IMG/VR virus record: IMGVR_UViG_3300044639_002101
Coordinates: 1 to 54,631 of that record
DNA from: a virus
Reading direction: 5' to 3' (one strand)
Length of the DNA: 54,631 nucleotides
The notes beneath the pieces were generated by a model. The model made no database searches and was not told the origin of the DNA. It saw only the letters and a program-made list of their open reading frames with translations. The position numbers and the translations under genes were made by a program. Below are positions 1-54,631 of the stretch, one piece after another. Position 1 is the stretch's first letter; the number at the start of each line of letters is the position of its first letter.

Positions 1-13
1 CTAATGTGAACAT
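1..13 (-). CDS. Start of a further minus-strand gene, cut by the window edge
   Basis: An ATG at 13 on the minus strand opens a frame (Met-Phe-Thr-Leu) that runs off the window. It lies 5 nt after the stop of the preceding small gene, the same tight spacing seen between other genes here. Only four codons are visible, so this is a guess from position and nothing can be said about the product. Confidence 0.25.
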
Positions 14-18
14 AACCG

Positions 19-219
19 TTAATCTTTAATGTTTAGATATTGTTGTTGAAGTTTAATTACCATGTTGTATACTGACTCAACATGTTCTCCTAGAAATGAG
101 TTTGTACGAATCATGTTCAACAATACTTCAATTTCTTGTTTAGACAACGAAAGCTCCTCGTTAGTTGAAGAGCTTTCCGTTTCTTTTGTATTTTGTGGTT
201 TTCTGTTTATAATACCCAT
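19..219 (-). CDS. Small hypothetical protein, 66 aa
   Basis: Not recognised. I chose the ATG at 219 over the upstream ATG at 255 because the longer form would overlap the end of the fibre gene before it and would add an unusual hydrophobic stretch. The protein is mostly polar, with a Ser/Thr/Glu-rich N-terminal third followed by a helical region (roughly residues 25-66) rich in Leu, Ile, Gln and Glu. It follows the tail-fibre genes in the same direction, so it could be a fibre chaperone or small virion protein, but nothing in the sequence proves this. Start choice is moderately sure; function is unknown. Confidence 0.55.
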   Translation of the reverse strand: MGIINRKPQNTKETESSSTNEELSLSKQEIEVLLNMIRTNSFLGEHVESVYNMVIKLQQQYLNIKD

Positions 220-239
220 ATAACTAATTATAATAAATT

Positions 240-1367
240 TTATGCATACATCCAAATTGTACCATCTGTATTTGTATAAATTGAACCAGCTGTTACAAAT
301 TCACCTGTGGTTGGTTTTGTTGAAGTATGTGCTGTCTCAGTAAATACATATGCTGCAAATGCTGAATTACCATCTGTCCCAATTGTAATCGCATTGGTTG
401 AATCAGTTAATCCATTTTGGTATCCCCAACGGTCTGTTGCTGAATCATAACCGAATGCAATATTGCCTGCTGCATCAGAACCTCTATCAATTATAATACC
501 CCCATCACCTGCTGTTGCAGATCCTGAAGCTAATAAGATAAATTTATCTTCAACATATAAGTCCGCAGTGTTAACAGTTGTAGTTGTACCATTAACATAT
601 AAATCGCCAGTTACTGTTAAGTTATTTCCTATAGTAACATTATTAGGTAATCCAATTGTATATGACGGACCTGCTCCTAATGCTTGTGCCGTTGTACCTG
701 TAATTTCAACTTCATTTGATGTACCAGTTAAAGATATTGTTGTGTTACCTTGAACTGCTGTGTTTGATGACGAACCATAATTAACTGCAATTGTTGGCTG
801 ACTTCCTTCGCCTGTATTTGAACCGATCGAAACACCTGTACCTGTACCTAAATTTGCAACATAATCGCCTGTTGTATCAGTTCCTAATGCTACTGAGTTA
901 GCTGCAATAGAAGCTACACCTGCTGAAGATATTGTGATATCACCTGATACAGTTGCAAAAATTGAACTAGAATAGTAAGGCAACATTGACCCAGAGTTAA
1001 CTGAGAATGTTTGTGCCGCAGATCCGTTATATGCTGTACCAGATAATCCAGCTCCCGCTGTTAATGAATCTAAGTTAGTTCCTAGAGCTTTACCGGATAT
1101 AGTTGAATTAGCTAAACTAGAATTAGGAATAGCGCCTAATGTAAATGTAATAGAATCCGCACCAGCATCTCCTACGATTGCTAAACCTGCTCCTGAGGAT
1201 GATGCGAATGTTAATGTGTCTGCCTGTGCGTCTGTAATTACATTTACGCCATTGATTGACATCGTAGCAAATGTGTTCGGCAAGCCCGCAGCTATTAAAT
1301 ATCCAGAATCATTATTTAATTGTGAAATGTTACTGCCCGAGACAACAACCTTTTTCCATTCTGCCAT
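240..1367 (-). CDS. Tail fibre / virion structural protein
   Basis: A 375-residue protein rich in Gly, Ser, Thr, Ala and Asn with very few charged residues, typical of beta-structured phage fibres. Residues about 250-330 contain the pattern of a repeated Thr-Val linker, then LYVEDKFILLASGS, then a Gly/Asp-rich stretch and an AFGYDSATDRWGY segment. I know this arrangement from fibre-like proteins of marine T4-like phages. It is last in a run of four fibre-type genes (2425-3966, 1691-2428, 1413-1664, this one) and has its own promoter-like motif and a good ribosome site (CAAGGAAATAAAC before ATG). The likely role is adsorption or fibre assembly on the virion; the exact T4 counterpart cannot be named. 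Confidence 0.75.
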   Translation of the reverse strand: MAEWKKVVVSGSNISQLNNDSGYLIAAGLPNTFATMSINGVNVITDAQADTLTFASSSGAGLAIVGDAGADSITFTLGAIPNSSLANSTISGKALGTNLDSLTAGAGLSGTAYNGSAAQTFSVNSGSMLPYYSSSIFATVSGDITISSAGVASIAANSVALGTDTTGDYVANLGTGTGVSIGSNTGEGSQPTIAVNYGSSSNTAVQGNTTISLTGTSNEVEITGTTAQALGAGPSYTIGLPNNVTIGNNLTVTGDLYVNGTTTTVNTADLYVEDKFILLASGSATAGDGGIIIDRGSDAAGNIAFGYDSATDRWGYQNGLTDSTNAITIGTDGNSAFAAYVFTETAHTSTKPTTGEFVTAGSIYTNTDGTIWMYA

Positions 1368-1385
1368 GTTTATTTCCTTGTTTTA

Positions 1386-1396
1386 TATATAAATAT
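1386..1396 (-). promoter_or_regulatory. Late-promoter-like motif
   Basis: On the coding strand this reads ATATTTATATA, 18 nt before the start codon at 1367, with a CAAGGA ribosome site between. It matches the motif found before about twenty genes of the window. Confidence 0.6.
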
Positions 1397-1412
1397 CGTA
1401 TTTCAGTTAAAA

Positions 1413-1664
1413 TCAATCCAAACCTACCCAAAATGAAGTAGATGTAAAATATATACCTCCGTTTGGTGCTGGATTAGATAATTGTGAACTTTGAGTTGCT
1501 ACTGTTATTACACCGCTTTGTGATACTGTTAATAACGATTGATTGCTCCAATTCTTTATAATAAAAATATCATTAGCTGTACTAGTGATTCCAACAGAAC
1601 CTGTGACTGCTAAAGAGCCTGTCAAATTAAGTGATCCAGTTATTATCGGTGCAAATAGTCTCAT
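1413..1664 (-). CDS. Short fibre-like protein, 83 aa
   Basis: A small protein opening with repeated Thr-Gly-Ser-Leu units (ITGSLNLTGSLAVTGSVGIT). The same low-complexity beta repeat is found in the larger fibre at 2425-3966. The rest has Ser/Gln/Thr-rich beta-type segments and ends in a Trp-containing strand. It sits between a LamG-type tail protein and a longer fibre protein, all in one direction, so a short fibre, fibre tip or connector is likely. The promoter motif ends only a few bases before its ATG and there is no Shine-Dalgarno-like sequence, so the message may have almost no leader. Function is inferred from composition and neighbours. Confidence 0.6.
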   Translation of the reverse strand: MRLFAPIITGSLNLTGSLAVTGSVGITSTANDIFIIKNWSNQSLLTVSQSGVITVATQSSQLSNPAPNGGIYFTSTSFWVGLD

Positions 1665-1668
1665 TTAG

Positions 1669-1677
1669 TATAAATAT
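1669..1677 (-). promoter_or_regulatory. Late-promoter-like motif abutting a start codon
   Basis: Coding strand ATATTTATA followed by CTAA and then the ATG at 1664. The distance is too short for a normal leader with a ribosome site. Confidence 0.5.
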
Positions 1678-1690
1678 CGTTTATTACGTT

Positions 1691-2428
1691 TTATGGTAGT
1701 CCGTACGTGGTTTTAATTGCATTGTAGTTTTGTGTAATTTCTAAAGCTGATAAGGCTCTATTGTACAATCTCATTTGGTAGAATACTGGTTGAAAAGCTG
1801 ACCCTGAATTATTCATCTTATCTGTATGTCCAGTTCCGGCGTTTGAATGTCTTGAACCAAAGTAGAAATTATTAGTAGTGAATAGGGTTTGAGCTGTAAT
1901 GGTATCGGTTGTTCCGACTTGCGTACTATTCAAGTATAAGCTGTGTGCAGTGTTGTTTATAACAAAAGTCCAATGCCTTATTGAATTGCTAGGTGTTACT
2001 GCTTCATTGGAAGCTAAACCAGGTCTACCATAGTTGATACCAGTTGCACTTCCCATAAACGCAAAATAGCCGCGACCTCCACTATAAACCTCATTACCCC
2101 AAACAGTTGCCCAATGGGAGGTTGGATTAAATGATGCTACAATTTCGACAGTTACCGTATTGCTGTTAATATTATAAGGAACGCTGATATAGTCATTTCC
2201 AGTATAACTTGCGTTATTTAATTTTATACCACCTCCATTATTTGATACATAAGTTGGAGAACCTTGCAAAGTTGCGTCATATCCATTACTAGTAGCATCT
2301 ATCCACGTAGTTCCTGAATTTGGTGCAGTTTGTAGGTTAAACACTAAACCCGACGTTACTATAGATGAAGTATTATTTGAGCTAATATTGGGCTGTACGG
2401 GATATAAAAAACTAAATGGAATTATCAT
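1691..2428 (-). CDS. LamG/concanavalin-like lectin domain tail protein
   Basis: A 245-residue protein that looks like a single laminin-G-type (Laminin_G_3) beta-sandwich. It opens with a GLVFNLQ strand, then WIDATSNGYDATLQG (typical of trade-off between solvent and sugar face in this family), a central RHWTFVINN strand with SLYLNSTQVG, and a C-terminal FYQMRLYNRALSALEITQNY segment that is the family's signature closing strand and helix. Such domains bind glycans, which suits a receptor-binding role on the virion surface. Its ATG overlaps the stop of the preceding fibre gene as ATGA, so the two are probably translationally coupled and may work as fibre plus receptor-binding tip. Domain call is firm; sugar target unknown. 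Confidence 0.75.
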   Translation of the reverse strand: MIIPFSFLYPVQPNISSNNTSSIVTSGLVFNLQTAPNSGTTWIDATSNGYDATLQGSPTYVSNNGGGIKLNNASYTGNDYISVPYNINSNTVTVEIVASFNPTSHWATVWGNEVYSGGRGYFAFMGSATGINYGRPGLASNEAVTPSNSIRHWTFVINNTAHSLYLNSTQVGTTDTITAQTLFTTNNFYFGSRHSNAGTGHTDKMNNSGSAFQPVFYQMRLYNRALSALEITQNYNAIKTTYGLP

Positions 2429-3966
2429 ATCATATTCTTAACGTTAGCAACATATAATGTAGATTCATCATATGAAATAAATGTTAATATATCAACACTA
2501 GTAGTTGTAGTTGGGATATATGCTGATCCAGATGGTTGTTTTACTGATGTAGGAAACGAAACGGTTGCACTACCTGTCGTTGATATAAGCAATGTACTTG
2601 TAACGCCTGGGCGTATATTTGAAGGGTTTATAAATGTGGTTGTTCCTGCAACTAATTGTAATGTATAAAAACTCGATCTTGATAAATCTATAGATGCTGT
2701 ATTAGATGAAATTGATAATGCTACTACATTACTTTGAGTTGAACCCGTAACAATTAATGATCCAGTAACAGTTAAATTACCAGTAATAGTAACATTTCTT
2801 GTTGAAAAATCACCTCCAATTAATGGAGTGCCGTAATCATTATGTATGTATAATTTATCAGACTCTGTTACAGAACTAGTTGTACCTGCTCTAAATCCTA
2901 AATAAACATTGCGCTGAGACGTGTTACTAGCATTTTTACCTGCTTGGTATCCAAATGCTACATTATTGCTTCCGCCGTTGTATAACGCTTGATAACCTGT
3001 TGCGACACTATTATATACATTACCGCCTCCTGCTGCTTGATTACCAACTGCTGTTGTTGCCCATCCTGCTACATTGCTACCCAATGCTCCATTTCCGATT
3101 GCAGTGTTTATATAACCTGTTTGATTAACTTGCATTGCAGCATGGCCGAATATAGTATTATTATATCCGGTTGTGTTTTGAGTTAATGCTGCAGTGCCTA
3201 CAATCAAATTTGTTGTAATATTTGGAGTAGCTGGTCCATATCCAATTATAAATGGAAATGTTGCTGTTGAATCTAAATAAATATTTTTTGCATTGTTATA
3301 AAATGTACCATTAAGTGTTACATCTTGTGTCAATGTGTTTAAATACGATGCTGTTGCTGATGCACCTCCTACATTTAATGCGTGTGATGCTGTTAATGCA
3401 TAAGATGCTGAAGTTGATGTTAATGCATATGAAGATGATTGTGGCGATGGATTTTGTAATGCTCCGCCGACAGTGACAACTGCTGTTCCGCTTTCTAAAG
3501 TTGGAAACGAAATTGTTACAGTATTAGAATCTGTTAAATCAATATTTTGCGGAATCATTTCATCATAATTAGTGTCATACGTTTGTACTAAAACATATCG
3601 CGATTCTAAATTATGAATAACAGTCCATGTAGATGAATTGCTAAATGATTGAGTATAGTTGCTACTATATAATGTGTCAATATATGAGGCTGTTGCTGCA
3701 AATGAACTAGATAATGCCTGTAACGCATATGATGCTGTTACTGGTACATTTAATGCATATGATGCTGTTGTTGCAAATGAAGCAGTCCCAAATAATGAGC
3801 CTGTTATGCCTGATCCTGACACTAATAAACTTCCAGTAATTACAGCCGATCCGCTATACGGAAACCCAGAGCCTGTTAACGCATATGATGCTGTTAATGC
3901 AAAACTAGATGAAATATCATACAATGAACCCGTACGTAGTTGGCCTGGTCTTAATTGTCTTGTCAT
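2425..3966 (-). CDS. Large tail fibre with TASYA and YadA-like repeats
   Basis: About 513 residues. I chose the ATG at 3966 (TAATG overlap with the gp15-like gene) over the one at 3975, because GGGAG then sits at a usable distance; at 3975 it would touch the start. The N-terminal third carries repeated Thr-Ala-Ser-Tyr-Ala-Leu units. The middle (about residues 255-350) has repeated units such as YNNTIFG, YINTAIGNGAL and NNVAFGYQAG, which look like the left-handed beta-roll of YadA-type trimeric adhesins. The C-terminal 110 residues resemble the beta-rich tip also seen in the 974-residue fibre at 22287-25211. It is probably a trimeric adsorption fibre. Repeats make it prone to internal recombination, a common route to host-range change. 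Confidence 0.75.
   Translation of the reverse strand: MTRQLRPGQLRTGSLYDISSSFALTASYALTGSGFPYSGSAVITGSLLVSGSGITGSLFGTASFATTASYALNVPVTASYALQALSSSFAATASYIDTLYSSNYTQSFSNSSTWTVIHNLESRYVLVQTYDTNYDEMIPQNIDLTDSNTVTISFPTLESGTAVVTVGGALQNPSPQSSSYALTSTSASYALTASHALNVGGASATASYLNTLTQDVTLNGTFYNNAKNIYLDSTATFPFIIGYGPATPNITTNLIVGTAALTQNTTGYNNTIFGHAAMQVNQTGYINTAIGNGALGSNVAGWATTAVGNQAAGGGNVYNSVATGYQALYNGGSNNVAFGYQAGKNASNTSQRNVYLGFRAGTTSSVTESDKLYIHNDYGTPLIGGDFSTRNVTITGNLTVTGSLIVTGSTQSNVVALSISSNTASIDLSRSSFYTLQLVAGTTTFINPSNIRPGVTSTLLISTTGSATVSFPTSVKQPSGSAYIPTTTTSVDILTFISYDESTLYVANVKNMI
2880..3210 (-). repeat. YadA-head-like repeat array in fibre gene
   Basis: The translated segment shows several imperfect repeats of about 14-20 residues built on Asn-Thr-(Ala/Ile)-(Ile/Phe)-Gly (YNNTIFG, YINTAIG, WATTAVG, NNVAFG). 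This period and motif fit a trimeric beta-roll. Confidence 0.6.
3345..3440 (-). repeat. TASYAL coding repeats, distal block
   Basis: Several near-identical units coding Ala-Ser-Tyr-Ala-Leu-Thr recur here (plus-strand text like gatgctgttaatgcat). They match the proximal block at 3690-3910 and could support slippage or recombination. Confidence 0.6.
3690..3910 (-). repeat. TASYAL coding repeats, proximal block
   Basis: At least five imperfect copies of a unit coding Thr-Ala-Ser-Tyr-Ala are seen near the N-terminus of the fibre, with the nucleotide unit gcatatgatgctgtt repeated. Confidence 0.6.
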
Positions 3967-5189
3967 TATGCCCATCTCCCATTTACTACAATTACGTCTT
4001 GAGATTCGATGCTATATCCTAGCAATGCAGTATCAAATACAATTGTTTGTGTCGCCATATCACTAGGTGTCCAATTATATGCAATCTTGTCAATATATTG
4101 TCCGTTCATATAAACATTAAATTCATTTTTGCTAGCAGTTTGTAGTGTAGTTGGATTAATTTTCGCAGTCGCAGCAATTGTTACTGTGGTTGCAGATGAA
4201 TATGTTGCAAACTGATCTGTTAATTGTGTCAAGTAACCCATTGTTGCTGCATCTACCGTTGTAGAAGAGCCACCACTTGATACTAATACACTGCCGCCAC
4301 TTGAAATAATATTCTGTGCTTGTAATAATTGATTTGGTACAATTGTACTACTAAATAAATCTGTATCGATATCAATCACTGTATCAAATGATAATTTTTT
4401 AATTGAATACATTTTTCTTATAGTTGACAATCTATTTTCTTGTGCTGACAATAATGTGCCTTGCACAGTTAGTGGAATTGTAGCTCGTACTAGACGGTCT
4501 TCGCCAACGGTATTAACTGTCTCGGTACTAATTGAACCTATAGAAGTTGGAAATTTATTTCCATCATTTCCCCAAGAAAATCTACCATATGGCAGTATTT
4601 GATCAATCAATTCGTTTATTTGTTCTGTGAAATCACACCATATCAATAATTCATATTCTAAAGTAACATATTTAGGAATATCTACAATATATATTTGTTC
4701 TGATGGTTGATTTTGATTTGTTGGAATTGGGAATAGTTCGTCTTCATAACGATTCCTGTCATTGTACTTGCTTTTATAAATCAATTGGTTTGCAGACTGT
4801 GGACGATTAACATCTAAAGTTTTTTGTGAATCTCGTTCTGCAACGCTATTACGTTTTATCATGATTACTGGAGATTGTAACATACCTTTTTCATCACGCA
4901 AATATCCTAAACGTCTTACATTATCCCACTTCTCACCATTAGCAAAAATTGTCGGAACTGAAATTAATTGTTCGTCTGCAGTTATTTGTGGTCGTATATC
5001 ATTATCAAGAAACCACTTAATTGCATAATCAATATCATATACCGTGCGTTGCTGAGATCGTACAACATCGTCATCACGTCGTATTTGTGATGCACGATTT
5101 AACAATAAATCAGGCGTTAATCCTTCAGTACGAATTAACTCTGGTTTATTTGTTTTACGATCAATATTTTGTCTATTCAATCTAGGCAT
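3966..5189 (-). CDS. Tail terminator / tail sheath stabiliser, T4 gp15-like
   Basis: 407 residues. The middle matches T4 gp15 in order and character: a VPTIFANGEKW segment, a central TLEYELLIWCDFTEQINELID segment followed by QILPYGRF (compare the YELSIFTRY...IVEQILPYF region of gp15), and a later strand RATIPLTVQGTLL corresponding to the gp15 EWSLTFEVNG region. gp15 caps the tail tube and sheath and makes the tail side of the head-tail joint. The T4 protein is about 270 residues; this one has roughly 130 extra C-terminal residues rich in Ser, Thr and Ala. It starts at a TAATG overlap with the gp14-like gene, and its position after gp13- and gp14-like genes supports the call. Recalled similarity, not a computed alignment. 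Confidence 0.6.
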   Translation of the reverse strand: MPRLNRQNIDRKTNKPELIRTEGLTPDLLLNRASQIRRDDDVVRSQQRTVYDIDYAIKWFLDNDIRPQITADEQLISVPTIFANGEKWDNVRRLGYLRDEKGMLQSPVIMIKRNSVAERDSQKTLDVNRPQSANQLIYKSKYNDRNRYEDELFPIPTNQNQPSEQIYIVDIPKYVTLEYELLIWCDFTEQINELIDQILPYGRFSWGNDGNKFPTSIGSISTETVNTVGEDRLVRATIPLTVQGTLLSAQENRLSTIRKMYSIKKLSFDTVIDIDTDLFSSTIVPNQLLQAQNIISSGGSVLVSSGGSSTTVDAATMGYLTQLTDQFATYSSATTVTIAATAKINPTTLQTASKNEFNVYMNGQYIDKIAYNWTPSDMATQTIVFDTALLGYSIESQDVIVVNGRWA

Positions 5190-5710
5190 TAATATCCTTT
5201 ATATGCAGGTGCGTCATTATTGCCGCCTCTTCTAATATTTTTTATACCTTGTGGCGTTTGTCTTGTTGCATGTGCATCACATATTACTGATACACTATAT
5301 CCATGTTCTGATCCATTTGGCCATGTGTCTGGGTTTTTACCAGCAAAATACTGATTAGCATCTACATTGTCAATTTCATAGTATTCATTATCCCATAATA
5401 TGATATCGCCAACTTCAGGAAAAAAGTCTGCTCTTTCTAAGATATCTCTAGATAATCCAAATTGTGCTGTTCTAGTATATGAATGACCGAAATCATCCAT
5501 AGAAGCAGTTTTGCCTTCTTTTGTAATTAAACACGGAATTAATATTGAATCATAAAAAGCTTTTTTTGTAGATTCACCATACAAATTAGATTTGCTTTGT
5601 TCTACACTTAATTTAAAAAATTCAATTTCTGTGTCAACAATTGCATTGATCAATTCTGAATTAATTGCTGCTAAAAATCTAGCATCTCGTTTTCCGCCAA
5701 ATAGTGCCAT
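5189..5710 (-). CDS. Neck protein, T4 gp14-like
   Basis: 173 residues. The recognisable part is VGDIILWDNEYYEIDNV followed by QYFAGKN, which corresponds to the EGDLIYFPMDNSLFEI and FYQLG stretch of T4 gp14. In T4, gp13 and gp14 form the neck that closes the DNA-filled head and accepts the tail. This protein is shorter than T4 gp14 (256 residues) and lacks its C-terminal region. It lies between gp13-like and gp15-like genes, the same order as in T4, and has a very good ribosome site (TAAGGAGAAG before ATG). The position is the stronger evidence; the sequence match is limited. Confidence 0.5.
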   Translation of the reverse strand: MALFGGKRDARFLAAINSELINAIVDTEIEFFKLSVEQSKSNLYGESTKKAFYDSILIPCLITKEGKTASMDDFGHSYTRTAQFGLSRDILERADFFPEVGDIILWDNEYYEIDNVDANQYFAGKNPDTWPNGSEHGYSVSVICDAHATRQTPQGIKNIRRGGNNDAPAYKGY

Positions 5711-5721
5711 TAAACTTCTCC

Positions 5722-6951
5722 TTACCCAACATAAATTTTTAATGGAACTTTTGCTAGAATTTCATTCATTTGAGTTGATTCTGCATTTTGTCTTGTTATC
5801 ATTGCTTCTCGTGTCATTTTATCTAAAAATTCACGAAGCTGTGTTATTAACGATTCTTTTTCACTTTGCCCTTGAGAGACTAATTCAGATCCATTTAATG
5901 TTATTTCTGAATTTGGAATTGGAACTGAACTATATTTACCTCGTACGAAGCCTAACATTTCTTTTGCTAGAGCCGTTGCATATTTAATAATCCACGCACG
6001 CCCCATATCATTAATGCTACTGTATTTTTGATATGTATATGGTATATTAGACGCGTCACTTACCGCACCGTTTATAAGTGCTGTATTGCCGAATAAAAGT
6101 GCGTCATTATTCTTTTGTTCTTCGAAGATATAGTCAATCCAAACTTGTCCGTAAAATATAGATGATGCCGAACTTCCTGTACCTGATGTTGGTATTGGAT
6201 AAAATTTAATATCATCTCCATGTATCTCAAATGTGTAATGAGACTTACGTATTTGATCATTAAACTCAATTGCTTGTAGTCTCAATAAATCTGCATGTAT
6301 TGGCATCATCATAAAACTAATTGAAGGAGAAAAGCCTCCAAAGTTAAATGAGTCCATCAATTGTTGTGAACCTAAACCTGTTCCTACGAATGGATCAAAG
6401 TATCTAACAATTGCTGGCGGTGGATTATGAAGTACTCGTTTAATTTCAATTGAACTAGTATTTGATAAGGTAATACCTAATGATTTAGATACAGCAGTTC
6501 TAATACTATAAGTTTGTTGCCCAGGAACCATTTCAATCATTGCTTTTTTCCAAGTAGTAGTACCACCTGAATCAGCTTCTGTTCCATATGCTTTTGACAG
6601 TTTTGATACATACCCAAATGAATTTCCTACAACTTGTCCTGTGAATCCATTACTAGATAAGAAGTTCGAACCAGTTTGTATACCTAATGTACTCATCAAG
6701 TTGTTAACAATATTAACTTGATTAACTTGATTTGAATATTCCATTATAGCAGCTTCAAATGCTGTATAAAAGTTAATATCTTGTAGTTCGACATCCATTA
6801 TAGGATATCCTAGGTGTTGTGCTGCATATTGAGCAAAACTGTCTGAATGTGATTGAAACAATGTCTCATTGTCAAAAAATCCAAAAGGTGTAGACCCCAC
6901 CGTAAATGATGAACTTCCTGGCCAAATTGGCTTATTTTCACTATAATCCAT
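5722..6951 (-). CDS. Head completion / neck protein, T4 gp13-like
   Basis: 409 residues. Near residues 45-85 is LGYPIMDVELQDINFYTAF followed by an EAAIMEYSNQ helix. This is the hallmark of gp13-type neck proteins, in which a conserved Gly-Pro segment precedes VEL and a helix that packs in the neck ring. The central region has strands typical of a beta-rich body (MIEMVPGQQTYSI, YTFEIHGDDIKFYPIP). The C-terminal region has a helical segment (WIIKYATALAKEMLGFVRGKY) common in homologues from marine phages. It is larger than T4 gp13 (about 310 residues). A promoter motif and AAAAGGA ribosome site lie directly upstream, so it heads the neck operon gp13-gp14-gp15-fibres. Confidence 0.6.
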   Translation of the reverse strand: MDYSENKPIWPGSSSFTVGSTPFGFFDNETLFQSHSDSFAQYAAQHLGYPIMDVELQDINFYTAFEAAIMEYSNQVNQVNIVNNLMSTLGIQTGSNFLSSNGFTGQVVGNSFGYVSKLSKAYGTEADSGGTTTWKKAMIEMVPGQQTYSIRTAVSKSLGITLSNTSSIEIKRVLHNPPPAIVRYFDPFVGTGLGSQQLMDSFNFGGFSPSISFMMMPIHADLLRLQAIEFNDQIRKSHYTFEIHGDDIKFYPIPTSGTGSSASSIFYGQVWIDYIFEEQKNNDALLFGNTALINGAVSDASNIPYTYQKYSSINDMGRAWIIKYATALAKEMLGFVRGKYSSVPIPNSEITLNGSELVSQGQSEKESLITQLREFLDKMTREAMITRQNAESTQMNEILAKVPLKIYVG

Positions 6952-6964
6952 TGTTGTTTCCTTT

Positions 6965-6977
6965 TATAAATAAATAT
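6965..6977 (-). promoter_or_regulatory. Late-promoter-like motif before the neck operon
   Basis: Coding strand ATATTTATTTATA, then AAAGGAAACAAC and the ATG at 6951. Confidence 0.6.
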
Positions 6978-6982
6978 AGTTA

Positions 6983-7642
6983 TTAATCATTTAGACGATT
7001 TAAAATATCATCTAAAGCTTCGTGGCGATGATTATCTAATAAAATGATTTCATTAACCCATTTTGAATCTCGCAATTTAGGAACTTCGTGTGTTGCAGAA
7101 TCATTTTTAAATTTTAAATCTACCTGATATTTGTCGCCGCATAAAATCATGATACTATCTTTACCTAATCTAGATAATACCATTTTTAATTGTTCTTTTG
7201 TTAAGTTCTGGAATTCATCTACAATACAAACTGCGTTGTCAAATGTTCTTCCGCGAAAGTGTGCTAGTGAAACAAGTTCAATACTTTCTTCCTTTTCCAT
7301 TTTTTCTAGTAGCTCCGGTTTATTATAAACCTTACGCATATTGCTACGAATTGGAACTAACCATGGTTCCATTTTCTCTGTAAGTGATCCTGGTAAGAAT
7401 CCATTATCTTCATTCGACACAGTTGGTCTTGTTATAATAAGTTTGTTAACTCGACGTTTAAAAAACATATCTAATGCAATTTGCACTGCTAAAAGTGTTT
7501 TGCCCGAACCTGCTTTCCCTAATATAAAATTGAATGGTGTTTCAATTATTTTTGCTTTTGCTTCCTTTTGTTCCTCAGATAATGTAATTGAAAATTTAAT
7601 ATCATTCTTTGGAGGAGTTTTCTCCTTGTTCGGTGTTGCCAT
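6983..7642 (-). CDS. phoH: PhoH-like ATPase
   Basis: 219 residues covering a single PhoH P-loop ATPase domain. Walker A is GKAGSGKT at residues 42-49, the ITRPTV segment follows, and Walker B is CIVDEFQN, with the typical Leu-Thr-Lys helix after it. The C-terminal CGDKYQVD segment is the sensor strand of the family. PhoH proteins are RNA/DNA helicase-like ATPases and are very common in phages, where the role is uncertain (RNA handling or phosphate-stress response are usually proposed). The phage version lacks the RNA-binding domains of bacterial PhoH2. It lies between a small capsid-adjacent gene and the neck genes. Family call is secure; role in infection is not. Confidence 0.9.
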   Translation of the reverse strand: MATPNKEKTPPKNDIKFSITLSEEQKEAKAKIIETPFNFILGKAGSGKTLLAVQIALDMFFKRRVNKLIITRPTVSNEDNGFLPGSLTEKMEPWLVPIRSNMRKVYNKPELLEKMEKEESIELVSLAHFRGRTFDNAVCIVDEFQNLTKEQLKMVLSRLGKDSIMILCGDKYQVDLKFKNDSATHEVPKLRDSKWVNEIILLDNHRHEALDDILNRLND

Positions 7643-7659
7643 AATAACCTTTGTTTAAA

Positions 7660-7935
7660 TTAAAATAATTTTGTAAGTGTAGTATCTTGTAACGTCATAT
7701 CTTTAAGTGTTTCAATTTTACCTAAACATGCTTTTCTAATTCCATAGAATGTATCACGTGGAGGATGTGGTGTCATCACTTTTATAGTTACTAATTCTTT
7801 TTCAGGTCCTAAATCTTGTTCAATATGAACCATGAGTACTAAACTAATTGCTCTGATTCTATCTAATACATCTACTAATCGTCCATCATAACGAATTATA
7901 GCTTGCATCGAATATTTGTTGTGCGGAACTGCCAT
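7660..7935 (-). CDS. Conserved hypothetical protein, 91 aa
   Basis: The start at 7935 (MAVPHNKYS) is chosen over 7992. The longer form would run through the capsid terminator and the promoter motif, and its extra 19 residues are translated from those sites. The protein has alternating beta and helix character: IIRYDG, a helix RLVDVLDRIRAISLVLMV, a strand LVTIKVMTP and a C-terminal helix. This might form a small ferredoxin-like fold, but I do not recognise it. It has its own promoter motif just after the capsid terminator and is followed by phoH. An A-rich leader replaces a clear Shine-Dalgarno sequence. Confidence 0.65.
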   Translation of the reverse strand: MAVPHNKYSMQAIIRYDGRLVDVLDRIRAISLVLMVHIEQDLGPEKELVTIKVMTPHPPRDTFYGIRKACLGKIETLKDMTLQDTTLTKLF

Positions 7936-7950
7936 ATTGTTTTTCTTTTT

Positions 7951-7961
7951 ATATAAATATT
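7951..7961 (-). promoter_or_regulatory. Late-promoter-like motif
   Basis: Coding strand AATATTTATAT followed by an A-rich leader to the ATG at 7935. It lies directly downstream of the capsid gene terminator, as expected for a new transcription unit. Confidence 0.65.
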
Positions 7962-7971
7962 TGAACAGTAA

Positions 7972-7999
7972 AAAAGGGATGACCGAAGCCACCCCTTTT
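7972..7999 (-). terminator. Rho-independent terminator of the major capsid gene
   Basis: On the minus strand a 12-bp stem (AAAAGGGGTGGC paired with GTCATCCCTTTT, two G-U pairs) closes a TTCG tetraloop and is followed by a T run. C(UUCG)G is an exceptionally stable RNA loop. It lies 50 bp after the capsid stop codon. Confidence 0.9.
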
Positions 8000-8049
8000 C
8001 CTTATTCCTTAATTCAATAAATCATTAATTAAAATAATTCAATTAAATA

Positions 8050-9681
8050 TTAAAGAGTGTTTAACCCGTGTACGTAAACTTTACCGTAGAATTCTGGACG
8101 AACTACTTTTTTCGCGTAACGTGTCATAACACCTTTACGTGGAGTGAAGTTAACTGGATCGTACACTAATGGAGTCATGATCAACGGAATATAAGGACTA
8201 AATACTGCACCTGTCTCTAAGAACTGCGCACCTCTGAAGCCCATTAATATTACATTTTCTTTCATGTATGGGTTTTTGTAAACTGTGTAACGATTATTAA
8301 TCGCACCAATTTTTTGAACACCAGCTGCAAATTCCATTTTAGTACCGTCTGTGTCAGCAGCAAATCCTGGGATAGACTCAAGAATTGTAGCTACTGCTGG
8401 ACTTGTTACTAAGAAGTTAGCACCACCACGTAATGTTTTTTGGTGAATTTTGTTAGATACTTTTTGAAGTTTAGTACCTAAAGTTTGGAACCAACCACCT
8501 TGAGTGTTGTAGAATCCAGCACCAGTTGAATCAGTTTGAGTAAAACCAGTTCCGTTCCATACGTTGTTGTTTTTAGCTGACCAATACTCAGTTGTTGGAG
8601 CTGCTGCGATCAACATATCTAAGATCTCTAAATCGATTTCCATAGAAACGTATTCAGACAACATAGAAGTTAATTCTGCTTCAGCATCAATTGAATGGTA
8701 AGCGTTCAAATCTTGAGCAAACTCTGGAGTCCAAACTGCTTTCAATTTACGTGTTTTAGCAACGATTGGCTCTGATTGCATTTCCAAGTTGATTTCTGGA
8801 ATGTCGATGTCAGCATTATATCCGTTACCGTAAGCTGTTTTATCTTCAAAGTCACCACGAGTGATATCAGTTGGTTGTTTGCTATATGCTACTGAATACA
8901 ATGTTGTTCCGCTCATACCTGCTGATTTAGATACGAAGAACTCAATATTACCAGTTGCTGTGTTGAATTTTGTAAATGCTGGAACATTCATTGCTGCAGT
9001 TACATTTGAACCTGAAGTTAATACGAATGAACGAACTGCGTTTAAGTCTGGAGAAGTTAATGAACCTGTTGATACATAAACAACTGTATATCCTGCTAAG
9101 TTTGCTGTATAATCTGAATCAAAATTAACTGACCCTGATCCTGCTGAAGCAGCAGAAGCTGTAGTTGCAGCAACACCTGTTGCAGATACATCATTTAAAG
9201 TGTATCCGAAACGACCCGCACCATAAAGACCTCCTGATGGATCACCTGATGTAGTTGTAACACCAAATAATGAATCATCAGCATTTGGAGAACTAAATGG
9301 ATCACCTGTTCTGTCGTTGTTATCTGCATCAAATCCAGCTTGAGCTGTACCATATTTAAAATCTAAATAGAAAATAAGTCCTGATGGTAAGTTCATTGGT
9401 TGAACTGATACGAATTCTTTAGCTGCAAATTCAGCAAAAATACGACGTACCAATGGCAAAGCCACACCAGCCCACTCTTCAGATCCAGCTGTTGTACCTG
9501 TTGAAGTTGCTTCTTTTACTAATTGACGTGCTTGGTTTTCAAGCAATTGCGCCATACCTGCTTTTTCAGTCTCAGATCTAAGACCTTCTAATAATCCTGT
9601 CTTCTCCCATTTAGAAACTGCTAATTTAGCATTGTTTCTTTGAACGAAGTCATTTGTTTGTAATAAGTTTGAAATACTCAT
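8050..9681 (-). CDS. Major capsid protein, T4 gp23-like
   Basis: 543 residues, close to T4 gp23 in length. Residues about 66-110 contain the family signature: GSEEWAGVALPLVRRIFAEF, then AAKEFVSVQPMNLPSG and IFYLDFKYG. The later regions (TRKLKAVWTPEFAQDL, RGGANFLVTSPAVATILES, VILMGFRGAQFLETGAVFSPY, TPRKGVMTRYAKKVVRPEFYG) also follow the gp23 pattern. A Leu-Val-Lys-Glu/Ala step at residues 54-58 is a plausible prohead protease cut site that would remove the N-terminal peptide, as in T4. The gene has a strong AAAAAGGAAAA ribosome site and its own terminator, fitting very high expression. It follows the scaffold gene directly. Confidence 0.93.
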   Translation of the reverse strand: MSISNLLQTNDFVQRNNAKLAVSKWEKTGLLEGLRSETEKAGMAQLLENQARQLVKEATSTGTTAGSEEWAGVALPLVRRIFAEFAAKEFVSVQPMNLPSGLIFYLDFKYGTAQAGFDADNNDRTGDPFSSPNADDSLFGVTTTSGDPSGGLYGAGRFGYTLNDVSATGVAATTASAASAGSGSVNFDSDYTANLAGYTVVYVSTGSLTSPDLNAVRSFVLTSGSNVTAAMNVPAFTKFNTATGNIEFFVSKSAGMSGTTLYSVAYSKQPTDITRGDFEDKTAYGNGYNADIDIPEINLEMQSEPIVAKTRKLKAVWTPEFAQDLNAYHSIDAEAELTSMLSEYVSMEIDLEILDMLIAAAPTTEYWSAKNNNVWNGTGFTQTDSTGAGFYNTQGGWFQTLGTKLQKVSNKIHQKTLRGGANFLVTSPAVATILESIPGFAADTDGTKMEFAAGVQKIGAINNRYTVYKNPYMKENVILMGFRGAQFLETGAVFSPYIPLIMTPLVYDPVNFTPRKGVMTRYAKKVVRPEFYGKVYVHGLNTL

Positions 9682-9706
9682 TTTTCGTTTTCCTTTTTTT
9701 TTAATT

Positions 9707-10711
9707 TTATAGCAATCCTGCTAATTTTTTCCATCTGTTAGCTAATTCAAATCCTTCAGATAAAACTTGTGTTGTTTCTTTCTTAGGTGCTGTCGTTGCT
9801 GTTGCTTTCGATGCATAAGATTCTTTAACTACACGTTTTTTACTTGGACGGTTGAATGATTCAGCTAAAGTACTAAATACTAATTTTACTTCTCTTGTGT
9901 TTCCAGCTCTGTCAAAGTTTTCAATTACTTTCATTTTTTGACCTTCTGTCAACTCAAAATTGCGGAACAATTTGTTTGTGTAAAGAAGTTTTGCATTTAA
10001 CAAGTTAACTTCGTTGATGATAGATTTAAGTTGACGTACTGTATTATACGCTTCTTCTAACTCTTCTTTCATTGCTTCAACTTCACCAGTTTCGTCTTGT
10101 ACAGATACATCACCTTCTTCTTCTTCACGTAGGATTGATTCAATGATTTCGTCGATGTTTAAGTCATCAGCTTCTTCAGTGTAATCACCTTCCATCATCG
10201 GATCTTCTAATTCAAATTCATCTTCTTCCATCATTGGCTCTTCTGGTTCTTCTAAGTCACCTTCTAACTCGCGAATGATTGCTTCAAGATTAAGATCTTC
10301 ATCAGATTCTTCATATCCTTCGTTGTACTCTTCCTCAGGGTTTTCAGCTGGCATATCTTCTGCTGGCATTTCTTCTGCCGGCATATCTTCGCCTTCTTCG
10401 TTACCCATTGGTTCATTAGACATAATGTCAAACTCATCAAATTCTCCGTCACCATCAACGTCGATTGATAAATCTCCAACATCTGTCCCTAATTCGTCTT
10501 CAGCGCCTGCTGCACCCATATCATCCATTGCTGGTTCTTCAGCTGGTACTTCTTCTTCACTATCAAGTTCATTCTCGATTTGATCAGAGATCATACGTTG
10601 GATTCTTGGGGCAAATGCTTCTTGAAGAGCGATCTTTGCGTTTGCTAATGCAGTTTCTTTAACAGCACGAGCATCTGCGATTGCTTCTTTTAGCAAATCT
10701 GATTTTGCCAT
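9707..10711 (-). CDS. Prohead core scaffold protein, T4 gp22-like
   Basis: 334 residues, very acidic. Residues 42-205 are dominated by Glu, Asp and Met/Pro repeats such as EDMPAEEMPAEDMPAEN. The C-terminal third has the helical signature seen in marine T4-like scaffolds: VNLLNAKLLYTNKLFRNFEL, then EGQKMKVIENFDRAGN and REVKLVFSTLAESF. It lies directly before the capsid gene, as gp22 does before gp23. Scaffolds of this type fill the prohead and are degraded by gp21. A Leu-Ser-Glu/Gly step about 16 residues from the C-terminus would suit that protease and release a basic tail peptide. The message has a roughly 110-nt leader containing a hairpin and an AAGGAG ribosome site. Confidence 0.8.
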   Translation of the reverse strand: MAKSDLLKEAIADARAVKETALANAKIALQEAFAPRIQRMISDQIENELDSEEEVPAEEPAMDDMGAAGAEDELGTDVGDLSIDVDGDGEFDEFDIMSNEPMGNEEGEDMPAEEMPAEDMPAENPEEEYNEGYEESDEDLNLEAIIRELEGDLEEPEEPMMEEDEFELEDPMMEGDYTEEADDLNIDEIIESILREEEEGDVSVQDETGEVEAMKEELEEAYNTVRQLKSIINEVNLLNAKLLYTNKLFRNFELTEGQKMKVIENFDRAGNTREVKLVFSTLAESFNRPSKKRVVKESYASKATATTAPKKETTQVLSEGFELANRWKKLAGLL

Positions 10712-10786
10712 AAGTTTACTCCTTAAATTTGTTTTTTGGAAATAAGATTATTCGGAATCTTAATAGAATATTTTAATTTTTTCTAG

Positions 10787-10813
10787 ACGCTATATAATAG
10801 GTTGGAATAGCGT
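10787..10813 (-). promoter_or_regulatory. Hairpin in the leader of the scaffold-capsid message
   Basis: ACGCTAT and ATAGCGT form a perfect 7-bp stem with a 13-nt loop. It begins about 5 nt after the upstream promoter motif, so it would lie at the very 5 prime end of the transcript. There it could stabilise the scaffold and capsid mRNA. No T run follows, so it is not a terminator. Confidence 0.45.
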
Positions 10814-10817
10814 ATTC

Positions 10818-10830
10818 TAAAATAAATATA
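10818..10830 (-). promoter_or_regulatory. Late-promoter-like motif for scaffold and capsid
   Basis: Coding strand TATATTTATTTTA, about 107 nt before the scaffold start and just after the bS21 terminator. It would give a separate transcript for scaffold and capsid. Confidence 0.5.
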
Positions 10831-10853
10831 GACAAGTTTGAAAAACCAGTAAA

Positions 10854-10882
10854 AAAGCCCCAACTTATTAGGAAGGGGCTTT
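10854..10882 (-). terminator. Rho-independent terminator after the bS21 gene
   Basis: On the minus strand AAAGCCCC pairs with GGGGCTTT around a 13-nt loop, followed by more T residues. It separates the bS21 gene from scaffold and capsid. Confidence 0.88.
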
Positions 10883-10903
10883 AATAATTAATTAAATTAA
10901 TTT

Positions 10904-11149
10904 TTATTTAGAATGCAAATCTCTTACCATTTGCATGAATGCCGCATCTTGTAGTTGTTTGCGACGTTTAACTCCTGGTTTGATAAATTCACGTCTGTCT
11001 TTAACTTCTTCTAAGATGTTTGCTGATTTTACTTTTCGTTTCCACGCCTTAAGTGCATGTGCTAAATCTTCTCTCGTTGATCCGATAACTTTAACTGCTA
11101 ATGCATTTCCTGGCACAATTTGTTGATGTTGTTTTTGTTTTTTACTCAT
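10904..11149 (-). CDS. rpsU: Phage-encoded ribosomal protein bS21
   Basis: 81 residues, basic. The body follows the bS21 family: a strand ALAVKVIG, the first helix REDLAHALKAWKRKVKSA, an ILEEVKDRREF turn and a second basic helix. The C-terminal half (REFIKPGVKRRKQLQDAAFM) looks more like Bacteroidota bS21 than the E. coli protein, which supports that host group. Relative to my memory of Flavobacterium bS21, it has an extra N-terminal stretch of about 14 residues, and Phe71 sits where the host has the tyrosine that helps hold the 16S rRNA tail. bS21 sits on the 30S platform beside the anti-Shine-Dalgarno sequence. The gene lies in the head gene cluster with its own terminator. Other phages are known to carry bS21. 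Confidence 0.85.
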   Translation of the reverse strand: MSKKQKQHQQIVPGNALAVKVIGSTREDLAHALKAWKRKVKSANILEEVKDRREFIKPGVKRRKQLQDAAFMQMVRDLHSK

Positions 11150-11168
11150 ATAACTTGTTTAAAATTTA

Positions 11169-11618
11169 TTACATTTCTATTGATGGTCTTTGTTTCTTTG
11201 TAGGACGTTGTGAACGTACATTGAATCTAAAATGTTTTACACTTGGTAATTGTGAAACATAGCCTTGTATTTTTTGTGATTCTCGTGCTGGGTCTTCTCC
11301 TAATCTAAAATAAAAATATCCTACAGTTCCTGATTTTGAAATCTTTTTGCTGATAATAGTAAATCCTTTTTTCTCTGCCCATTGTTGAATGTCATTGGCT
11401 ACTACTTGTGCTTGTGCTGCGTCATATATAACATATTCTACGCCTCCTCGGTAATCAGTCATATGATTAATAAGTTGAGCTTCATCAACTAATTTCACAT
11501 CTAATCCTTTTTTTGCTAATTCCTCAGCCTTTGCAGGATCTTTAACTGATATACTTCCTTTTACTGCTTGTTCAGTTAATCCAAAAAATTCTTTATATAA
11601 TTTTTTTAGTTTATTCAT
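11169..11618 (-). CDS. Probable internal head protein with capsid-targeting-like leader
   Basis: 149 residues, not recognised by family. The first 16 residues (MNKLKKLYKEFFGLTE, then Gln-Ala) form a short amphipathic, basic leader ending in Leu-Thr-Glu, like the T4 leaders that carry proteins into the prohead and are cut there by gp21. The mature part has mixed alpha/beta character: a VEYVIYDAAQAQVVANDI strand-helix, then KGFTIISKKISKSGTVGYFYFRLG, ending in a basic tail. It lies between a gp21-proximal small protein and bS21 in the head gene cluster, which supports a head location. The role after packaging is unknown. Confidence 0.6.
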   Translation of the reverse strand: MNKLKKLYKEFFGLTEQAVKGSISVKDPAKAEELAKKGLDVKLVDEAQLINHMTDYRGGVEYVIYDAAQAQVVANDIQQWAEKKGFTIISKKISKSGTVGYFYFRLGEDPARESQKIQGYVSQLPSVKHFRFNVRSQRPTKKQRPSIEM

Positions 11619-11659
11619 TTTATACCTTTAATATAAAAAATATTAGTTAATTATCCAAA

Positions 11660-12034
11660 TTAATTAACGTCGAAGTATTTATTTAAACCTTGTGCAATGT
11701 CTTCATAAGCTGCACTTAAACGTTGTTGCAATTGACTCATTTCTTTTGCAGTTGCTTCAAATACACGATATGAATCATTCAAGTTTTTCATGTGACGTTT
11801 AACTGTTACATTATCAAACCAATCTCCAGCTTCAGTTGTAATTTGTTCTGCTTTGTTGATCATGTCTTTAACTCGGTCCGTTAAATTTTGAAGATCGCCT
11901 CTACCATAAACAGAATCACCCATTTCGCTGAAACGTTTTACTTGATCTAAAAACTCTTGTTTTTCTTCTTTAGATAATGGCTGTGGTTGATCTTCATTGA
12001 TCATTTCCAAAATATATTTTAAGTTGCTTTTCAT
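11660..12034 (-). CDS. Small prohead-cluster protein, possible internal or core protein
   Basis: 124 residues if started at 12034. The upstream ATG at 12058 would overlap gp21 by 20 nt, whereas 12034 lies 4 nt after the gp21 stop and gives MKSNLKYILEMINE, a leader like those of other proposed packaged proteins. Ile-Asn-Glu/Asp at residues 12-15 is a candidate cut site. The rest is helical and charged with Leu/Gln/Glu heptads (MSQLQQRLSAAYEDIAQGL), suggesting a coiled coil. In T4 the genes around 21 and 22 code small core proteins (gp67, gp68); this could be their functional counterpart, but I see no sequence match. Confidence 0.6.
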   Translation of the reverse strand: MKSNLKYILEMINEDQPQPLSKEEKQEFLDQVKRFSEMGDSVYGRGDLQNLTDRVKDMINKAEQITTEAGDWFDNVTVKRHMKNLNDSYRVFEATAKEMSQLQQRLSAAYEDIAQGLNKYFDVN

Positions 12035-12038
12035 CTTA

Positions 12039-12665
12039 TTATATTCTACATTTACCATCTTCGCATAAAATCGAAGTTATAAGGCTGTTTACTTTATTAT
12101 ATTTATTTGTGGTATTCATTTTACCAACTGATTCGTGCATGTGCGTAGGACGCATAAAAGCCCCATGTGTAGAAGGATTAGATACGAAGTCCCAACAAAT
12201 TAATTCAAAGTCTTCTTGAACTTCAACAGCACCTTCGTTTCTAAGTTCTTTAACAGATCCTAAACCGCGGGATGAAATACCTAATGTAATTCCAGCTTTA
12301 AAAAGTTCTTTAAGAATTTTACCTGACGGAGTTTCTAAAATTTGAACTGCTCCTTTTAAATCATCACCTTCCCACCATATTTTTAAAATGTTATGAGAAA
12401 CGTTGTTCAAGTTAACAACTGATGATTCTGGATGATCTAACTCGCCTAATGCTCTATGTTGATCAATATATTCTTTTTGATAACGTACACATTCACGCAT
12501 CAATATATTTTTTGGATAAATTCTTCCGTTTTGATTCTTAGCACCAGCACGTTGTAAAACACCTTGCACTACAAAACCACCCGGAACGCCATATGCAGCA
12601 CCGCTTGTTTCATTTAATGAACCAATTGGTTTAAATTGCATATATTCTACTAATAATTTTGACAT
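12039..12665 (-). CDS. Prohead maturation protease, T4 gp21-like
   Basis: 208 residues, as in T4 gp21. The family motifs are visible: GRIYPKNILMRECVRY (residues 47-62), GELDHPE with catalytic-type His78, a second His at 91, and GITLGISSRGLGSV with Ser131/Ser132. This is the Ser/His arrangement of the gp21 and herpesvirus-type protease fold. The enzyme is built into the prohead and cuts scaffold, capsid and internal proteins after Leu/Ile-X-Glu. Its own N-terminus, MSKLLVEYMQFKPIGSLNE then Thr, contains such a site at residue 19, a plausible self-processing step. It is preceded by a GGGGAG ribosome site and lies in order between portal and scaffold genes. Confidence 0.88.
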   Translation of the reverse strand: MSKLLVEYMQFKPIGSLNETSGAAYGVPGGFVVQGVLQRAGAKNQNGRIYPKNILMRECVRYQKEYIDQHRALGELDHPESSVVNLNNVSHNILKIWWEGDDLKGAVQILETPSGKILKELFKAGITLGISSRGLGSVKELRNEGAVEVQEDFELICWDFVSNPSTHGAFMRPTHMHESVGKMNTTNKYNKVNSLITSILCEDGKCRI

Positions 12666-12666
12666 C

Positions 12667-13155
12667 TTACTCCCCTAATGATCTTACTCGTTCTGATATT
12701 TTAATTAATCGCTCTGATATTTTATTTAGTGCTTTTGAGGTACTTGGACCATATTCAGACGATGCAATTCCAGATTCTGTTTTTAATCTAGTATTGTATT
12801 GCACTAATGTTTCAATTTCATGAAGCTTCTTTGCAATTTCTTTAATTGTATTTTTTACTTTATGTGATGGTTTAACATCACCTTTTTTAAAGTCTCGATA
12901 CCCTTCGATAATTGCTAAATATTTTTGTTCCATTGCTTCTTCAACTTTTTTATATCCTAGTTGTTCAGCTGTTTTGTCATTTGTTTTTTTAGCAAATGCC
13001 TTAGGAGTATTAAATCCAGCAATAGCACCTGTTACATTTTGTTCGTCAATTTCATCATTACAAATACATTTATCTGATGGACGATCACATCCATCACAAT
13101 AATCATTTTCTATTTCTTGAAACTTTTCTTTCATTTCTCTTAATAGTGATTTCAT
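12667..13155 (-). CDS. Head-cluster protein with a cysteine knuckle, 162 aa
   Basis: Not recognised by name. The N-terminus MKSLLREMKEKFQE resembles the leaders of other proposed packaged proteins, though the cleavage site is less clear. Cys20, Cys23, Cys30 and Cys32 form a CxxC-x6-CxC cluster that probably binds zinc. Residues 41-56 (VTGAIAGFNTPKAFAK) resemble a short motif I have seen in small structural proteins of marine T4-like phages. The C-terminal half is helical and basic. It starts at TAATG overlapping the gene before, with AAAGGAG as ribosome site inside that gene. Location between portal and protease genes suggests a minor head or core protein. Confidence 0.6.
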   Translation of the reverse strand: MKSLLREMKEKFQEIENDYCDGCDRPSDKCICNDEIDEQNVTGAIAGFNTPKAFAKKTNDKTAEQLGYKKVEEAMEQKYLAIIEGYRDFKKGDVKPSHKVKNTIKEIAKKLHEIETLVQYNTRLKTESGIASSEYGPSTSKALNKISERLIKISERVRSLGE

Positions 13156-14003
13156 TAATGGATCTCCTTTAATTCTCGAACTAAATCAAAATAACGTAAC
13201 AATGATAACACGTGTGATTCTTTAATTGTCTTCATTGATTCTACATTACAAAGCATTTCTGACAATTTAGATACTTTTATTTTTGTTGCTGCATCTGTTA
13301 TAGATTTTGCTTGTTCTGCTAGATCAGCTTTAATTTTCGGAATAATTGTTTGTACATATTCACGTAAAGCTGCTGTGTCATTAACGTGTGTAATATACTT
13401 ATTCAACAATTGCTTTTGTGATTCGTCTAATCCAGAATATTTTTCATTGAATTTATCAACTAATATTTTATATGACAATAAACGCATATCTTTTGGTTGA
13501 GATTCAAATGCTTCAATTAACGCATCTTTTTTAGGTTGAGCACGTTCAGTAATAATACCATGGTCAATGATTGCTGTTTTGCACTCCATTAATTGTTTTG
13601 GATTATCTGTCTCAGTATGTTCAAATATCATATTAATTGAAGCAAGTACTTTGTAGTTATTGATATGCATTTTTGCCATATTTGTAAATACAAACTTTTC
13701 TGATATTTCTTTTACTAGATTATATCGTTGACGTTTCAATACGCTTTGGTTCAATTTATCATATGCAGACTTAACAGTACGTATATAATCTAATGCTTGA
13801 GCTTCACTTCTAAACTGTTCTTTAATTAAAGAATTGTATAGTTGCAGTTCTTTTGATAATTCAGTATTTCTACCAAAGTATTTTTTAATAATATCAATGG
13901 TTACTGATTTATTTGATGTTAATGTCTCTGAAGTTAATTTTCTAACCAACATTTCAAATAAAATACCCGTATTTTTATATTTTGAATGTTTTAATTTCTT
14001 CAT
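13155..14003 (-). CDS. Portal-adjacent conserved protein, possible head assembly factor
   Basis: 282 residues, almost wholly helical and charged (Lys, Glu, Asn, Leu). The opening MKKLKHSKYKNTGILFEMLV is a pattern I have met in proteins next to portal genes of marine T4-like phages; no function is known to me. There are no signal peptide, membrane segment or catalytic motifs. It is translationally coupled (TAATG) to the 162-residue protein and lies directly after the portal gene with its own promoter motif. The position between portal and prohead protease, where T4-like phages carry prohead core genes, makes a scaffold or core role the best guess. Confidence 0.55.
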   Translation of the reverse strand: MKKLKHSKYKNTGILFEMLVRKLTSETLTSNKSVTIDIIKKYFGRNTELSKELQLYNSLIKEQFRSEAQALDYIRTVKSAYDKLNQSVLKRQRYNLVKEISEKFVFTNMAKMHINNYKVLASINMIFEHTETDNPKQLMECKTAIIDHGIITERAQPKKDALIEAFESQPKDMRLLSYKILVDKFNEKYSGLDESQKQLLNKYITHVNDTAALREYVQTIIPKIKADLAEQAKSITDAATKIKVSKLSEMLCNVESMKTIKESHVLSLLRYFDLVRELKEIH

Positions 14004-14028
14004 GTTCTATACGATGCCTTGTGTTTTT

Positions 14029-14037
14029 AATAAATAT
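14029..14037 (-). promoter_or_regulatory. Late-promoter-like motif
   Basis: Coding strand ATATTTATT, 26 nt before the start at 14003. Confidence 0.45.
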
Positions 14038-14045
14038 GTTTCTAA

Positions 14046-15890
14046 TTATAAAATGTTGTTTTCGTCTAACATTGTGCCAGCATCTTTATCAGCATCACGC
14101 TTCTTTTTAGAATTTAATGATTCAGTGATAATACTAACGCTCTTATTTTTAGATTTTAAATGTTTCAAAATATTATGATTTTCAACAGCAACTGATCCTG
14201 CCATCTTTTTAAATTTAGGATCTGGTTGGAATGTTGTTTTTTGGTTTTCTGGTTTAAATGCTTGTTTTAAACCTTTAGCCCCTGTAGGATCCCAACCCAT
14301 TTGGTTTTTATGTTGTCCAAATTTAATTCCTTCTTTCGGACGTCCACCTAAATCTTTGTCTTCAACTTCATCACTACTCATATGCATTGATGCTAAATCG
14401 TGTGGCGTTCCAAATGAAACCCCAGTTACTGATGGATCATTTCCTTCTTGTTCAATTTGGTTTTGTCGGAATCGTAATTTTAAATCTTCTACAACGTCTG
14501 TTCTTTCTTGTAGCCATTGTTCCTCTGACATATTGAATATATATTCATAAATGTATCTGTCAGAAACTAATTTACTGTCTTTCATTGCAGTTGCTAATGT
14601 CATTTTTTCAGTCATTAATGCAACTTTTTGCTGATCGTAAATAATAGATGGTGCTGTTAATTCTAATTCAAATCCAACTAAATCTTCGCCTTCAAATCCT
14701 TGTGAATATAAATGCACAATTGCAATCTTAACTAGTTCAGACGTCACAATTTTTTGTACACGCTCAATTGTTCTAGCAAAACGAATATCCATTGATGCTA
14801 AAGTACTTTTACCTTCAACTGCTTCAGAATATCCTAAGAATGGTGCTGGTATTTTAAGTGCAGCCATCATCTTTGTTCTGATATATTCAATATCATCCAT
14901 TCCGGTAAAAGTCATTCCCGGCAATGTGTCAATTGTTGTAGATGATTGACCTCCACGAACTGGCAAATAATAATCTTCTAGCATATTGCTAAGATTGAAC
15001 TTTAAATTATAATTTCCTGTGTTCGGATCGATATGTGGAATCTTTTTCATTTTATTGATAATTCCTTCCATAAATGAATCAACTTCATTTGTAGGAATAT
15101 TACCAATATCAATTTTAAAAATACGTTTTTCAGGCGCACGCATAATTCTATGAATAAGCATTGCGTCTTCCATCATCATTAATTTTTGGAATTCTTTACG
15201 AGCTCCTTCTAACATTGATCTACCATATGGTAAAAAGTTAGAATCTGATAACATACGGAAATGTGCTATTTCGAACACATCATATGTCATTTGTTCTGAA
15301 GCAATATTTTTGAATTTAATATCATATTCACCAGTTGCTTCATTATATTCTTCCCAACGTTCCATTTCGTAGCTAGAAAACGGACGAGCATTTAATATTC
15401 CTACTTCATCAGCAATATCTAATTTTAAAAAGAAATCACCATATTTCACCATATTTCTAATCCAAGTCCATAAATTGAACTCAATATTTAAAATATCATA
15501 AAATAAATTGTAAAGGATTTTTTGTACTTGAGTGTTATTTGTTTTAATTGTTAGAATTTCTCCAAACTGATCTGCTAATGTAGATTCATCTGAATAAATG
15601 TCTAATGCAGAACTAATAATTGGATCTTTATCCATCATTTCATAATCTGCATACAATTGCATACGATTCTGGTGCATGTAATAGTTAGAATCATATCCGC
15701 CCATTCCACCTACTCGATGCTTATTTGCTCCATGTAGTCTAGTATATCTATCTGCTACTTTACTTTGACCTAAGTTACCAACTGATTGTAAACGATTGGT
15801 ATCAACTATTCTAAGTTGATCTTTTCCATACGCTCTAACAATTACGTTAGTACTAAAAAGGTTTTGTAGTCGTTTTCTTAATGACGCCAT
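14046..15890 (-). CDS. Portal protein, T4 gp20-like
   Basis: 614 residues. Family segments include YADYEMMDKDPIISSALDIY with SDEST following, WTWIRNMVKYGDFFLKLD, LPYGRSMLEGARKEFQKLMM followed by EDAMLIHRIMRAPEKRIF, DDIEYIRTKMMAALKIPAPF and STLASMDIRFARTIERVQ. The order matches gp20-type portals, which form the dodecameric channel at one head vertex, start prohead assembly and dock the terminase. It is somewhat longer than T4 gp20 (524 residues), mainly through a Gln/Lys-rich C-terminal tail. It follows the large terminase gene in the same direction and has a promoter motif upstream. Confidence 0.92.
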   Translation of the reverse strand: MASLRKRLQNLFSTNVIVRAYGKDQLRIVDTNRLQSVGNLGQSKVADRYTRLHGANKHRVGGMGGYDSNYYMHQNRMQLYADYEMMDKDPIISSALDIYSDESTLADQFGEILTIKTNNTQVQKILYNLFYDILNIEFNLWTWIRNMVKYGDFFLKLDIADEVGILNARPFSSYEMERWEEYNEATGEYDIKFKNIASEQMTYDVFEIAHFRMLSDSNFLPYGRSMLEGARKEFQKLMMMEDAMLIHRIMRAPEKRIFKIDIGNIPTNEVDSFMEGIINKMKKIPHIDPNTGNYNLKFNLSNMLEDYYLPVRGGQSSTTIDTLPGMTFTGMDDIEYIRTKMMAALKIPAPFLGYSEAVEGKSTLASMDIRFARTIERVQKIVTSELVKIAIVHLYSQGFEGEDLVGFELELTAPSIIYDQQKVALMTEKMTLATAMKDSKLVSDRYIYEYIFNMSEEQWLQERTDVVEDLKLRFRQNQIEQEGNDPSVTGVSFGTPHDLASMHMSSDEVEDKDLGGRPKEGIKFGQHKNQMGWDPTGAKGLKQAFKPENQKTTFQPDPKFKKMAGSVAVENHNILKHLKSKNKSVSIITESLNSKKKRDADKDAGTMLDENNIL

Positions 15891-15906
15891 ATTATATATC
15901 TTTTTT

Positions 15907-15917
15907 TATATAAATAT
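15907..15917 (-). promoter_or_regulatory. Late-promoter-like motif before the portal gene
   Basis: Coding strand ATATTTATATA followed by an A-rich leader to the ATG at 15890. Confidence 0.62.
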
Positions 15918-15937
15918 ATCTAAGTATAGATCAGTGG

Positions 15938-17518
15938 CTATTTAATAAGCCACGTTAGGCCTTCATTACCGAAACCGGTATCCCAATCCCAACCGGTATT
16001 TTGGTTTTTGCTATTTCCTGTGTAAATAACTGTATTAGATTTTTGGAATGATGATAATGCTTTTTTATTTAATTCAATTCCTTGTTGACGTAGTTTTAAA
16101 GTTGAGTCGCGAAGCCAAAGTCCAATACAGAATGACATTACTAAGTCATCGTTATAGCCTTGTTGTGCTTGTGCTTTCCCATTTAACCATACAAATACCA
16201 ATAGCTCTTGTATTAATCTCTTACTACGAATAATAGGTGTTTTTTCACGCATATACATTTCTAATGCTGAAATCATTAATGGACGTGTACGTGTTGTAGT
16301 TGATACTCCCGGAACCATTTGGCTCTTATCTTTCATATCATAACCTTTTTTCAATTGCACATCAGCATCTGTATATCCATCATCTTTATATGTATAATGT
16401 AAATTAGGATAACCTCTATCTAATGCTGGTTGAATTGCTGCCCAACCAATGTTTGCATTTTCAATTGCTAGCAATGCATTGTTCCATTCTGTTGCAACTG
16501 TTACAAGCATTTGGCCAAATTCATTAGGAGGAATTTTTCCTTTATACTCAGCAACTTGTCGTACATCTTGAACATCAAAAACATGAAATGCAGAATAATC
16601 TCCTCCATCACCACGTGCGACGTCAGCTACTACTAAATAGTCACGTTGATAATCTGGATATTCCCACACCCAATAGTTTCCATCGAAACCTCGTCTTTCA
16701 ATTGGATCTGAAGTTTGTTCATCATATTCTAATAATAACGGACCGTCAACTACAGTATGTCCTGAACTAACAAAGTCACAATCACATTCTTGAGCAGCTC
16801 CACGTTCGCCTAATAATTTAGTTTGTTCATCTCGCCAATCTTGATCGCGTTCTGGATGTACTGTCCAATGTAGTTTAACTGTATGGAATCCGTTAATATT
16901 TGCTTCAGCATCAGCCCATGTTTGATGAAACCAGTTACCAACCCCGTTAGGAGTTGATAATACTATAGCACCCCCACCCGTTGATAATGTTGCTTGCGAT
17001 GCAATCCATATTTCTTCAATATTACGAATAAACGCAGCCTCATCAACTATTAATAATGATAATGCTTCTGAACGTGCTCCAGTACCTGCTGATGATACTG
17101 CTTTAATTTGTGAGCCGTTTTTAAATTTTAAAGATAGTTTATTGTCTGCTTCAACAGATCCTTTTAACCAACTCGGTAAATTGTCGTGCATGACACGAAC
17201 TTTTGTTACTAAGTTTTTTGCTACTTCTTGTGTTGTTGCAATAACTAAAACGTTGAAGTCTTCCGCAAATAGCATTGACCAAAGAGCAAACCCAGCTGCT
17301 AATGTTGATATACCTAACTGACGTGATTTTAATATTACATTGTAACGATTATCACGCAATTCTGTTAATGAATCTTCCTGAAATGGGAAAAGGTTAAATT
17401 TAATCTTTCCTCGCTTAGGGTGTTGGATATAACAATAATTACGCATAAAAAATACAGGATCTTTAGCACACATCATGTACTGTTGCTGTATTATTTGTTT
17501 TATGCTAGGTTGACTCAT
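15938..17518 (-). CDS. Terminase large subunit, T4 gp17-like
   Basis: 526 residues with both domains of a packaging motor. ATPase: Walker-A-like KSRQLGIST at residues 64-72, a VIATTQEVAKNL segment, and Walker B LLIVDEAAF with Asp159-Glu160. Nuclease: YLVVADVARGDGGDYSAF supplies the first metal-binding Asp residues, and NDDLVMSF near residue 475 the last. The enzyme cuts concatemeric DNA and pumps it through the portal. It is shorter than T4 gp17 (610 residues), mainly at the N-terminus. No small terminase gene is obvious beside it. It lies directly before the portal gene, the usual pairing. Confidence 0.93.
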   Translation of the reverse strand: MSQPSIKQIIQQQYMMCAKDPVFFMRNYCYIQHPKRGKIKFNLFPFQEDSLTELRDNRYNVILKSRQLGISTLAAGFALWSMLFAEDFNVLVIATTQEVAKNLVTKVRVMHDNLPSWLKGSVEADNKLSLKFKNGSQIKAVSSAGTGARSEALSLLIVDEAAFIRNIEEIWIASQATLSTGGGAIVLSTPNGVGNWFHQTWADAEANINGFHTVKLHWTVHPERDQDWRDEQTKLLGERGAAQECDCDFVSSGHTVVDGPLLLEYDEQTSDPIERRGFDGNYWVWEYPDYQRDYLVVADVARGDGGDYSAFHVFDVQDVRQVAEYKGKIPPNEFGQMLVTVATEWNNALLAIENANIGWAAIQPALDRGYPNLHYTYKDDGYTDADVQLKKGYDMKDKSQMVPGVSTTTRTRPLMISALEMYMREKTPIIRSKRLIQELLVFVWLNGKAQAQQGYNDDLVMSFCIGLWLRDSTLKLRQQGIELNKKALSSFQKSNTVIYTGNSKNQNTGWDWDTGFGNEGLTWLIK

Positions 17519-17522
17519 AACG

Positions 17523-17909
17523 TTATTTTAATAATCGGTCTATGAATACTCCACCAACGAAGCCCATTCCTAACCAAAGATATTTGTTATTATACCATTT
17601 GTTTGTTATGCGTTCTTTTTCAACATATAAGTTGATATTTTCTTGAAGTAAACTAGTTTGTTGTTTTTGATATGCAATTTGTGTAGAATCTAGTTTAATC
17701 ATTTCTTTTTGTTTTTCGATTAAACTTTTGTATTCTGGAATTAGTTCATCATTAATATCACATACAGCAAATAAAGAATCAATTGTAAATGAAATGTCTT
17801 TAATTTCTTGTTGAGTAAAACATGTATCAGGTACAACTTTAGCTTTAGCTTTTTGTGAAAAACTAATTGCTGGAATTATTAAACATAATATGATTAAGAA
17901 CTTTTTCAT
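17523..17909 (-). CDS. Exported coiled-coil protein with C-terminal membrane segment (spanin candidate)
   Basis: 128 residues. Residues 1-19 form a classical signal peptide ending in SFSQ, a Bacteroidota-style cleavage region with no lipobox cysteine. Residues about 30-105 are polar and heptad-like (KSLIEKQKEMIKLDSTQIAY), consistent with a periplasmic coiled coil. Residues about 108-125 (YLWLGMGFVGGVFIDRLL) can span a membrane. It overlaps the preceding gene as ATGA; that gene encodes an N-terminally anchored coiled-coil protein. The two together look like an envelope-spanning pair. A lysis role (spanin-like) is the leading idea, but the layout differs from known two-component spanins because the outer partner lacks a lipobox. 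Confidence 0.5.
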   Translation of the reverse strand: MKKFLIILCLIIPAISFSQKAKAKVVPDTCFTQQEIKDISFTIDSLFAVCDINDELIPEYKSLIEKQKEMIKLDSTQIAYQKQQTSLLQENINLYVEKERITNKWYNNKYLWLGMGFVGGVFIDRLLK

Positions 17910-18238
17910 TTTTTCTTTTTTCTTCCACGTGATGTTTTTGCTAAAATATTGTCTTTTGCTTCCTCTACTGGAACTTCTTCGATTACAATATTTTCTTTCT
18001 TTTCTTCAAATGCTTCAATTAATGTTTCGTGTTGAACAATTTCTTCCGCAACTTCTGCTCGTGCTTCTTCTACTTGTTCAATCTTTTCTTCAAGAACTTC
18101 AATTTCTTTTTCGTTCTCTTTGATCTTTTTATTAATTTTACTTACTTTTTTAGATTTACTATTATTCAATAACATAAATCCAACGATAGCTGCTACTGCT
18201 CCAGCAATAACAAACCAATACTTTTTAATTAGTTTCAT
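17906..18238 (-). CDS. Membrane-anchored coiled-coil protein (inner spanin candidate)
   Basis: 110 residues. One transmembrane helix at residues 8-26 (FVIAGAVAAIVGFMLL), then a long charged coiled coil (KENEKEIEVLEEKIEQVEEA and following heptads), and a very basic C-terminal tail (TSRGRKKKK). The N-terminal anchor with a long coiled coil is the topology of Rz-type inner-membrane spanins; the basic tail is less usual. It overlaps the gene on each side: 14 nt with the 215-residue protein and 4 nt (ATGA) with the exported coiled-coil protein. This suggests co-translation of a two-protein complex. Confidence 0.5.
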   Translation of the reverse strand: MKLIKKYWFVIAGAVAAIVGFMLLNNSKSKKVSKINKKIKENEKEIEVLEEKIEQVEEARAEVAEEIVQHETLIEAFEEKKENIVIEEVPVEEAKDNILAKTSRGRKKKK

Positions 18239-18872
18239 TGTTTTCTTTATTTAGGTTGTTTAAAAATTCTTCTTTAAATTTGTCAAATTGTTTTTGAACT
18301 GTTTCGTGAAATTCTTCTGGGGTCATTTTTGCGGCCCATGTTTCAACGTCTCCGTTCGTACTACTAACAAATTTACTTGATTCAGTATATGCTTGTTTTA
18401 ACATTTCAACATCTCGTTCTGCAGATGCTAACCAAGCTATTGCATTTTCGCGAATTTTATTTTGTTCATACTCCTCGAACTTGCCAGCTTTTTTCAATTC
18501 ATGTTCCATATCAACAACGCAATCTAAACACATTCCGTGTATTTTACGCATTTTAATATCTGCTTGATTTTTACCGGAACATGTACATGTTTCTTTTCTA
18601 CAATTAGGAAAAGAACGTATTTCATCACGAACAGATTGAAATATATCTGAGTTTTTTGATTTTCTTATTCGAAAGCCATCATGTTGTTCAATAACATATG
18701 TTGTTCCTGTGGAAGAATCTGTTTCTTCCCACGAGTCGCCGACATCATGACGATCATTTTGTTTAGCCACTGTTTCAGCATCAGAAAAGCCAATTGTTTT
18801 CTTAGTTTGAAATTTATGGTTGCCATCCAACATTTGTTGAATAGCTTTGACATTTTGTAACTTTTTAGACAT
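18225..18872 (-). CDS. Conserved phage protein with zinc-binding cysteines
   Basis: 215 residues. The N-terminal MLDGNHKFQTKKTI segment is one I associate with an uncharacterised family common in T4-like marine phages. Cys91, Cys96 and Cys98 (CRKETCTC) and Cys115/Cys118 (HGMCLDC), with His112, form a likely structural zinc site in the centre. The C-terminal part is helical and charged. No catalytic motif is seen. It lies between the Pro/Ala-rich 280-residue protein and the membrane-anchored coiled-coil gene, upstream of the terminase, and may belong to the packaging or head module. Function unknown. Confidence 0.65.
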   Translation of the reverse strand: MSKKLQNVKAIQQMLDGNHKFQTKKTIGFSDAETVAKQNDRHDVGDSWEETDSSTGTTYVIEQHDGFRIRKSKNSDIFQSVRDEIRSFPNCRKETCTCSGKNQADIKMRKIHGMCLDCVVDMEHELKKAGKFEEYEQNKIRENAIAWLASAERDVEMLKQAYTESSKFVSSTNGDVETWAAKMTPEEFHETVQKQFDKFKEEFLNNLNKENNETN

Positions 18873-18879
18873 ATAACTT

Positions 18880-19722
18880 TTATTTTTTTTCTTGAGGAAT
18901 TTCTGCAGTACTTAATTTTTTTACTGCTAATTGCTTTAATAATTTGAAAAAGTTCTTTTTATCTTCAACTTCAGAATCTTTCATTGCTAAATTAAATACC
19001 TTTGATAATGTTTTAATTCTAGCAATATTTCCGCCGTCTGACTGTAATTGTTTAACAAATTTTTCAATTGATACAGCTTCTTTAGATTCATCAGATAATT
19101 CATCTTCTGCTGCTGGTGCTGGTGCATCTGCCGGTGGTGGTGTAGTAGCGTCTGCTGTTGGAGCAGGTGCTGCTGCATCTGGTGCTGGTGCTGGTGCAGC
19201 TGGTGCTGGTGCTGCGGCAGGGTCTGTTGGAGCAGGCGCAGGTGCTGCTGCATCCGGTGCTGGAACTTCTGCATTTGGTGCTGGTTGCTCTTCTTCAGGT
19301 GCTTGTTCATTTAAAAATTGCTCTGAAAGTACTTTTTCGATTTTACGTCGTAAAAACTCTCTAACTAAACGCTCTTTTTGTTCACGAGTTAAATTTTCAA
19401 TTTTATCTTTGATATTTTTCTCGTTGTCTTTTTCGTCTTGATCTTGACGCTTCTTTAACACTTTAGCAGCATGCTTTCCATCATACTCGCCATCTTCTAA
19501 ATCTTTATAAAGACGATCGTCAGCATTCCACTTTACGTCCATTTTGCCATCATCTACCATTGGCTTATCTGTTTTACGTAAAACATTAGATTGTTTTTCA
19601 CCTGTAGATTTTGGATTCAATTTTCCATCTTTATCATCTAACGTATAATCCTTAAGATCTTTACGTGATTTGTATTTAGTATTTTCTGGTTTTTTGTATT
19701 TGCTTTTATGTTTTTCAGCCAT
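18880..19722 (-). CDS. Charged protein with Pro/Ala-rich linker and internal processing-type site
   Basis: 280 residues in three parts. Residues 1-130 are very rich in Lys and Asp and probably disordered then helical. Residues 131-139 (VLSEQFLNE, then Gln-Ala) match the end of the proposed capsid-targeting leaders, giving a possible gp21 cut site in mid-protein. Residues 141-213 are a Pro/Ala linker (repeats of [10 protein letters not shown] type), and a helical domain of about 65 residues ends the protein. Such linkers connect domains of virion proteins. It heads the group leading to terminase and portal and has promoter motif and AAGGA ribosome site. No family match is known to me. Confidence 0.6.
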
Positions 19723-19738
19723 TTCAATATCCTTATTT

Positions 19739-19749
19739 TATATAAATAT
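19739..19749 (-). promoter_or_regulatory. Late-promoter-like motif
   Basis: Coding strand ATATTTATATA, then AAATAAGGATATTGAA and the ATG at 19722. It overlaps the stop region of the upstream gene. Confidence 0.62.
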
Positions 19750-22262
19750 TACCTTGCGTACTTTAATACCCCTAGTAGTTGATTCACCGGTGCAAATGCA
19801 CCTGTCATTTTGTAAGTATTACCTTGGAATGTAAATACTACTCCTTCTGATGGTACAATTGAATTAAACCCTCCTAATTTTTGTATGCGTCGAAGTTCGT
19901 GCTCTAATTTTTGTATTGTAGCAGGATCATTCTTTGCTTGTAAATCTTTGATAAGTTGAGCTAATTCAGTTTTAATATCTTGCACTGTTTTATCTGGATT
20001 TGCTGCTAAGAAGTTTTCTGCATTTTGTAATACAACTACTCCTAATCTTAAAAAGATTGATTCAAATGGTTCGAGGTTTTGTTTTTTATATTGTTTAAAA
20101 TCTTTTTTATCAAATTCACTTACCCAAGCTAAAAATTCTGGGTTCTCAATTTCTTTTTTCAATACTGAGATATTTTTTGATTTGTCATCAAATGACCAAC
20201 GATATATCAATGTTGTTAACATATCTTCTGGGATATCGTATCCTAGTTGTTGAGCTTTTGTTGAAATTACATCTCGCCACCACGCTTTATGATATTCGCT
20301 AATCATATCTGTATCATTAAGATTGAATTGTTGTTGTAATTGATCAATCTCATTAAAGAATGCAGCTTGTTGATCTTCAAAATCATATACACGGCCTAAT
20401 TTAATACGTTGTGGAGGAATAAATGAAAATGTTTTTTGCATATGTGCATTAGCATCTTGAATAACTTGTTGCATCATTGCGCCTCCAGTTAAATCAGTCT
20501 CAACCGTTACACCTCGTTCATCGTATTCAACTAAATTATGAAATTGTAAATGAGCTTTATCATATGCAATTACATTTTTTGTAGCAGGATAAATTATTTC
20601 CATGTTAGCAAATACTCGTCCATTTTTGAATATTTGATTTAATTTTTCTTCTGGGATACTTCTTAAAGATTCTGTTAAATCTTCCGCACAAGCACGATAT
20701 GCATCAACTACTTGTTTATATCCTTCCGATGCTTCCACTCCATTCTTTGCAACAGCTTCTTGATACTTGCGTTCGAAATCTGCAATAATTTGTGGAGTTG
20801 TCATAGGATTAATTACAGTTCCTTTATTTCTAGCAAAACCAATTTCTCCGTTTTTCCATGTAATTTGAATATTTTGTCCATCAGTCTTTTCAGTTACCGA
20901 TTGTTCAATATCTAATCGTCCTGCTAAACCTCTCGAAACAATTTCTTTCATATCATTAAATGTTAATCCGTGATCATCCCACGGATGTGCCATATGGCCT
21001 GCGGCTCCACCCTCTTTAATAAGGTTTCCTGCAGGATTATAATCTTCACGCATTAATGATTCAATTTTATAAATAACATCATTAGGATCGTTTTGTTGCC
21101 AAGTTTTACGTTGTTTTTTAATTGTTCTAGGAATTAGTTCAATCATATTTTTACGTGAATTCCATTGCAACATGAACGGCATATGTATTGGAATATCAAA
21201 TTGATAATCTGATTCAATTGCTGTTGGACGGTTAGCTTGTAATTGTTGTGCAATTTGGTCTCCATATTCATCTGCTAGATCTTGGAACAAATCTTTCAAT
21301 TCATCCATATATATAGGAGCTTCATTTCTAGGGTCATTTAATCGTTCAATAAAGTGCGTGTATTTACCTTGGAAATCAACATCTATTCCATATTCTTTAA
21401 AGAAATTGTCAATTGCTGGTTCTAATGATGCTAACTCGTCGCGTGTAATATAATTTTCTGTAATTACATTTTCAATAAGTTTAGCTCCAGCTACTGTCTT
21501 TGCAAATTGGTCAAAATCATATACAAATTCTTGTCCTCGATGTTTTTCTAAAAATGAACGAAGTTGTTTCATTTTCGAATCATGACGATTTTTTTCTTTT
21601 GGATTCATTATTGCTTCAATAACTTCATTAACATCTTCAGTTAATGATGACACCCACCAATCGGTGCTAAACATTGTAGATTCTTGAACGCCTTTTAATA
21701 TTTGCCAAACATTTTTAACTTCAGCATCATTTTGCATTGGATATGAAGCACGAAATGTTGCATAATCATTATTTGCTAATGCAGCTCTAATCGTTGATGC
21801 TGAAATAGGTTCGCCGTTTGGATAAAGTAATGGATCAATGTCAATGCTTAATTCTACTGCATTAACACCGCGCGGAATTGTACGACCTTTTTTATCTCCA
21901 ATTGTTATGTACTTGTCTACATTAGGAACAAAATCTTTTGCTCGTACATAATCATCTCCTTTAGTTGATGCAGCCATGGCATAACGTCCTTGAGCATCTT
22001 CTGGCAAGGCAAATAAATATTCATATGCCGCCATGATTGGAGAATTGAACTGTGTAGGTTGTATTTCAATTTGTGAATTTGAATTTAATAAATTAAAAAT
22101 TTCTATAGTTTTTTCACGAGTAATTTCTTCTCTAGGTTTTTCACCTATCAATAAAATTACTTTTTCTACGTCTGCAGCTTGTGCATATCTATTTGCTAGT
22201 TCGAGATGTGCACCAGTTAATGGTTTAAACCCACCAGGAAAAAGTACTGTTATTTTATCCAT
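19749..22262 (-). CDS. Fusion of a HIGH-type nucleotidyltransferase and an RNA/DNA-ligase-like domain
   Basis: 837 residues. The N-terminal 180 residues resemble the NMN adenylyl-/cytidylyltransferase fold: TVLFPGGFKPLTGAHLELA, a central strand-helix pattern, and ISASTIRAAL as the ISxTxxR motif. The usual HxGH is changed to Thr16-Gly-Ala-His19, so catalysis may be altered. From about residue 415 (GGAAGHMAHPWDD) a second enzyme begins. Lys-Thr-Asp-Gly at about residue 457 is motif I of covalent nucleotidyltransferases (ligases and capping enzymes), GEIGFARNKG follows, and EGVVF (about 806) with YKMTG (about 818) supply motifs IV and V. A middle helical region joins them. It may handle RNA repair or NAD-linked chemistry; the substrate is unknown. 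It lies in the late module between a fibre gene and head genes. Confidence 0.75.
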   Translation of the reverse strand: MDKITVLFPGGFKPLTGAHLELANRYAQAADVEKVILLIGEKPREEITREKTIEIFNLLNSNSQIEIQPTQFNSPIMAAYEYLFALPEDAQGRYAMAASTKGDDYVRAKDFVPNVDKYITIGDKKGRTIPRGVNAVELSIDIDPLLYPNGEPISASTIRAALANNDYATFRASYPMQNDAEVKNVWQILKGVQESTMFSTDWWVSSLTEDVNEVIEAIMNPKEKNRHDSKMKQLRSFLEKHRGQEFVYDFDQFAKTVAGAKLIENVITENYITRDELASLEPAIDNFFKEYGIDVDFQGKYTHFIERLNDPRNEAPIYMDELKDLFQDLADEYGDQIAQQLQANRPTAIESDYQFDIPIHMPFMLQWNSRKNMIELIPRTIKKQRKTWQQNDPNDVIYKIESLMREDYNPAGNLIKEGGAAGHMAHPWDDHGLTFNDMKEIVSRGLAGRLDIEQSVTEKTDGQNIQITWKNGEIGFARNKGTVINPMTTPQIIADFERKYQEAVAKNGVEASEGYKQVVDAYRACAEDLTESLRSIPEEKLNQIFKNGRVFANMEIIYPATKNVIAYDKAHLQFHNLVEYDERGVTVETDLTGGAMMQQVIQDANAHMQKTFSFIPPQRIKLGRVYDFEDQQAAFFNEIDQLQQQFNLNDTDMISEYHKAWWRDVISTKAQQLGYDIPEDMLTTLIYRWSFDDKSKNISVLKKEIENPEFLAWVSEFDKKDFKQYKKQNLEPFESIFLRLGVVVLQNAENFLAANPDKTVQDIKTELAQLIKDLQAKNDPATIQKLEHELRRIQKLGGFNSIVPSEGVVFTFQGNTYKMTGAFAPVNQLLGVLKYAR

Positions 22263-22274
22263 TTTATTTCTTTT

Positions 22275-22285
22275 TATATAAATAT
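22275..22285 (-). promoter_or_regulatory. Late-promoter-like motif
   Basis: Coding strand ATATTTATATA, then AAAAGAAATAAA and the ATG at 22262. Confidence 0.62.
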
Positions 22286-22286
22286 A

Positions 22287-25211
22287 TTATGTCCAGGTTC
22301 CGTATGCATTTAATATTTGATAATCATATGTTGTATTAATATATAACAATTCAATTGAAGCATATGTGTTAGTAGTAGATTTTGTTAGTGCACCATCAAT
22401 TGGAGTTGATAGATTTGGATCGATTGTTAATGTATTCGATCCACCGACTTTTTTAATTATTATAGATGTACGGCCGAACGAAGTACTAAGGCCGGTTGGT
22501 AATGTAATTGTTACTGCAGATGTTGTCGTGTCTACTAATATTAATGATCCAGATAAGCCTCCAACGAATGATGTTGATGCAGTTAATATAGGTGTGTCGC
22601 CCGAATATCGTAAGAAACTAGATAAATTAACTGTAGGTGTATTAATTTGAGTCATTACTTCTAATGATCCAGATATTAAAAAACTATATGGATTAAATGT
22701 GCCTCCAATATAATATGCTTCATCCGGGGCGAAAACTGACATTATTATTGAGTCTTGATTGCCAATATAAACTGTTTGATATGTAACAGGAATTAAACCA
22801 GATGGATTTGGTTTAAATCTATCATACATGGTTACTCCTGCAGAGTTTAATCCAGTAATCGTTACGTCTAATTTTTTAGTTGTACCAATAACTGGAGTTT
22901 TTATTTCTCCAATTGGATATAATAATGTACACTGTATTTCTACTTTTCTAATAATCTGTCCACTTAACGTTCCATCTAATACTAAACGATATCCAGTTTG
23001 TGTACCATTTGGCATAGTAAATGACTGTAAATAACTAGATGAATTAGATGTTGTTATTCTTACACTTTTATCTAAGATAACATTTGCTTGTGCGGTACCT
23101 GTAAATGTTGCATTATTTGCGACAACATCTCCTGAACTACTTAATAAAAAATTACTAGATGATATTTGTAGTAATCCATTACTACCACTTATAAATGTAG
23201 TTGTAGGATTTCCAAAGAAAAACGTTTTAGTTCGAATATCAATTTCACTATCTGAAGTTGAATATCTAAAATAGCTTGACGTATTTAGATATAATTCTAA
23301 TCCTACACCACTATATGCATTTCCATATTTTGTTAGTTGGCCATTTAGTGCAGATCCAGACCATAATAAGAATCCAGGAAATCCTGAGTTAAAACCTTCA
23401 TATCCTAATGAACGAATGAATCCGCTATTTGAATATCCGGATATTGCAATTCCTGATTCTAATGAGTCTGCAACATAAAGTGAACCAGTAAGCATAGAAT
23501 ATTCGCCATCAACATATCGATTACCACCTTCCCAATTTTTATTGTAAAGATAATTGATTTGTTTGCTTTTTACTCCTGCAAAATTATAATATTCAATTTT
23601 AAATGTAAGTTGATTGTTTGATTTATGTGCTGTTGGAACTAAGCTTCTTATTCTAGTATAATCAGGCGTATATCCCGCATCATTATCTGATGTTGTTCTT
23701 ATATCAGCAACTTGCCATGTTCCTGATTCAACAACTAGAATTAAGACAGCTGTTCCGTTATTAGAAGCTTCAAAATTAAATACATAATCGTCAAAACGTT
23801 GTTCTACGGTATTAACTGAGATATCTCCAATTCGTTTACCTAATGTTGTTGGTAGTTCTTGATTGAAATAATCAGTTGACTCAAAATCAAATGCACTACC
23901 AGATAAATATACTGATAATTTAGCATCTTGTGTTCCTGATTTAATTCCGAGTGCATCTAATGTTATTTTATAAGAAGCATCTTTAATAAAAATACCTTTA
24001 AATGCATCTTTGATTTGTATTGAATGAACTGCATTTGGTGCCGTAATATCAGTTGCACTAACAATTGACATTGCATTGCTAATTGAGCTTGTAGTCCATG
24101 TTAATGTAGGCGCGGTAGTTTCTGTAAGTCCTTGATATGTATGTGCTTCCCAATATGTATTGATTATGCTTTGACTTGTAAATGAACCAATACTAGTGTC
24201 AGGATATAATGATGCTGTATTTGCTACAAATATTTCCGTTTCTGTTAGCTCAATATCATTAATCAATTCCCATGTTCCAACTTGTCCGTTATTGTTCATG
24301 AATGTTTTAATTCTAGAAACATCGCCAGTTGCTGGTTGTAATCCTGATATTTGAATTAATGCAAATGACTCGGAATTTTCAGTTGGAGTATATGTTGGAG
24401 TAGCTTCATATGCTAAACTATATGATGATGCATCAAATGAAGAATATGTATGAGCTGAAATACTTTGGCTACTATACACTGTATACATCGAATCTAATAA
24501 AGCTAGGCTCGGAGATAAGATCTTTTTAATGGTTGAGCTATAACTAGTAGTAGACGGAATATATGTTGCCGTAGGAAGTGCATTAATAGGTGTAGCAACT
24601 GTTATTGTCCCTGTCGACATATCAGAAGTAAATGATCCGCCATTTAATTCTATTGCCGGCTGATTATTATATAAATAATACTTAACCGTTCCTGTAGAAT
24701 ATGTTGGGAATTGATTACCTCCTGGGAATGTTCTATCTAATTGTGTGCCTACTTGTTCTGTAATAGTTACAGTTGGTAATGTCTCAAAAATAATTTCTGA
24801 ATCATTAGAAACATTAGGATTAACTGGAACTTGACGCATCCATTTAATATTAGCACGTCCTTGCCATTCTTGTGGAACATTTACTGCTTCAGCTGTTAAC
24901 GTTACAACACAATCTCCCGGTGAAGTATCTTCATAAATATAAATTGCAATTACACGGCTTTTATCTTCATCAATGTAATCAACTATTTGATGATAAATAG
25001 GATCGCCATTGTAATCTAAAACTTCAATATTCAAATATCCACCCACTTTTAAATTAGTAGGATGACCTCGCAGTTTAAATAAATTTTTACCTGCTGTTAA
25101 TTTGTTTGGAAATTCTGAAATTTGAAAATAATCAGGAGAAGTTAGCGATGTATCAGTAAACCATACATCATTGAACTGTAGTCCTTTATAAACTGCTTCT
25201 TTACGCTTCAT
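22287..25211 (-). CDS. Large fibre or baseplate-associated structural protein, 974 aa
   Basis: The N-terminal 130 residues (YKGLQFNDVWFTDTSLTSPD onward) are more ordered and could attach to the baseplate. The centre is long, Ser/Thr/Asn-rich and beta-structured. Around residues 640-760 is a fibre-like stretch (SGFPGFLLWSGSALNG, LLSSSGDVVANNATFTGTA) of the kind seen in large fibres before a receptor-binding tip. The C-terminal 100 residues (ITLPTGLSTSFGRTSIIIKK, then LTIDP and a closing aromatic strand) match a small beta domain that ends many phage fibres. It has its own promoter motif and lies apart from the other fibre cluster, between SbcDC and the nucleotidyltransferase gene. Structural call is good; precise identity is not. 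Confidence 0.7.
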   Translation of the reverse strand: MKRKEAVYKGLQFNDVWFTDTSLTSPDYFQISEFPNKLTAGKNLFKLRGHPTNLKVGGYLNIEVLDYNGDPIYHQIVDYIDEDKSRVIAIYIYEDTSPGDCVVTLTAEAVNVPQEWQGRANIKWMRQVPVNPNVSNDSEIIFETLPTVTITEQVGTQLDRTFPGGNQFPTYSTGTVKYYLYNNQPAIELNGGSFTSDMSTGTITVATPINALPTATYIPSTTSYSSTIKKILSPSLALLDSMYTVYSSQSISAHTYSSFDASSYSLAYEATPTYTPTENSESFALIQISGLQPATGDVSRIKTFMNNNGQVGTWELINDIELTETEIFVANTASLYPDTSIGSFTSQSIINTYWEAHTYQGLTETTAPTLTWTTSSISNAMSIVSATDITAPNAVHSIQIKDAFKGIFIKDASYKITLDALGIKSGTQDAKLSVYLSGSAFDFESTDYFNQELPTTLGKRIGDISVNTVEQRFDDYVFNFEASNNGTAVLILVVESGTWQVADIRTTSDNDAGYTPDYTRIRSLVPTAHKSNNQLTFKIEYYNFAGVKSKQINYLYNKNWEGGNRYVDGEYSMLTGSLYVADSLESGIAISGYSNSGFIRSLGYEGFNSGFPGFLLWSGSALNGQLTKYGNAYSGVGLELYLNTSSYFRYSTSDSEIDIRTKTFFFGNPTTTFISGSNGLLQISSSNFLLSSSGDVVANNATFTGTAQANVILDKSVRITTSNSSSYLQSFTMPNGTQTGYRLVLDGTLSGQIIRKVEIQCTLLYPIGEIKTPVIGTTKKLDVTITGLNSAGVTMYDRFKPNPSGLIPVTYQTVYIGNQDSIIMSVFAPDEAYYIGGTFNPYSFLISGSLEVMTQINTPTVNLSSFLRYSGDTPILTASTSFVGGLSGSLILVDTTTSAVTITLPTGLSTSFGRTSIIIKKVGGSNTLTIDPNLSTPIDGALTKSTTNTYASIELLYINTTYDYQILNAYGTWT

Positions 25212-25229
25212 TACACCTTAATATTCTTT

Positions 25230-25240
25230 TATATAAATAT
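25230..25240 (-). promoter_or_regulatory. Late-promoter-like motif
   Basis: Coding strand ATATTTATATA followed by AAAGAATATTAAGGTGTA and the ATG at 25211. The leader resembles that of the plus-strand gene at 54116. Confidence 0.62.
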
Positions 25241-28200
25241 TAAACGTGTTGAATCTGGCTAAATTTATTTATTTTATTTACTTCTATTAAATTATCTACC
25301 ATATCACGCATTGTGTCAACGTGTGAAATGATAATTGAAAAATCAAACTTCGTACGGAAATAATCAAAAAGATTAACAACTGCTGAAATATGTTCTGCAT
25401 CTAAACTTCCCCATCCTTCATCTATTGCAATGAAATTAGGGCGTGGTAATGCTGATACATTGATTAATGCAATACGTATTGCTAATGAACTAATAAATCG
25501 TTCCATACCTGATGTTAATTCTAATGGCCAATAGTTTTCATCATCATAAATGATATACCCATTAATGTTTTTTCCATCACTTTGCAATACCATATTAAAA
25601 TCAACAACTTGGTTTAAAACATTGTTAATTTCAGATTCTATCTTAGGCATTGCCTTAGCAATCAATTCATATGGTACGCCATCACGCTTAACTGAATCTA
25701 AATAATATTCAAATGCTTTGTATTCAGTTTCAAGTTGTTTGTATTTGTCTAATGATTCAATTGCAGATTTTTTAGTTGTTTTTGCAACTTCAATACGGCC
25801 GTGTTTGCTACGAATTGTATCTGTAATAGTTTTTATTTGACTTGTTGCTGATTCAATTGATGTTTTTAATGTATCAATCTTTTTATCAATAACTTCATTA
25901 TGTGTAATTGCACTAGCATTAGCTTTAAATGATTCTTGACGTTCTAAACATGTTTCTAATTCTGATTCACGAGTTTGCAATTCATTCTCAATAATTTGAA
26001 TTTGCAATTCTTGTTTTTCAATTGTTATACGTTTTGTTTCATGTTTTTGTTTTAATGTTGCTAATGCATCATTATCTATTCTAACTGTCGAATATGTTTG
26101 TATCGTTGATTTTAATTGTAATTGTTGTTCAGACAATTCAGTCAATATGTCTCTATCCGCACCAATCGTGTTCTGTGCTTCAATTGCATTTTGCACAAAA
26201 ACGTTAGATGTACAGTATTTGCAGTTCGGATCATATTCATGGTCGGAAAGGTGATTAATTTTTTCTTGTTTTGCATTGATAATTCCTTGTTGTTTTTTAA
26301 TACTCGAATCTATCTGTGCTAATTCCTTTTCGAGTTTTTCTAATTGTTGAAGTTTATCTGATAAGTCTGTTTCATTGTATCGGCGCTTATCTCTTTTAAT
26401 GATTAAATATTCATTTGTTAATGACTCTAAATTTGTTTCTGACGTTTCTATATCACTTTGTAGTTGTGATATTTTTTTAGTTAACTCAGTTTCAATTTTA
26501 GTTAATTGATCAATATTCGGTCCTGAATATGTAGTTGGTTGTTTTGTTTGAATTAAGTCTACAATTTCATTTTGATAATCATTGCGTTTTTCTTGCAACT
26601 CATCTTCTTCAGTTTCTAATGAAGTTATATCTTGTTGGTTGTTTGAAATAATAGTATCAGCATCATTGATAATAACATCAAAATCCGTTTTCTTGTATGA
26701 TTTTAATTTACCAGCAGTTTCTTTAATTTCATCTGATGCTAATTGATAAAGTTGTTCAAATACTGTAATATCTAAAAATTGTGATAATAAGTCTTTTCGT
26801 TCACGTTGAGACTTTTCAATAAAGTTATTATTATCTGCTTGAAGTGAAAATGCAGTTAAAATAAAATCATCATATGTGCCTAAGTAACGACGAATTGATT
26901 TATTAGTATCACTTCGTTCTTCCCCATTCAAATTTTCAGTTTCAGTATAAAAGTCTACTAATACTTTAACATGACCATTCTTTTGTTTGATACCAGTACG
27001 TTCAATTGTATAATTCACGCCGTTCATTTCAAAAGTAAATTTACCTTTAAATCGATCTTTCTTGTTGTTTAAAACTTCATGAGCTTTACCAGTTTTACTA
27101 CATTTATCAAATATTGTATAAGTAATTGCATCTAGCAATGAAGATTTACCACTTGTATTTGCAGCAAATAAACCACATACATCTTGTAAATTTTCAAAAT
27201 TAATTAAATTGTTCTCGCCATATGAAAACATGTTTTCAAATTCAAATTGAACTGGGTGCCATGTCATGTGACGAACTGATTCAACTGCTGGCAATTTAGA
27301 ATTTATTGTTCTATTAATATGTCTAATAGCATCAGTCTCTTCTGGAGTTGCTTGTGGATGATTAATTGAAATATAATCAGTAATCAATGTATTTTGATAT
27401 TCTACGTCACGAACATTACCAATTGTAAATGACGATGAAACTGATGTGTCAGGTCCGGTAGTGCTACGTTGAATCGTAATGTCTTGAACATTGTATTTTT
27501 TACGAATCGTTGCAATCAGCTTTTTCATATCTGCTGCACTTGTTTCGTTGAATTTAATTCTAACACGTGGTTTGTTAGGCATTCGATGTGGTGACTTAAT
27601 TATTTTAGTGTCATCCACTTCTAATGTAACATATCCGTAATCATTTTGTATTTCAACAAAATCAGCACGACGTGATTCGATATCCCAAACCAAAATACCA
27701 TGATCTAATGCTTCCCCGTGATTTTGTTGAATTAATGACCCTGGATATGCAATTGTTTTTTCATCATCTAAAAATTGTGCTGGCTTATGAATATCTCCTA
27801 ATAATGTAATGTCATGTCCTTTGAATAATTCTGTAGTTACATGCTCATTTGAAATTTGATATCCAATATCAGTCTTTGCAGTATTAACAGCTCCATGGTG
27901 CATTGCTATTTTATAAGATGCATCAAAGTCTTTTGCTAGAATATATTCAGTTGGTGCAACATCTACCGCCATATGATTCCATACAGCTCCTCCACATTCA
28001 AACAAACCATTTTCTTTGATAAAGATGATATTATTGTTTTGAATTACATCTAAAATAGGACTAACAGCATCTATTCGATGCATATTGTTCAAGTTCATGT
28101 CGTGATTACCTAGAATAACAATTGTAGGTAATTTGAATCCATTAAAAAAGTCAACAAGCATTTGAACTAGCTCCGGAGACATATCTAATTTGCTATGAAC

Positions 28201-28380
28201 AATATCCCCAGTAACTACCGCAATACTATTTGCAGTTCGATTTGATTCAATATAGTCAAACATGTTTTTAAAAACTTCACGATATTCCGTATGTCGTTTC
28301 AATGTTCGAATATGTATATCTGAAACATGATAAATTTTATCAATTTTATCAATTCCGATGTCAATCTTTTTTATGCCCAT
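25240..28380 (-). CDS. Fused SbcD-SbcC (Mre11-Rad50 / T4 gp47-gp46) recombination nuclease
   Basis: 1046 residues joining two enzymes that are normally separate. The N-terminal part is an Mre11-type phosphoesterase with all metal motifs: Asp21-x-His23 (SDIH), Gly58-Asp59, GNHD at 91-94, His161-His162 and GDIH at 195-198. From about residue 390 a Rad50-type ATPase begins: P-loop AANTSGKSS near 408, a long coiled coil with a zinc hook CKYC near residue 719, the ABC signature LTSGMERF, and Walker B FIAIDEGWGSLDAEH near 985. In T4 gp46-gp47 processes DNA ends for recombination-dependent replication. The frame is open throughout. It overlaps the primase gene by 10 nt. Confidence 0.92.
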   Translation of the reverse strand: MGIKKIDIGIDKIDKIYHVSDIHIRTLKRHTEYREVFKNMFDYIESNRTANSIAVVTGDIVHSKLDMSPELVQMLVDFFNGFKLPTIVILGNHDMNLNNMHRIDAVSPILDVIQNNNIIFIKENGLFECGGAVWNHMAVDVAPTEYILAKDFDASYKIAMHHGAVNTAKTDIGYQISNEHVTTELFKGHDITLLGDIHKPAQFLDDEKTIAYPGSLIQQNHGEALDHGILVWDIESRRADFVEIQNDYGYVTLEVDDTKIIKSPHRMPNKPRVRIKFNETSAADMKKLIATIRKKYNVQDITIQRSTTGPDTSVSSSFTIGNVRDVEYQNTLITDYISINHPQATPEETDAIRHINRTINSKLPAVESVRHMTWHPVQFEFENMFSYGENNLINFENLQDVCGLFAANTSGKSSLLDAITYTIFDKCSKTGKAHEVLNNKKDRFKGKFTFEMNGVNYTIERTGIKQKNGHVKVLVDFYTETENLNGEERSDTNKSIRRYLGTYDDFILTAFSLQADNNNFIEKSQRERKDLLSQFLDITVFEQLYQLASDEIKETAGKLKSYKKTDFDVIINDADTIISNNQQDITSLETEEDELQEKRNDYQNEIVDLIQTKQPTTYSGPNIDQLTKIETELTKKISQLQSDIETSETNLESLTNEYLIIKRDKRRYNETDLSDKLQQLEKLEKELAQIDSSIKKQQGIINAKQEKINHLSDHEYDPNCKYCTSNVFVQNAIEAQNTIGADRDILTELSEQQLQLKSTIQTYSTVRIDNDALATLKQKHETKRITIEKQELQIQIIENELQTRESELETCLERQESFKANASAITHNEVIDKKIDTLKTSIESATSQIKTITDTIRSKHGRIEVAKTTKKSAIESLDKYKQLETEYKAFEYYLDSVKRDGVPYELIAKAMPKIESEINNVLNQVVDFNMVLQSDGKNINGYIIYDDENYWPLELTSGMERFISSLAIRIALINVSALPRPNFIAIDEGWGSLDAEHISAVVNLFDYFRTKFDFSIIISHVDTMRDMVDNLIEVNKINKFSQIQHV

Positions 28381-29315
28381 AGCATTCCCATTTTTAATTG
28401 CATTAGCCCTTCGAATGTTAAAACGTCGGTATCTGCTAATATTTCTGTAATTTTTTTAAATCCTAATTCCGATGCATCTTCGTTTTTTAATTCAACGAAA
28501 TATACATTTAAACCTTCACCCATAAAACGCTCTGCAATTTGAATTGCATTTTTTAACGCATCTGCATCTAAACAAATATAAATGTTTCTAACGCGTTCTT
28601 CAATGATTTTTTTCTGTAGTGCAGGCTGAATAATTTTTCCAAATAATGGAATTGCATTTCTTTTAATTGAAATTGCATCAAATGAACCTTCACATAAAAT
28701 AATTGGTTCTGCCCAATTAATAAACATTTCAAACCCAATGATGTCTTTTGAAATTTTCGGATTTTTATGTTTTTGTGTATCTGCTTTATAAAAAGCTCTA
28801 CTAACAAAATAATTTAATTGACCCGCTGCATTATAACTTGGAATTATAATCTTGCCAGCATATTCTCCTGATTCACAATAACCGATTCTATACTTGATAA
28901 TATCAAAAATAGTTATTCCTCGATTAGTTAAATAATGAATTGCATTTCTGTAATCAGGAGTTAATTTTTTAATCCATAATGGACGATATTCTTCTGGCAA
29001 TTGAATTATTTCTTGTTTTTCAGTGCCAGAATCTTTTGAACGATATCGTGTTGTTTCAATGATTCGATTAAGTTGTTCGAACTTTTCTTTAGATAAGTTT
29101 AATTGCTTAAATAAAGTAGCAATACTACGACCTTTTTTATCTGATATCCAACAATGCCAAGTATTTTCACCAGCATGATTGGTATTGATATTAATTTCTA
29201 ATTTAGGTTTGTAATGCGAAACAAATGGAGAGAAGAATGCGATATTATCACCTGAAGTAGGTTTACCTTTACCTAATACTGATTCTAATAATTGTAATAA
29301 CTTAAGATTCTTCAT
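28371..29315 (-). CDS. DNA primase, TOPRIM type (T4 gp61 role)
   Basis: 314 residues. The C-terminal half is a TOPRIM domain: PIILCEGSFDAISI carries the acidic Glu and YICLDADALK the DxD pair. The N-terminal 70 residues match the zinc-ribbon region of phage primases in layout (KPTSGDN, KPKLEI, NTWHCW, KGRSIATLF), but the cysteines are mostly gone. Where I expect CPFC there is SPFV (residues 29-32), and after WHCW the next expected Cys is Ser58. Only Cys55 and His34 remain, so zinc binding is probably lost. It would make RNA primers for the lagging strand, working with a helicase encoded elsewhere. The gene is followed by SbcDC with a 10-nt overlap. Confidence 0.85.
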   Translation of the reverse strand: MKNLKLLQLLESVLGKGKPTSGDNIAFFSPFVSHYKPKLEININTNHAGENTWHCWISDKKGRSIATLFKQLNLSKEKFEQLNRIIETTRYRSKDSGTEKQEIIQLPEEYRPLWIKKLTPDYRNAIHYLTNRGITIFDIIKYRIGYCESGEYAGKIIIPSYNAAGQLNYFVSRAFYKADTQKHKNPKISKDIIGFEMFINWAEPIILCEGSFDAISIKRNAIPLFGKIIQPALQKKIIEERVRNIYICLDADALKNAIQIAERFMGEGLNVYFVELKNEDASELGFKKITEILADTDVLTFEGLMQLKMGMLWA

Positions 29316-29504
29316 TAATATTAATATAATGAATTTCTAGTTCGATTCCAATTTAATAATATAAATAATAATTAGTTATGAACATACATTTCATTACTGT
29401 CATAACGATCATTTAAAAATGAATCATTTTCAAATAATCTATTAATTAAATAAATTTCATTAATTATTCATGAATATATTAAAAATTTTTCACAAATCAA
29501 ACCA
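29316..29504. other. AT-rich intergenic region between endonuclease I and primase genes
   Basis: About 190 bp with no coding frame I can support. It holds a motif TTATTTATATT on the coding strand near 29358-29368, and near-palindromic AT-rich text such as attaattattcatgaata at 29459-29476. Similar attcatgaat text occurs in the plus-strand region near 54041. No terminator-type hairpin with a T run is visible. Confidence 0.4.
29358..29368 (-). promoter_or_regulatory. Weak late-promoter-like motif
   Basis: Coding strand TTATTTATATT, about 43 nt before the primase start; a poorer match than elsewhere. Confidence 0.35.
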
Positions 29505-29987
29505 TTATCCAAAAAAAGTTTTAATTGTCTTAGGAACTTCGCCATCTTTTAAACATTCAGCGAACCATTCTGCAGGAATATCTTTTTTAGCAACATGAAT
29601 TATTCCTAGTTTATTTGCATAAGCTTCATATGTAGTTTTGCTACCTTTTGATATTTTTTGATTGGGAGATTGAAATACCATTCGAATATCGATTCCAGGA
29701 TTAGATGCTAAAACATGTTTCATTTTTAAACGGTCAACCGCGGTCCATCGTCCTTTTGTTTCAACTAACATTAATGTACCATCTCGTTTAGTAAATACGA
29801 AGTCAGGCGTATATTTTGCTTTACGCTCTGGTACTATATAATTTAATGTTTCTGTTTCGTAATTCAAAGGATATTCAAAACTTTTTATTTGCTCTGCTAC
29901 AGTATGTTCTAATCCTGATTTATATCCGTATTTATATGCTTCAGAACGTTTAGTGTTCCCAGCGCTGTGCCAATGATTTTTTGCCAT
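29505..29987 (-). CDS. Endonuclease I, T7 gp3-like Holliday junction resolvase
   Basis: 160 residues. It has the T7 endonuclease I active-site layout: Glu27 in KSGLEHTVAEQI, Asp62 in YTPDFVF, and Glu76-x-Lys78 in LVETKGRW. These match Glu20, Asp55, Glu65 and Lys67 of the T7 enzyme. It resolves branched DNA from recombination and replication before packaging, the job done in T4 by gp49. The N-terminal RSEAYKYGYKSGLE and the C-terminal LGIIHVAKKDIPAEW segment also fit the family. It lies next to primase and SbcDC, forming a small recombination and replication group inside the structural module. Confidence 0.88.
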   Translation of the reverse strand: MAKNHWHSAGNTKRSEAYKYGYKSGLEHTVAEQIKSFEYPLNYETETLNYIVPERKAKYTPDFVFTKRDGTLMLVETKGRWTAVDRLKMKHVLASNPGIDIRMVFQSPNQKISKGSKTTYEAYANKLGIIHVAKKDIPAEWFAECLKDGEVPKTIKTFFG

Positions 29988-30003
29988 AACTAGTTATTAA
30001 ATT

Positions 30004-31596
30004 TTATTTTACTGATGATGTTGGTATCCAATATACTTTTTTATCTTTTACAAATTTAACTCGTATGTATTTATAATCTGACGAATTTCCTAAGTATGCA
30101 ATATATTGACCATCTTTTGGATTATATGTTCCTGCTTTTACCCATTGTTTATTTTTATAATTATAAATTGGCGTTTCAGATACTTTGATAAATGCAATAC
30201 CATTTCTGTTTTTAGATTTCTCTTTATTTAAGAATTCCACCGTTGTTTTATTTTTATCAGTTTTTGGTTTTTCTCGTTGTACGAGTGGTTGTACGAGTGG
30301 ATTATTATCTTTAGTATTTTTAGTATCAACCGATTGATCCGAATTATTCGTAGTTGGTTGGTCTGTATTAGAAGAATTATTTGTAGTTGGGGCACCTGGC
30401 GTTTTTACTACTAATGCATCTAATTTTGCATACACATCTGTTTCTGTTTTAGGAATCAATTTTTCATTTGGCCTAGGGCCTCCATCTAACTGTTGTCGTT
30501 CAAAATCAATTTTATTTGTTGTATACCACTCATCATTAACTTTTACATAAACCCATTTATCTGTGTCTGACATAGTATATACAATACTCCCTGCAACTGA
30601 ACCTGCTGGAATTGTATATGGATATTCTAGCCTATATGTTTCTGAATTAGTTGATGTTGAGTTTGTTATTTTAGCTCCGGTTGAAGTAAAATGGAAATCT
30701 TGATCACCTGTGTTAGGATCTACACTTTTCGTTGATTGCAATTCGCCTTCCCATTTTTCACCATCATCCCAAATCGCTGTTCCTTTAAAGGGCATTCCAT
30801 CTTTAAAAGTACCAGTATACGTACCATGTTTTCCATCGCCTGTACGATATACAGATATACTACCATTTATATATGTTGCTTGTTCATTACCCTTAGTATC
30901 ATATGAAATTTCAAGTTCTCCAGTAAAATCTGCAATACCATCATAATCTCCACGATTTGTATCATCAATTTTTACTATTTTAGTTGCAACATCTGGAAGT
31001 TCTGTTTCTAGTTTATTAATTGTACCTAAGTTAGGAAATTCAACTTTTCTTTTAAGTTGAGGATCAAATAATTCAAATTTCAATGATGTAGATTGCATTT
31101 TTAATACCGCGATCCATTTAGCTGCATCTGACCATGTATATGTTGGAATTCCGCCTACAAGAAATTCAACTACAGATTTCAATTGTATTTGATATCGATC
31201 ATTTTTATTTAAACTATCAATTTTTTTAGCTAATTCTGCAAGTGGACTATAAGCAATAACCCATATATTTAATAATGCGCGGCGTTTTGATTTTAAAACA
31301 TCATCTCCGATAACATACATGTATCTAGGTTGATCAACAGCAGAATCTAATACATCAAATCTACTACCAGGGCCAGTTCTGTCATCAACTAAAATACGAC
31401 TTTTTATATTAGATATCATTACAGATAAATCGCCATGATCTCCTTTAAACTTCATATGAAGTTCAAACCCAGTAATACCACCATTAGCTACAACTTGATT
31501 TCTTTTAGAGTTAGACATCGGCTTTATAAACCCACTCTTAACATATTGCTCTTGCAATGCTGATTTAATTATTTGTTCTAATAAATTTGATTTCAT
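30004..31596 (-). CDS. Probable packaged protein with MORN-like and SH3-like parts
   Basis: 530 residues. The N-terminus MKSNLLEQIIKSALQE, then Gln, is an amphipathic leader ending in Leu-Gln-Glu, like the other proposed capsid-targeting sequences. Residues 30-200 form an unrecognised ordered region. Around 225-275 are MORN-like repeats (GTYTGTFKDGMPFKG, then WDDGEKWEGEL). A Thr/Asn/Lys-rich disordered stretch covers about 385-445. The last 75 residues (FIKVSETPIYNYKNKQWVKA, ending YWIPTSSVK) look like an SH3-type beta barrel. I infer an internal virion protein acting in the host after injection, possibly on envelope or wall. The promoter motif is one base from the start codon. No enzyme motif seen. 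Confidence 0.6.
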   Translation of the reverse strand: MKSNLLEQIIKSALQEQYVKSGFIKPMSNSKRNQVVANGGITGFELHMKFKGDHGDLSVMISNIKSRILVDDRTGPGSRFDVLDSAVDQPRYMYVIGDDVLKSKRRALLNIWVIAYSPLAELAKKIDSLNKNDRYQIQLKSVVEFLVGGIPTYTWSDAAKWIAVLKMQSTSLKFELFDPQLKRKVEFPNLGTINKLETELPDVATKIVKIDDTNRGDYDGIADFTGELEISYDTKGNEQATYINGSISVYRTGDGKHGTYTGTFKDGMPFKGTAIWDDGEKWEGELQSTKSVDPNTGDQDFHFTSTGAKITNSTSTNSETYRLEYPYTIPAGSVAGSIVYTMSDTDKWVYVKVNDEWYTTNKIDFERQQLDGGPRPNEKLIPKTETDVYAKLDALVVKTPGAPTTNNSSNTDQPTTNNSDQSVDTKNTKDNNPLVQPLVQREKPKTDKNKTTVEFLNKEKSKNRNGIAFIKVSETPIYNYKNKQWVKAGTYNPKDGQYIAYLGNSSDYKYIRVKFVKDKKVYWIPTSSVK

Positions 31597-31597
31597 A

Positions 31598-31608
31598 TAT
31601 ATAAATAT
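31598..31608 (-). promoter_or_regulatory. Late-promoter-like motif abutting a start codon
   Basis: Coding strand ATATTTATATA followed at once by T and the ATG at 31596. Initiation from here would give a leaderless message, or the gene relies on read-through from the kinase-like gene. Confidence 0.45.
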
Positions 31609-31611
31609 TCA

Positions 31612-32154
31612 TTACCAGTCAACTAAGACTATATTTCCGTTCCACATCATTACATTGCTTGAATTAAAATCTAAATCTAAATCAAATTCTTCAATTCCTG
31701 TACGTTCAACATCTTTTTGTAATGCACGTAAAAAATTAACAAGTTTCGGGTCAGTATTTCTAGCACCGTCATTATCTAAAAATTCAAAAATACTAACTTC
31801 GCCGCCTTCTGCACGTGCATATTGCGTAAACTCTTGTAAAAATCTATCAATCATTATTTTAATTGAAGAAGAAATAGGGTCAGCATTTGCCATGATATAT
31901 AAATGTTTTTCTTCATTAACATAATATATCGGGATAAATGTTGTAAATTCTGACCAACGTCCTACAATTACTTTAGCTACTTCAAATTCATCTCGTTCTT
32001 GAGTAATCTTAAAACAACGATCTTCTCCATCAATTTCATATACTCGACCGTTGTCGCCAGCACCAATAAAACGAAACTGTTTATTTTTTATTTTATCTAG
32101 CAATCTAGCTAATTCGTCATCAACTATTTCTAATAATGATTTTAATCGTATCAT
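31612..32154 (-). CDS. Minimal protein-kinase-like protein with capsid-targeting-like leader
   Basis: 180 residues. Kinase features are in order: Gly-rich loop FIGAGDNGRVYEI (residues 29-41), Lys49 in CFKIT, a candidate helix-C Glu58, a hinge-like LYIMANAD, then LDFNSSNVM with Asp162 and Asn167 matching DxxxxN of the catalytic loop. VLVD Asp179 stands for the DFG aspartate. The protein ends one residue later (Trp180), so there is no activation segment or lower C-lobe, an extreme truncation. The N-terminus MIRLKSLLE resembles MIQLKSLFNE of the packaged-type protein at 50255. It may phosphorylate or bind host targets on entry, or be a pseudokinase. It is followed 15 nt later by the MORN-like gene. 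Confidence 0.65.
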   Translation of the reverse strand: MIRLKSLLEIVDDELARLLDKIKNKQFRFIGAGDNGRVYEIDGEDRCFKITQERDEFEVAKVIVGRWSEFTTFIPIYYVNEEKHLYIMANADPISSSIKIMIDRFLQEFTQYARAEGGEVSIFEFLDNDGARNTDPKLVNFLRALQKDVERTGIEEFDLDLDFNSSNVMMWNGNIVLVDW

Positions 32155-32155
32155 T

Positions 32156-33727
32156 TTATCCTTTAAATGAAATATTTTTATCTAAATCAATACGAATTAA
32201 GAAATTCATATCTACGTCATCACGTTTTTTAATAGGTTGAGCTAATTTGCCAATTGCTAACAATTCACCTGAATCATTATATAATCCAATTGTTGTGATA
32301 TATGGGGCAAATACACTTCCGGTTGCAAATGGAAGATAAGTTGAATCATCATCTCTCGTTAATGATAAATTAGTTGACATATTAAAATCACCAGCATCTA
32401 ATTTTGTTAAAATGCTTAATTCATTTATAGTTACAGTACTCCTATAACTAGCAGTAAATGGTGCATTAATTAAATTATGATAACGATAATCCGGAGATGA
32501 AATTACAACTACTCCTTGTTTACTAAATACATTACCAACATTTCCAGTTTGTAAAAATGTTCCACCTTCACTACGGTCTTTTAAAGAACTTATATTGCTA
32601 GTTGTAAGTGACTTATTAAAGATTCTAACTTCATCTAAAACTCCTTGTAGGTTTGAGCTTAGACTATTAAAACCGCCAATGAACAAGTTACTTGTATTGT
32701 CTATACGAGCTGAAGCTGTAAATGGAGACATTGTATTAACAAGTAATGTATTAGTTATAGATGCATGTAACGTCCCATCGATATATAATTGTAATGAACT
32801 TCCAGATTTTTGACAAACAACATGTTTCCATGACGTCATTGTAGCAGACGATGTTATTTGAGTTTTAAATGTAGTACTACCTGCAGCTGAAAATACTAAT
32901 TGATTACTTCCACTTAATTCAATTTTAAATGGATATGATGGAGTTAAGCTACTAGAAGCTTTTGCTAATACCAATTGATTTGTTATACTTGTATTTGATG
33001 CAGATATAAAAAATGAAATAGCATAATCGTTATCTCGATCATATAATCCATTTAACGAAGATTCAATATAACCAGAGCCATTAAATTTAGCCGCATATCC
33101 TATAGGTAGCTGTGCTCCATTTGTTGTAGGAACTCCTGGTATAAAAGTTATACCTGAATTAGTATTAGTAAATCTAGAAGAATCAAAATATTCATTGAAT
33201 CCGTCATACCATTTAACATCGCTAACTATCGAACTTGTATTAAATGCAACATCATATAAATTGCTATACTTATCAGTTGCTAAATTCAATGAGCCAGTAA
33301 ATGTAAATGATGTTGATTTAATTCCTTCTCCAATTTTATTTTGTGGAAAAGATAATATCGAAGCTGATTGATATAAAGCTTTTTTAGTACGAGTTAAATC
33401 TGTCGGCCCGAATGTTAATGCTGGAGATTCTTTATGTTTATAATATAAATGATTGACACTCCAATATGTTACAGTTTGCAAACTGCCATCAATATTTTTA
33501 GCATCATTAAATGTTAATTCAGATCCTAATGCCGGCAAATAATTTATATCAGAATAAATAGCTTGTAATGGTAACATACTACTAGTAGCGCTACCAGAAA
33601 CTACAGACCATGTTTTAAAAACTTGGAAAGGATTAATCATTACATCAGCTGCATCTATCTTTTTAAAAACAGATGGATATATGCCTTGATATGATTGTTC
33701 AATATTTGTTATTTTAGATTCTGCCAT
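32156..33727 (-). CDS. Tail/baseplate structural protein with LamG domain
   Basis: 523 residues. Residues about 170-385 form a laminin-G-like sandwich: AAKFNGSGYIESS, YAISFFISAS, SWKHVVCQKSGSSLQLYIDG and VLDEVRIFNKSLTTSNIS are its typical strands. The flanking parts are a separate host domain into which LamG is inserted. The last 60 residues (PYITTIGLYNDSGELLAIGK, then LAQPI) closely match the end of the next upstream gene product (33790-35076), so both probably share a docking or assembly domain. The place in the baseplate-tail module suggests a baseplate-attached adhesin. Its promoter motif lies in the loop of the preceding terminator. Confidence 0.7.
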   Translation of the reverse strand: MAESKITNIEQSYQGIYPSVFKKIDAADVMINPFQVFKTWSVVSGSATSSMLPLQAIYSDINYLPALGSELTFNDAKNIDGSLQTVTYWSVNHLYYKHKESPALTFGPTDLTRTKKALYQSASILSFPQNKIGEGIKSTSFTFTGSLNLATDKYSNLYDVAFNTSSIVSDVKWYDGFNEYFDSSRFTNTNSGITFIPGVPTTNGAQLPIGYAAKFNGSGYIESSLNGLYDRDNDYAISFFISASNTSITNQLVLAKASSSLTPSYPFKIELSGSNQLVFSAAGSTTFKTQITSSATMTSWKHVVCQKSGSSLQLYIDGTLHASITNTLLVNTMSPFTASARIDNTSNLFIGGFNSLSSNLQGVLDEVRIFNKSLTTSNISSLKDRSEGGTFLQTGNVGNVFSKQGVVVISSPDYRYHNLINAPFTASYRSTVTINELSILTKLDAGDFNMSTNLSLTRDDDSTYLPFATGSVFAPYITTIGLYNDSGELLAIGKLAQPIKKRDDVDMNFLIRIDLDKNISFKG

Positions 33728-33734
33728 AATCAGT

Positions 33735-33770
33735 AAAAACCCTGCTACATTTAATATAAATATAACAGGG
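33735..33770 (-). terminator. Terminator with a promoter motif in its loop
   Basis: On the minus strand CCCTGTTA pairs with TAGCAGGG (8 bp, one G-U) around a 15-nt loop, and TTTTT follows. It ends the transcript of the 33790-35076 gene. The loop contains ATATTTATATT, the motif for the next gene. Confidence 0.75.
33753..33763 (-). promoter_or_regulatory. Late-promoter-like motif inside a terminator loop
   Basis: Coding strand ATATTTATATT, 25 nt before the ATG at 33727, nested in the terminator hairpin. Confidence 0.55.
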
Positions 33771-33789
33771 CTTAATTCAGTGTATTATT

Positions 33790-35076
33790 TTAGAAATCTA
33801 ATTTAACTCTAATTAGTGCTTCTCTTTGGAATGATTTTAATAATGGTTGACTTAATTTAGCTACTGCTAATAACTCTTGACGGTCATTATATAAACCAAC
33901 TGTTGTGATATATGTTTTAGGATCACCGACAAATGATGTTTGAGCTAATTGACCAACACTACCTGTTACATATGAAGGGTTGTTAGAGAAATTATATTCA
34001 GCATTTTTAATTCTTACAAAGTAATGTGTACTAGTAACTTTTTCTGAGCTACGTGCTTGGAATCCATAAGGATCTGATGTTAATGGATTTGTTTGTAATG
34101 CTGAAGCAGAAATTGAATGATGTAATGTGAAATGGTTATTACCTTCAACACTAGAACTTAAATTAGTTTTAAATCCTAATTGTTGATCCATCATTTTACC
34201 ATCTAATATTAAAGTTCCATAATCAGGATAAACAAGTCCATAATACTTAGGTGCAGCTGGATTATGTACACCGGTTGCAATTGAACCGGAAACGATATTA
34301 TAAACTTTCCCTGCTCCTACATTTGTAGCTGACGCAATTGAAGAGTCATCAATTAATGTAATTATAGAAGATCCTGCAGTTACAGAACCAGTTGCATTTA
34401 CTGATCTAGCTGTAATATTAGCTAATGGCAATTCAAAATTACCAGCATCTAAACGTTCTTTTAAACGATTACGTTTGAAATTAACAACATAAATATAATC
34501 AGTACTTCCACTACCAGCAGTTGTAAATCTAGTGTCTGTTGGATTAAGTAATAACTGACGATATTGAGAATATACTGCTTTACTAGGTGAATCATTCAAT
34601 TGACCTTGTGAATCAGATCCACTTCCTAATGCATGACCATATGCTAATGAATATTGTACTGCTGCTCCTTCATTTGCTGGGGCGTCTTGATATACATCGA
34701 TATAATATCTACGTTGCGATGTTGTAGCTGTTGATGATGTAAAATAAGTTGTTAAACTAGCAACATTATCAGACCACAACCCACCAGTAACTACTTCAGT
34801 TTGATTTGAAACTATATCATTAACAGAATCAAATTTTGTATATACTCGTCCGTTTCTAGAAAGTATTTGACTTTGTTGTTGTTCTGCAATCATTTGATTA
34901 GCTAATGCTTGAGCTAATTGCTGAACTTGTTGCGTTACGGCAGCACTCGTTGCTGCAGCAGCTGCTGGAGCTGGACTAGTTGGTAATGCTGATCTAGATG
35001 CAATTGCAGTTCTAGTTGGCGTACCACCGTGTCTAGGTTGTTGTTTTAAATTTTTGATCATTAATGAGTTGTTCAT
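33790..35076 (-). CDS. Tail/baseplate structural protein, 428 aa
   Basis: The first 70 residues are low-complexity (Ala, Gln, Pro, Ser: PTSPAPAAAAATSAAV, QQVQQLAQALANQ) and may form a flexible arm and helix. The rest is beta-rich with Ser/Thr/Gly. The C-terminal 60 residues (TYITTVGLYNDRQELLAVAK, then LSQPL) are shared with the protein at 32156-33727, indicating a common assembly domain. No enzyme motif. It follows the 216-residue tail protein with 12 nt spacing and ends in a terminator. The role is structural, probably at the baseplate periphery. Confidence 0.65.
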   Translation of the reverse strand: MNNSLMIKNLKQQPRHGGTPTRTAIASRSALPTSPAPAAAAATSAAVTQQVQQLAQALANQMIAEQQQSQILSRNGRVYTKFDSVNDIVSNQTEVVTGGLWSDNVASLTTYFTSSTATTSQRRYYIDVYQDAPANEGAAVQYSLAYGHALGSGSDSQGQLNDSPSKAVYSQYRQLLLNPTDTRFTTAGSGSTDYIYVVNFKRNRLKERLDAGNFELPLANITARSVNATGSVTAGSSIITLIDDSSIASATNVGAGKVYNIVSGSIATGVHNPAAPKYYGLVYPDYGTLILDGKMMDQQLGFKTNLSSSVEGNNHFTLHHSISASALQTNPLTSDPYGFQARSSEKVTSTHYFVRIKNAEYNFSNNPSYVTGSVGQLAQTSFVGDPKTYITTVGLYNDRQELLAVAKLSQPLLKSFQREALIRVKLDF

Positions 35077-35088
35077 ATCTTTACCTAT

Positions 35089-35739
35089 TTATAAAGTTGC
35101 AGTTGTTGCTTTTTTAACTGTTAAATTAATTGTCACACTACCACCCGTTTCATTTGCTATGATAGTAACTGAAGCAGTTTTATCTTCTAGCATTTGAGTC
35201 TTAGCAACAATACGGAATTCAAACCCTGCTACTGCAACACTTTGTGCATCTTCATTATCTCCAATAAATCTAGGTGTAGTTGGAAGAACTGAATTTTGAA
35301 CAGCTCTTGTTACTTGAATATCTGCAACTGTTGAATCAGATAAAATAGCAGTATATCCTAGATTAGCATTTCCTCCTTGGAAGTTGCTTGTATTCGGAGC
35401 AATTACTGCACTATCACCAGGAGCTGATAATGTAATTAATGTATTACCTACAGTTACAACCGGAATATTTGTTGTTTGTTTTGGTAATGTAATTAATTTA
35501 TATTTAAGAGCTTGAGTTTCATCTGGAATAGCTTCTGTGATTGGCATATTTTCAATAATAGTACCATAATAATTTGTTCCAAGTGGATGATCTGGATTCC
35601 ATAATGAATAATCTACTTCATCATCTCCTACTGCAAATTGAGTAATACTAAAAGCATTTCCGCCCTTAGCTAGCAACTCACGGCCTTTTAATGTTAATAT
35701 AGCGTCAATTGTTACGCTCGTATTATCTAAATATCCCAT
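35089..35739 (-). CDS. Conserved virion structural protein, 216 aa
   Basis: The N-terminus (MGYLDNTSVTIDAILTLKGR, then ELLAKG and FSITQFAVGDDEVDY) is a pattern I recognise from small structural proteins in tail modules of marine myoviruses. The middle has hydrophobic strands, and the last 50 residues (VTIIANETGGSVTINLTVKK) suggest an Ig-like fold. Of two proteins with N-terminal Gly-Tyr-Leu and Gly-Tyr-Arg in this window, this one is not related to gp25. It is preceded by a good promoter motif and AAGG site, and followed 12 nt later by the 428-residue protein. Likely baseplate or tail tube end. Confidence 0.6.
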   Translation of the reverse strand: MGYLDNTSVTIDAILTLKGRELLAKGGNAFSITQFAVGDDEVDYSLWNPDHPLGTNYYGTIIENMPITEAIPDETQALKYKLITLPKQTTNIPVVTVGNTLITLSAPGDSAVIAPNTSNFQGGNANLGYTAILSDSTVADIQVTRAVQNSVLPTTPRFIGDNEDAQSVAVAGFEFRIVAKTQMLEDKTASVTIIANETGGSVTINLTVKKATTATL

Positions 35740-35757
35740 AGTGTTTTAACCTTATTT

Positions 35758-35768
35758 TATATAAATAT
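35758..35768 (-). promoter_or_regulatory. Late-promoter-like motif
   Basis: Coding strand ATATTTATATA, then AAATAAGGTTAAAACACT and the ATG at 35739. Confidence 0.62.
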
Positions 35769-35788
35769 ACATATTGTTAATTTTGCTG

Positions 35789-38700
35789 TTAAACTAATAC
35801 AAAACTACCTTGTTCTCCATTTTGTTGATAAACCAACTGATTTGGATTAGCTGATCTAAATTCAACTACCGGGCCGCCATCTACTGTTTGAGTAGAATTA
35901 ACATTGAATCTCGGACTAGAAATTTTAGATCCGTCATATCTTTGATTACGTATACCAGTCGGTAAATAATCTTGTACAGTTGCTAAAGTTCCCTCAAACC
36001 CTGCGCCAACCGGATCTAAATAATATGTAGCTGTTCCATATGCACCTGCACCATAAGTTGCAGTTAAACCTGACGATCCTGAAGAATATGAAACTGAACC
36101 TGATACATATACATGTTCACTTGTTTTAGGTGTGATTATTACTGGCGCTAATGCTTCACTTCTCCAACTAGGTGTTGATGCAGTTATCCAAGTACTAGCA
36201 GATGGAATTAAATAAGCATATGAATAAGTAGTTCCATTATATTTCTTTTCTGCAGATGCAGTTATATACATTTGCCATTGATCATCATCTGTTGCAACAA
36301 TATCTAGAATTTTACCATCCATTGTTCCAATATATTGAAGATAATCTCCGGAGCCTGTTGGTGCAATATTATCAATAATAACGTTATATACAGAATCATA
36401 ACGTTTAATTTCTGGAAGAATTTTGTCTTTGCTACGTTCTAATAAATTAGGTTGTATTAATATTCCTAATAATTTATCAGTTCGTGCAGGTAATAATTGT
36501 TCTAGTTGCTTGAAGAATGATAAATCGAACAACGTAAACATATTAATATATGCATTGATATCATTTCTATCTGAATATTTTTTCCAATAGCTTTGTGCTG
36601 CTTGAATTAATCTTGGATATGATTTAGCATCTGCCGCACCCGGGTCTCCAATATATTGATCTAATTCTTCATATCCGAAATGAGCAATGATATCTTCGTC
36701 AATCATTGTTTGCGGAGAAAAATAAACTCCTAACTTTTTACTGTCTAAAGGAGATTTGTCAAATTGACTACGCTCGGCCCTAGTTTTAACATCTAATGTT
36801 CCAACTAAATTATTATCTTCTAAACGTATTTTATTGTCATCAAATGTTCCCGCTCCTAAAGACGGTGCATTATAATAATATGTTTCTTCAATTGAATCAT
36901 ATGGAGTATTATTAGTCCAACTTGCAAATGAAGCAGATATTGCTGAGTAATTAGGTTCGACACCTGATAAACTACTTGTAGCTAAATGATTAATTTTTTG
37001 TGTTAATGGTAATCTAAATACTAATTCAGAATACGTATCAACATTACCATCATATGCTGCAGGTGCTTTAACATGATTATCAAATGCAACATCATTTAAA
37101 CTAGAAGTCCACAATCTTAACTCTTGCAATTGACCTTGCAAACGTGTTGCTCCTGTACTAGTGCTACCTAACGTTAATGTTCCGGTGCTAGTAAATGATG
37201 CCGTTGCTGAAGCAGAAACTGCTGCAACTATTTTTCCATATTTAGATCGTTTTGCTACAACTTGTAAAGCAGATCCCGATGTTTTTAATAAAGCAGTTAA
37301 CCAACCACCATCAAACATTTCAATATCTAATGATGATGTCCCATTAATTTGAATAGACCCCATAGTACCACTAGTATAATCTAATGTTACTGCGTTTGAA
37401 CCTATGTTAAATAAATTCATGGTACTTGACATCGTCGGGTTTGTAACTACATTATCCGTTCTAAAACGAAGCTCTACGCTGTTTATAGGTTGTGTATAAT
37501 TTATTGTTACAGTACCAGCTGGATTAGCTAATAAATCTAACGCATAATCAAAGTTTAATTTTTCATATACTGGAGTACGATCTAATCTAGGACCGCCATA
37601 CTCATTAATTGATATCATTGATTGTGGAATACCATAACATGATAACAATGCTTGAATACTTCGTTTTGTTCCTTTACTTTTTAATAATAAAGGCAAATTG
37701 TTAACAATACGTCTCCATACTGCATAAGTCATATCACGACCAGGTACACTCGGATCACCTACTGTATTTGAACCAGTTAGTGGAGTGCCGGCTGAATTTG
37801 TTCCTAATACATATTGCCACAGTTCTTGATATTGATTACCATCAGTTAAATTCCATCCAAATTGTTTTGCTACAGAATATAATAATTCATTAGGCATTCC
37901 TAATTTAGGATTTTCTTCTCGTTTATTTGTTTTAGACATATGATTAATATACGTATAAAGTATATCATAATGATGTCCTAACATATTAACAAATGTAGAT
38001 AATTCTTGATTATTTACATCGTAACGAATATATTCTGGAATAGTATAAACTAATGCATTAATATTCAATGAATCATATAATGAAGCGGTAGCAATTAATT
38101 TATTATACCAAGTATTAAATTCCGTACTAGTTGTAGTTGAAATTGTATATGGTATTGTAGAATTTGTTTTTGGAACTGGAGTAATATAACTACCGGTTAT
38201 CTGAGTTACATTCGGAGATTCGTGAGGAATTTCATATGTAGCTAATATAGAAGATGATTGATAATATAAATACTGCTCAAATGCATCAAAGCCGCTGATT
38301 AAATTTGTTTTAGTTAACTCATAATCAGCTGCATTTGTTGTTGCAACACTTCCTGATAATTCAGACACAACTAACGATTGCGATGTATAATATTCTAGTA
38401 ATCCTAATTTATATCTAAAATTTTCTAAACGTTCAACGGCTGAACTATAAAATACAAAGTTATTGAAATCTGAATAATCAATATTCAGTTTAACTCCTGA
38501 TAAACTTCCTGAAAAATATGCATCAACAATTTGTTGAGATGTTTGAACTGATGACCCTAATAAGTCATTCCAGTTTTTCAATCCAGTTTCAGTTGACGTA
38601 TTATATGAATAATTTGCTTGCCAATTTGGATTTGAAAGTTTATTAAATTTTTTAATTGACTGTGCTGGTTGAATAGCAACATTATCAATGTATGGACTTT

Positions 38701-39376
38701 TTAATTCTTCTACAACCCAACACTTAAAATTAACGTCGATTGTATTAGGTAATGGCTCATATAATTTAATATATACATATTCTCCTATTACAACACTATT
38801 AACAAACATTAAAGTTTGATTTCTACTAAAATTTAAAACGTAAGTCTTATGAAATTCCGTAGAAGTATGATTAACTGTTTGTATATAAGTTGTTAATTGT
38901 TTTAAGAACTCTGCATTATCTTCATCAATAGCACGTAAACGTAACTCAGTTCGGTCCGGAGATATTTCGTCAATTCTTAAATGTTGTTGTTCATAACTAC
39001 CAATTAAGTTTTTAAAAAAGTTAACTGCAATTTTAAAATTTCCTGCTGTTAATTTTAATTTTTCAAATTCACTATATAAATCAATTGCAATTGGCTTGCT
39101 AGGTAATTTGATTGTTTGGTTAGTTATTTTATCTTTATATTGTGGTATTTTTGTTCGTAGTTGTATCTTATGATTACCAGTTATCCAAGAATCTCCTGCG
39201 TATACATGAAGCTCTGTACGCAAATCATTTGTTGCGCTAGTAATTTGTGGAACCTGTGAAATACGATTAGTTGCAGAATAGCTTAAAAGATCAGTTTTTG
39301 ATTTTTCTAAACGTGTTGCTGAAACAGATTTAGTTGCAGTTTGTATTTGCTCGATATTTTTATATTGTGTAATCAT
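35789..39376 (-). CDS. Very large baseplate/tail structural protein, about 1195 aa
   Basis: The start at 39376 (MITQYKNIEQ) is preferred over 39412: it gives an ATGA overlap with the preceding gene, while the longer form overlaps by 40 nt and adds a Cys/Arg-rich stretch. Residues about 480-560 include TYAVWRRIVNNLPLLLKSKG and TKRSIQALLSCYGIP, which recall the chain of helices in P2 gpI-type baseplate proteins. Around 600-740 a LamG-like domain appears to be inserted (IQINGTSSLDIEMFDGGW, RLQGQLQELRLWTSSLN). The rest is beta-rich and Ser/Thr-rich. Size and place among gp6-, gp25- and hub-type genes suggest a wedge protein comparable with T4 gp7 or gp10, but I cannot claim homology. Confidence 0.65.
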   Translation of the reverse strand: MITQYKNIEQIQTATKSVSATRLEKSKTDLLSYSATNRISQVPQITSATNDLRTELHVYAGDSWITGNHKIQLRTKIPQYKDKITNQTIKLPSKPIAIDLYSEFEKLKLTAGNFKIAVNFFKNLIGSYEQQHLRIDEISPDRTELRLRAIDEDNAEFLKQLTTYIQTVNHTSTEFHKTYVLNFSRNQTLMFVNSVVIGEYVYIKLYEPLPNTIDVNFKCWVVEELKSPYIDNVAIQPAQSIKKFNKLSNPNWQANYSYNTSTETGLKNWNDLLGSSVQTSQQIVDAYFSGSLSGVKLNIDYSDFNNFVFYSSAVERLENFRYKLGLLEYYTSQSLVVSELSGSVATTNAADYELTKTNLISGFDAFEQYLYYQSSSILATYEIPHESPNVTQITGSYITPVPKTNSTIPYTISTTTSTEFNTWYNKLIATASLYDSLNINALVYTIPEYIRYDVNNQELSTFVNMLGHHYDILYTYINHMSKTNKREENPKLGMPNELLYSVAKQFGWNLTDGNQYQELWQYVLGTNSAGTPLTGSNTVGDPSVPGRDMTYAVWRRIVNNLPLLLKSKGTKRSIQALLSCYGIPQSMISINEYGGPRLDRTPVYEKLNFDYALDLLANPAGTVTINYTQPINSVELRFRTDNVVTNPTMSSTMNLFNIGSNAVTLDYTSGTMGSIQINGTSSLDIEMFDGGWLTALLKTSGSALQVVAKRSKYGKIVAAVSASATASFTSTGTLTLGSTSTGATRLQGQLQELRLWTSSLNDVAFDNHVKAPAAYDGNVDTYSELVFRLPLTQKINHLATSSLSGVEPNYSAISASFASWTNNTPYDSIEETYYYNAPSLGAGTFDDNKIRLEDNNLVGTLDVKTRAERSQFDKSPLDSKKLGVYFSPQTMIDEDIIAHFGYEELDQYIGDPGAADAKSYPRLIQAAQSYWKKYSDRNDINAYINMFTLFDLSFFKQLEQLLPARTDKLLGILIQPNLLERSKDKILPEIKRYDSVYNVIIDNIAPTGSGDYLQYIGTMDGKILDIVATDDDQWQMYITASAEKKYNGTTYSYAYLIPSASTWITASTPSWRSEALAPVIITPKTSEHVYVSGSVSYSSGSSGLTATYGAGAYGTATYYLDPVGAGFEGTLATVQDYLPTGIRNQRYDGSKISSPRFNVNSTQTVDGGPVVEFRSANPNQLVYQQNGEQGSFVLV

Positions 39377-40617
39377 TCTTCTTGTTCCCAACGTTGTGCA
39401 TCTGCATCCCATACAAATGTTGCAATTTGATTACCATCTGTATCATAATATGGCCTAGTCTCACCACTTATTCCTGGTTCTCCATATGGAGGATATGTTT
39501 CATCAATATCTTCCGACACATTACCCATTGGATTACTAGCAGAAGTTTGTGAATTATCTAAAGTATATTGTGGTAATGATATTAATTGACCGTTACGCTT
39601 TTCAAATATATCTGTAAATGTAGTTCCTGCATTTGTTACTTCAACTAATATACAATTATCACTAAATGAATAAACACCAGTACCTATATCTCCATTTAAT
39701 GATGGCGTTGTAGGGATATCAATAACATCAATTTTCCAATAACAATTCGGTGTTAATACCCAAGACCTAGCACCAGCTTGAACTTCGATAAAATACATAT
39801 CATATGCCGCAGCATCATTAAATATATCAACTACATATTCAAGTTGAAAGAATGGATATTCATTTCCACCAAATATACCATTAGACTCAGATCGTACTCT
39901 ATAAGTAGTTCCTGTTGATCTCCATGCTTCTGGCATATTACGACTGATAGTCATATTAAATCCTACAGCATCATCTTGGTTTTCACTTGTAAATTGTGCT
40001 TGTATTGAAAATTTAAGTGTTTTATTTTTAGCACGTAATGCTTCTAATATTTCCGGCGTAATTGTATATGATCCAATTTCAGATTGTTGTCCACCCGCAA
40101 ACGGTAATCTACTGTAGCCGGCATAAAGATCTCCGCCATTCGTAAACCAAGTATCAGAATATGATGTTGCAATTCTCTGATATCCTTGTGGTTGTCCCTG
40201 TGCATCAATCGCAGCAGGAATTGTATATCGCGCTGCAATAGTATCAGATTCAAAATCTAAATCTATAACTAAATCTTCAACATCAGCTGATGGTTTAATT
40301 GTTACTGGGAATTTATAATATTGAAATCTAGTATCTAAAACTTTTAAAGCTGATTTAGTAGTTATTAATTCAGCTACTGGATCAATAATTAACAATGGGT
40401 TCGTAGTAGAAGATTCTTGCAGTACAATATTGCCTGCACTATCTCTTGGGATAACGGATTCATTATTTGAAATATACGTTAATCCATCAGTACGGTACCG
40501 AGCTTGTTGATCAGCTGTAATTGGATCTAAAGTTAATTGTCCTAAATTTATTGGCGTAGTTTCCAATACACGACGAATTAACTGAATATCTCCTTTTAAA
40601 TTGTTTTTATTTACCAT
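39373..40617 (-). CDS. Baseplate-module structural protein, 414 aa
   Basis: Not recognised by family. The N-terminus (GDIQLIRRVLETTPINLGQL) is helical, followed by a proline-containing linker and beta-rich domains with aromatic strands (FQYYKFPVTIKPSADVEDLV, LKFSIQAQFTSENQDDAVGF, WVLTPNCYWKIDVIDIP). The C-terminus is acidic and Gly/Pro/Tyr-rich and ends in WDADAQRWEQEE, a short motif resembling strand ends of fibre-attachment domains. It overlaps both neighbours: TAATG with the 372-residue protein and ATGA with the 1195-residue protein, so the three are probably made in fixed ratio. Structural role inferred from the module. Confidence 0.6.
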   Translation of the reverse strand: MVNKNNLKGDIQLIRRVLETTPINLGQLTLDPITADQQARYRTDGLTYISNNESVIPRDSAGNIVLQESSTTNPLLIIDPVAELITTKSALKVLDTRFQYYKFPVTIKPSADVEDLVIDLDFESDTIAARYTIPAAIDAQGQPQGYQRIATSYSDTWFTNGGDLYAGYSRLPFAGGQQSEIGSYTITPEILEALRAKNKTLKFSIQAQFTSENQDDAVGFNMTISRNMPEAWRSTGTTYRVRSESNGIFGGNEYPFFQLEYVVDIFNDAAAYDMYFIEVQAGARSWVLTPNCYWKIDVIDIPTTPSLNGDIGTGVYSFSDNCILVEVTNAGTTFTDIFEKRNGQLISLPQYTLDNSQTSASNPMGNVSEDIDETYPPYGEPGISGETRPYYDTDGNQIATFVWDADAQRWEQEE

Positions 40618-41735
40618 TATCTGACTACTTTAAAATAAATGTCATTGTCGATATACTGCTCAGTGAACCCATCTTTGATTTTTATTTCTAAACGATATGT
40701 TCGCTCAGGCATAAAACCATTCATATCTAGGTAGATGTAATTACTAGTAGAATCGCAACTTACTTTATTATAAATATTGTCATACGGAATTATAGCTTCA
40801 TCTGTTGCTGCATCATAAACCGCATAATAAGTAGTTGTTGGTAAATATTTTATAGTCTCTATAGGGAAAAGATTAGTTGGAGATTTTCTAGGATATTTAT
40901 CGCGAGCGTAAATTCTAATTTTTGCAATCTCAGTATCTTTATATGTTGGTTTTACTTTAGTGTATACAACATATGATTCTAAATCAACTGACGTCAATGA
41001 TCCCGTTGTAAACGCACTATTATCAAAGTACATTGTTAATCTAGGAACATATATTGTGTGGGTATCTCTACTAAAATATCTAATGTATCCTTGAATATTA
41101 GTATCAGCTTCATCAGAATCCGATAGCTGCAATAAAAATCCATTATTAGGAATACTAGCTCCGCCACTACCGCTCATCCAAATTTTTACTGAATCAGTTA
41201 CATCTAAATTAATATCAGTTGTTTGATATGAAAATGATTGTGAATTAATAAGACCAGCTGTTGACCCAGCACTTGCTGACTGAAACATCCAACTACCTCC
41301 AGCCCCAGAACCTGAAATATATAATGTACTAGATCCAATTTGTTGTTGCTGACTTGAAGAAACCCATAATGACCCAGAATATGGTCCATTCCAAGTTACA
41401 CCATCGATGGTATTCGATATTGAGTCACCAGTACCATTTATCCAATTTTGAGCTACTAATTTAGAATGAATAGAATATTCAGATGGCAAATTTTTAGCAT
41501 ATGATGTATATAACTGCAATATAAATTTACAATCATTTACAGTTTTTCCATATAATGATAATGATTCTGAAATTTCAGTCATATCAAATTTTATAAGGCT
41601 TCTAGATTTTAATAAAGTGTCGCCTTCAGTATTAAATTTTTTGCCAATTTCTAGTACTTGATCTAATCCATAATTTTTAGTTGGATTTGATTCAAATAAG
41701 GTTGCATCTTTTTCTGCATAAAATATTCTAAACAT
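40617..41735 (-). CDS. Baseplate-module structural protein with DNRLRE-like start, 372 aa
   Basis: The N-terminal half, with ATLFESNPTKNYGLDQVLEI, LLKSRSLIKFDMTEISESL and a later LVAQNWINGTG, has the layout of DNRLRE-type beta domains (repeated strand, Trp-x-Asn-Gly). These occur in cell-surface and fibre proteins. The middle carries a Ser/Gly-rich insert, and the C-terminal 120 residues form another beta domain (TYRLEIKIKDGFTEQYIDND). It lies directly after the gp6-like gene, with an AAGGA site before it, and is coupled by TAATG to the next gene. Likely part of the baseplate wedge or its periphery. Family recognition is tentative. Confidence 0.55.
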   Translation of the reverse strand: MFRIFYAEKDATLFESNPTKNYGLDQVLEIGKKFNTEGDTLLKSRSLIKFDMTEISESLSLYGKTVNDCKFILQLYTSYAKNLPSEYSIHSKLVAQNWINGTGDSISNTIDGVTWNGPYSGSLWVSSSQQQQIGSSTLYISGSGAGGSWMFQSASAGSTAGLINSQSFSYQTTDINLDVTDSVKIWMSGSGGASIPNNGFLLQLSDSDEADTNIQGYIRYFSRDTHTIYVPRLTMYFDNSAFTTGSLTSVDLESYVVYTKVKPTYKDTEIAKIRIYARDKYPRKSPTNLFPIETIKYLPTTTYYAVYDAATDEAIIPYDNIYNKVSCDSTSNYIYLDMNGFMPERTYRLEIKIKDGFTEQYIDNDIYFKVVR

Positions 41736-41745
41736 TTATTATTCC

Positions 41746-43626
41746 TTAATAGTTGACTACGCGTCCTTTAATATCTTGATTTGGAAATTTAACTTCAAAG
41801 ATGCTAGGATCTAATGAAGGATAAATTATTCCATTTTTTGTCGCTGTTTGTAAATCATAAACATTACCAGAATAATTTAAGTCAGTTTCATATAAATTTG
41901 AAATCTTAACTCCTACAACTGATTGAACGCCTTTAACATTTGCAATTAAATTAGTAATATCAGATTTTATAATAGGTTGGTTTATTTGCCATTTATCAAC
42001 ATTAAAATGATCACGTAATGAATTAATACATTTTAATAAAACTTCATTACTATTATAATTAGACAATACTGAAATTTCGAAATCAATTCCTATGTTAATA
42101 ATAAATGCATCTTTTATATTAATAGCATCTGTTAACATACGATAATAATTTAAGTATGTTTTTAAATTTTCTTTAACTGCTAAATTTAATTCAGTTAATT
42201 GTTTTGATGCATTGAATCCTAAAACATACATATTCATTGCCAATGGATTAGCAATCTTTGTTTCTTGATAATCTTGTTGTGAAATTTGATCATCTGGCAC
42301 AATGTAAGCTTTTGCTACACTACCAAATTTTGATGGCATAGAATAAGCTCGAATAATATAATCATCTCTAGTTACCAAACGATTCTGTGTCGCAAAATTT
42401 GCTAAAGCATTATTTTTTATATCTTGCAAACTGTCTGATGTTTTAGCTCCTGTTGCTGGTTTCGGATTCGTAACAGCTACTGTATTCTTAACGAAATTTA
42501 CAACACCTGCAGATATCGAAGAATTAACATCATCATTAAATGCAATAAAGTCAACCTCAGTAAGTTCTCCAGCTGGGACATTATCTGTTATACCATTTCC
42601 AATTGTATATGTTACAGTTAATGTAGTATTAGACGGAGCTTGACCGTAAGTTCTAGTATATAAAAAGTTAGACGGATCTATATCAACATCTAAATTCTTT
42701 CTAAAACCAGCTAAACCATTTCCAACATTATCCGGATTTGGAATTATTTCTTCATCATTATTATCTGATATACCTGACCCGAACTGCATTTCTAAACGAT
42801 TATCACTTCTTAATCTTGTAATAAAACGTTTAGATGATTTACGAAGTTTTAATAAACTAGGAGAAGATGAACGATACTGACTTAACTCAGGATCATTTTC
42901 TGCCAAATTTGGTACTGCTTCAAAAATAGTGTCTTGAGCTAAATATGGAACTTCATACCAATTATCACCATCAGACTCAGTAACTGATATAATTTCAATT
43001 ACATTAGATTCTGGTAAAACTACTTTGTCATATGCAATTGGTGAATTAAATGTAAACTTTGCTGTTTTTACTTCACCCGAAACAGCCCGTGCTGTTTTCT
43101 TTAATAAATAATATGTAGGTGTTTTAGTTATAGGATCACTTTCATATATTGTTACTTCGGTATTATCAATACTAGAAGAATATGAAAAGTCAATTGAATC
43201 CAACGTTCTAAATACAGCAGCACCAGATTTTTGTTTTATACGGAACCCAGGGTTTATTGATAATGCATAATTATAATCAGGTCGAACATTATTTCCCGTG
43301 CCAATTGCTGGAACTAAATGAAATACATTCAAATCTACATATGCAGGAACAACGTTGCTTGGATTATAACCCAACGTTTTTGCAATATCATATATATTAC
43401 CTCGTTCGGATGCTTGTTCTAATAAAGATTCTTTTAAATTAGTATCTGCATAAAATGATAAAACATCGCCTACATAAGAAGCTAATTCAATAAATAACAT
43501 CCCAGGAGATGATTCATTGAAATCTGTATATGTATTTGGAAAGTATTGTTTTGTAAACTCTATTAGATTGTTTCTAAATTGTCCAAAATCTTTTCCTAAA
43601 TATGTTACATCTTTTTTTATTTCCAT
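41746..43626 (-). CDS. Baseplate wedge protein, T4 gp6 / baseplate J-like
   Basis: 626 residues, close to T4 gp6 (660). The N-terminal 90 residues (DFGQFRNNLIEFTKQYFPNT, then FNESSPGMLFIELASYVGDV and LSFYADTNLKESLLEQASER) match the start of gp6/J-type proteins, where Asp-x-Asn-x-x-Ser-Pro-Gly is typical. The centre is beta-rich with a MQFGSGI segment. The C-terminus carries ITRDDYIIRAY-type and DITNLIANVKGVQSVV segments that also fit. gp6 makes the inner ring of the baseplate wedge. It follows the gp25-like gene directly, as expected, and has an AAGG ribosome site. Confidence 0.88.
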   Translation of the reverse strand: MEIKKDVTYLGKDFGQFRNNLIEFTKQYFPNTYTDFNESSPGMLFIELASYVGDVLSFYADTNLKESLLEQASERGNIYDIAKTLGYNPSNVVPAYVDLNVFHLVPAIGTGNNVRPDYNYALSINPGFRIKQKSGAAVFRTLDSIDFSYSSSIDNTEVTIYESDPITKTPTYYLLKKTARAVSGEVKTAKFTFNSPIAYDKVVLPESNVIEIISVTESDGDNWYEVPYLAQDTIFEAVPNLAENDPELSQYRSSSPSLLKLRKSSKRFITRLRSDNRLEMQFGSGISDNNDEEIIPNPDNVGNGLAGFRKNLDVDIDPSNFLYTRTYGQAPSNTTLTVTYTIGNGITDNVPAGELTEVDFIAFNDDVNSSISAGVVNFVKNTVAVTNPKPATGAKTSDSLQDIKNNALANFATQNRLVTRDDYIIRAYSMPSKFGSVAKAYIVPDDQISQQDYQETKIANPLAMNMYVLGFNASKQLTELNLAVKENLKTYLNYYRMLTDAINIKDAFIINIGIDFEISVLSNYNSNEVLLKCINSLRDHFNVDKWQINQPIIKSDITNLIANVKGVQSVVGVKISNLYETDLNYSGNVYDLQTATKNGIIYPSLDPSIFEVKFPNQDIKGRVVNY

Positions 43627-43636
43627 TTTATTTACC

Positions 43637-44071
43637 TTATTCTATTCTAACACTAGAAGCATCGCCAACGATCGTTATTGTATTCGTATCTAAATTATCC
43701 ACTGAATAATTTATTGTTATTTGTATGTTGTGAATCAACGTTGGATCATCCTCATTTGTGATAACGTCAATTGAGTCAATATTAATATAAGGTAACCAAT
43801 AATTAACTGGTTCTTGTATCAATGTTTGTATTTGTGTTTTTAAACTAGATAAGTTTGGTTCGAAAATAATAGTTATTAAATTAGTTCCATATGTTGGTTG
43901 CATTACACGTTCGCCAATTCTGGTCAATAATAACGTTTTAAGATTTTCTTTAGTTTGTATATCGGTTGTATATATAGGAGCAAATAATGATGCATTAGCA
44001 GAAAAGGATATACCTAATCCTACTTCATTTTGTTGAGTTACATCATTAATTGATTCTAAACGATATCCCAT
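43637..44071 (-). CDS. Baseplate wedge protein, T4 gp25 / gpW-type
   Basis: 144 residues, near T4 gp25 (132). It has the gp25 core: IYTTDIQTKENLKTLLLTRI, GERVMQPTYGTNL, then a strand-helix IIFEPNLSSLKTQIQTLI and a closing beta part. The Glu-Arg-Val-Met-Gln-Pro step is the family signature (compare Gly-Glu-Arg-x-x-x-Pro-x-x-Gly). gp25 sits at the baseplate centre under the sheath and is needed to start sheath assembly. It begins at TAATG overlapping the 176-residue gene and is followed by the gp6-like gene. Confidence 0.88.
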   Translation of the reverse strand: MGYRLESINDVTQQNEVGLGISFSANASLFAPIYTTDIQTKENLKTLLLTRIGERVMQPTYGTNLITIIFEPNLSSLKTQIQTLIQEPVNYWLPYINIDSIDVITNEDDPTLIHNIQITINYSVDNLDTNTITIVGDASSVRIE

Positions 44072-44601
44072 TATGCCATTCCTTTTTTCTTGTCAATCGC
44101 TTTCATCACTGCTGAATAGTCACGAGTCATTGCTGCTGCAACACTAGGGTCAACATCATATACCTTACCTGTTTCTGGATCTTCCATCACTTTAGGAGCT
44201 TGTGGAGCTAATCCTATTGAAGCTGCCATATTTTGACGCATCATACCAAAGCCCGCTGCATCTTTTGATGTCATGGTAATTTGATCATCATATGATTCAT
44301 TCATCATATCAGAAAAACTATTCATTGCTAATGGTTGGTGTTCCATTAATGGGTCTGTATCATTTAAAACAGATGCCCATTTATTTTCTGCAAATACAGC
44401 TTTTTTTGTTGAAGTTTGTTTCGCAGCCGATGGTGGTGGGGTTCTGTGCCCAGGCATATTAGTTTTCGAAGGTTGTTTCATTTCTGAAATTGTAGGTTTT
44501 AAACCTTCTTTCAATATCTCAGTTAGTTCTTGTTTAATAACCGATCTTAATTCTTCTCGGACTATCTTTTTTAGAGCTAATATAAATGTTTTGTTATCCA
44601 T
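44071..44601 (-). CDS. Baseplate-module hypothetical protein, 176 aa
   Basis: Not recognised. The first 35 residues form an amphipathic helix (TFILALKKIVREELRSVIKQ, then ELTEILKEG), reminiscent of a short oligomerisation helix. The middle is Pro/Ser/Thr/Lys-rich and probably disordered. The C-terminal 90 residues are Met- and Ala-rich with SFSDMMNESYDDQ and DVDPSVAAAMTRDYSAVMK helices. The Glu-rich end of the first helix, ILKEG, also fits the Leu/Ile-X-Glu/Gly processing rule, so it could be a leader, though it is longer than the others. It is coupled (TAATG) to gp25 and has a promoter motif. Minor baseplate component or chaperone is likely. Confidence 0.55.
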   Translation of the reverse strand: MDNKTFILALKKIVREELRSVIKQELTEILKEGLKPTISEMKQPSKTNMPGHRTPPPSAAKQTSTKKAVFAENKWASVLNDTDPLMEHQPLAMNSFSDMMNESYDDQITMTSKDAAGFGMMRQNMAASIGLAPQAPKVMEDPETGKVYDVDPSVAAAMTRDYSAVMKAIDKKKGMA

Positions 44602-44613
44602 AGTACTTATTTT

Positions 44614-44624
44614 TATATAAATAT
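44614..44624 (-). promoter_or_regulatory. Late-promoter-like motif before the gp25-gp6 operon
   Basis: Coding strand ATATTTATATA, then AAAATAAGTACT and the ATG at 44601. Confidence 0.62.
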
Positions 44625-44629
44625 TGTAA

Positions 44630-45481
44630 TTATAAATTTACGGGTTGTCCCCACGCAGTTGTATTAGGCTTAGGCCCATATATCTTTGATGATTGTATAT
44701 CAATATAATAATCACCTATTTTACCTAGATCTCCTGCAGGAACACCTGGCGATTGGTATACTTTGCTAGGCGCTTCTTGTAATGACGTTAGCAAGCTTCT
44801 TTGTTGTATTAATAATGATTCAATTGAATCAGATCGATCATCTAAATCAGACTCAGATACATTATCGTCATTATAGAATTTAGTAGCAACTAAATCATTA
44901 TAATCATAATCATCACCCAATTGACCATCACCTAATAAGTTGCCCGGTAATTCAAAATCCGAATCTGTTTCACCACATGTAGCTGATACTTTATTAATAG
45001 CATTAGTTAGTGGCGGAACAATTGTTGCTAATTTAGATGTAAGTGTTGCTGGTATTGTTGAAAATTGATTCAACGATTCAATTGCATTAACAATTGTTGC
45101 ATCTTGTATAGCCGTTAATTGTCCAGCAATAAATGAGGCCGCAGTAATTGGATTACTCAACTGTGCAATTGATATTGCAGTTTTAATACCTTGCGCCACA
45201 GCTACAACTTGTTTAACCGTTTCAATTGTTTTTTGAATTTTAGGTATAGTTTCTTGAACTTTAGTAATTTGCTCTTGAACTTCAGCTAATTGATCTTTAA
45301 TTTTTTTAACTCGCGGATCATCACATTGTGCACTAGCTGGTAACTTAACCGAGTCTTCTACTGTTTTAGCTACTTGCTCAGCTAATTTGTCTGTTTGTGT
45401 ATCAAGTTGTTTCATAACTTCTGAAACAGCTTTACCTGGTAGTTTTGGTATAAAATCTAATGGTGGAACTACTGCACTCAT
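44630..45481 (-). CDS. Coiled-coil structural protein of the baseplate module, 283 aa
   Basis: The N-terminal half is a long helix with heptads (DQLAEVQEQITKVQETIPKI, then QKTIETVKQVV), followed by an Ala/Ile-rich segment (GIKTAISIAQLSNPITAASF) that could be a buried helix. The Asp-rich segment from about residue 190 (LGDDYDYNDLV, ESDLDDRSDSIESLL) may bind cations. The last 35 residues (GDYYIDIQSSKIYGP, ending WGQPVNL) match a small motif ending many fibre and baseplate proteins. It lies between the hub-like gene and the 176-residue protein. A structural role near the baseplate hub is likely; no family name. Confidence 0.6.
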   Translation of the reverse strand: MSAVVPPLDFIPKLPGKAVSEVMKQLDTQTDKLAEQVAKTVEDSVKLPASAQCDDPRVKKIKDQLAEVQEQITKVQETIPKIQKTIETVKQVVAVAQGIKTAISIAQLSNPITAASFIAGQLTAIQDATIVNAIESLNQFSTIPATLTSKLATIVPPLTNAINKVSATCGETDSDFELPGNLLGDGQLGDDYDYNDLVATKFYNDDNVSESDLDDRSDSIESLLIQQRSLLTSLQEAPSKVYQSPGVPAGDLGKIGDYYIDIQSSKIYGPKPNTTAWGQPVNL

Positions 45482-45489
45482 AACTTTCC

Positions 45490-46515
45490 TTATTTACTTA
45501 AATAATATTTTTGACTTAATAGATTTTGTAATTCTTGTTGAGCAGAAATTCTATTAGATTGATCTATAAATGTGCCAACCATTGTACCACACTGAATTGG
45601 CGAACTTAATTGGCTCAATATTTTTTGTAAGACTTTTAATAAAACATCGCCATGCACCATATTAGATGCAGCTTCATCATTTCCTAGTTTTATATCTCCC
45701 GTAGTATTCAATATAATTGCACGAGGAGAATCAATTACAACGATATCTGTTTTTGCTTTTAAAATAACACGGTCTGCTGTTCCAATAAATTGTGAGCTTG
45801 CAAATTGTGATTCATTTGGTAAAAAACAAGATAATGAATTAGGCGAATTTTTATCACCTAATTTGAGTGTAGGTATATTTTGTGTGCTAGTTAAATAAAC
45901 TGACGAAGCATCTTGTTCAATGTTTTCATTTACAAATTGTTTGTTTGGTTTATTTATTCTGCCATTAGATATTATTATGATTGGATCACCTATAGCATTT
46001 GACTTCCAAACTGGTTCTACACTGTATTTACCTGCAGTATAATTAAGTGAACTACCAAAACGTATACTATTGCTCCAACGACCTTCTAATAAAAAATCTC
46101 CTTCATATGGTTGTAATGGAGATACAGATTTTTGATTAAATGTATATCCTGGTTTAATTGCATCAATTTGAGTTTGAGTCAAATCAGATGACATTCCGGG
46201 TAACATGTTTTCGTTAATTGACGAATGAACATCGATCGATGTTATGTAGTACCATTGCTCACGCCATCTAGATGGAGTTGATTGTTGATTAAATGTTTTA
46301 TAAATCAAAACAAATTCTCCTACTAACGGAATTTGTTTCATATTGATATTAGAAGGCTTAACAATGAATTCTTTTTGGTTGTAATATTCACTGCAAGATC
46401 TAACTTTTAATGCAAATAAATTATTAACTGTAGTATTAGATTGATCCGCGGGAATATACTGATACGTATCATCGTATGCTAAAACTTCAGCTACGTCGAA
46501 TTCAATATTACGCAC
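45490..46515 (-). CDS. Baseplate hub/spike protein, gp5-like OB-fold candidate
   Basis: 341 residues. The N-terminal 110 residues form an OB-type beta barrel (FALKVRSCSEYYNQ, QIPLVGEFVLIYKTF, WREQWYYITSIDV). The segment PLQPYEGDFLLEGRWSNSIRF is one I know from baseplate hub and spike proteins of marine T4-like phages. Residues about 240-310 have short beta repeats (LKAKTDIVVIDSPRAIILNT, then TGDIKLGN) typical of the start of a spike beta-helix. There is no lysozyme domain such as T4 gp5 carries. It overlaps the 144-residue gene before it by 8 nt. Hub or spike is probable; precise equivalence uncertain. Confidence 0.55.
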   Translation of the reverse strand: MRNIEFDVAEVLAYDDTYQYIPADQSNTTVNNLFALKVRSCSEYYNQKEFIVKPSNINMKQIPLVGEFVLIYKTFNQQSTPSRWREQWYYITSIDVHSSINENMLPGMSSDLTQTQIDAIKPGYTFNQKSVSPLQPYEGDFLLEGRWSNSIRFGSSLNYTAGKYSVEPVWKSNAIGDPIIIISNGRINKPNKQFVNENIEQDASSVYLTSTQNIPTLKLGDKNSPNSLSCFLPNESQFASSQFIGTADRVILKAKTDIVVIDSPRAIILNTTGDIKLGNDEAASNMVHGDVLLKVLQKILSQLSSPIQCGTMVGTFIDQSNRISAQQELQNLLSQKYYLSK

Positions 46516-46942
46516 CTGGTTCCTTCTCTAATTTACTTTTTACGGCCGTAATACGCTCTTGTAATGCAATATCTTCTTGATCGATTGAGTCTAGTTCATC
46601 TTCTAACTCAGCAGTCATTGTTTTCTCAGCAATCTTCATTAATTGCTGTTTTTCTTCTTCACTTAACAAACCGTCTGCTCCTGCAATTGTTTGTTTTGTA
46701 GAAATAAAACGTTGAACGATAGCAGTAAGTTTAACGAGGTGATCGTCATTCTTAACTGCTACGTCTAAGTATTCTTTTATCAGTGGCACTATAACCGTTG
46801 CATCTGATGCATTACGGATAAGTGGCTGAAGCTGTGATATAAGTTGGTTGATTTGTCTATCTTTCTTTTTAGAATTGTGATAGACATCGGACATTAAGTC
46901 AGCAAAAGATGTGCCTTTAAATATTTCATCATTCTTGTCCAT
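46508..46942 (-). CDS. Conserved helical protein between late sigma and baseplate genes, 144 aa
   Basis: All-helical and charged. The motif FADLMSDVYHNSKKKDRQIN, then a helix with LISQLQPLI and a VIVPLIKEYLDVAVKNDDHL segment, is a conserved pattern I associate with small proteins beside baseplate genes of marine myoviruses; I know no function. The C-terminal third is Glu-rich (SEEEKQQLMKIAEKTMTAEL). No membrane or catalytic motif. It lies directly after the gp55-like sigma gene with a promoter motif and AAAGGA site, and overlaps the hub-like gene by 8 nt. It may be a baseplate hub assembly factor or a transcription partner; neither is shown. Confidence 0.55.
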   Translation of the reverse strand: MDKNDEIFKGTSFADLMSDVYHNSKKKDRQINQLISQLQPLIRNASDATVIVPLIKEYLDVAVKNDDHLVKLTAIVQRFISTKQTIAGADGLLSEEEKQQLMKIAEKTMTAELEDELDSIDQEDIALQERITAVKSKLEKEPGA

Positions 46943-46956
46943 ATCGTAAATCCTTT

Positions 46957-46967
46957 AATATAAATAT
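46957..46967 (-). promoter_or_regulatory. Late-promoter-like motif
   Basis: Coding strand ATATTTATATT, then AAAGGATTTACGAT and the ATG at 46942. It overlaps the last base of the sigma gene. Confidence 0.62.
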
Positions 46968-47668
46968 CAAAAAGGCAGATTTACGAAGTTTGAACGTTCA
47001 TATTCAAGGAATTTGTCTGTGTATATTTGTTTAAGTGTTTTAATGACACGTGTAATATTGTTTGTTTCTAATCCCGTACGCTCCCGGATAAAAATATACA
47101 ACGCTTTTTTATTGAAGTCTTCAATGTTTTCTCGAGTTTCAAAAATATGAAGAATTGAGTCTGCAACATGTATATCTGTCCCATTCGAAAAAATGTAATT
47201 TAGATTGTCATAACAATATTCAATATACGCATCCATAAAATATTTTAACGTCTCACGCATTTCATCATTATGAATCTCTGTAATAATATTACGCTGTTCG
47301 TCAATGTCTAATTCCATTGTATCGGCTTTTAATTTAGCATACGCTTTTTGATTTTCAGCAATCAAATAATTAAAAGATGTTCTAGTATAATAAGAATATG
47401 CTTTTCCAGAATCTGGCTTAAATTTATTTAAACGTTCTGTTAAATATGTTACTAGATCTGTTTGTAAATCAACAAACGAAGAATCAATATAAGTTGGTTT
47501 AACTTTATTAATAAGATTTTCTGCTAACTTCATGAAGGCCGGATAGATAAATCTTCGATAAATCTTTTCACGTTTTACTCGGTCATCTTCGATACCATTA
47601 TATGCGGTAATCGCAAGGTCTGTTATTTTAGTAAAGTATACATTACTTTTTTTCTTGCGCTTCGCCAT
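46967..47668 (-). CDS. Late sigma factor, T4 gp55-like
   Basis: 233 residues. Residues 38-115 carry the gp55-type region 2: IYRRFIYPAFMKLAENLINK, SFVDLQTDLVTYLTERLNKF, then the Tyr-rich KAYSYYTRTSFNYLIAENQK. This is the core-binding and -10-recognising part of a minimal sigma. The C-terminal part is helical (ALYIFIRERTGLETNNITRV) and could act like a reduced region 4. gp55 in T4 directs host RNA polymerase to late promoters with a TATAAATA box; here it probably reads the ATATTTATA motif seen before about twenty genes. It is slightly longer than T4 gp55 (185 residues) and overlaps the membrane-protein gene before it by 26 nt. Confidence 0.8.
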   Translation of the reverse strand: MAKRKKKSNVYFTKITDLAITAYNGIEDDRVKREKIYRRFIYPAFMKLAENLINKVKPTYIDSSFVDLQTDLVTYLTERLNKFKPDSGKAYSYYTRTSFNYLIAENQKAYAKLKADTMELDIDEQRNIITEIHNDEMRETLKYFMDAYIEYCYDNLNYIFSNGTDIHVADSILHIFETRENIEDFNKKALYIFIRERTGLETNNITRVIKTLKQIYTDKFLEYERSNFVNLPF

Positions 47669-47945
47669 CGAATAAATCTTTTAGTTCTGTTATTGTTTCT
47701 TTCAACATCTGGAATGTTGTTCCTGCTTCATCTTCTGCTTCAAAAGAACCTAAACGGTCAATTTCTTGCATCGTGTTATATGAATCTTCAATTTTACCAA
47801 ACATATATGTATTAGTAACTTCAAGCTCTTCAATATATTCTTGTGCTTCTGCTAATGCTCCCGCTAAATAATAAGCACGATACATAAAATAAGCTGCACT
47901 TCCAAACAGAATGGAACATACTATATATAATATAATCATAATCAA
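47643..47945 (-). CDS. Small membrane protein with cytoplasmic or periplasmic helix, 100 aa
   Basis: One transmembrane helix at residues 3-23 (MIILYIVCSILFGSAAYF), then a charged helical region (LAGALAEAQEYIEELEVTNT, MQEIDRLGSFEAEDEAGTTF, QMLKETITELKDLFDG). The EIDRLGSFEAEDE portion is one I have seen in single-span proteins encoded next to late sigma genes of marine T4-like phages; function unknown. It overlaps the HD-hydrolase gene by 4 nt (ATGA type) and the sigma gene by 26 nt, so it is translated with them. It might tether a complex to the membrane. Confidence 0.6.
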   Translation of the reverse strand: MIMIILYIVCSILFGSAAYFMYRAYYLAGALAEAQEYIEELEVTNTYMFGKIEDSYNTMQEIDRLGSFEAEDEAGTTFQMLKETITELKDLFDGEAQEKK

Positions 47946-48727
47946 TCGTTATTAAATGCTCCAAAGATACTTGATATATCTGTTAAGGCTTGTTCAACAT
48001 TTGGATTCGATTCTGCTAAGTTTTTCAATCCATTACTTTTTGTAGCTTTTGACTTTTCAACTACCGGAGCAGGAGTGCCGTCTTTTAAACGTTTCCAACG
48101 CTCATACTCAATAATTGATGCCATATGATCTGCATGGTGCAAAATAACCGGTAAATTTGTTTTTAATTTTGCTTGGGGCGCACGAGCAACAAAGTATGGT
48201 TTATTTGCATCATCATACATTCCATCATGAATCTTAATTGCTTGATATTCATTCCAAGTCATCTTAACTCCATATTCTTGTAACAACCAAACTGATAGGT
48301 CCGGTACCATTGCAAATGGAATTGCTGAATTGGTTTTATAAAGTTTACCTTGATTTTTTCTATGCCAATCCGAAGTTTCAACTTGATATACTTCATTGCC
48401 ATCGCCTGGGAAACCTGCTTTACCTAAATCGTGGTGCATTGCTGCAAACATCATTTCTTCAAGAGTATATCCAGACATATCTGCACCAGCAGCACTCCAC
48501 GTGGCATGAAGTGATTCAACACAATCCATAACACGAAGTACGTGGTCAACATATCCTCCGGCAAATGCATTATGAAAATGTTCCATTGAAGAAGCTGGCA
48601 TAAATACCATTCTTTCTTCAAACATATCATACATTTTATTTAATGCATCTTTACGGGTTGGAAACAATGTGTTAACACGATTGCGATATTCTTCCCAATT
48701 TGATTTTATTTTTTCTGCTTCTAACAT
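47942..48727 (-). CDS. HD-domain metal-dependent phosphohydrolase
   Basis: 261 residues. The HD signature is complete: His62 in GGYVDHVLRV, His99-Asp100 in FAAMHHDLGKAG, His167 in IKIHDGMYDD, and His197/His198 with Asp200 in VILHHADHMAS. This set binds two metals in HD-family phosphohydrolases. Substrates in the family include nucleotides (dNTPases), cyclic dinucleotides and (p)ppGpp. The tail (about 215-261) is linker-like. It lies first in the operon that continues with the membrane protein and the late sigma gene. A role in nucleotide or alarmone turnover late in infection is a guess; the phosphohydrolase call is firm. Confidence 0.8.
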   Translation of the reverse strand: MLEAEKIKSNWEEYRNRVNTLFPTRKDALNKMYDMFEERMVFMPASSMEHFHNAFAGGYVDHVLRVMDCVESLHATWSAAGADMSGYTLEEMMFAAMHHDLGKAGFPGDGNEVYQVETSDWHRKNQGKLYKTNSAIPFAMVPDLSVWLLQEYGVKMTWNEYQAIKIHDGMYDDANKPYFVARAPQAKLKTNLPVILHHADHMASIIEYERWKRLKDGTPAPVVEKSKATKSNGLKNLAESNPNVEQALTDISSIFGAFNND

Positions 48728-48755
48728 AAATTAGTTTTACTAATATTATAATGAA

Positions 48756-48923
48756 TTATTTTTTGATTTCCAATTTTTCTCCGTTAACTAATCGTTGGGT
48801 ACATTGCCAACAAGTTACCGAAGTTGCATTGTTATCAACTCGTTCACAGATGTTATCACAATATTTACATTGTAATTTTTTAAACCCACGTTGATTGGGA
48901 GCAAGTCTTGCTTTTTTTGCCAT
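48756..48923 (-). CDS. Zinc-ribbon mini-protein, 55 aa
   Basis: Read directly from the sequence: it opens MAKKARLAPNQRGFKKLQ and contains two Cys pairs, CKYC at residues 19-22 with a further Cys at 26, and CWQC at 38-41, ending EIKK. CxxC-x15-CxxC is a typical zinc ribbon, and the basic N-terminus suggests nucleic-acid contact. It resembles ribosomal-type or transcription zinc ribbons in layout only. It lies between the 59-residue helical protein and the HD-hydrolase gene, 14 nt after the former stop, with no obvious promoter of its own. The stop is TAA at 48756-48758. Confidence 0.7.
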   Translation of the reverse strand: MAKKARLAPNQRGFKKLQCKYCDNICERVDNNATSVTCWQCTQRLVNGEKLEIKK

Positions 48924-48937
48924 AAATTAAAGTTTAA

Positions 48938-49117
48938 TTATTCGCGATCAATATAATAACGGGCTGAATCTAATTTCTTTAAAGCTCTTGACAAATTGTC
49001 TAGAGCAGATTCTTTATCTATTTTACCCTCTTCTAACATTTTGCCAGTAACTCTAACAATTTCTCGAGCATCTTCGATATCGTCTGTAATTTTTGCTTTG
49101 AATTTGTAATGTGCCAT
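48938..49117 (-). CDS. Small helical protein, 59 aa
   Basis: Read directly from the sequence: it opens MAHYKFKAKITDDIEDAREI, continues VRVTGKMLEEGKIDKESALD and ends in ARYYIDRE. The composition (Glu, Lys, Ala, Leu, Arg) and spacing suggest two amphipathic helices. It has a strong ribosome site (AAAGGAAATAA) and a promoter motif overlapping the end of uvsE. No family is known to me. It forms a small early group with the zinc-ribbon protein. Confidence 0.7.
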   Translation of the reverse strand: MAHYKFKAKITDDIEDAREIVRVTGKMLEEGKIDKESALDNLSRALKKLDSARYYIDRE

Positions 49118-49133
49118 AACTTTATTTCCTTTA

Positions 49134-49144
49134 TTATAAATATT
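49134..49144 (-). promoter_or_regulatory. Late-promoter-like motif
   Basis: Coding strand AATATTTATAA, then TAAAGGAAATAAAGTT and the ATG at 49117. It overlaps the stop codon of uvsE. Confidence 0.6.
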
Positions 49145-50171
49145 AAGATTCTAAAATCAATGCCCTATTTTGAGTGCATTCTACGCCTACACGCATCAAA
49201 GCCTGCTCTTTTGCCTTTGCTTCTACCATAATATCTAAATCATCAACGCCATAAGACTTTGGTAAGTCTAAAATAAAGTCAGCATGAGCCTGTTCTTTGA
49301 TCTTGGTAAATTCTTTGTATTGTTTGTGGAAGGTTGGATAATCTTCAATGTTATCCATAGAGATACCATGATGCTCAAACATACGTTCTACCATGGTTTG
49401 ATACTCTCTACGACGAGATTCTGAATAATGGGTACATTGAGTCACACCATGCTTCTGCCAAGTGCTACGAGCCATCAAAAAGGCTTCTTCTTCAGACAAA
49501 TCACCGGTATTGAAAGTGTGGTGCCAATAATCAAATGTAATTGGAATATCAATTTGAGAATGAACACGCTCATATAAGTCACGCACTGAATACATTGATG
49601 CCTTGTCATCATTCTCGATAACTAAACGAGCTTTGCATGAATCTGACAAACGATCGTAATTTTGCAACCAACGCTCAATTGTAGCATCTTTGTCGCCATA
49701 AGTAGAACCAATATGAATATTGATCTTGTTTTCAAAGCTAGGAGCAAAGCCCATCATATCAAATAATTCAGAATGGCGTTCTAAACTAACCAAACTATTA
49801 TCAACAACATGGTCTTGCGGACTACCTAGAATATGAAATGGACCAGGGTGGGTTGTAATGCGATGGTTATGAGCCTTAGCATAATCACCTGCTGCACGAA
49901 GATGTTGTGCAATTTCTGCAATCTGCGGAAGTTCTTCTAGGCGATAATGATTCCACCTAGGAAATAATTCTGAACCCAAACGAAACAATGTAATGCCATT
50001 TGCTTCATTCCATTCTAGAATAGTTAACAAGTCACGGGCATTTGCTAATGCAATCTCGCCGGCCAATTGTAAACCACCTTGTTGAAACTTTTTGTCAATC
50101 ATTGTTCGACCTGTGCGAATATTTTTTGCACTCAACTCTGTGTTGATGCAGGCATAACCGAATCTTATCAT
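49143..50171 (-). CDS. uvsE: UV damage endonuclease UvsE/UVDE
   Basis: 342 residues. It shows the UvdE TIM-barrel pattern: MIRFGYACINTEL at the N-terminus, FRLGSELFPRWNH, ITTHPGPFHILGSP, NKINIHIGSTYGDKDATIER, RLVIENDDKASMYS, PITFDYWHHTFN and TQCTHYSESRRREY. These supply the metal-binding His, Glu and Asp residues. The enzyme nicks 5 prime of UV photoproducts and abasic sites, starting excision repair. Base composition differs from its neighbours: sampled 60-base lines give 38-47 percent G+C, against mostly 27-35 percent around it. That suggests recent transfer. It is the last minus-strand gene before the strand switch. Confidence 0.93.
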   Translation of the reverse strand: MIRFGYACINTELSAKNIRTGRTMIDKKFQQGGLQLAGEIALANARDLLTILEWNEANGITLFRLGSELFPRWNHYRLEELPQIAEIAQHLRAAGDYAKAHNHRITTHPGPFHILGSPQDHVVDNSLVSLERHSELFDMMGFAPSFENKINIHIGSTYGDKDATIERWLQNYDRLSDSCKARLVIENDDKASMYSVRDLYERVHSQIDIPITFDYWHHTFNTGDLSEEEAFLMARSTWQKHGVTQCTHYSESRRREYQTMVERMFEHHGISMDNIEDYPTFHKQYKEFTKIKEQAHADFILDLPKSYGVDDLDIMVEAKAKEQALMRVGVECTQNRALILES

Positions 50172-50254
50172 ATATGGATTTTTTTATATTATATGAAAAA
50201 TAATTCATAAACACAAAATTAAAATGCTTTTTTATTAAACTAATATTTATTAAT
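50172..50254. promoter_or_regulatory. Divergent intergenic region between uvsE and the plus-strand cluster
   Basis: 83 bp, very AT-rich. On the plus side ATATTTATTA lies at 50243-50252, two bases before the ATG at 50255. On the minus side no such motif precedes uvsE, so uvsE may use a different promoter. Confidence 0.5.
50243..50252 (+). promoter_or_regulatory. Late-promoter-like motif abutting a start codon, plus strand
   Basis: ATATTTATTA, followed by AT and the ATG at 50255. It has the same reading orientation relative to its gene as in the minus-strand genes. Confidence 0.45.
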
Positions 50255-51379
50255 ATGATACAATTAAAATCATTATTCAATGAACAAGGAGCTGTAATGC
50301 GACAAGGGCCATCTGACCCTAACGCAATAAAAGGGGCATTTAATGCACAGCGAATTGCTCAACAAATATATGATGCAAAAGGCACTTTTTCAGATGATGA
50401 AGAAAAAGTAATGCCAGCAATACAAGCAATAAAAAATACCAAACAATATATTGAAGTTAATAAAGAATTACAAAAATTAACTGGCGGTCGTGGGATGGGT
50501 GAATATCTAACTAGTTTTTTAGATATCAATCCGAGATTAATGATTGCTAGTTATTTATTACAATTTATACCTGCAAACCAATGGGGCTGGACAATTAAAA
50601 AAATAGTTCCATGGAATGACTTTAGAACAGTAGCACAAAACGATCCGAGTATATATGATAAATGGAAAGCTGGTGAAACTAGTATAGGAGAAGAAAAAGC
50701 TCTTATTAAATTGATGAATGGTCCATATAAACAAGCTTGGTCTAAATGGAGTTCATTATCAGCTGGGGAACAATTGAATGCTTGGTGGAAAGATAATGGA
50801 CATACAGTTTTAACAGTATTACAAATCGGCACAGCATTTCTCCCGGTTATAGGATGGGCAGTGTCAGCAGGTATTGGATTAATTGATGCAAATGAATATC
50901 GAAAAGAGGGCGATCCTAAAACAGCTGGACTTGTTGCTTTATTTTCAGTGATGCCAGGTATTGGTAAACTTGTACAAAAAATACCTGGAATGAATCAATT
51001 AGGCAAAAAAGGAATGTCACTATTAGCTAAAAAATTGAGTATAGCAAAAACTACGGCTGTGAAATTTTCAGCTGTTGAAATGGAAGTTATCAATGAATTA
51101 GCTAAAAATAATATCTTTATCAAACAACAAATTGAAGTGTTCTTAAAAACAGGAATTGCTAAAAGTGCAAAACAAGTTGCTGCATCAAAGGCAAAATCAT
51201 ATGTAAAATCAGGATTACTTAATTTTGCAAAGATTGCTGCTCCAGTAGGAGGCGCATTAGGTGTTGCAGCAGGATATAATTATACATACGATTCAGCAAC
51301 AGCAGCAACGCCAGAACAAATACAACAACAATTGTTACAAGATTTGGATCAATTATATAAACAAGAAATGAAAAAATGA
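50255..51379 (+). CDS. Probable packaged protein with leader and hydrophobic membrane-active region
   Basis: 374 residues. The leader MIQLKSLFNE, then Gln-Gly-Ala, ends in Asn-Glu and resembles the other proposed capsid-targeting sequences. Residues about 45-90 (DDEEKVMPAIQAIKNTKQYI, then LTGGRGMGEYLTSFLD) form a helical repeat I have seen in other phage virion proteins. Residues about 184-245 (VLTVLQIGTAFLPVIGWAVS and GLVALFSVMPGIGKLV) are two hydrophobic segments flanking a short polar hairpin, like the membrane-inserting helical hairpins before toxin domains. The C-terminal 120 residues are helical and basic. It is coupled (ATGA) to the next gene. I infer delivery with the DNA and action at the host membrane; no enzyme motif. 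Confidence 0.6.
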   Translation: MIQLKSLFNEQGAVMRQGPSDPNAIKGAFNAQRIAQQIYDAKGTFSDDEEKVMPAIQAIKNTKQYIEVNKELQKLTGGRGMGEYLTSFLDINPRLMIASYLLQFIPANQWGWTIKKIVPWNDFRTVAQNDPSIYDKWKAGETSIGEEKALIKLMNGPYKQAWSKWSSLSAGEQLNAWWKDNGHTVLTVLQIGTAFLPVIGWAVSAGIGLIDANEYRKEGDPKTAGLVALFSVMPGIGKLVQKIPGMNQLGKKGMSLLAKKLSIAKTTAVKFSAVEMEVINELAKNNIFIKQQIEVFLKTGIAKSAKQVAASKAKSYVKSGLLNFAKIAAPVGGALGVAAGYNYTYDSATAATPEQIQQQLLQDLDQLYKQEMKK

Positions 51380-52110
51380 GTAACTCAAAACAATCATTAA
51401 ATGAATTAAACCCATTGGAATATGCAGCAGTTATTTCCATAGGTGGATTAGCTATAAAAGGCATTGCTGCAGTAATTGCCAGAAAACTAGCAAAAAAATA
51501 CGGCGTATTGGAACGTGGAAAAACATTGTTATCTTATATGTGGAACCGTAATAAATTAAAGGCAGCTGGAGTAACAGATAATGAAATGGGTGCTTTATAT
51601 GCAAATGGCGGAGCAGCTATAGTTGATTTAGGCAAACAATTTACAAAAGAAGTCTTTGAGAAAGTTAAAGCAGGTAAAATAACTCCAGAACAAGCAATTA
51701 ATGATTTAGATGGTATTATTCCTGAATCTGCTAGACAGGATTGGCTGAAAAAATTTAAAACAATTGCACCTGCAGGAGCGAAGGCAGGATCATCAATATT
51801 GAAGGCTACATATAGTAAAATAGTCGGACCTGCAGTTACTAAAGATGTAATGGAAGCAGCTCTTACTAAGGTATATGGAGCTGAAGGTCTTGCTAAGGCT
51901 AAACGTGCATATCAAGTATATTTAGATCAATACAATGCCGGCAAATTAGTAGTACCATTTAAAAATAAATCTATATTTCCCAATATAGATGATTGGACTG
52001 CTGCTACTGGATGGAAACCTAAAAATCCTAATTTAGGATTCAATGACAAATTAATGCAACAAAAAAGTGCATATCGTTGGCATAAACTTATATGGACATT
52101 ACATCACTAA
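51376..52110 (+). CDS. Membrane-anchored packaged-type protein, 244 aa
   Basis: Starts at ATGA overlapping the preceding stop, so both proteins are co-translated. The N-terminus MSNSKQSLNE, then Leu-Asn-Pro, is a short leader ending in Leu-Asn-Glu. A transmembrane-type helix follows at about residues 16-36 (YAAVISIGGLAIKGIAAVIA) with a very basic flank (RKLAKKYG). The rest is helical, with KAGKITPEQAINDLDGI and a C-terminal Trp-rich segment (DDWTAATGWKPKNP). No family known. Probably a partner of the 374-residue protein, perhaps forming a complex in the host envelope. Inference only. Confidence 0.55.
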   Translation: MSNSKQSLNELNPLEYAAVISIGGLAIKGIAAVIARKLAKKYGVLERGKTLLSYMWNRNKLKAAGVTDNEMGALYANGGAAIVDLGKQFTKEVFEKVKAGKITPEQAINDLDGIIPESARQDWLKKFKTIAPAGAKAGSSILKATYSKIVGPAVTKDVMEAALTKVYGAEGLAKAKRAYQVYLDQYNAGKLVVPFKNKSIFPNIDDWTAATGWKPKNPNLGFNDKLMQQKSAYRWHKLIWTLHH

Positions 52111-52122
52111 GTTATATAATGT

Positions 52123-52133
52123 AATATTTATAT
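52123..52133 (+). promoter_or_regulatory. Late-promoter-like motif, plus strand
   Basis: AATATTTATAT, 31 nt before the ATG at 52165, with AAAAGGA near the start codon. Confidence 0.6.
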
Positions 52134-52164
52134 TTAAAATAGAAAAAACATTCAAAAGGAAATT

Positions 52165-52767
52165 ATGATTAAATTAAAAAACATATTACAAGAAAATATG
52201 CGTAGCTTCGGAACTAAGAATTTATTAACCGAACAAGGAGCAGCTATTGAATTAATAGGTATGCCTCAAGTTAAAGCTGCAACGCAATTCTTTAAAGCAG
52301 CATATGATAAGCAAGTACCTGCTCCTAATTACATATTAGGACAATATTATTTGAAAACAAACCCGACAGATTTTAACGCTGACGTTCGTAAAAATTATTT
52401 CGGTAAAGTTTTAGGTTTTGGACTAGTTCGATTCGGTACAATGACTATACCATTGTTAACCAATGGCGCGCAAGACGAAGGCGGATCATTTCAATTTAAC
52501 CCGGACCAAGTTACCCCGCAAGGGTATGACCTAGCATGGAAGGAATTGAGATTCTACTCGGAACCTTTTGGTCCTGTACCTAAAGATTCCGCAGGCATGG
52601 CGAACAAAATTAATGCAGCATTTAATCAAATACCATTAAAAGATATTCAAGCTATGTATGCTGCAACAAAGAATAAATATAACGCGCAAATTGTAGCATT
52701 CAAAGCATCGAAAGCTCCAGTATTAGCATTATTGACAGGAAATGCTAAAGCTTTCTACGGAGTATAA
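52165..52767 (+). CDS. Packaged-type protein, paralogue A, 200 aa
   Basis: The leader MIKLKNILQENMRSFGTKNL, then Leu-Thr-Glu/Gln, contains the ENM-x-x-FGTKNL motif shared with the next two plus-strand leader proteins. The mature part begins near residue 24. Shared with paralogue B (52781-53392): PQVKAATQFFKAAYDK, YILGQYYLK, IPLKDIQAMY and the C-terminal LLTGNAKAFYGV, in the same order and spacing. The fold looks mixed alpha/beta, with no membrane segment and no catalytic motif I recognise. It follows a promoter motif and AAAAGGA site. Probably an internal head protein present in many copies, kept as two copies by tandem duplication. Confidence 0.65.
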   Translation: MIKLKNILQENMRSFGTKNLLTEQGAAIELIGMPQVKAATQFFKAAYDKQVPAPNYILGQYYLKTNPTDFNADVRKNYFGKVLGFGLVRFGTMTIPLLTNGAQDEGGSFQFNPDQVTPQGYDLAWKELRFYSEPFGPVPKDSAGMANKINAAFNQIPLKDIQAMYAATKNKYNAQIVAFKASKAPVLALLTGNAKAFYGV

Positions 52768-52780
52768 ATAAAAGTAAAAT

Positions 52781-53392
52781 ATGAAGAATCTTTTATCAGA
52801 AAATATGATGCGATTTGGAACTAAGAATTTATCTGAATCAAACATTAGAAACATTAATAAATCTTTATTAACTGAAGGGGAAGTTGATTTAATGAAACTT
52901 CCGCAAGTTGCCGCAGCAACAAAATTCTTTAAAGCTGCGTGGGATAAGCGAGTTCAAAAACCTAGTTATATATTAGGTCAATATTATTTAAAATCTGATC
53001 GAGAAACTAACTTCGAAACTGCATATCGTTATATGGGAAGTGTAGTTGGTTTTAAATTAGCTAGATTCGGAACCTTAGTATTACCAGTTCCAGATTTATA
53101 TATGGGTGGTAGATGGCAATTTGAAGGTACTGGAGCAAATGGTCCAATCGGCTTCAGTCAATTAATGTGGGATACTTCAGCTATAACTATAGAACCAAAT
53201 ATAAAGCCAGCTGATGCAGCAGCTTGGATCAATGAGGTATTTAATCAAATGCCACTTAAAGATATCCAAGCATTATATAATGCTTCGCCAGGAAAACCAA
53301 AATATGATACATATATTGCACAGTTAAAAACAGCAACAACTCCAATTAAGCCATTACTAACTGGCAATGCTAAAGCATTCTTTGGTGTATAA
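52781..53392 (+). CDS. Packaged-type protein, paralogue B, 203 aa
   Basis: The leader MKNLLSENMMRFGTKNLSES runs on to KSLLTE (residues 27-32), then Gly33, a good gp21-type cleavage site. The body pairs with paralogue A: PQVAAATKFFKAAWDK, YILGQYYLK, MPLKDIQALY and LLTGNAKAFFGV. The region between (about 70-150) differs more, with GGRWQFEGTGANGP here, and may be the specific part. The gene starts 13 nt after paralogue A with little Shine-Dalgarno sequence, so translation is probably coupled to A. It ends 21 nt before a bidirectional terminator. Function unknown. Confidence 0.65.
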   Translation: MKNLLSENMMRFGTKNLSESNIRNINKSLLTEGEVDLMKLPQVAAATKFFKAAWDKRVQKPSYILGQYYLKSDRETNFETAYRYMGSVVGFKLARFGTLVLPVPDLYMGGRWQFEGTGANGPIGFSQLMWDTSAITIEPNIKPADAAAWINEVFNQMPLKDIQALYNASPGKPKYDTYIAQLKTATTPIKPLLTGNAKAFFGV

Positions 53393-53413
53393 ATAAAAAA
53401 TATATAATGTAGG

Positions 53414-53440
53414 ATAGGGGCTTTAATTAGCCCCTATTTT
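53414..53440. terminator. Bidirectional terminator between convergent genes
   Basis: ATAGGGGCT and AGCCCCTAT form a perfect 9-bp stem with a 6-base loop. T residues follow on the plus strand (ATTTTACT); the minus strand has a poorer T run. It serves the paralogue B gene and probably also the opposing exported-protein gene. Confidence 0.85.
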
Positions 53441-53441
53441 A

Positions 53442-53984
53442 CTATTCGATAAAACATTGTGCACATTCCACATCGATGTTAATATTATTAAAGGTTAATA
53501 CCGACCAAGTGTCTGAAAAATCTTTAATCATAATAACATGATCAATTAAATCTGGAATACCGGTATTATATAATTCTAAGATTTCAATTGTCTGAATATT
53601 ATTTTTAAAATCATTAACATCTAAACTAAATTTTCCTACAATTTTCCTAGTATGATTAAATGTTGCTGTTAAGACCTCATCTGCATTTTTATCTGACATA
53701 TAATCGTATCCATTAGAAAAATACATTGTGTCTGGAATTAATTTAAAGTATCCATGATTCCATTTAGTAAATCGATCATATGCTGAAATAAATGAATCTT
53801 TAATACTAGATTCTAATTTATTAACACGGCCGGAAACAACCATATTTCTAACGTGTGCTCCTGTATATTCAATACCGTAACGGTCTAATACTGCATTTTC
53901 AACTTCATTTAACATCGTAAATGTTATTTGCGAATATGTAACAGAATTAATTGCAATGGCTAATACTAATAATAACTTTTTCAT
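53442..53984 (-). CDS. Exported protein in reverse orientation within the packaged-protein cluster
   Basis: 180 residues. Residues 1-19 are a signal peptide (MKKLLLVLAIAINSVTYSQ), Bacteroidota style, so the mature protein probably begins at about residue 20. The rest is alpha/beta with acidic and aromatic residues (ESSIKDSFISAYDRFTKWNH, FKLIPDTMYFSNGYDYMSD), ending CAQCFIE with a CxxC pair. I do not recognise a family; a periplasmic or secreted role is likely, for example superinfection exclusion or envelope modification. It faces the leader-protein genes and has its own terminator. A gene of opposite direction inside a cluster like this looks like a later insertion. Confidence 0.65.
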   Translation of the reverse strand: MKKLLLVLAIAINSVTYSQITFTMLNEVENAVLDRYGIEYTGAHVRNMVVSGRVNKLESSIKDSFISAYDRFTKWNHGYFKLIPDTMYFSNGYDYMSDKNADEVLTATFNHTRKIVGKFSLDVNDFKNNIQTIEILELYNTGIPDLIDHVIMIKDFSDTWSVLTFNNINIDVECAQCFIE

Positions 53985-54078
53985 CTCTTTTTAATTTAAC
54001 TGATTAACTATTTAATTATACTATATAATAAGAAGAATAATTCATGAATCCAATCTATATGGTATTTTAATTTTACAT

Positions 54079-54089
54079 ATATTTATATA
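54079..54089 (+). promoter_or_regulatory. Late-promoter-like motif, plus strand
   Basis: ATATTTATATA, followed by AAAGAATATAAACCTTAAAGG and the ATG at 54116. The leader resembles that of the minus-strand gene starting at 25211. Confidence 0.65.
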
Positions 54090-54115
54090 AAAGAATATAA
54101 ACCTTAAAGGAAAAC

Positions 54116-54631
54116 ATGAAAAATACTTTAGCAGAAAATATGCTTAGATTCGGAGTTAAAAATTTATCTGAATCATCTAAAAGAAAATTAACAGAAGGAC
54201 CAGCGAAACCGATTCAACCATATGCCGCGGTAAATCCAAAATCACTGAAGTTTGCAGATCAAGCAACCTATGATAACTTCATGACAACCAAGTTATACGG
54301 AAACATAATCATAGGTTGGTCTGACCAACAAGCTGCTGTAGACGGTAAGTATGGTAAATGGTGTCTAGAAAGGGGTAATCAATTTATTAGCGGGCCTCCA
54401 TCTCAATATAAACTTATGGATGGTTATGAAGGTACTCTACAAGTAGTCGCAGCTGAAATAGCACAAGCATGCGTAGTACAAGGCCGCACGACATGTAGTG
54501 CGTTTCGTGATTTAAAACTCGCAGAATTTGCAAATTTAGACGCTATCCAAAAGTTAAAGAGCGCGGGTCTCTATAGAAATTTTTCAGGCGGCCCAGATTC
54601 TATATTAGGAAATGAGATGTCAAGTGCAGGC
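54116..54631 (+). CDS. Packaged-type protein, truncated by the window end
   Basis: 172 codons are visible and the frame is open to the last base. The leader MKNTLAENMLRFGVKNLSES, then SKRKLTE/Gly28, closely matches the leader of paralogue B and gives a clear Leu-Thr-Glu/Gly cut site. The body after that is different from paralogues A and B: KSLKFADQATYDNFMTTKLY, then WSDQQAAVDGKYGKWCLERG and AAEIAQACVVQGRTTCSAF, with three Cys residues and many aromatic ones. The G+C content rises toward the window end. No family recognised. It shares the leader and the promoter arrangement, so I place it in the same packaged set; the rest of the gene is needed to say more. Confidence 0.6.
   Translation, partial: MKNTLAENMLRFGVKNLSESSKRKLTEGPAKPIQPYAAVNPKSLKFADQATYDNFMTTKLYGNIIIGWSDQQAAVDGKYGKWCLERGNQFISGPPSQYKLMDGYEGTLQVVAAEIAQACVVQGRTTCSAFRDLKLAEFANLDAIQKLKSAGLYRNFSGGPDSILGNEMSSAG

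Follow-up and report, generated by a model that had tools for sequence, protein, structure and literature searches.

Candidate T4-type capsid-targeting leaders on head-core and putative cargo proteins of an uncultivated T4-like virus

Introduction

Why should proteins with unrelated bodies, encoded at several places along one viral genome fragment, begin with short leaders that close on Leu/Ile-x-Glu? In T4, the internal proteins and Alt carry short N-terminal propeptides that are removed by the gp21 protease, and some of these proteins enter the host (PMC9026906, PMC5694885). The first ten residues suffice for targeting, with residues 4 and 7 involved in targeting and residues 8 and 10 in processing, the gp21 motif being L/I-X-E; an earlier suggestion is that such a tag may enable T4-like phages to acquire a variety of proteins (PMC9026906). 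For the DNA examined here, the original prediction had proposed leaders of a single type on internal head proteins, including one protein called kinase-like and one called MORN-like. We analyzed the whole 54,631-base stretch (hereafter the window), which is a fragment of a T4-like myovirus, together with ten related contigs that were taken in stretches and had their genes called.

Results

From high to low coordinates, the minus strand of the window encodes a terminase, a portal, two core-position proteins (13155 and 12667), a gp21-type S77 protease, 11660, 11169, a bS21-like protein, a scaffold-position protein and a gp23-type capsid protein, in agreement with the T4 order 17-20-67-68-21-22-23 (Table 1). 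By capsid-protein identity, the nearest named phages were Flavobacterium phage immuto (57%), Microcystis phage Mel-JY01 (56%) and Rhodothermus phage RM378 (39%), and a near-identity DNA search for the region among phage isolates returned no match. A longer contig, G009 (72,273 bases), is near-identical to the window. The bS21 (RpsU)-like gene (10904-11149, minus strand) lies within the head morphogenesis block and has a counterpart at the matching place in Mel-JY01. Elsewhere on this strand, 25240-28380 encodes one 1046-residue protein in which SbcD-like and SbcC-like subunits are fused, and 49143-50171 encodes a UvdE-type UV endonuclease (PF03851, E = 3e-61).

Table 1. Head genes, leaders and L/I-x-E sites in the window; a slash marks the predicted cut.
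Feature	Position	Strand	Basis or remark
Terminase	15938-17518	minus	
Portal	14046-15890	minus	
Two core-position proteins (13155, 12667)		minus	between portal and gp21-type protease
Core-protein candidate between gp20 and gp21	12667..13155	minus	T4 gp67/gp68 position; alignment; scan
gp21-type prohead protease (Peptidase_S77)	12039..12665	minus	PF03420 E 1.4e-32; phrog_207 E 2e-54
gp21 N-terminal self-cleavage site SLNE19/T	L-N-E codons 12609-12617	minus	E 62/62, L 60/61 homologues
Leader of 11660-12034, MKSNLKYILE/M, 10 residues, better supported cut	12005..12034	minus	E10 48/60, L9 47/60
Leader of 11169-11618, MNKLKKLYKEFFGLTE/Q, 16 residues	11571..11618	minus	PSSM 11.9 bits; E16 59/59
gp22-like scaffold, by position	9707..10711	minus	conserved L-x-E sites LQE31/A, LTE256/G, LSE319/G
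gp23-type capsid protein	8050-9681	minus	
Conserved internal site of 18880-19722, VLSE134/Q	LSE 19321..19329	minus	L/I 24/24, E 24/24, Q 22/24, x variable
FLNE139/Q in 18880-19722, not conserved	19306..19317	minus	E 9/24, L 2/24 homologues
Interdomain site LIKE417/GGAAGHM in nucleotidyltransferase-ligase-like 19749-22262	21012..21023	minus	[LIVM]-x-E/GG
Kinase-fold protein, 180 aa	31612..32154	minus	invariant residues; Foldseek
Class I leader MIRLKSLLE/I, 9 residues (10 in most homologues)	32128..32154	minus	PSSM 15.0
Class II leader of "MORN-like" 30004-31596, MKSNLLEQIIKSALQE/Q	31549..31596	minus	LExIIR/KxxLxE common at slot
Class I leader MIQLKSLFNE/Q	50255..50284	plus	PSSM 14.9
Class I leader with class III extension, MIKLKNILQE/NMRSFGTKNLLTE/Q	52165..52233	plus	PSSM 23.3; class III in relatives
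Class III leader MKNLLSE/NMMRFGTKNLSE/S	52781..52837	plus	

Every peptide quoted in the original prediction was found in the sequence where it had been placed. The leaders behind its six proposed sites proved real, and two of the cuts, in 11660 and 18880, had been put at the wrong residue. For the gp21-type protease, the predicted leader (GSLNE/T, residue 19) held up in the family alignment, with L17 in 60/61 homologues, E19 in 62/62 and usually N or T at position 18. That of 11169 held up equally: across 59 aligned rows E16 was invariant, L/I14 was kept in 58, position 15 varied, and Q or A followed. Conservation collapsed directly past the E16 site, which together with the invariant E16 and variable position 15 forms the signature of a propeptide. 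In the AF2 model of 11169, residues 13-53 are of low confidence and residues 56-135 form a folded domain, for which Foldseek returned only generic ferredoxin-like folds (NikR, ACT, S6) and no function.

A leader is also present on 11660, but its cut more likely follows ILE10 (E in 48/60 homologues), and the proposed INE14 was rejected because E is found there in 20/60. The conservation of ILE10 is itself moderate, which counts against a capsid-targeting role for this leader. In 18880 an internal site does exist, though not at FLNE139, where E is kept in 9/24 homologues; five residues upstream, E134 of VLSE134/Q is kept in 24/24. Pfam searches with 11169, 11660 and 18880 returned nothing significant. 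These three proteins and gp21 look more like components of the core or scaffold than like delivered cargo.

Seven conserved [LI]-variable-E triplets emerged from an unbiased scan of every window protein that had enough homologues; six of them lay in the scaffold, 11169, gp21, 12667 and 18880 and one in PhoH, and other [LI]-variable-X motifs were scattered. Within the scaffold the scan recovered LTE256 and LEE220, and E was present at residues 31 and 319 in 48/48 homologues. The core-protein candidate 12667..13155 starts with MKSLLRE and has a conserved LHE113. A possible further site, ILKE32/G, with x variable and conserved in 10 homologues, was observed in 44071-44601 (minus strand), in the baseplate-side gene block.

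Outside this block, the leader predicted on 31612 (MIRLKSLLE) was present in all homologues found, mostly as MIRLKxLLxE, the window clade being one residue shorter (LLE9). Its AF2 model (pLDDT 88.5) has residues 1-10, the leader, as the sole low-confidence part, and searching the PDB with Foldseek gave PRPK/Bud32, APH, RIO and Ark1 at high probability, as well as viral protein kinases. G33, K49, E56, D162, N167 and D179 are invariant, so that the Gly loop, Lys, catalytic Asp/Asn and metal Asp of a kinase fold are all present, and the label "kinase-like" was upheld by the predicted fold and by K49, D162, N167 and D179. The protein thus resembles PRPK/Bud32, RIO, Ark1, APH and viral protein kinases in predicted fold and in the positions of the Lys/Asp/Asn/Asp motif. 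Unlike those minimal kinases, it bears a leader, has no match in Pfam, and ends directly after the DFG-like VDW, so that no activation segment follows. Searching phage isolates for it by tblastn gave no hit.

We next considered the leader of 31612, M-I-K/R-L-K-x-L-L-x-E (class I), beyond its own family. A register was fixed from published T4 mutagenesis (hydrophobic residues at 4, 7 and 8, and E at 10; PMC9026906); T4 ipII and ipIII show the same register. The test covers class I, the class II leaders described below being longer. Among the relatives, 58/1180 N-termini had this register, with at most 11 at shifted registers, compared with 12/4542 internal Met windows and 4/720 proteins of control viral contigs (Fisher p = 4e-29 and 1e-8). 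Leaders therefore do not occur at an equal rate in random proteins, the check that had been proposed for them: at the T4 register the rate is 4.9%, compared with 0.3-0.6% in the controls. In the window, 50255 and 52165 have the exact register, 31612 is one residue shorter, and 11169 has Tyr at position 8.

A position-specific profile (PSSM), trained on 21 leaders from four other genomes and applied with a threshold of 12 bits, gave the same picture. It reached at least 12 bits in 20/1090 proteins of unseen families and in 0/3049 internal-Met windows; since some genomes are near-duplicates, the 16 families that these proteins represent are the fairer count. Running such a profile over the genome had also been proposed, and in the window it picked out 52165 (plus, 23.3 bits), 31612 (minus, 15.0), 50255 (plus, 14.9) and 11169 (minus, 11.9), but gave no signal for 11660, gp21, 30004 or 18880. 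In the relatives, 344 proteins with the class I leader fell into 148 unrelated body families, 111 of them singletons, and in an alignment of 142 leader proteins only MIKLKxLLxE was conserved. When leaders were picked by residues 1-8 alone, residue 10 was E in 84%, in a set rich in kinase homologues. Matches to a degenerate leader DNA pattern in IMG/VR coincided with ORF starts in 144/150 among the matches listed, versus 25/86 for a permuted pattern; they were often in tandem, and one contig (L277) has four tandem leader genes with unrelated bodies.

It is common for a short hydrophobic N-terminus to have a Glu nearby, and a loose regex matches 2-3% of control windows; that the leaders are no more than such chance matches is nevertheless extremely improbable, given an enrichment of about 9- to 19-fold at one register only, no class I leader protein in 704 kb of control contigs, and leaders that are conserved across families. 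For 11169, gp21, 31612 and 30004 chance is refuted, and for the exact cut in 11660 it is possible. A loose regex allowing the leader anywhere in the first 20 residues was discarded as too weak (only about 2-fold over controls), and families flagged by our first regex, such as terminase, were chance matches by inspection and were left out of the counts. Sec signal peptides were rejected, also by inspection: 17523 and 53442 show ordinary hydrophobic signal-like starts, and the leaders do not.

Codon 2 of the leaders is biased to ATA (75% versus 34% genome-wide) and CGA is over-used at codon 3, so copying at the DNA level or effects on the start of translation may account for some of the leader similarity. 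It is very unlikely, however, that the leader is in essence a conserved 5′ DNA or mRNA module, such as a recombination site or translation-initiation element, with the peptide incidental: the Leu8 and Lys3 codons track genome usage, as Leu4 roughly does, the leaders retain their hydrophobic and E positions whereas residue 9 is free to vary, and conserved L-x-E is also found inside proteins.

The leader predicted on 30004 was confirmed as that of a second class. Its motif, LE-x-I-I-R/K-x-x-L-x-E, was present in 31/50 proteins encoded in the slot that follows the kinase gene and in 6/1174 elsewhere, and 28 of the 31 have the terminal E. The body of 30004 has hardly any homologues, while its leader recurs at the slot. 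"MORN-like" could not be retained for this protein, as no Pfam MORN match was obtained at E up to 1 and the likeness is by eye only. A further 13/50 slot proteins in the relatives have a class I leader, the two classes thus replacing each other at this place. Where the slot is empty (L186, L196, L105 and others), a conserved endonuclease like that at 29505-29987 of the window directly follows the kinase gene, and the slot therefore behaves as an insertion point.

A third class of leader, ENMxRFGTKNLxE, with two L-x-E sites, was observed on small tandem proteins of the window (52165-53392, plus strand), of L197 and of other relatives. What had been described as the same type of leader throughout accordingly comprises at least three classes.

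In the relatives, the leader-tagged proteins include ADP-ribosyltransferases, Nudix, GNAT, RimK, SET, HD and phosphoribosyltransferase proteins and Zeta-type P-loop kinases. The same P-loop body bears other short leaders in Pelagibacter phage HTVC008M (MIPFILKE/G) and Methylophilales phage Melnitz-3 (MKTFAELQE/G). By number, leaders are mainly on rare proteins (31/475 families found in at most two genomes; 4/108 in at least five). A large internal proteome, as had been suggested, agrees with the 7-17 leader proteins per 94-160 kb contig in the relatives and the 13 in the 72 kb of G009, where six further class I genes lie past the window (minus strand, starts 60434 to 64311), but less well with the window itself, where a conservative count gives 6/52 proteins; packaging would in each case be predicted from the leader. 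Two findings count against a general head-targeting role: some leader bearers resemble enzymes of lysis or of the membrane (phage lysozyme, LysM, PAP2), which are not obvious head cargo, and class I leaders are almost absent from immuto and RM378. In the 100 kb of Mel-JY01 that were read, by comparison, three proteins (60276, 62056 and 96164) start with a class I-like leader that has the expected E. In L217 (7537-9552) and relatives we also observed peptidoglycan-binding plus phage-lysozyme plus GDSL-like proteins with a class I leader, which are odd for head cargo. The N-terminal repeats of immuto differ from class I and are probably that phage's own leaders; two of its proteins (L182:1675-2139, L222:25061-25456) share MKKQILSEQFxRMQxLAGIITES, and three share a start of the type FLxENxLTxNxxLxxE.

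Could only the core-block proteins (11169, 11660, gp21, scaffold and 18880) be gp21 substrates, and the class I leader of the cargo be another signal, for membrane or chaperone docking or for degradation? In favour of this, the classes of core sites and of cargo leaders differ in part and some cargo resembles lysis enzymes, yet we consider it unlikely: class I closes with the same L-x-E and fits the T4 targeting register, the core protein 11169 scores 11.9 bits on the class I profile, and classes I and II interchange at the same slot.

Protease and leaders also occur together. An S77 gene is present in the window and in 12/12 relatives, and in 16/24 leader contigs, among them every one of the five longer than 80 kb, versus 2/24 control contigs, which are somewhat shorter; the eight leader contigs without S77 count against the link, though they may lack the gene because they are fragments. 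The gp21 motif L/I-x-E that closes the leader is kept in homologues of 11169 (59/59), gp21 (62/62) and the kinase, and more weakly in those of 11660 (48/60). One candidate substrate was absent from the original prediction. In 19749-22262, a nucleotidyltransferase-like N-terminus is fused to a KxDG ligase-like domain with LIKE417/GG between them; [LIVM]-x-E/GG is present there in 24/28 relatives, after a hypervariable linker, and in L237 a separate ligase-like protein begins MIRLGKLLNEVLLKE/GGAYGHM. The conserved site and the free-standing ligase start suggest polyprotein processing, at a predicted prohead-protease site.

Discussion

We conclude that the leaders are, with high probability, T4-type capsid-targeting propeptides on core proteins and injected cargo; packaging, cleavage, injection and function in the host are what we infer from the sequences. 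The original claim of gp21-cut leaders on internal head proteins stands as to register, motif, the presence of gp21, family conservation and controls, and is qualified by the several leader classes, the two misplaced cuts and the four proteins that look to be of core type.

The hydrophobic residues 4 and 7 of class I would dock the precursor onto the prohead core, and the gp21 protease would then cut after L/I-x-E, freeing the mature protein within the head. One tagged group would comprise the head-core proteins between portal and scaffold (11169, 11660 and gp21), with matching internal cuts in the scaffold and 18880, and the other would be cargo: the kinase-fold protein 31612, the adjoining 30004 and the plus-strand cluster. 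This cargo would most likely be injected with the DNA and, in the manner of T4 Alt, exert its effect at an early stage of infection. Since cargo bodies are exchanged freely behind conserved leaders, the virion would carry a changing set of proteins, and with the tag on well over a hundred different proteins, the relatives probably inject a sizeable protein kit with their DNA.

As in T4 IPII, IPIII and the Alt propeptide, an N-terminal stretch of about ten residues, with hydrophobic residues at 4 and 7 and L/I-x-E at 8-10, precedes unrelated bodies in a virus that has a gp21-type protease (PMC9026906). The present tag differs in its sequence, M-I-K/R-L-K-x-L-L-x-E, in its 148 body families among the relatives, and in the additional 16-residue and two-site leader classes. 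In phiKZ and SPN3US, too, propeptides of packaged and ejected proteins are cut after x-x-E by the prohead protease (PMC5694885, PMC9026906), but giant-phage propeptides often exceed 100 residues and the phiKZ motif is S/A-x-E, whereas the leaders here have 9-23 residues and L/I-x-E. Polyvalent or head-packaged effectors (PMC5512222, PMC9503650) offer a third parallel in their ART and Nudix cargo and in the interdomain cut predicted for the nucleotidyltransferase-ligase; for them packaging was inferred from gene context and fusions, whereas here there is a specific address tag, and most of its bearers are small, separate proteins. In a limited search of the open literature we found no description of this tag. 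Its principle is known from T4, and the breadth, the interchangeable leader classes, the cargo, the variable slot and the polyprotein site look new.

In a broader reading, which we consider fairly likely, this uncultivated T4-like lineage loads its effectors by means of a universal head address tag with several interchangeable classes, the effector set being open-ended and quickly turned over and some of its members being loaded as polyproteins split in the head. Candidate effectors would then plausibly include the kinase-fold proteins, ADP-ribosyltransferases, acetyltransferases, RimK-type ligases, Zeta-type kinases and many orphans, with the nucleotidyltransferase-ligase as the polyprotein. 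If this is right, head cargo can be recognized by the first ten residues that a gene encodes, which would assign a place and time of action (the virion and the first minutes of infection) to more than 100 families of mostly orphan phage proteins. It would also allow candidate injected effectors and anti-defence proteins to be listed directly, and anyone filling phage heads with chosen proteins would have natural tags to use in place of that of T4. The set of proteins that these phages inject could then be predicted from the tag in their sequences alone.
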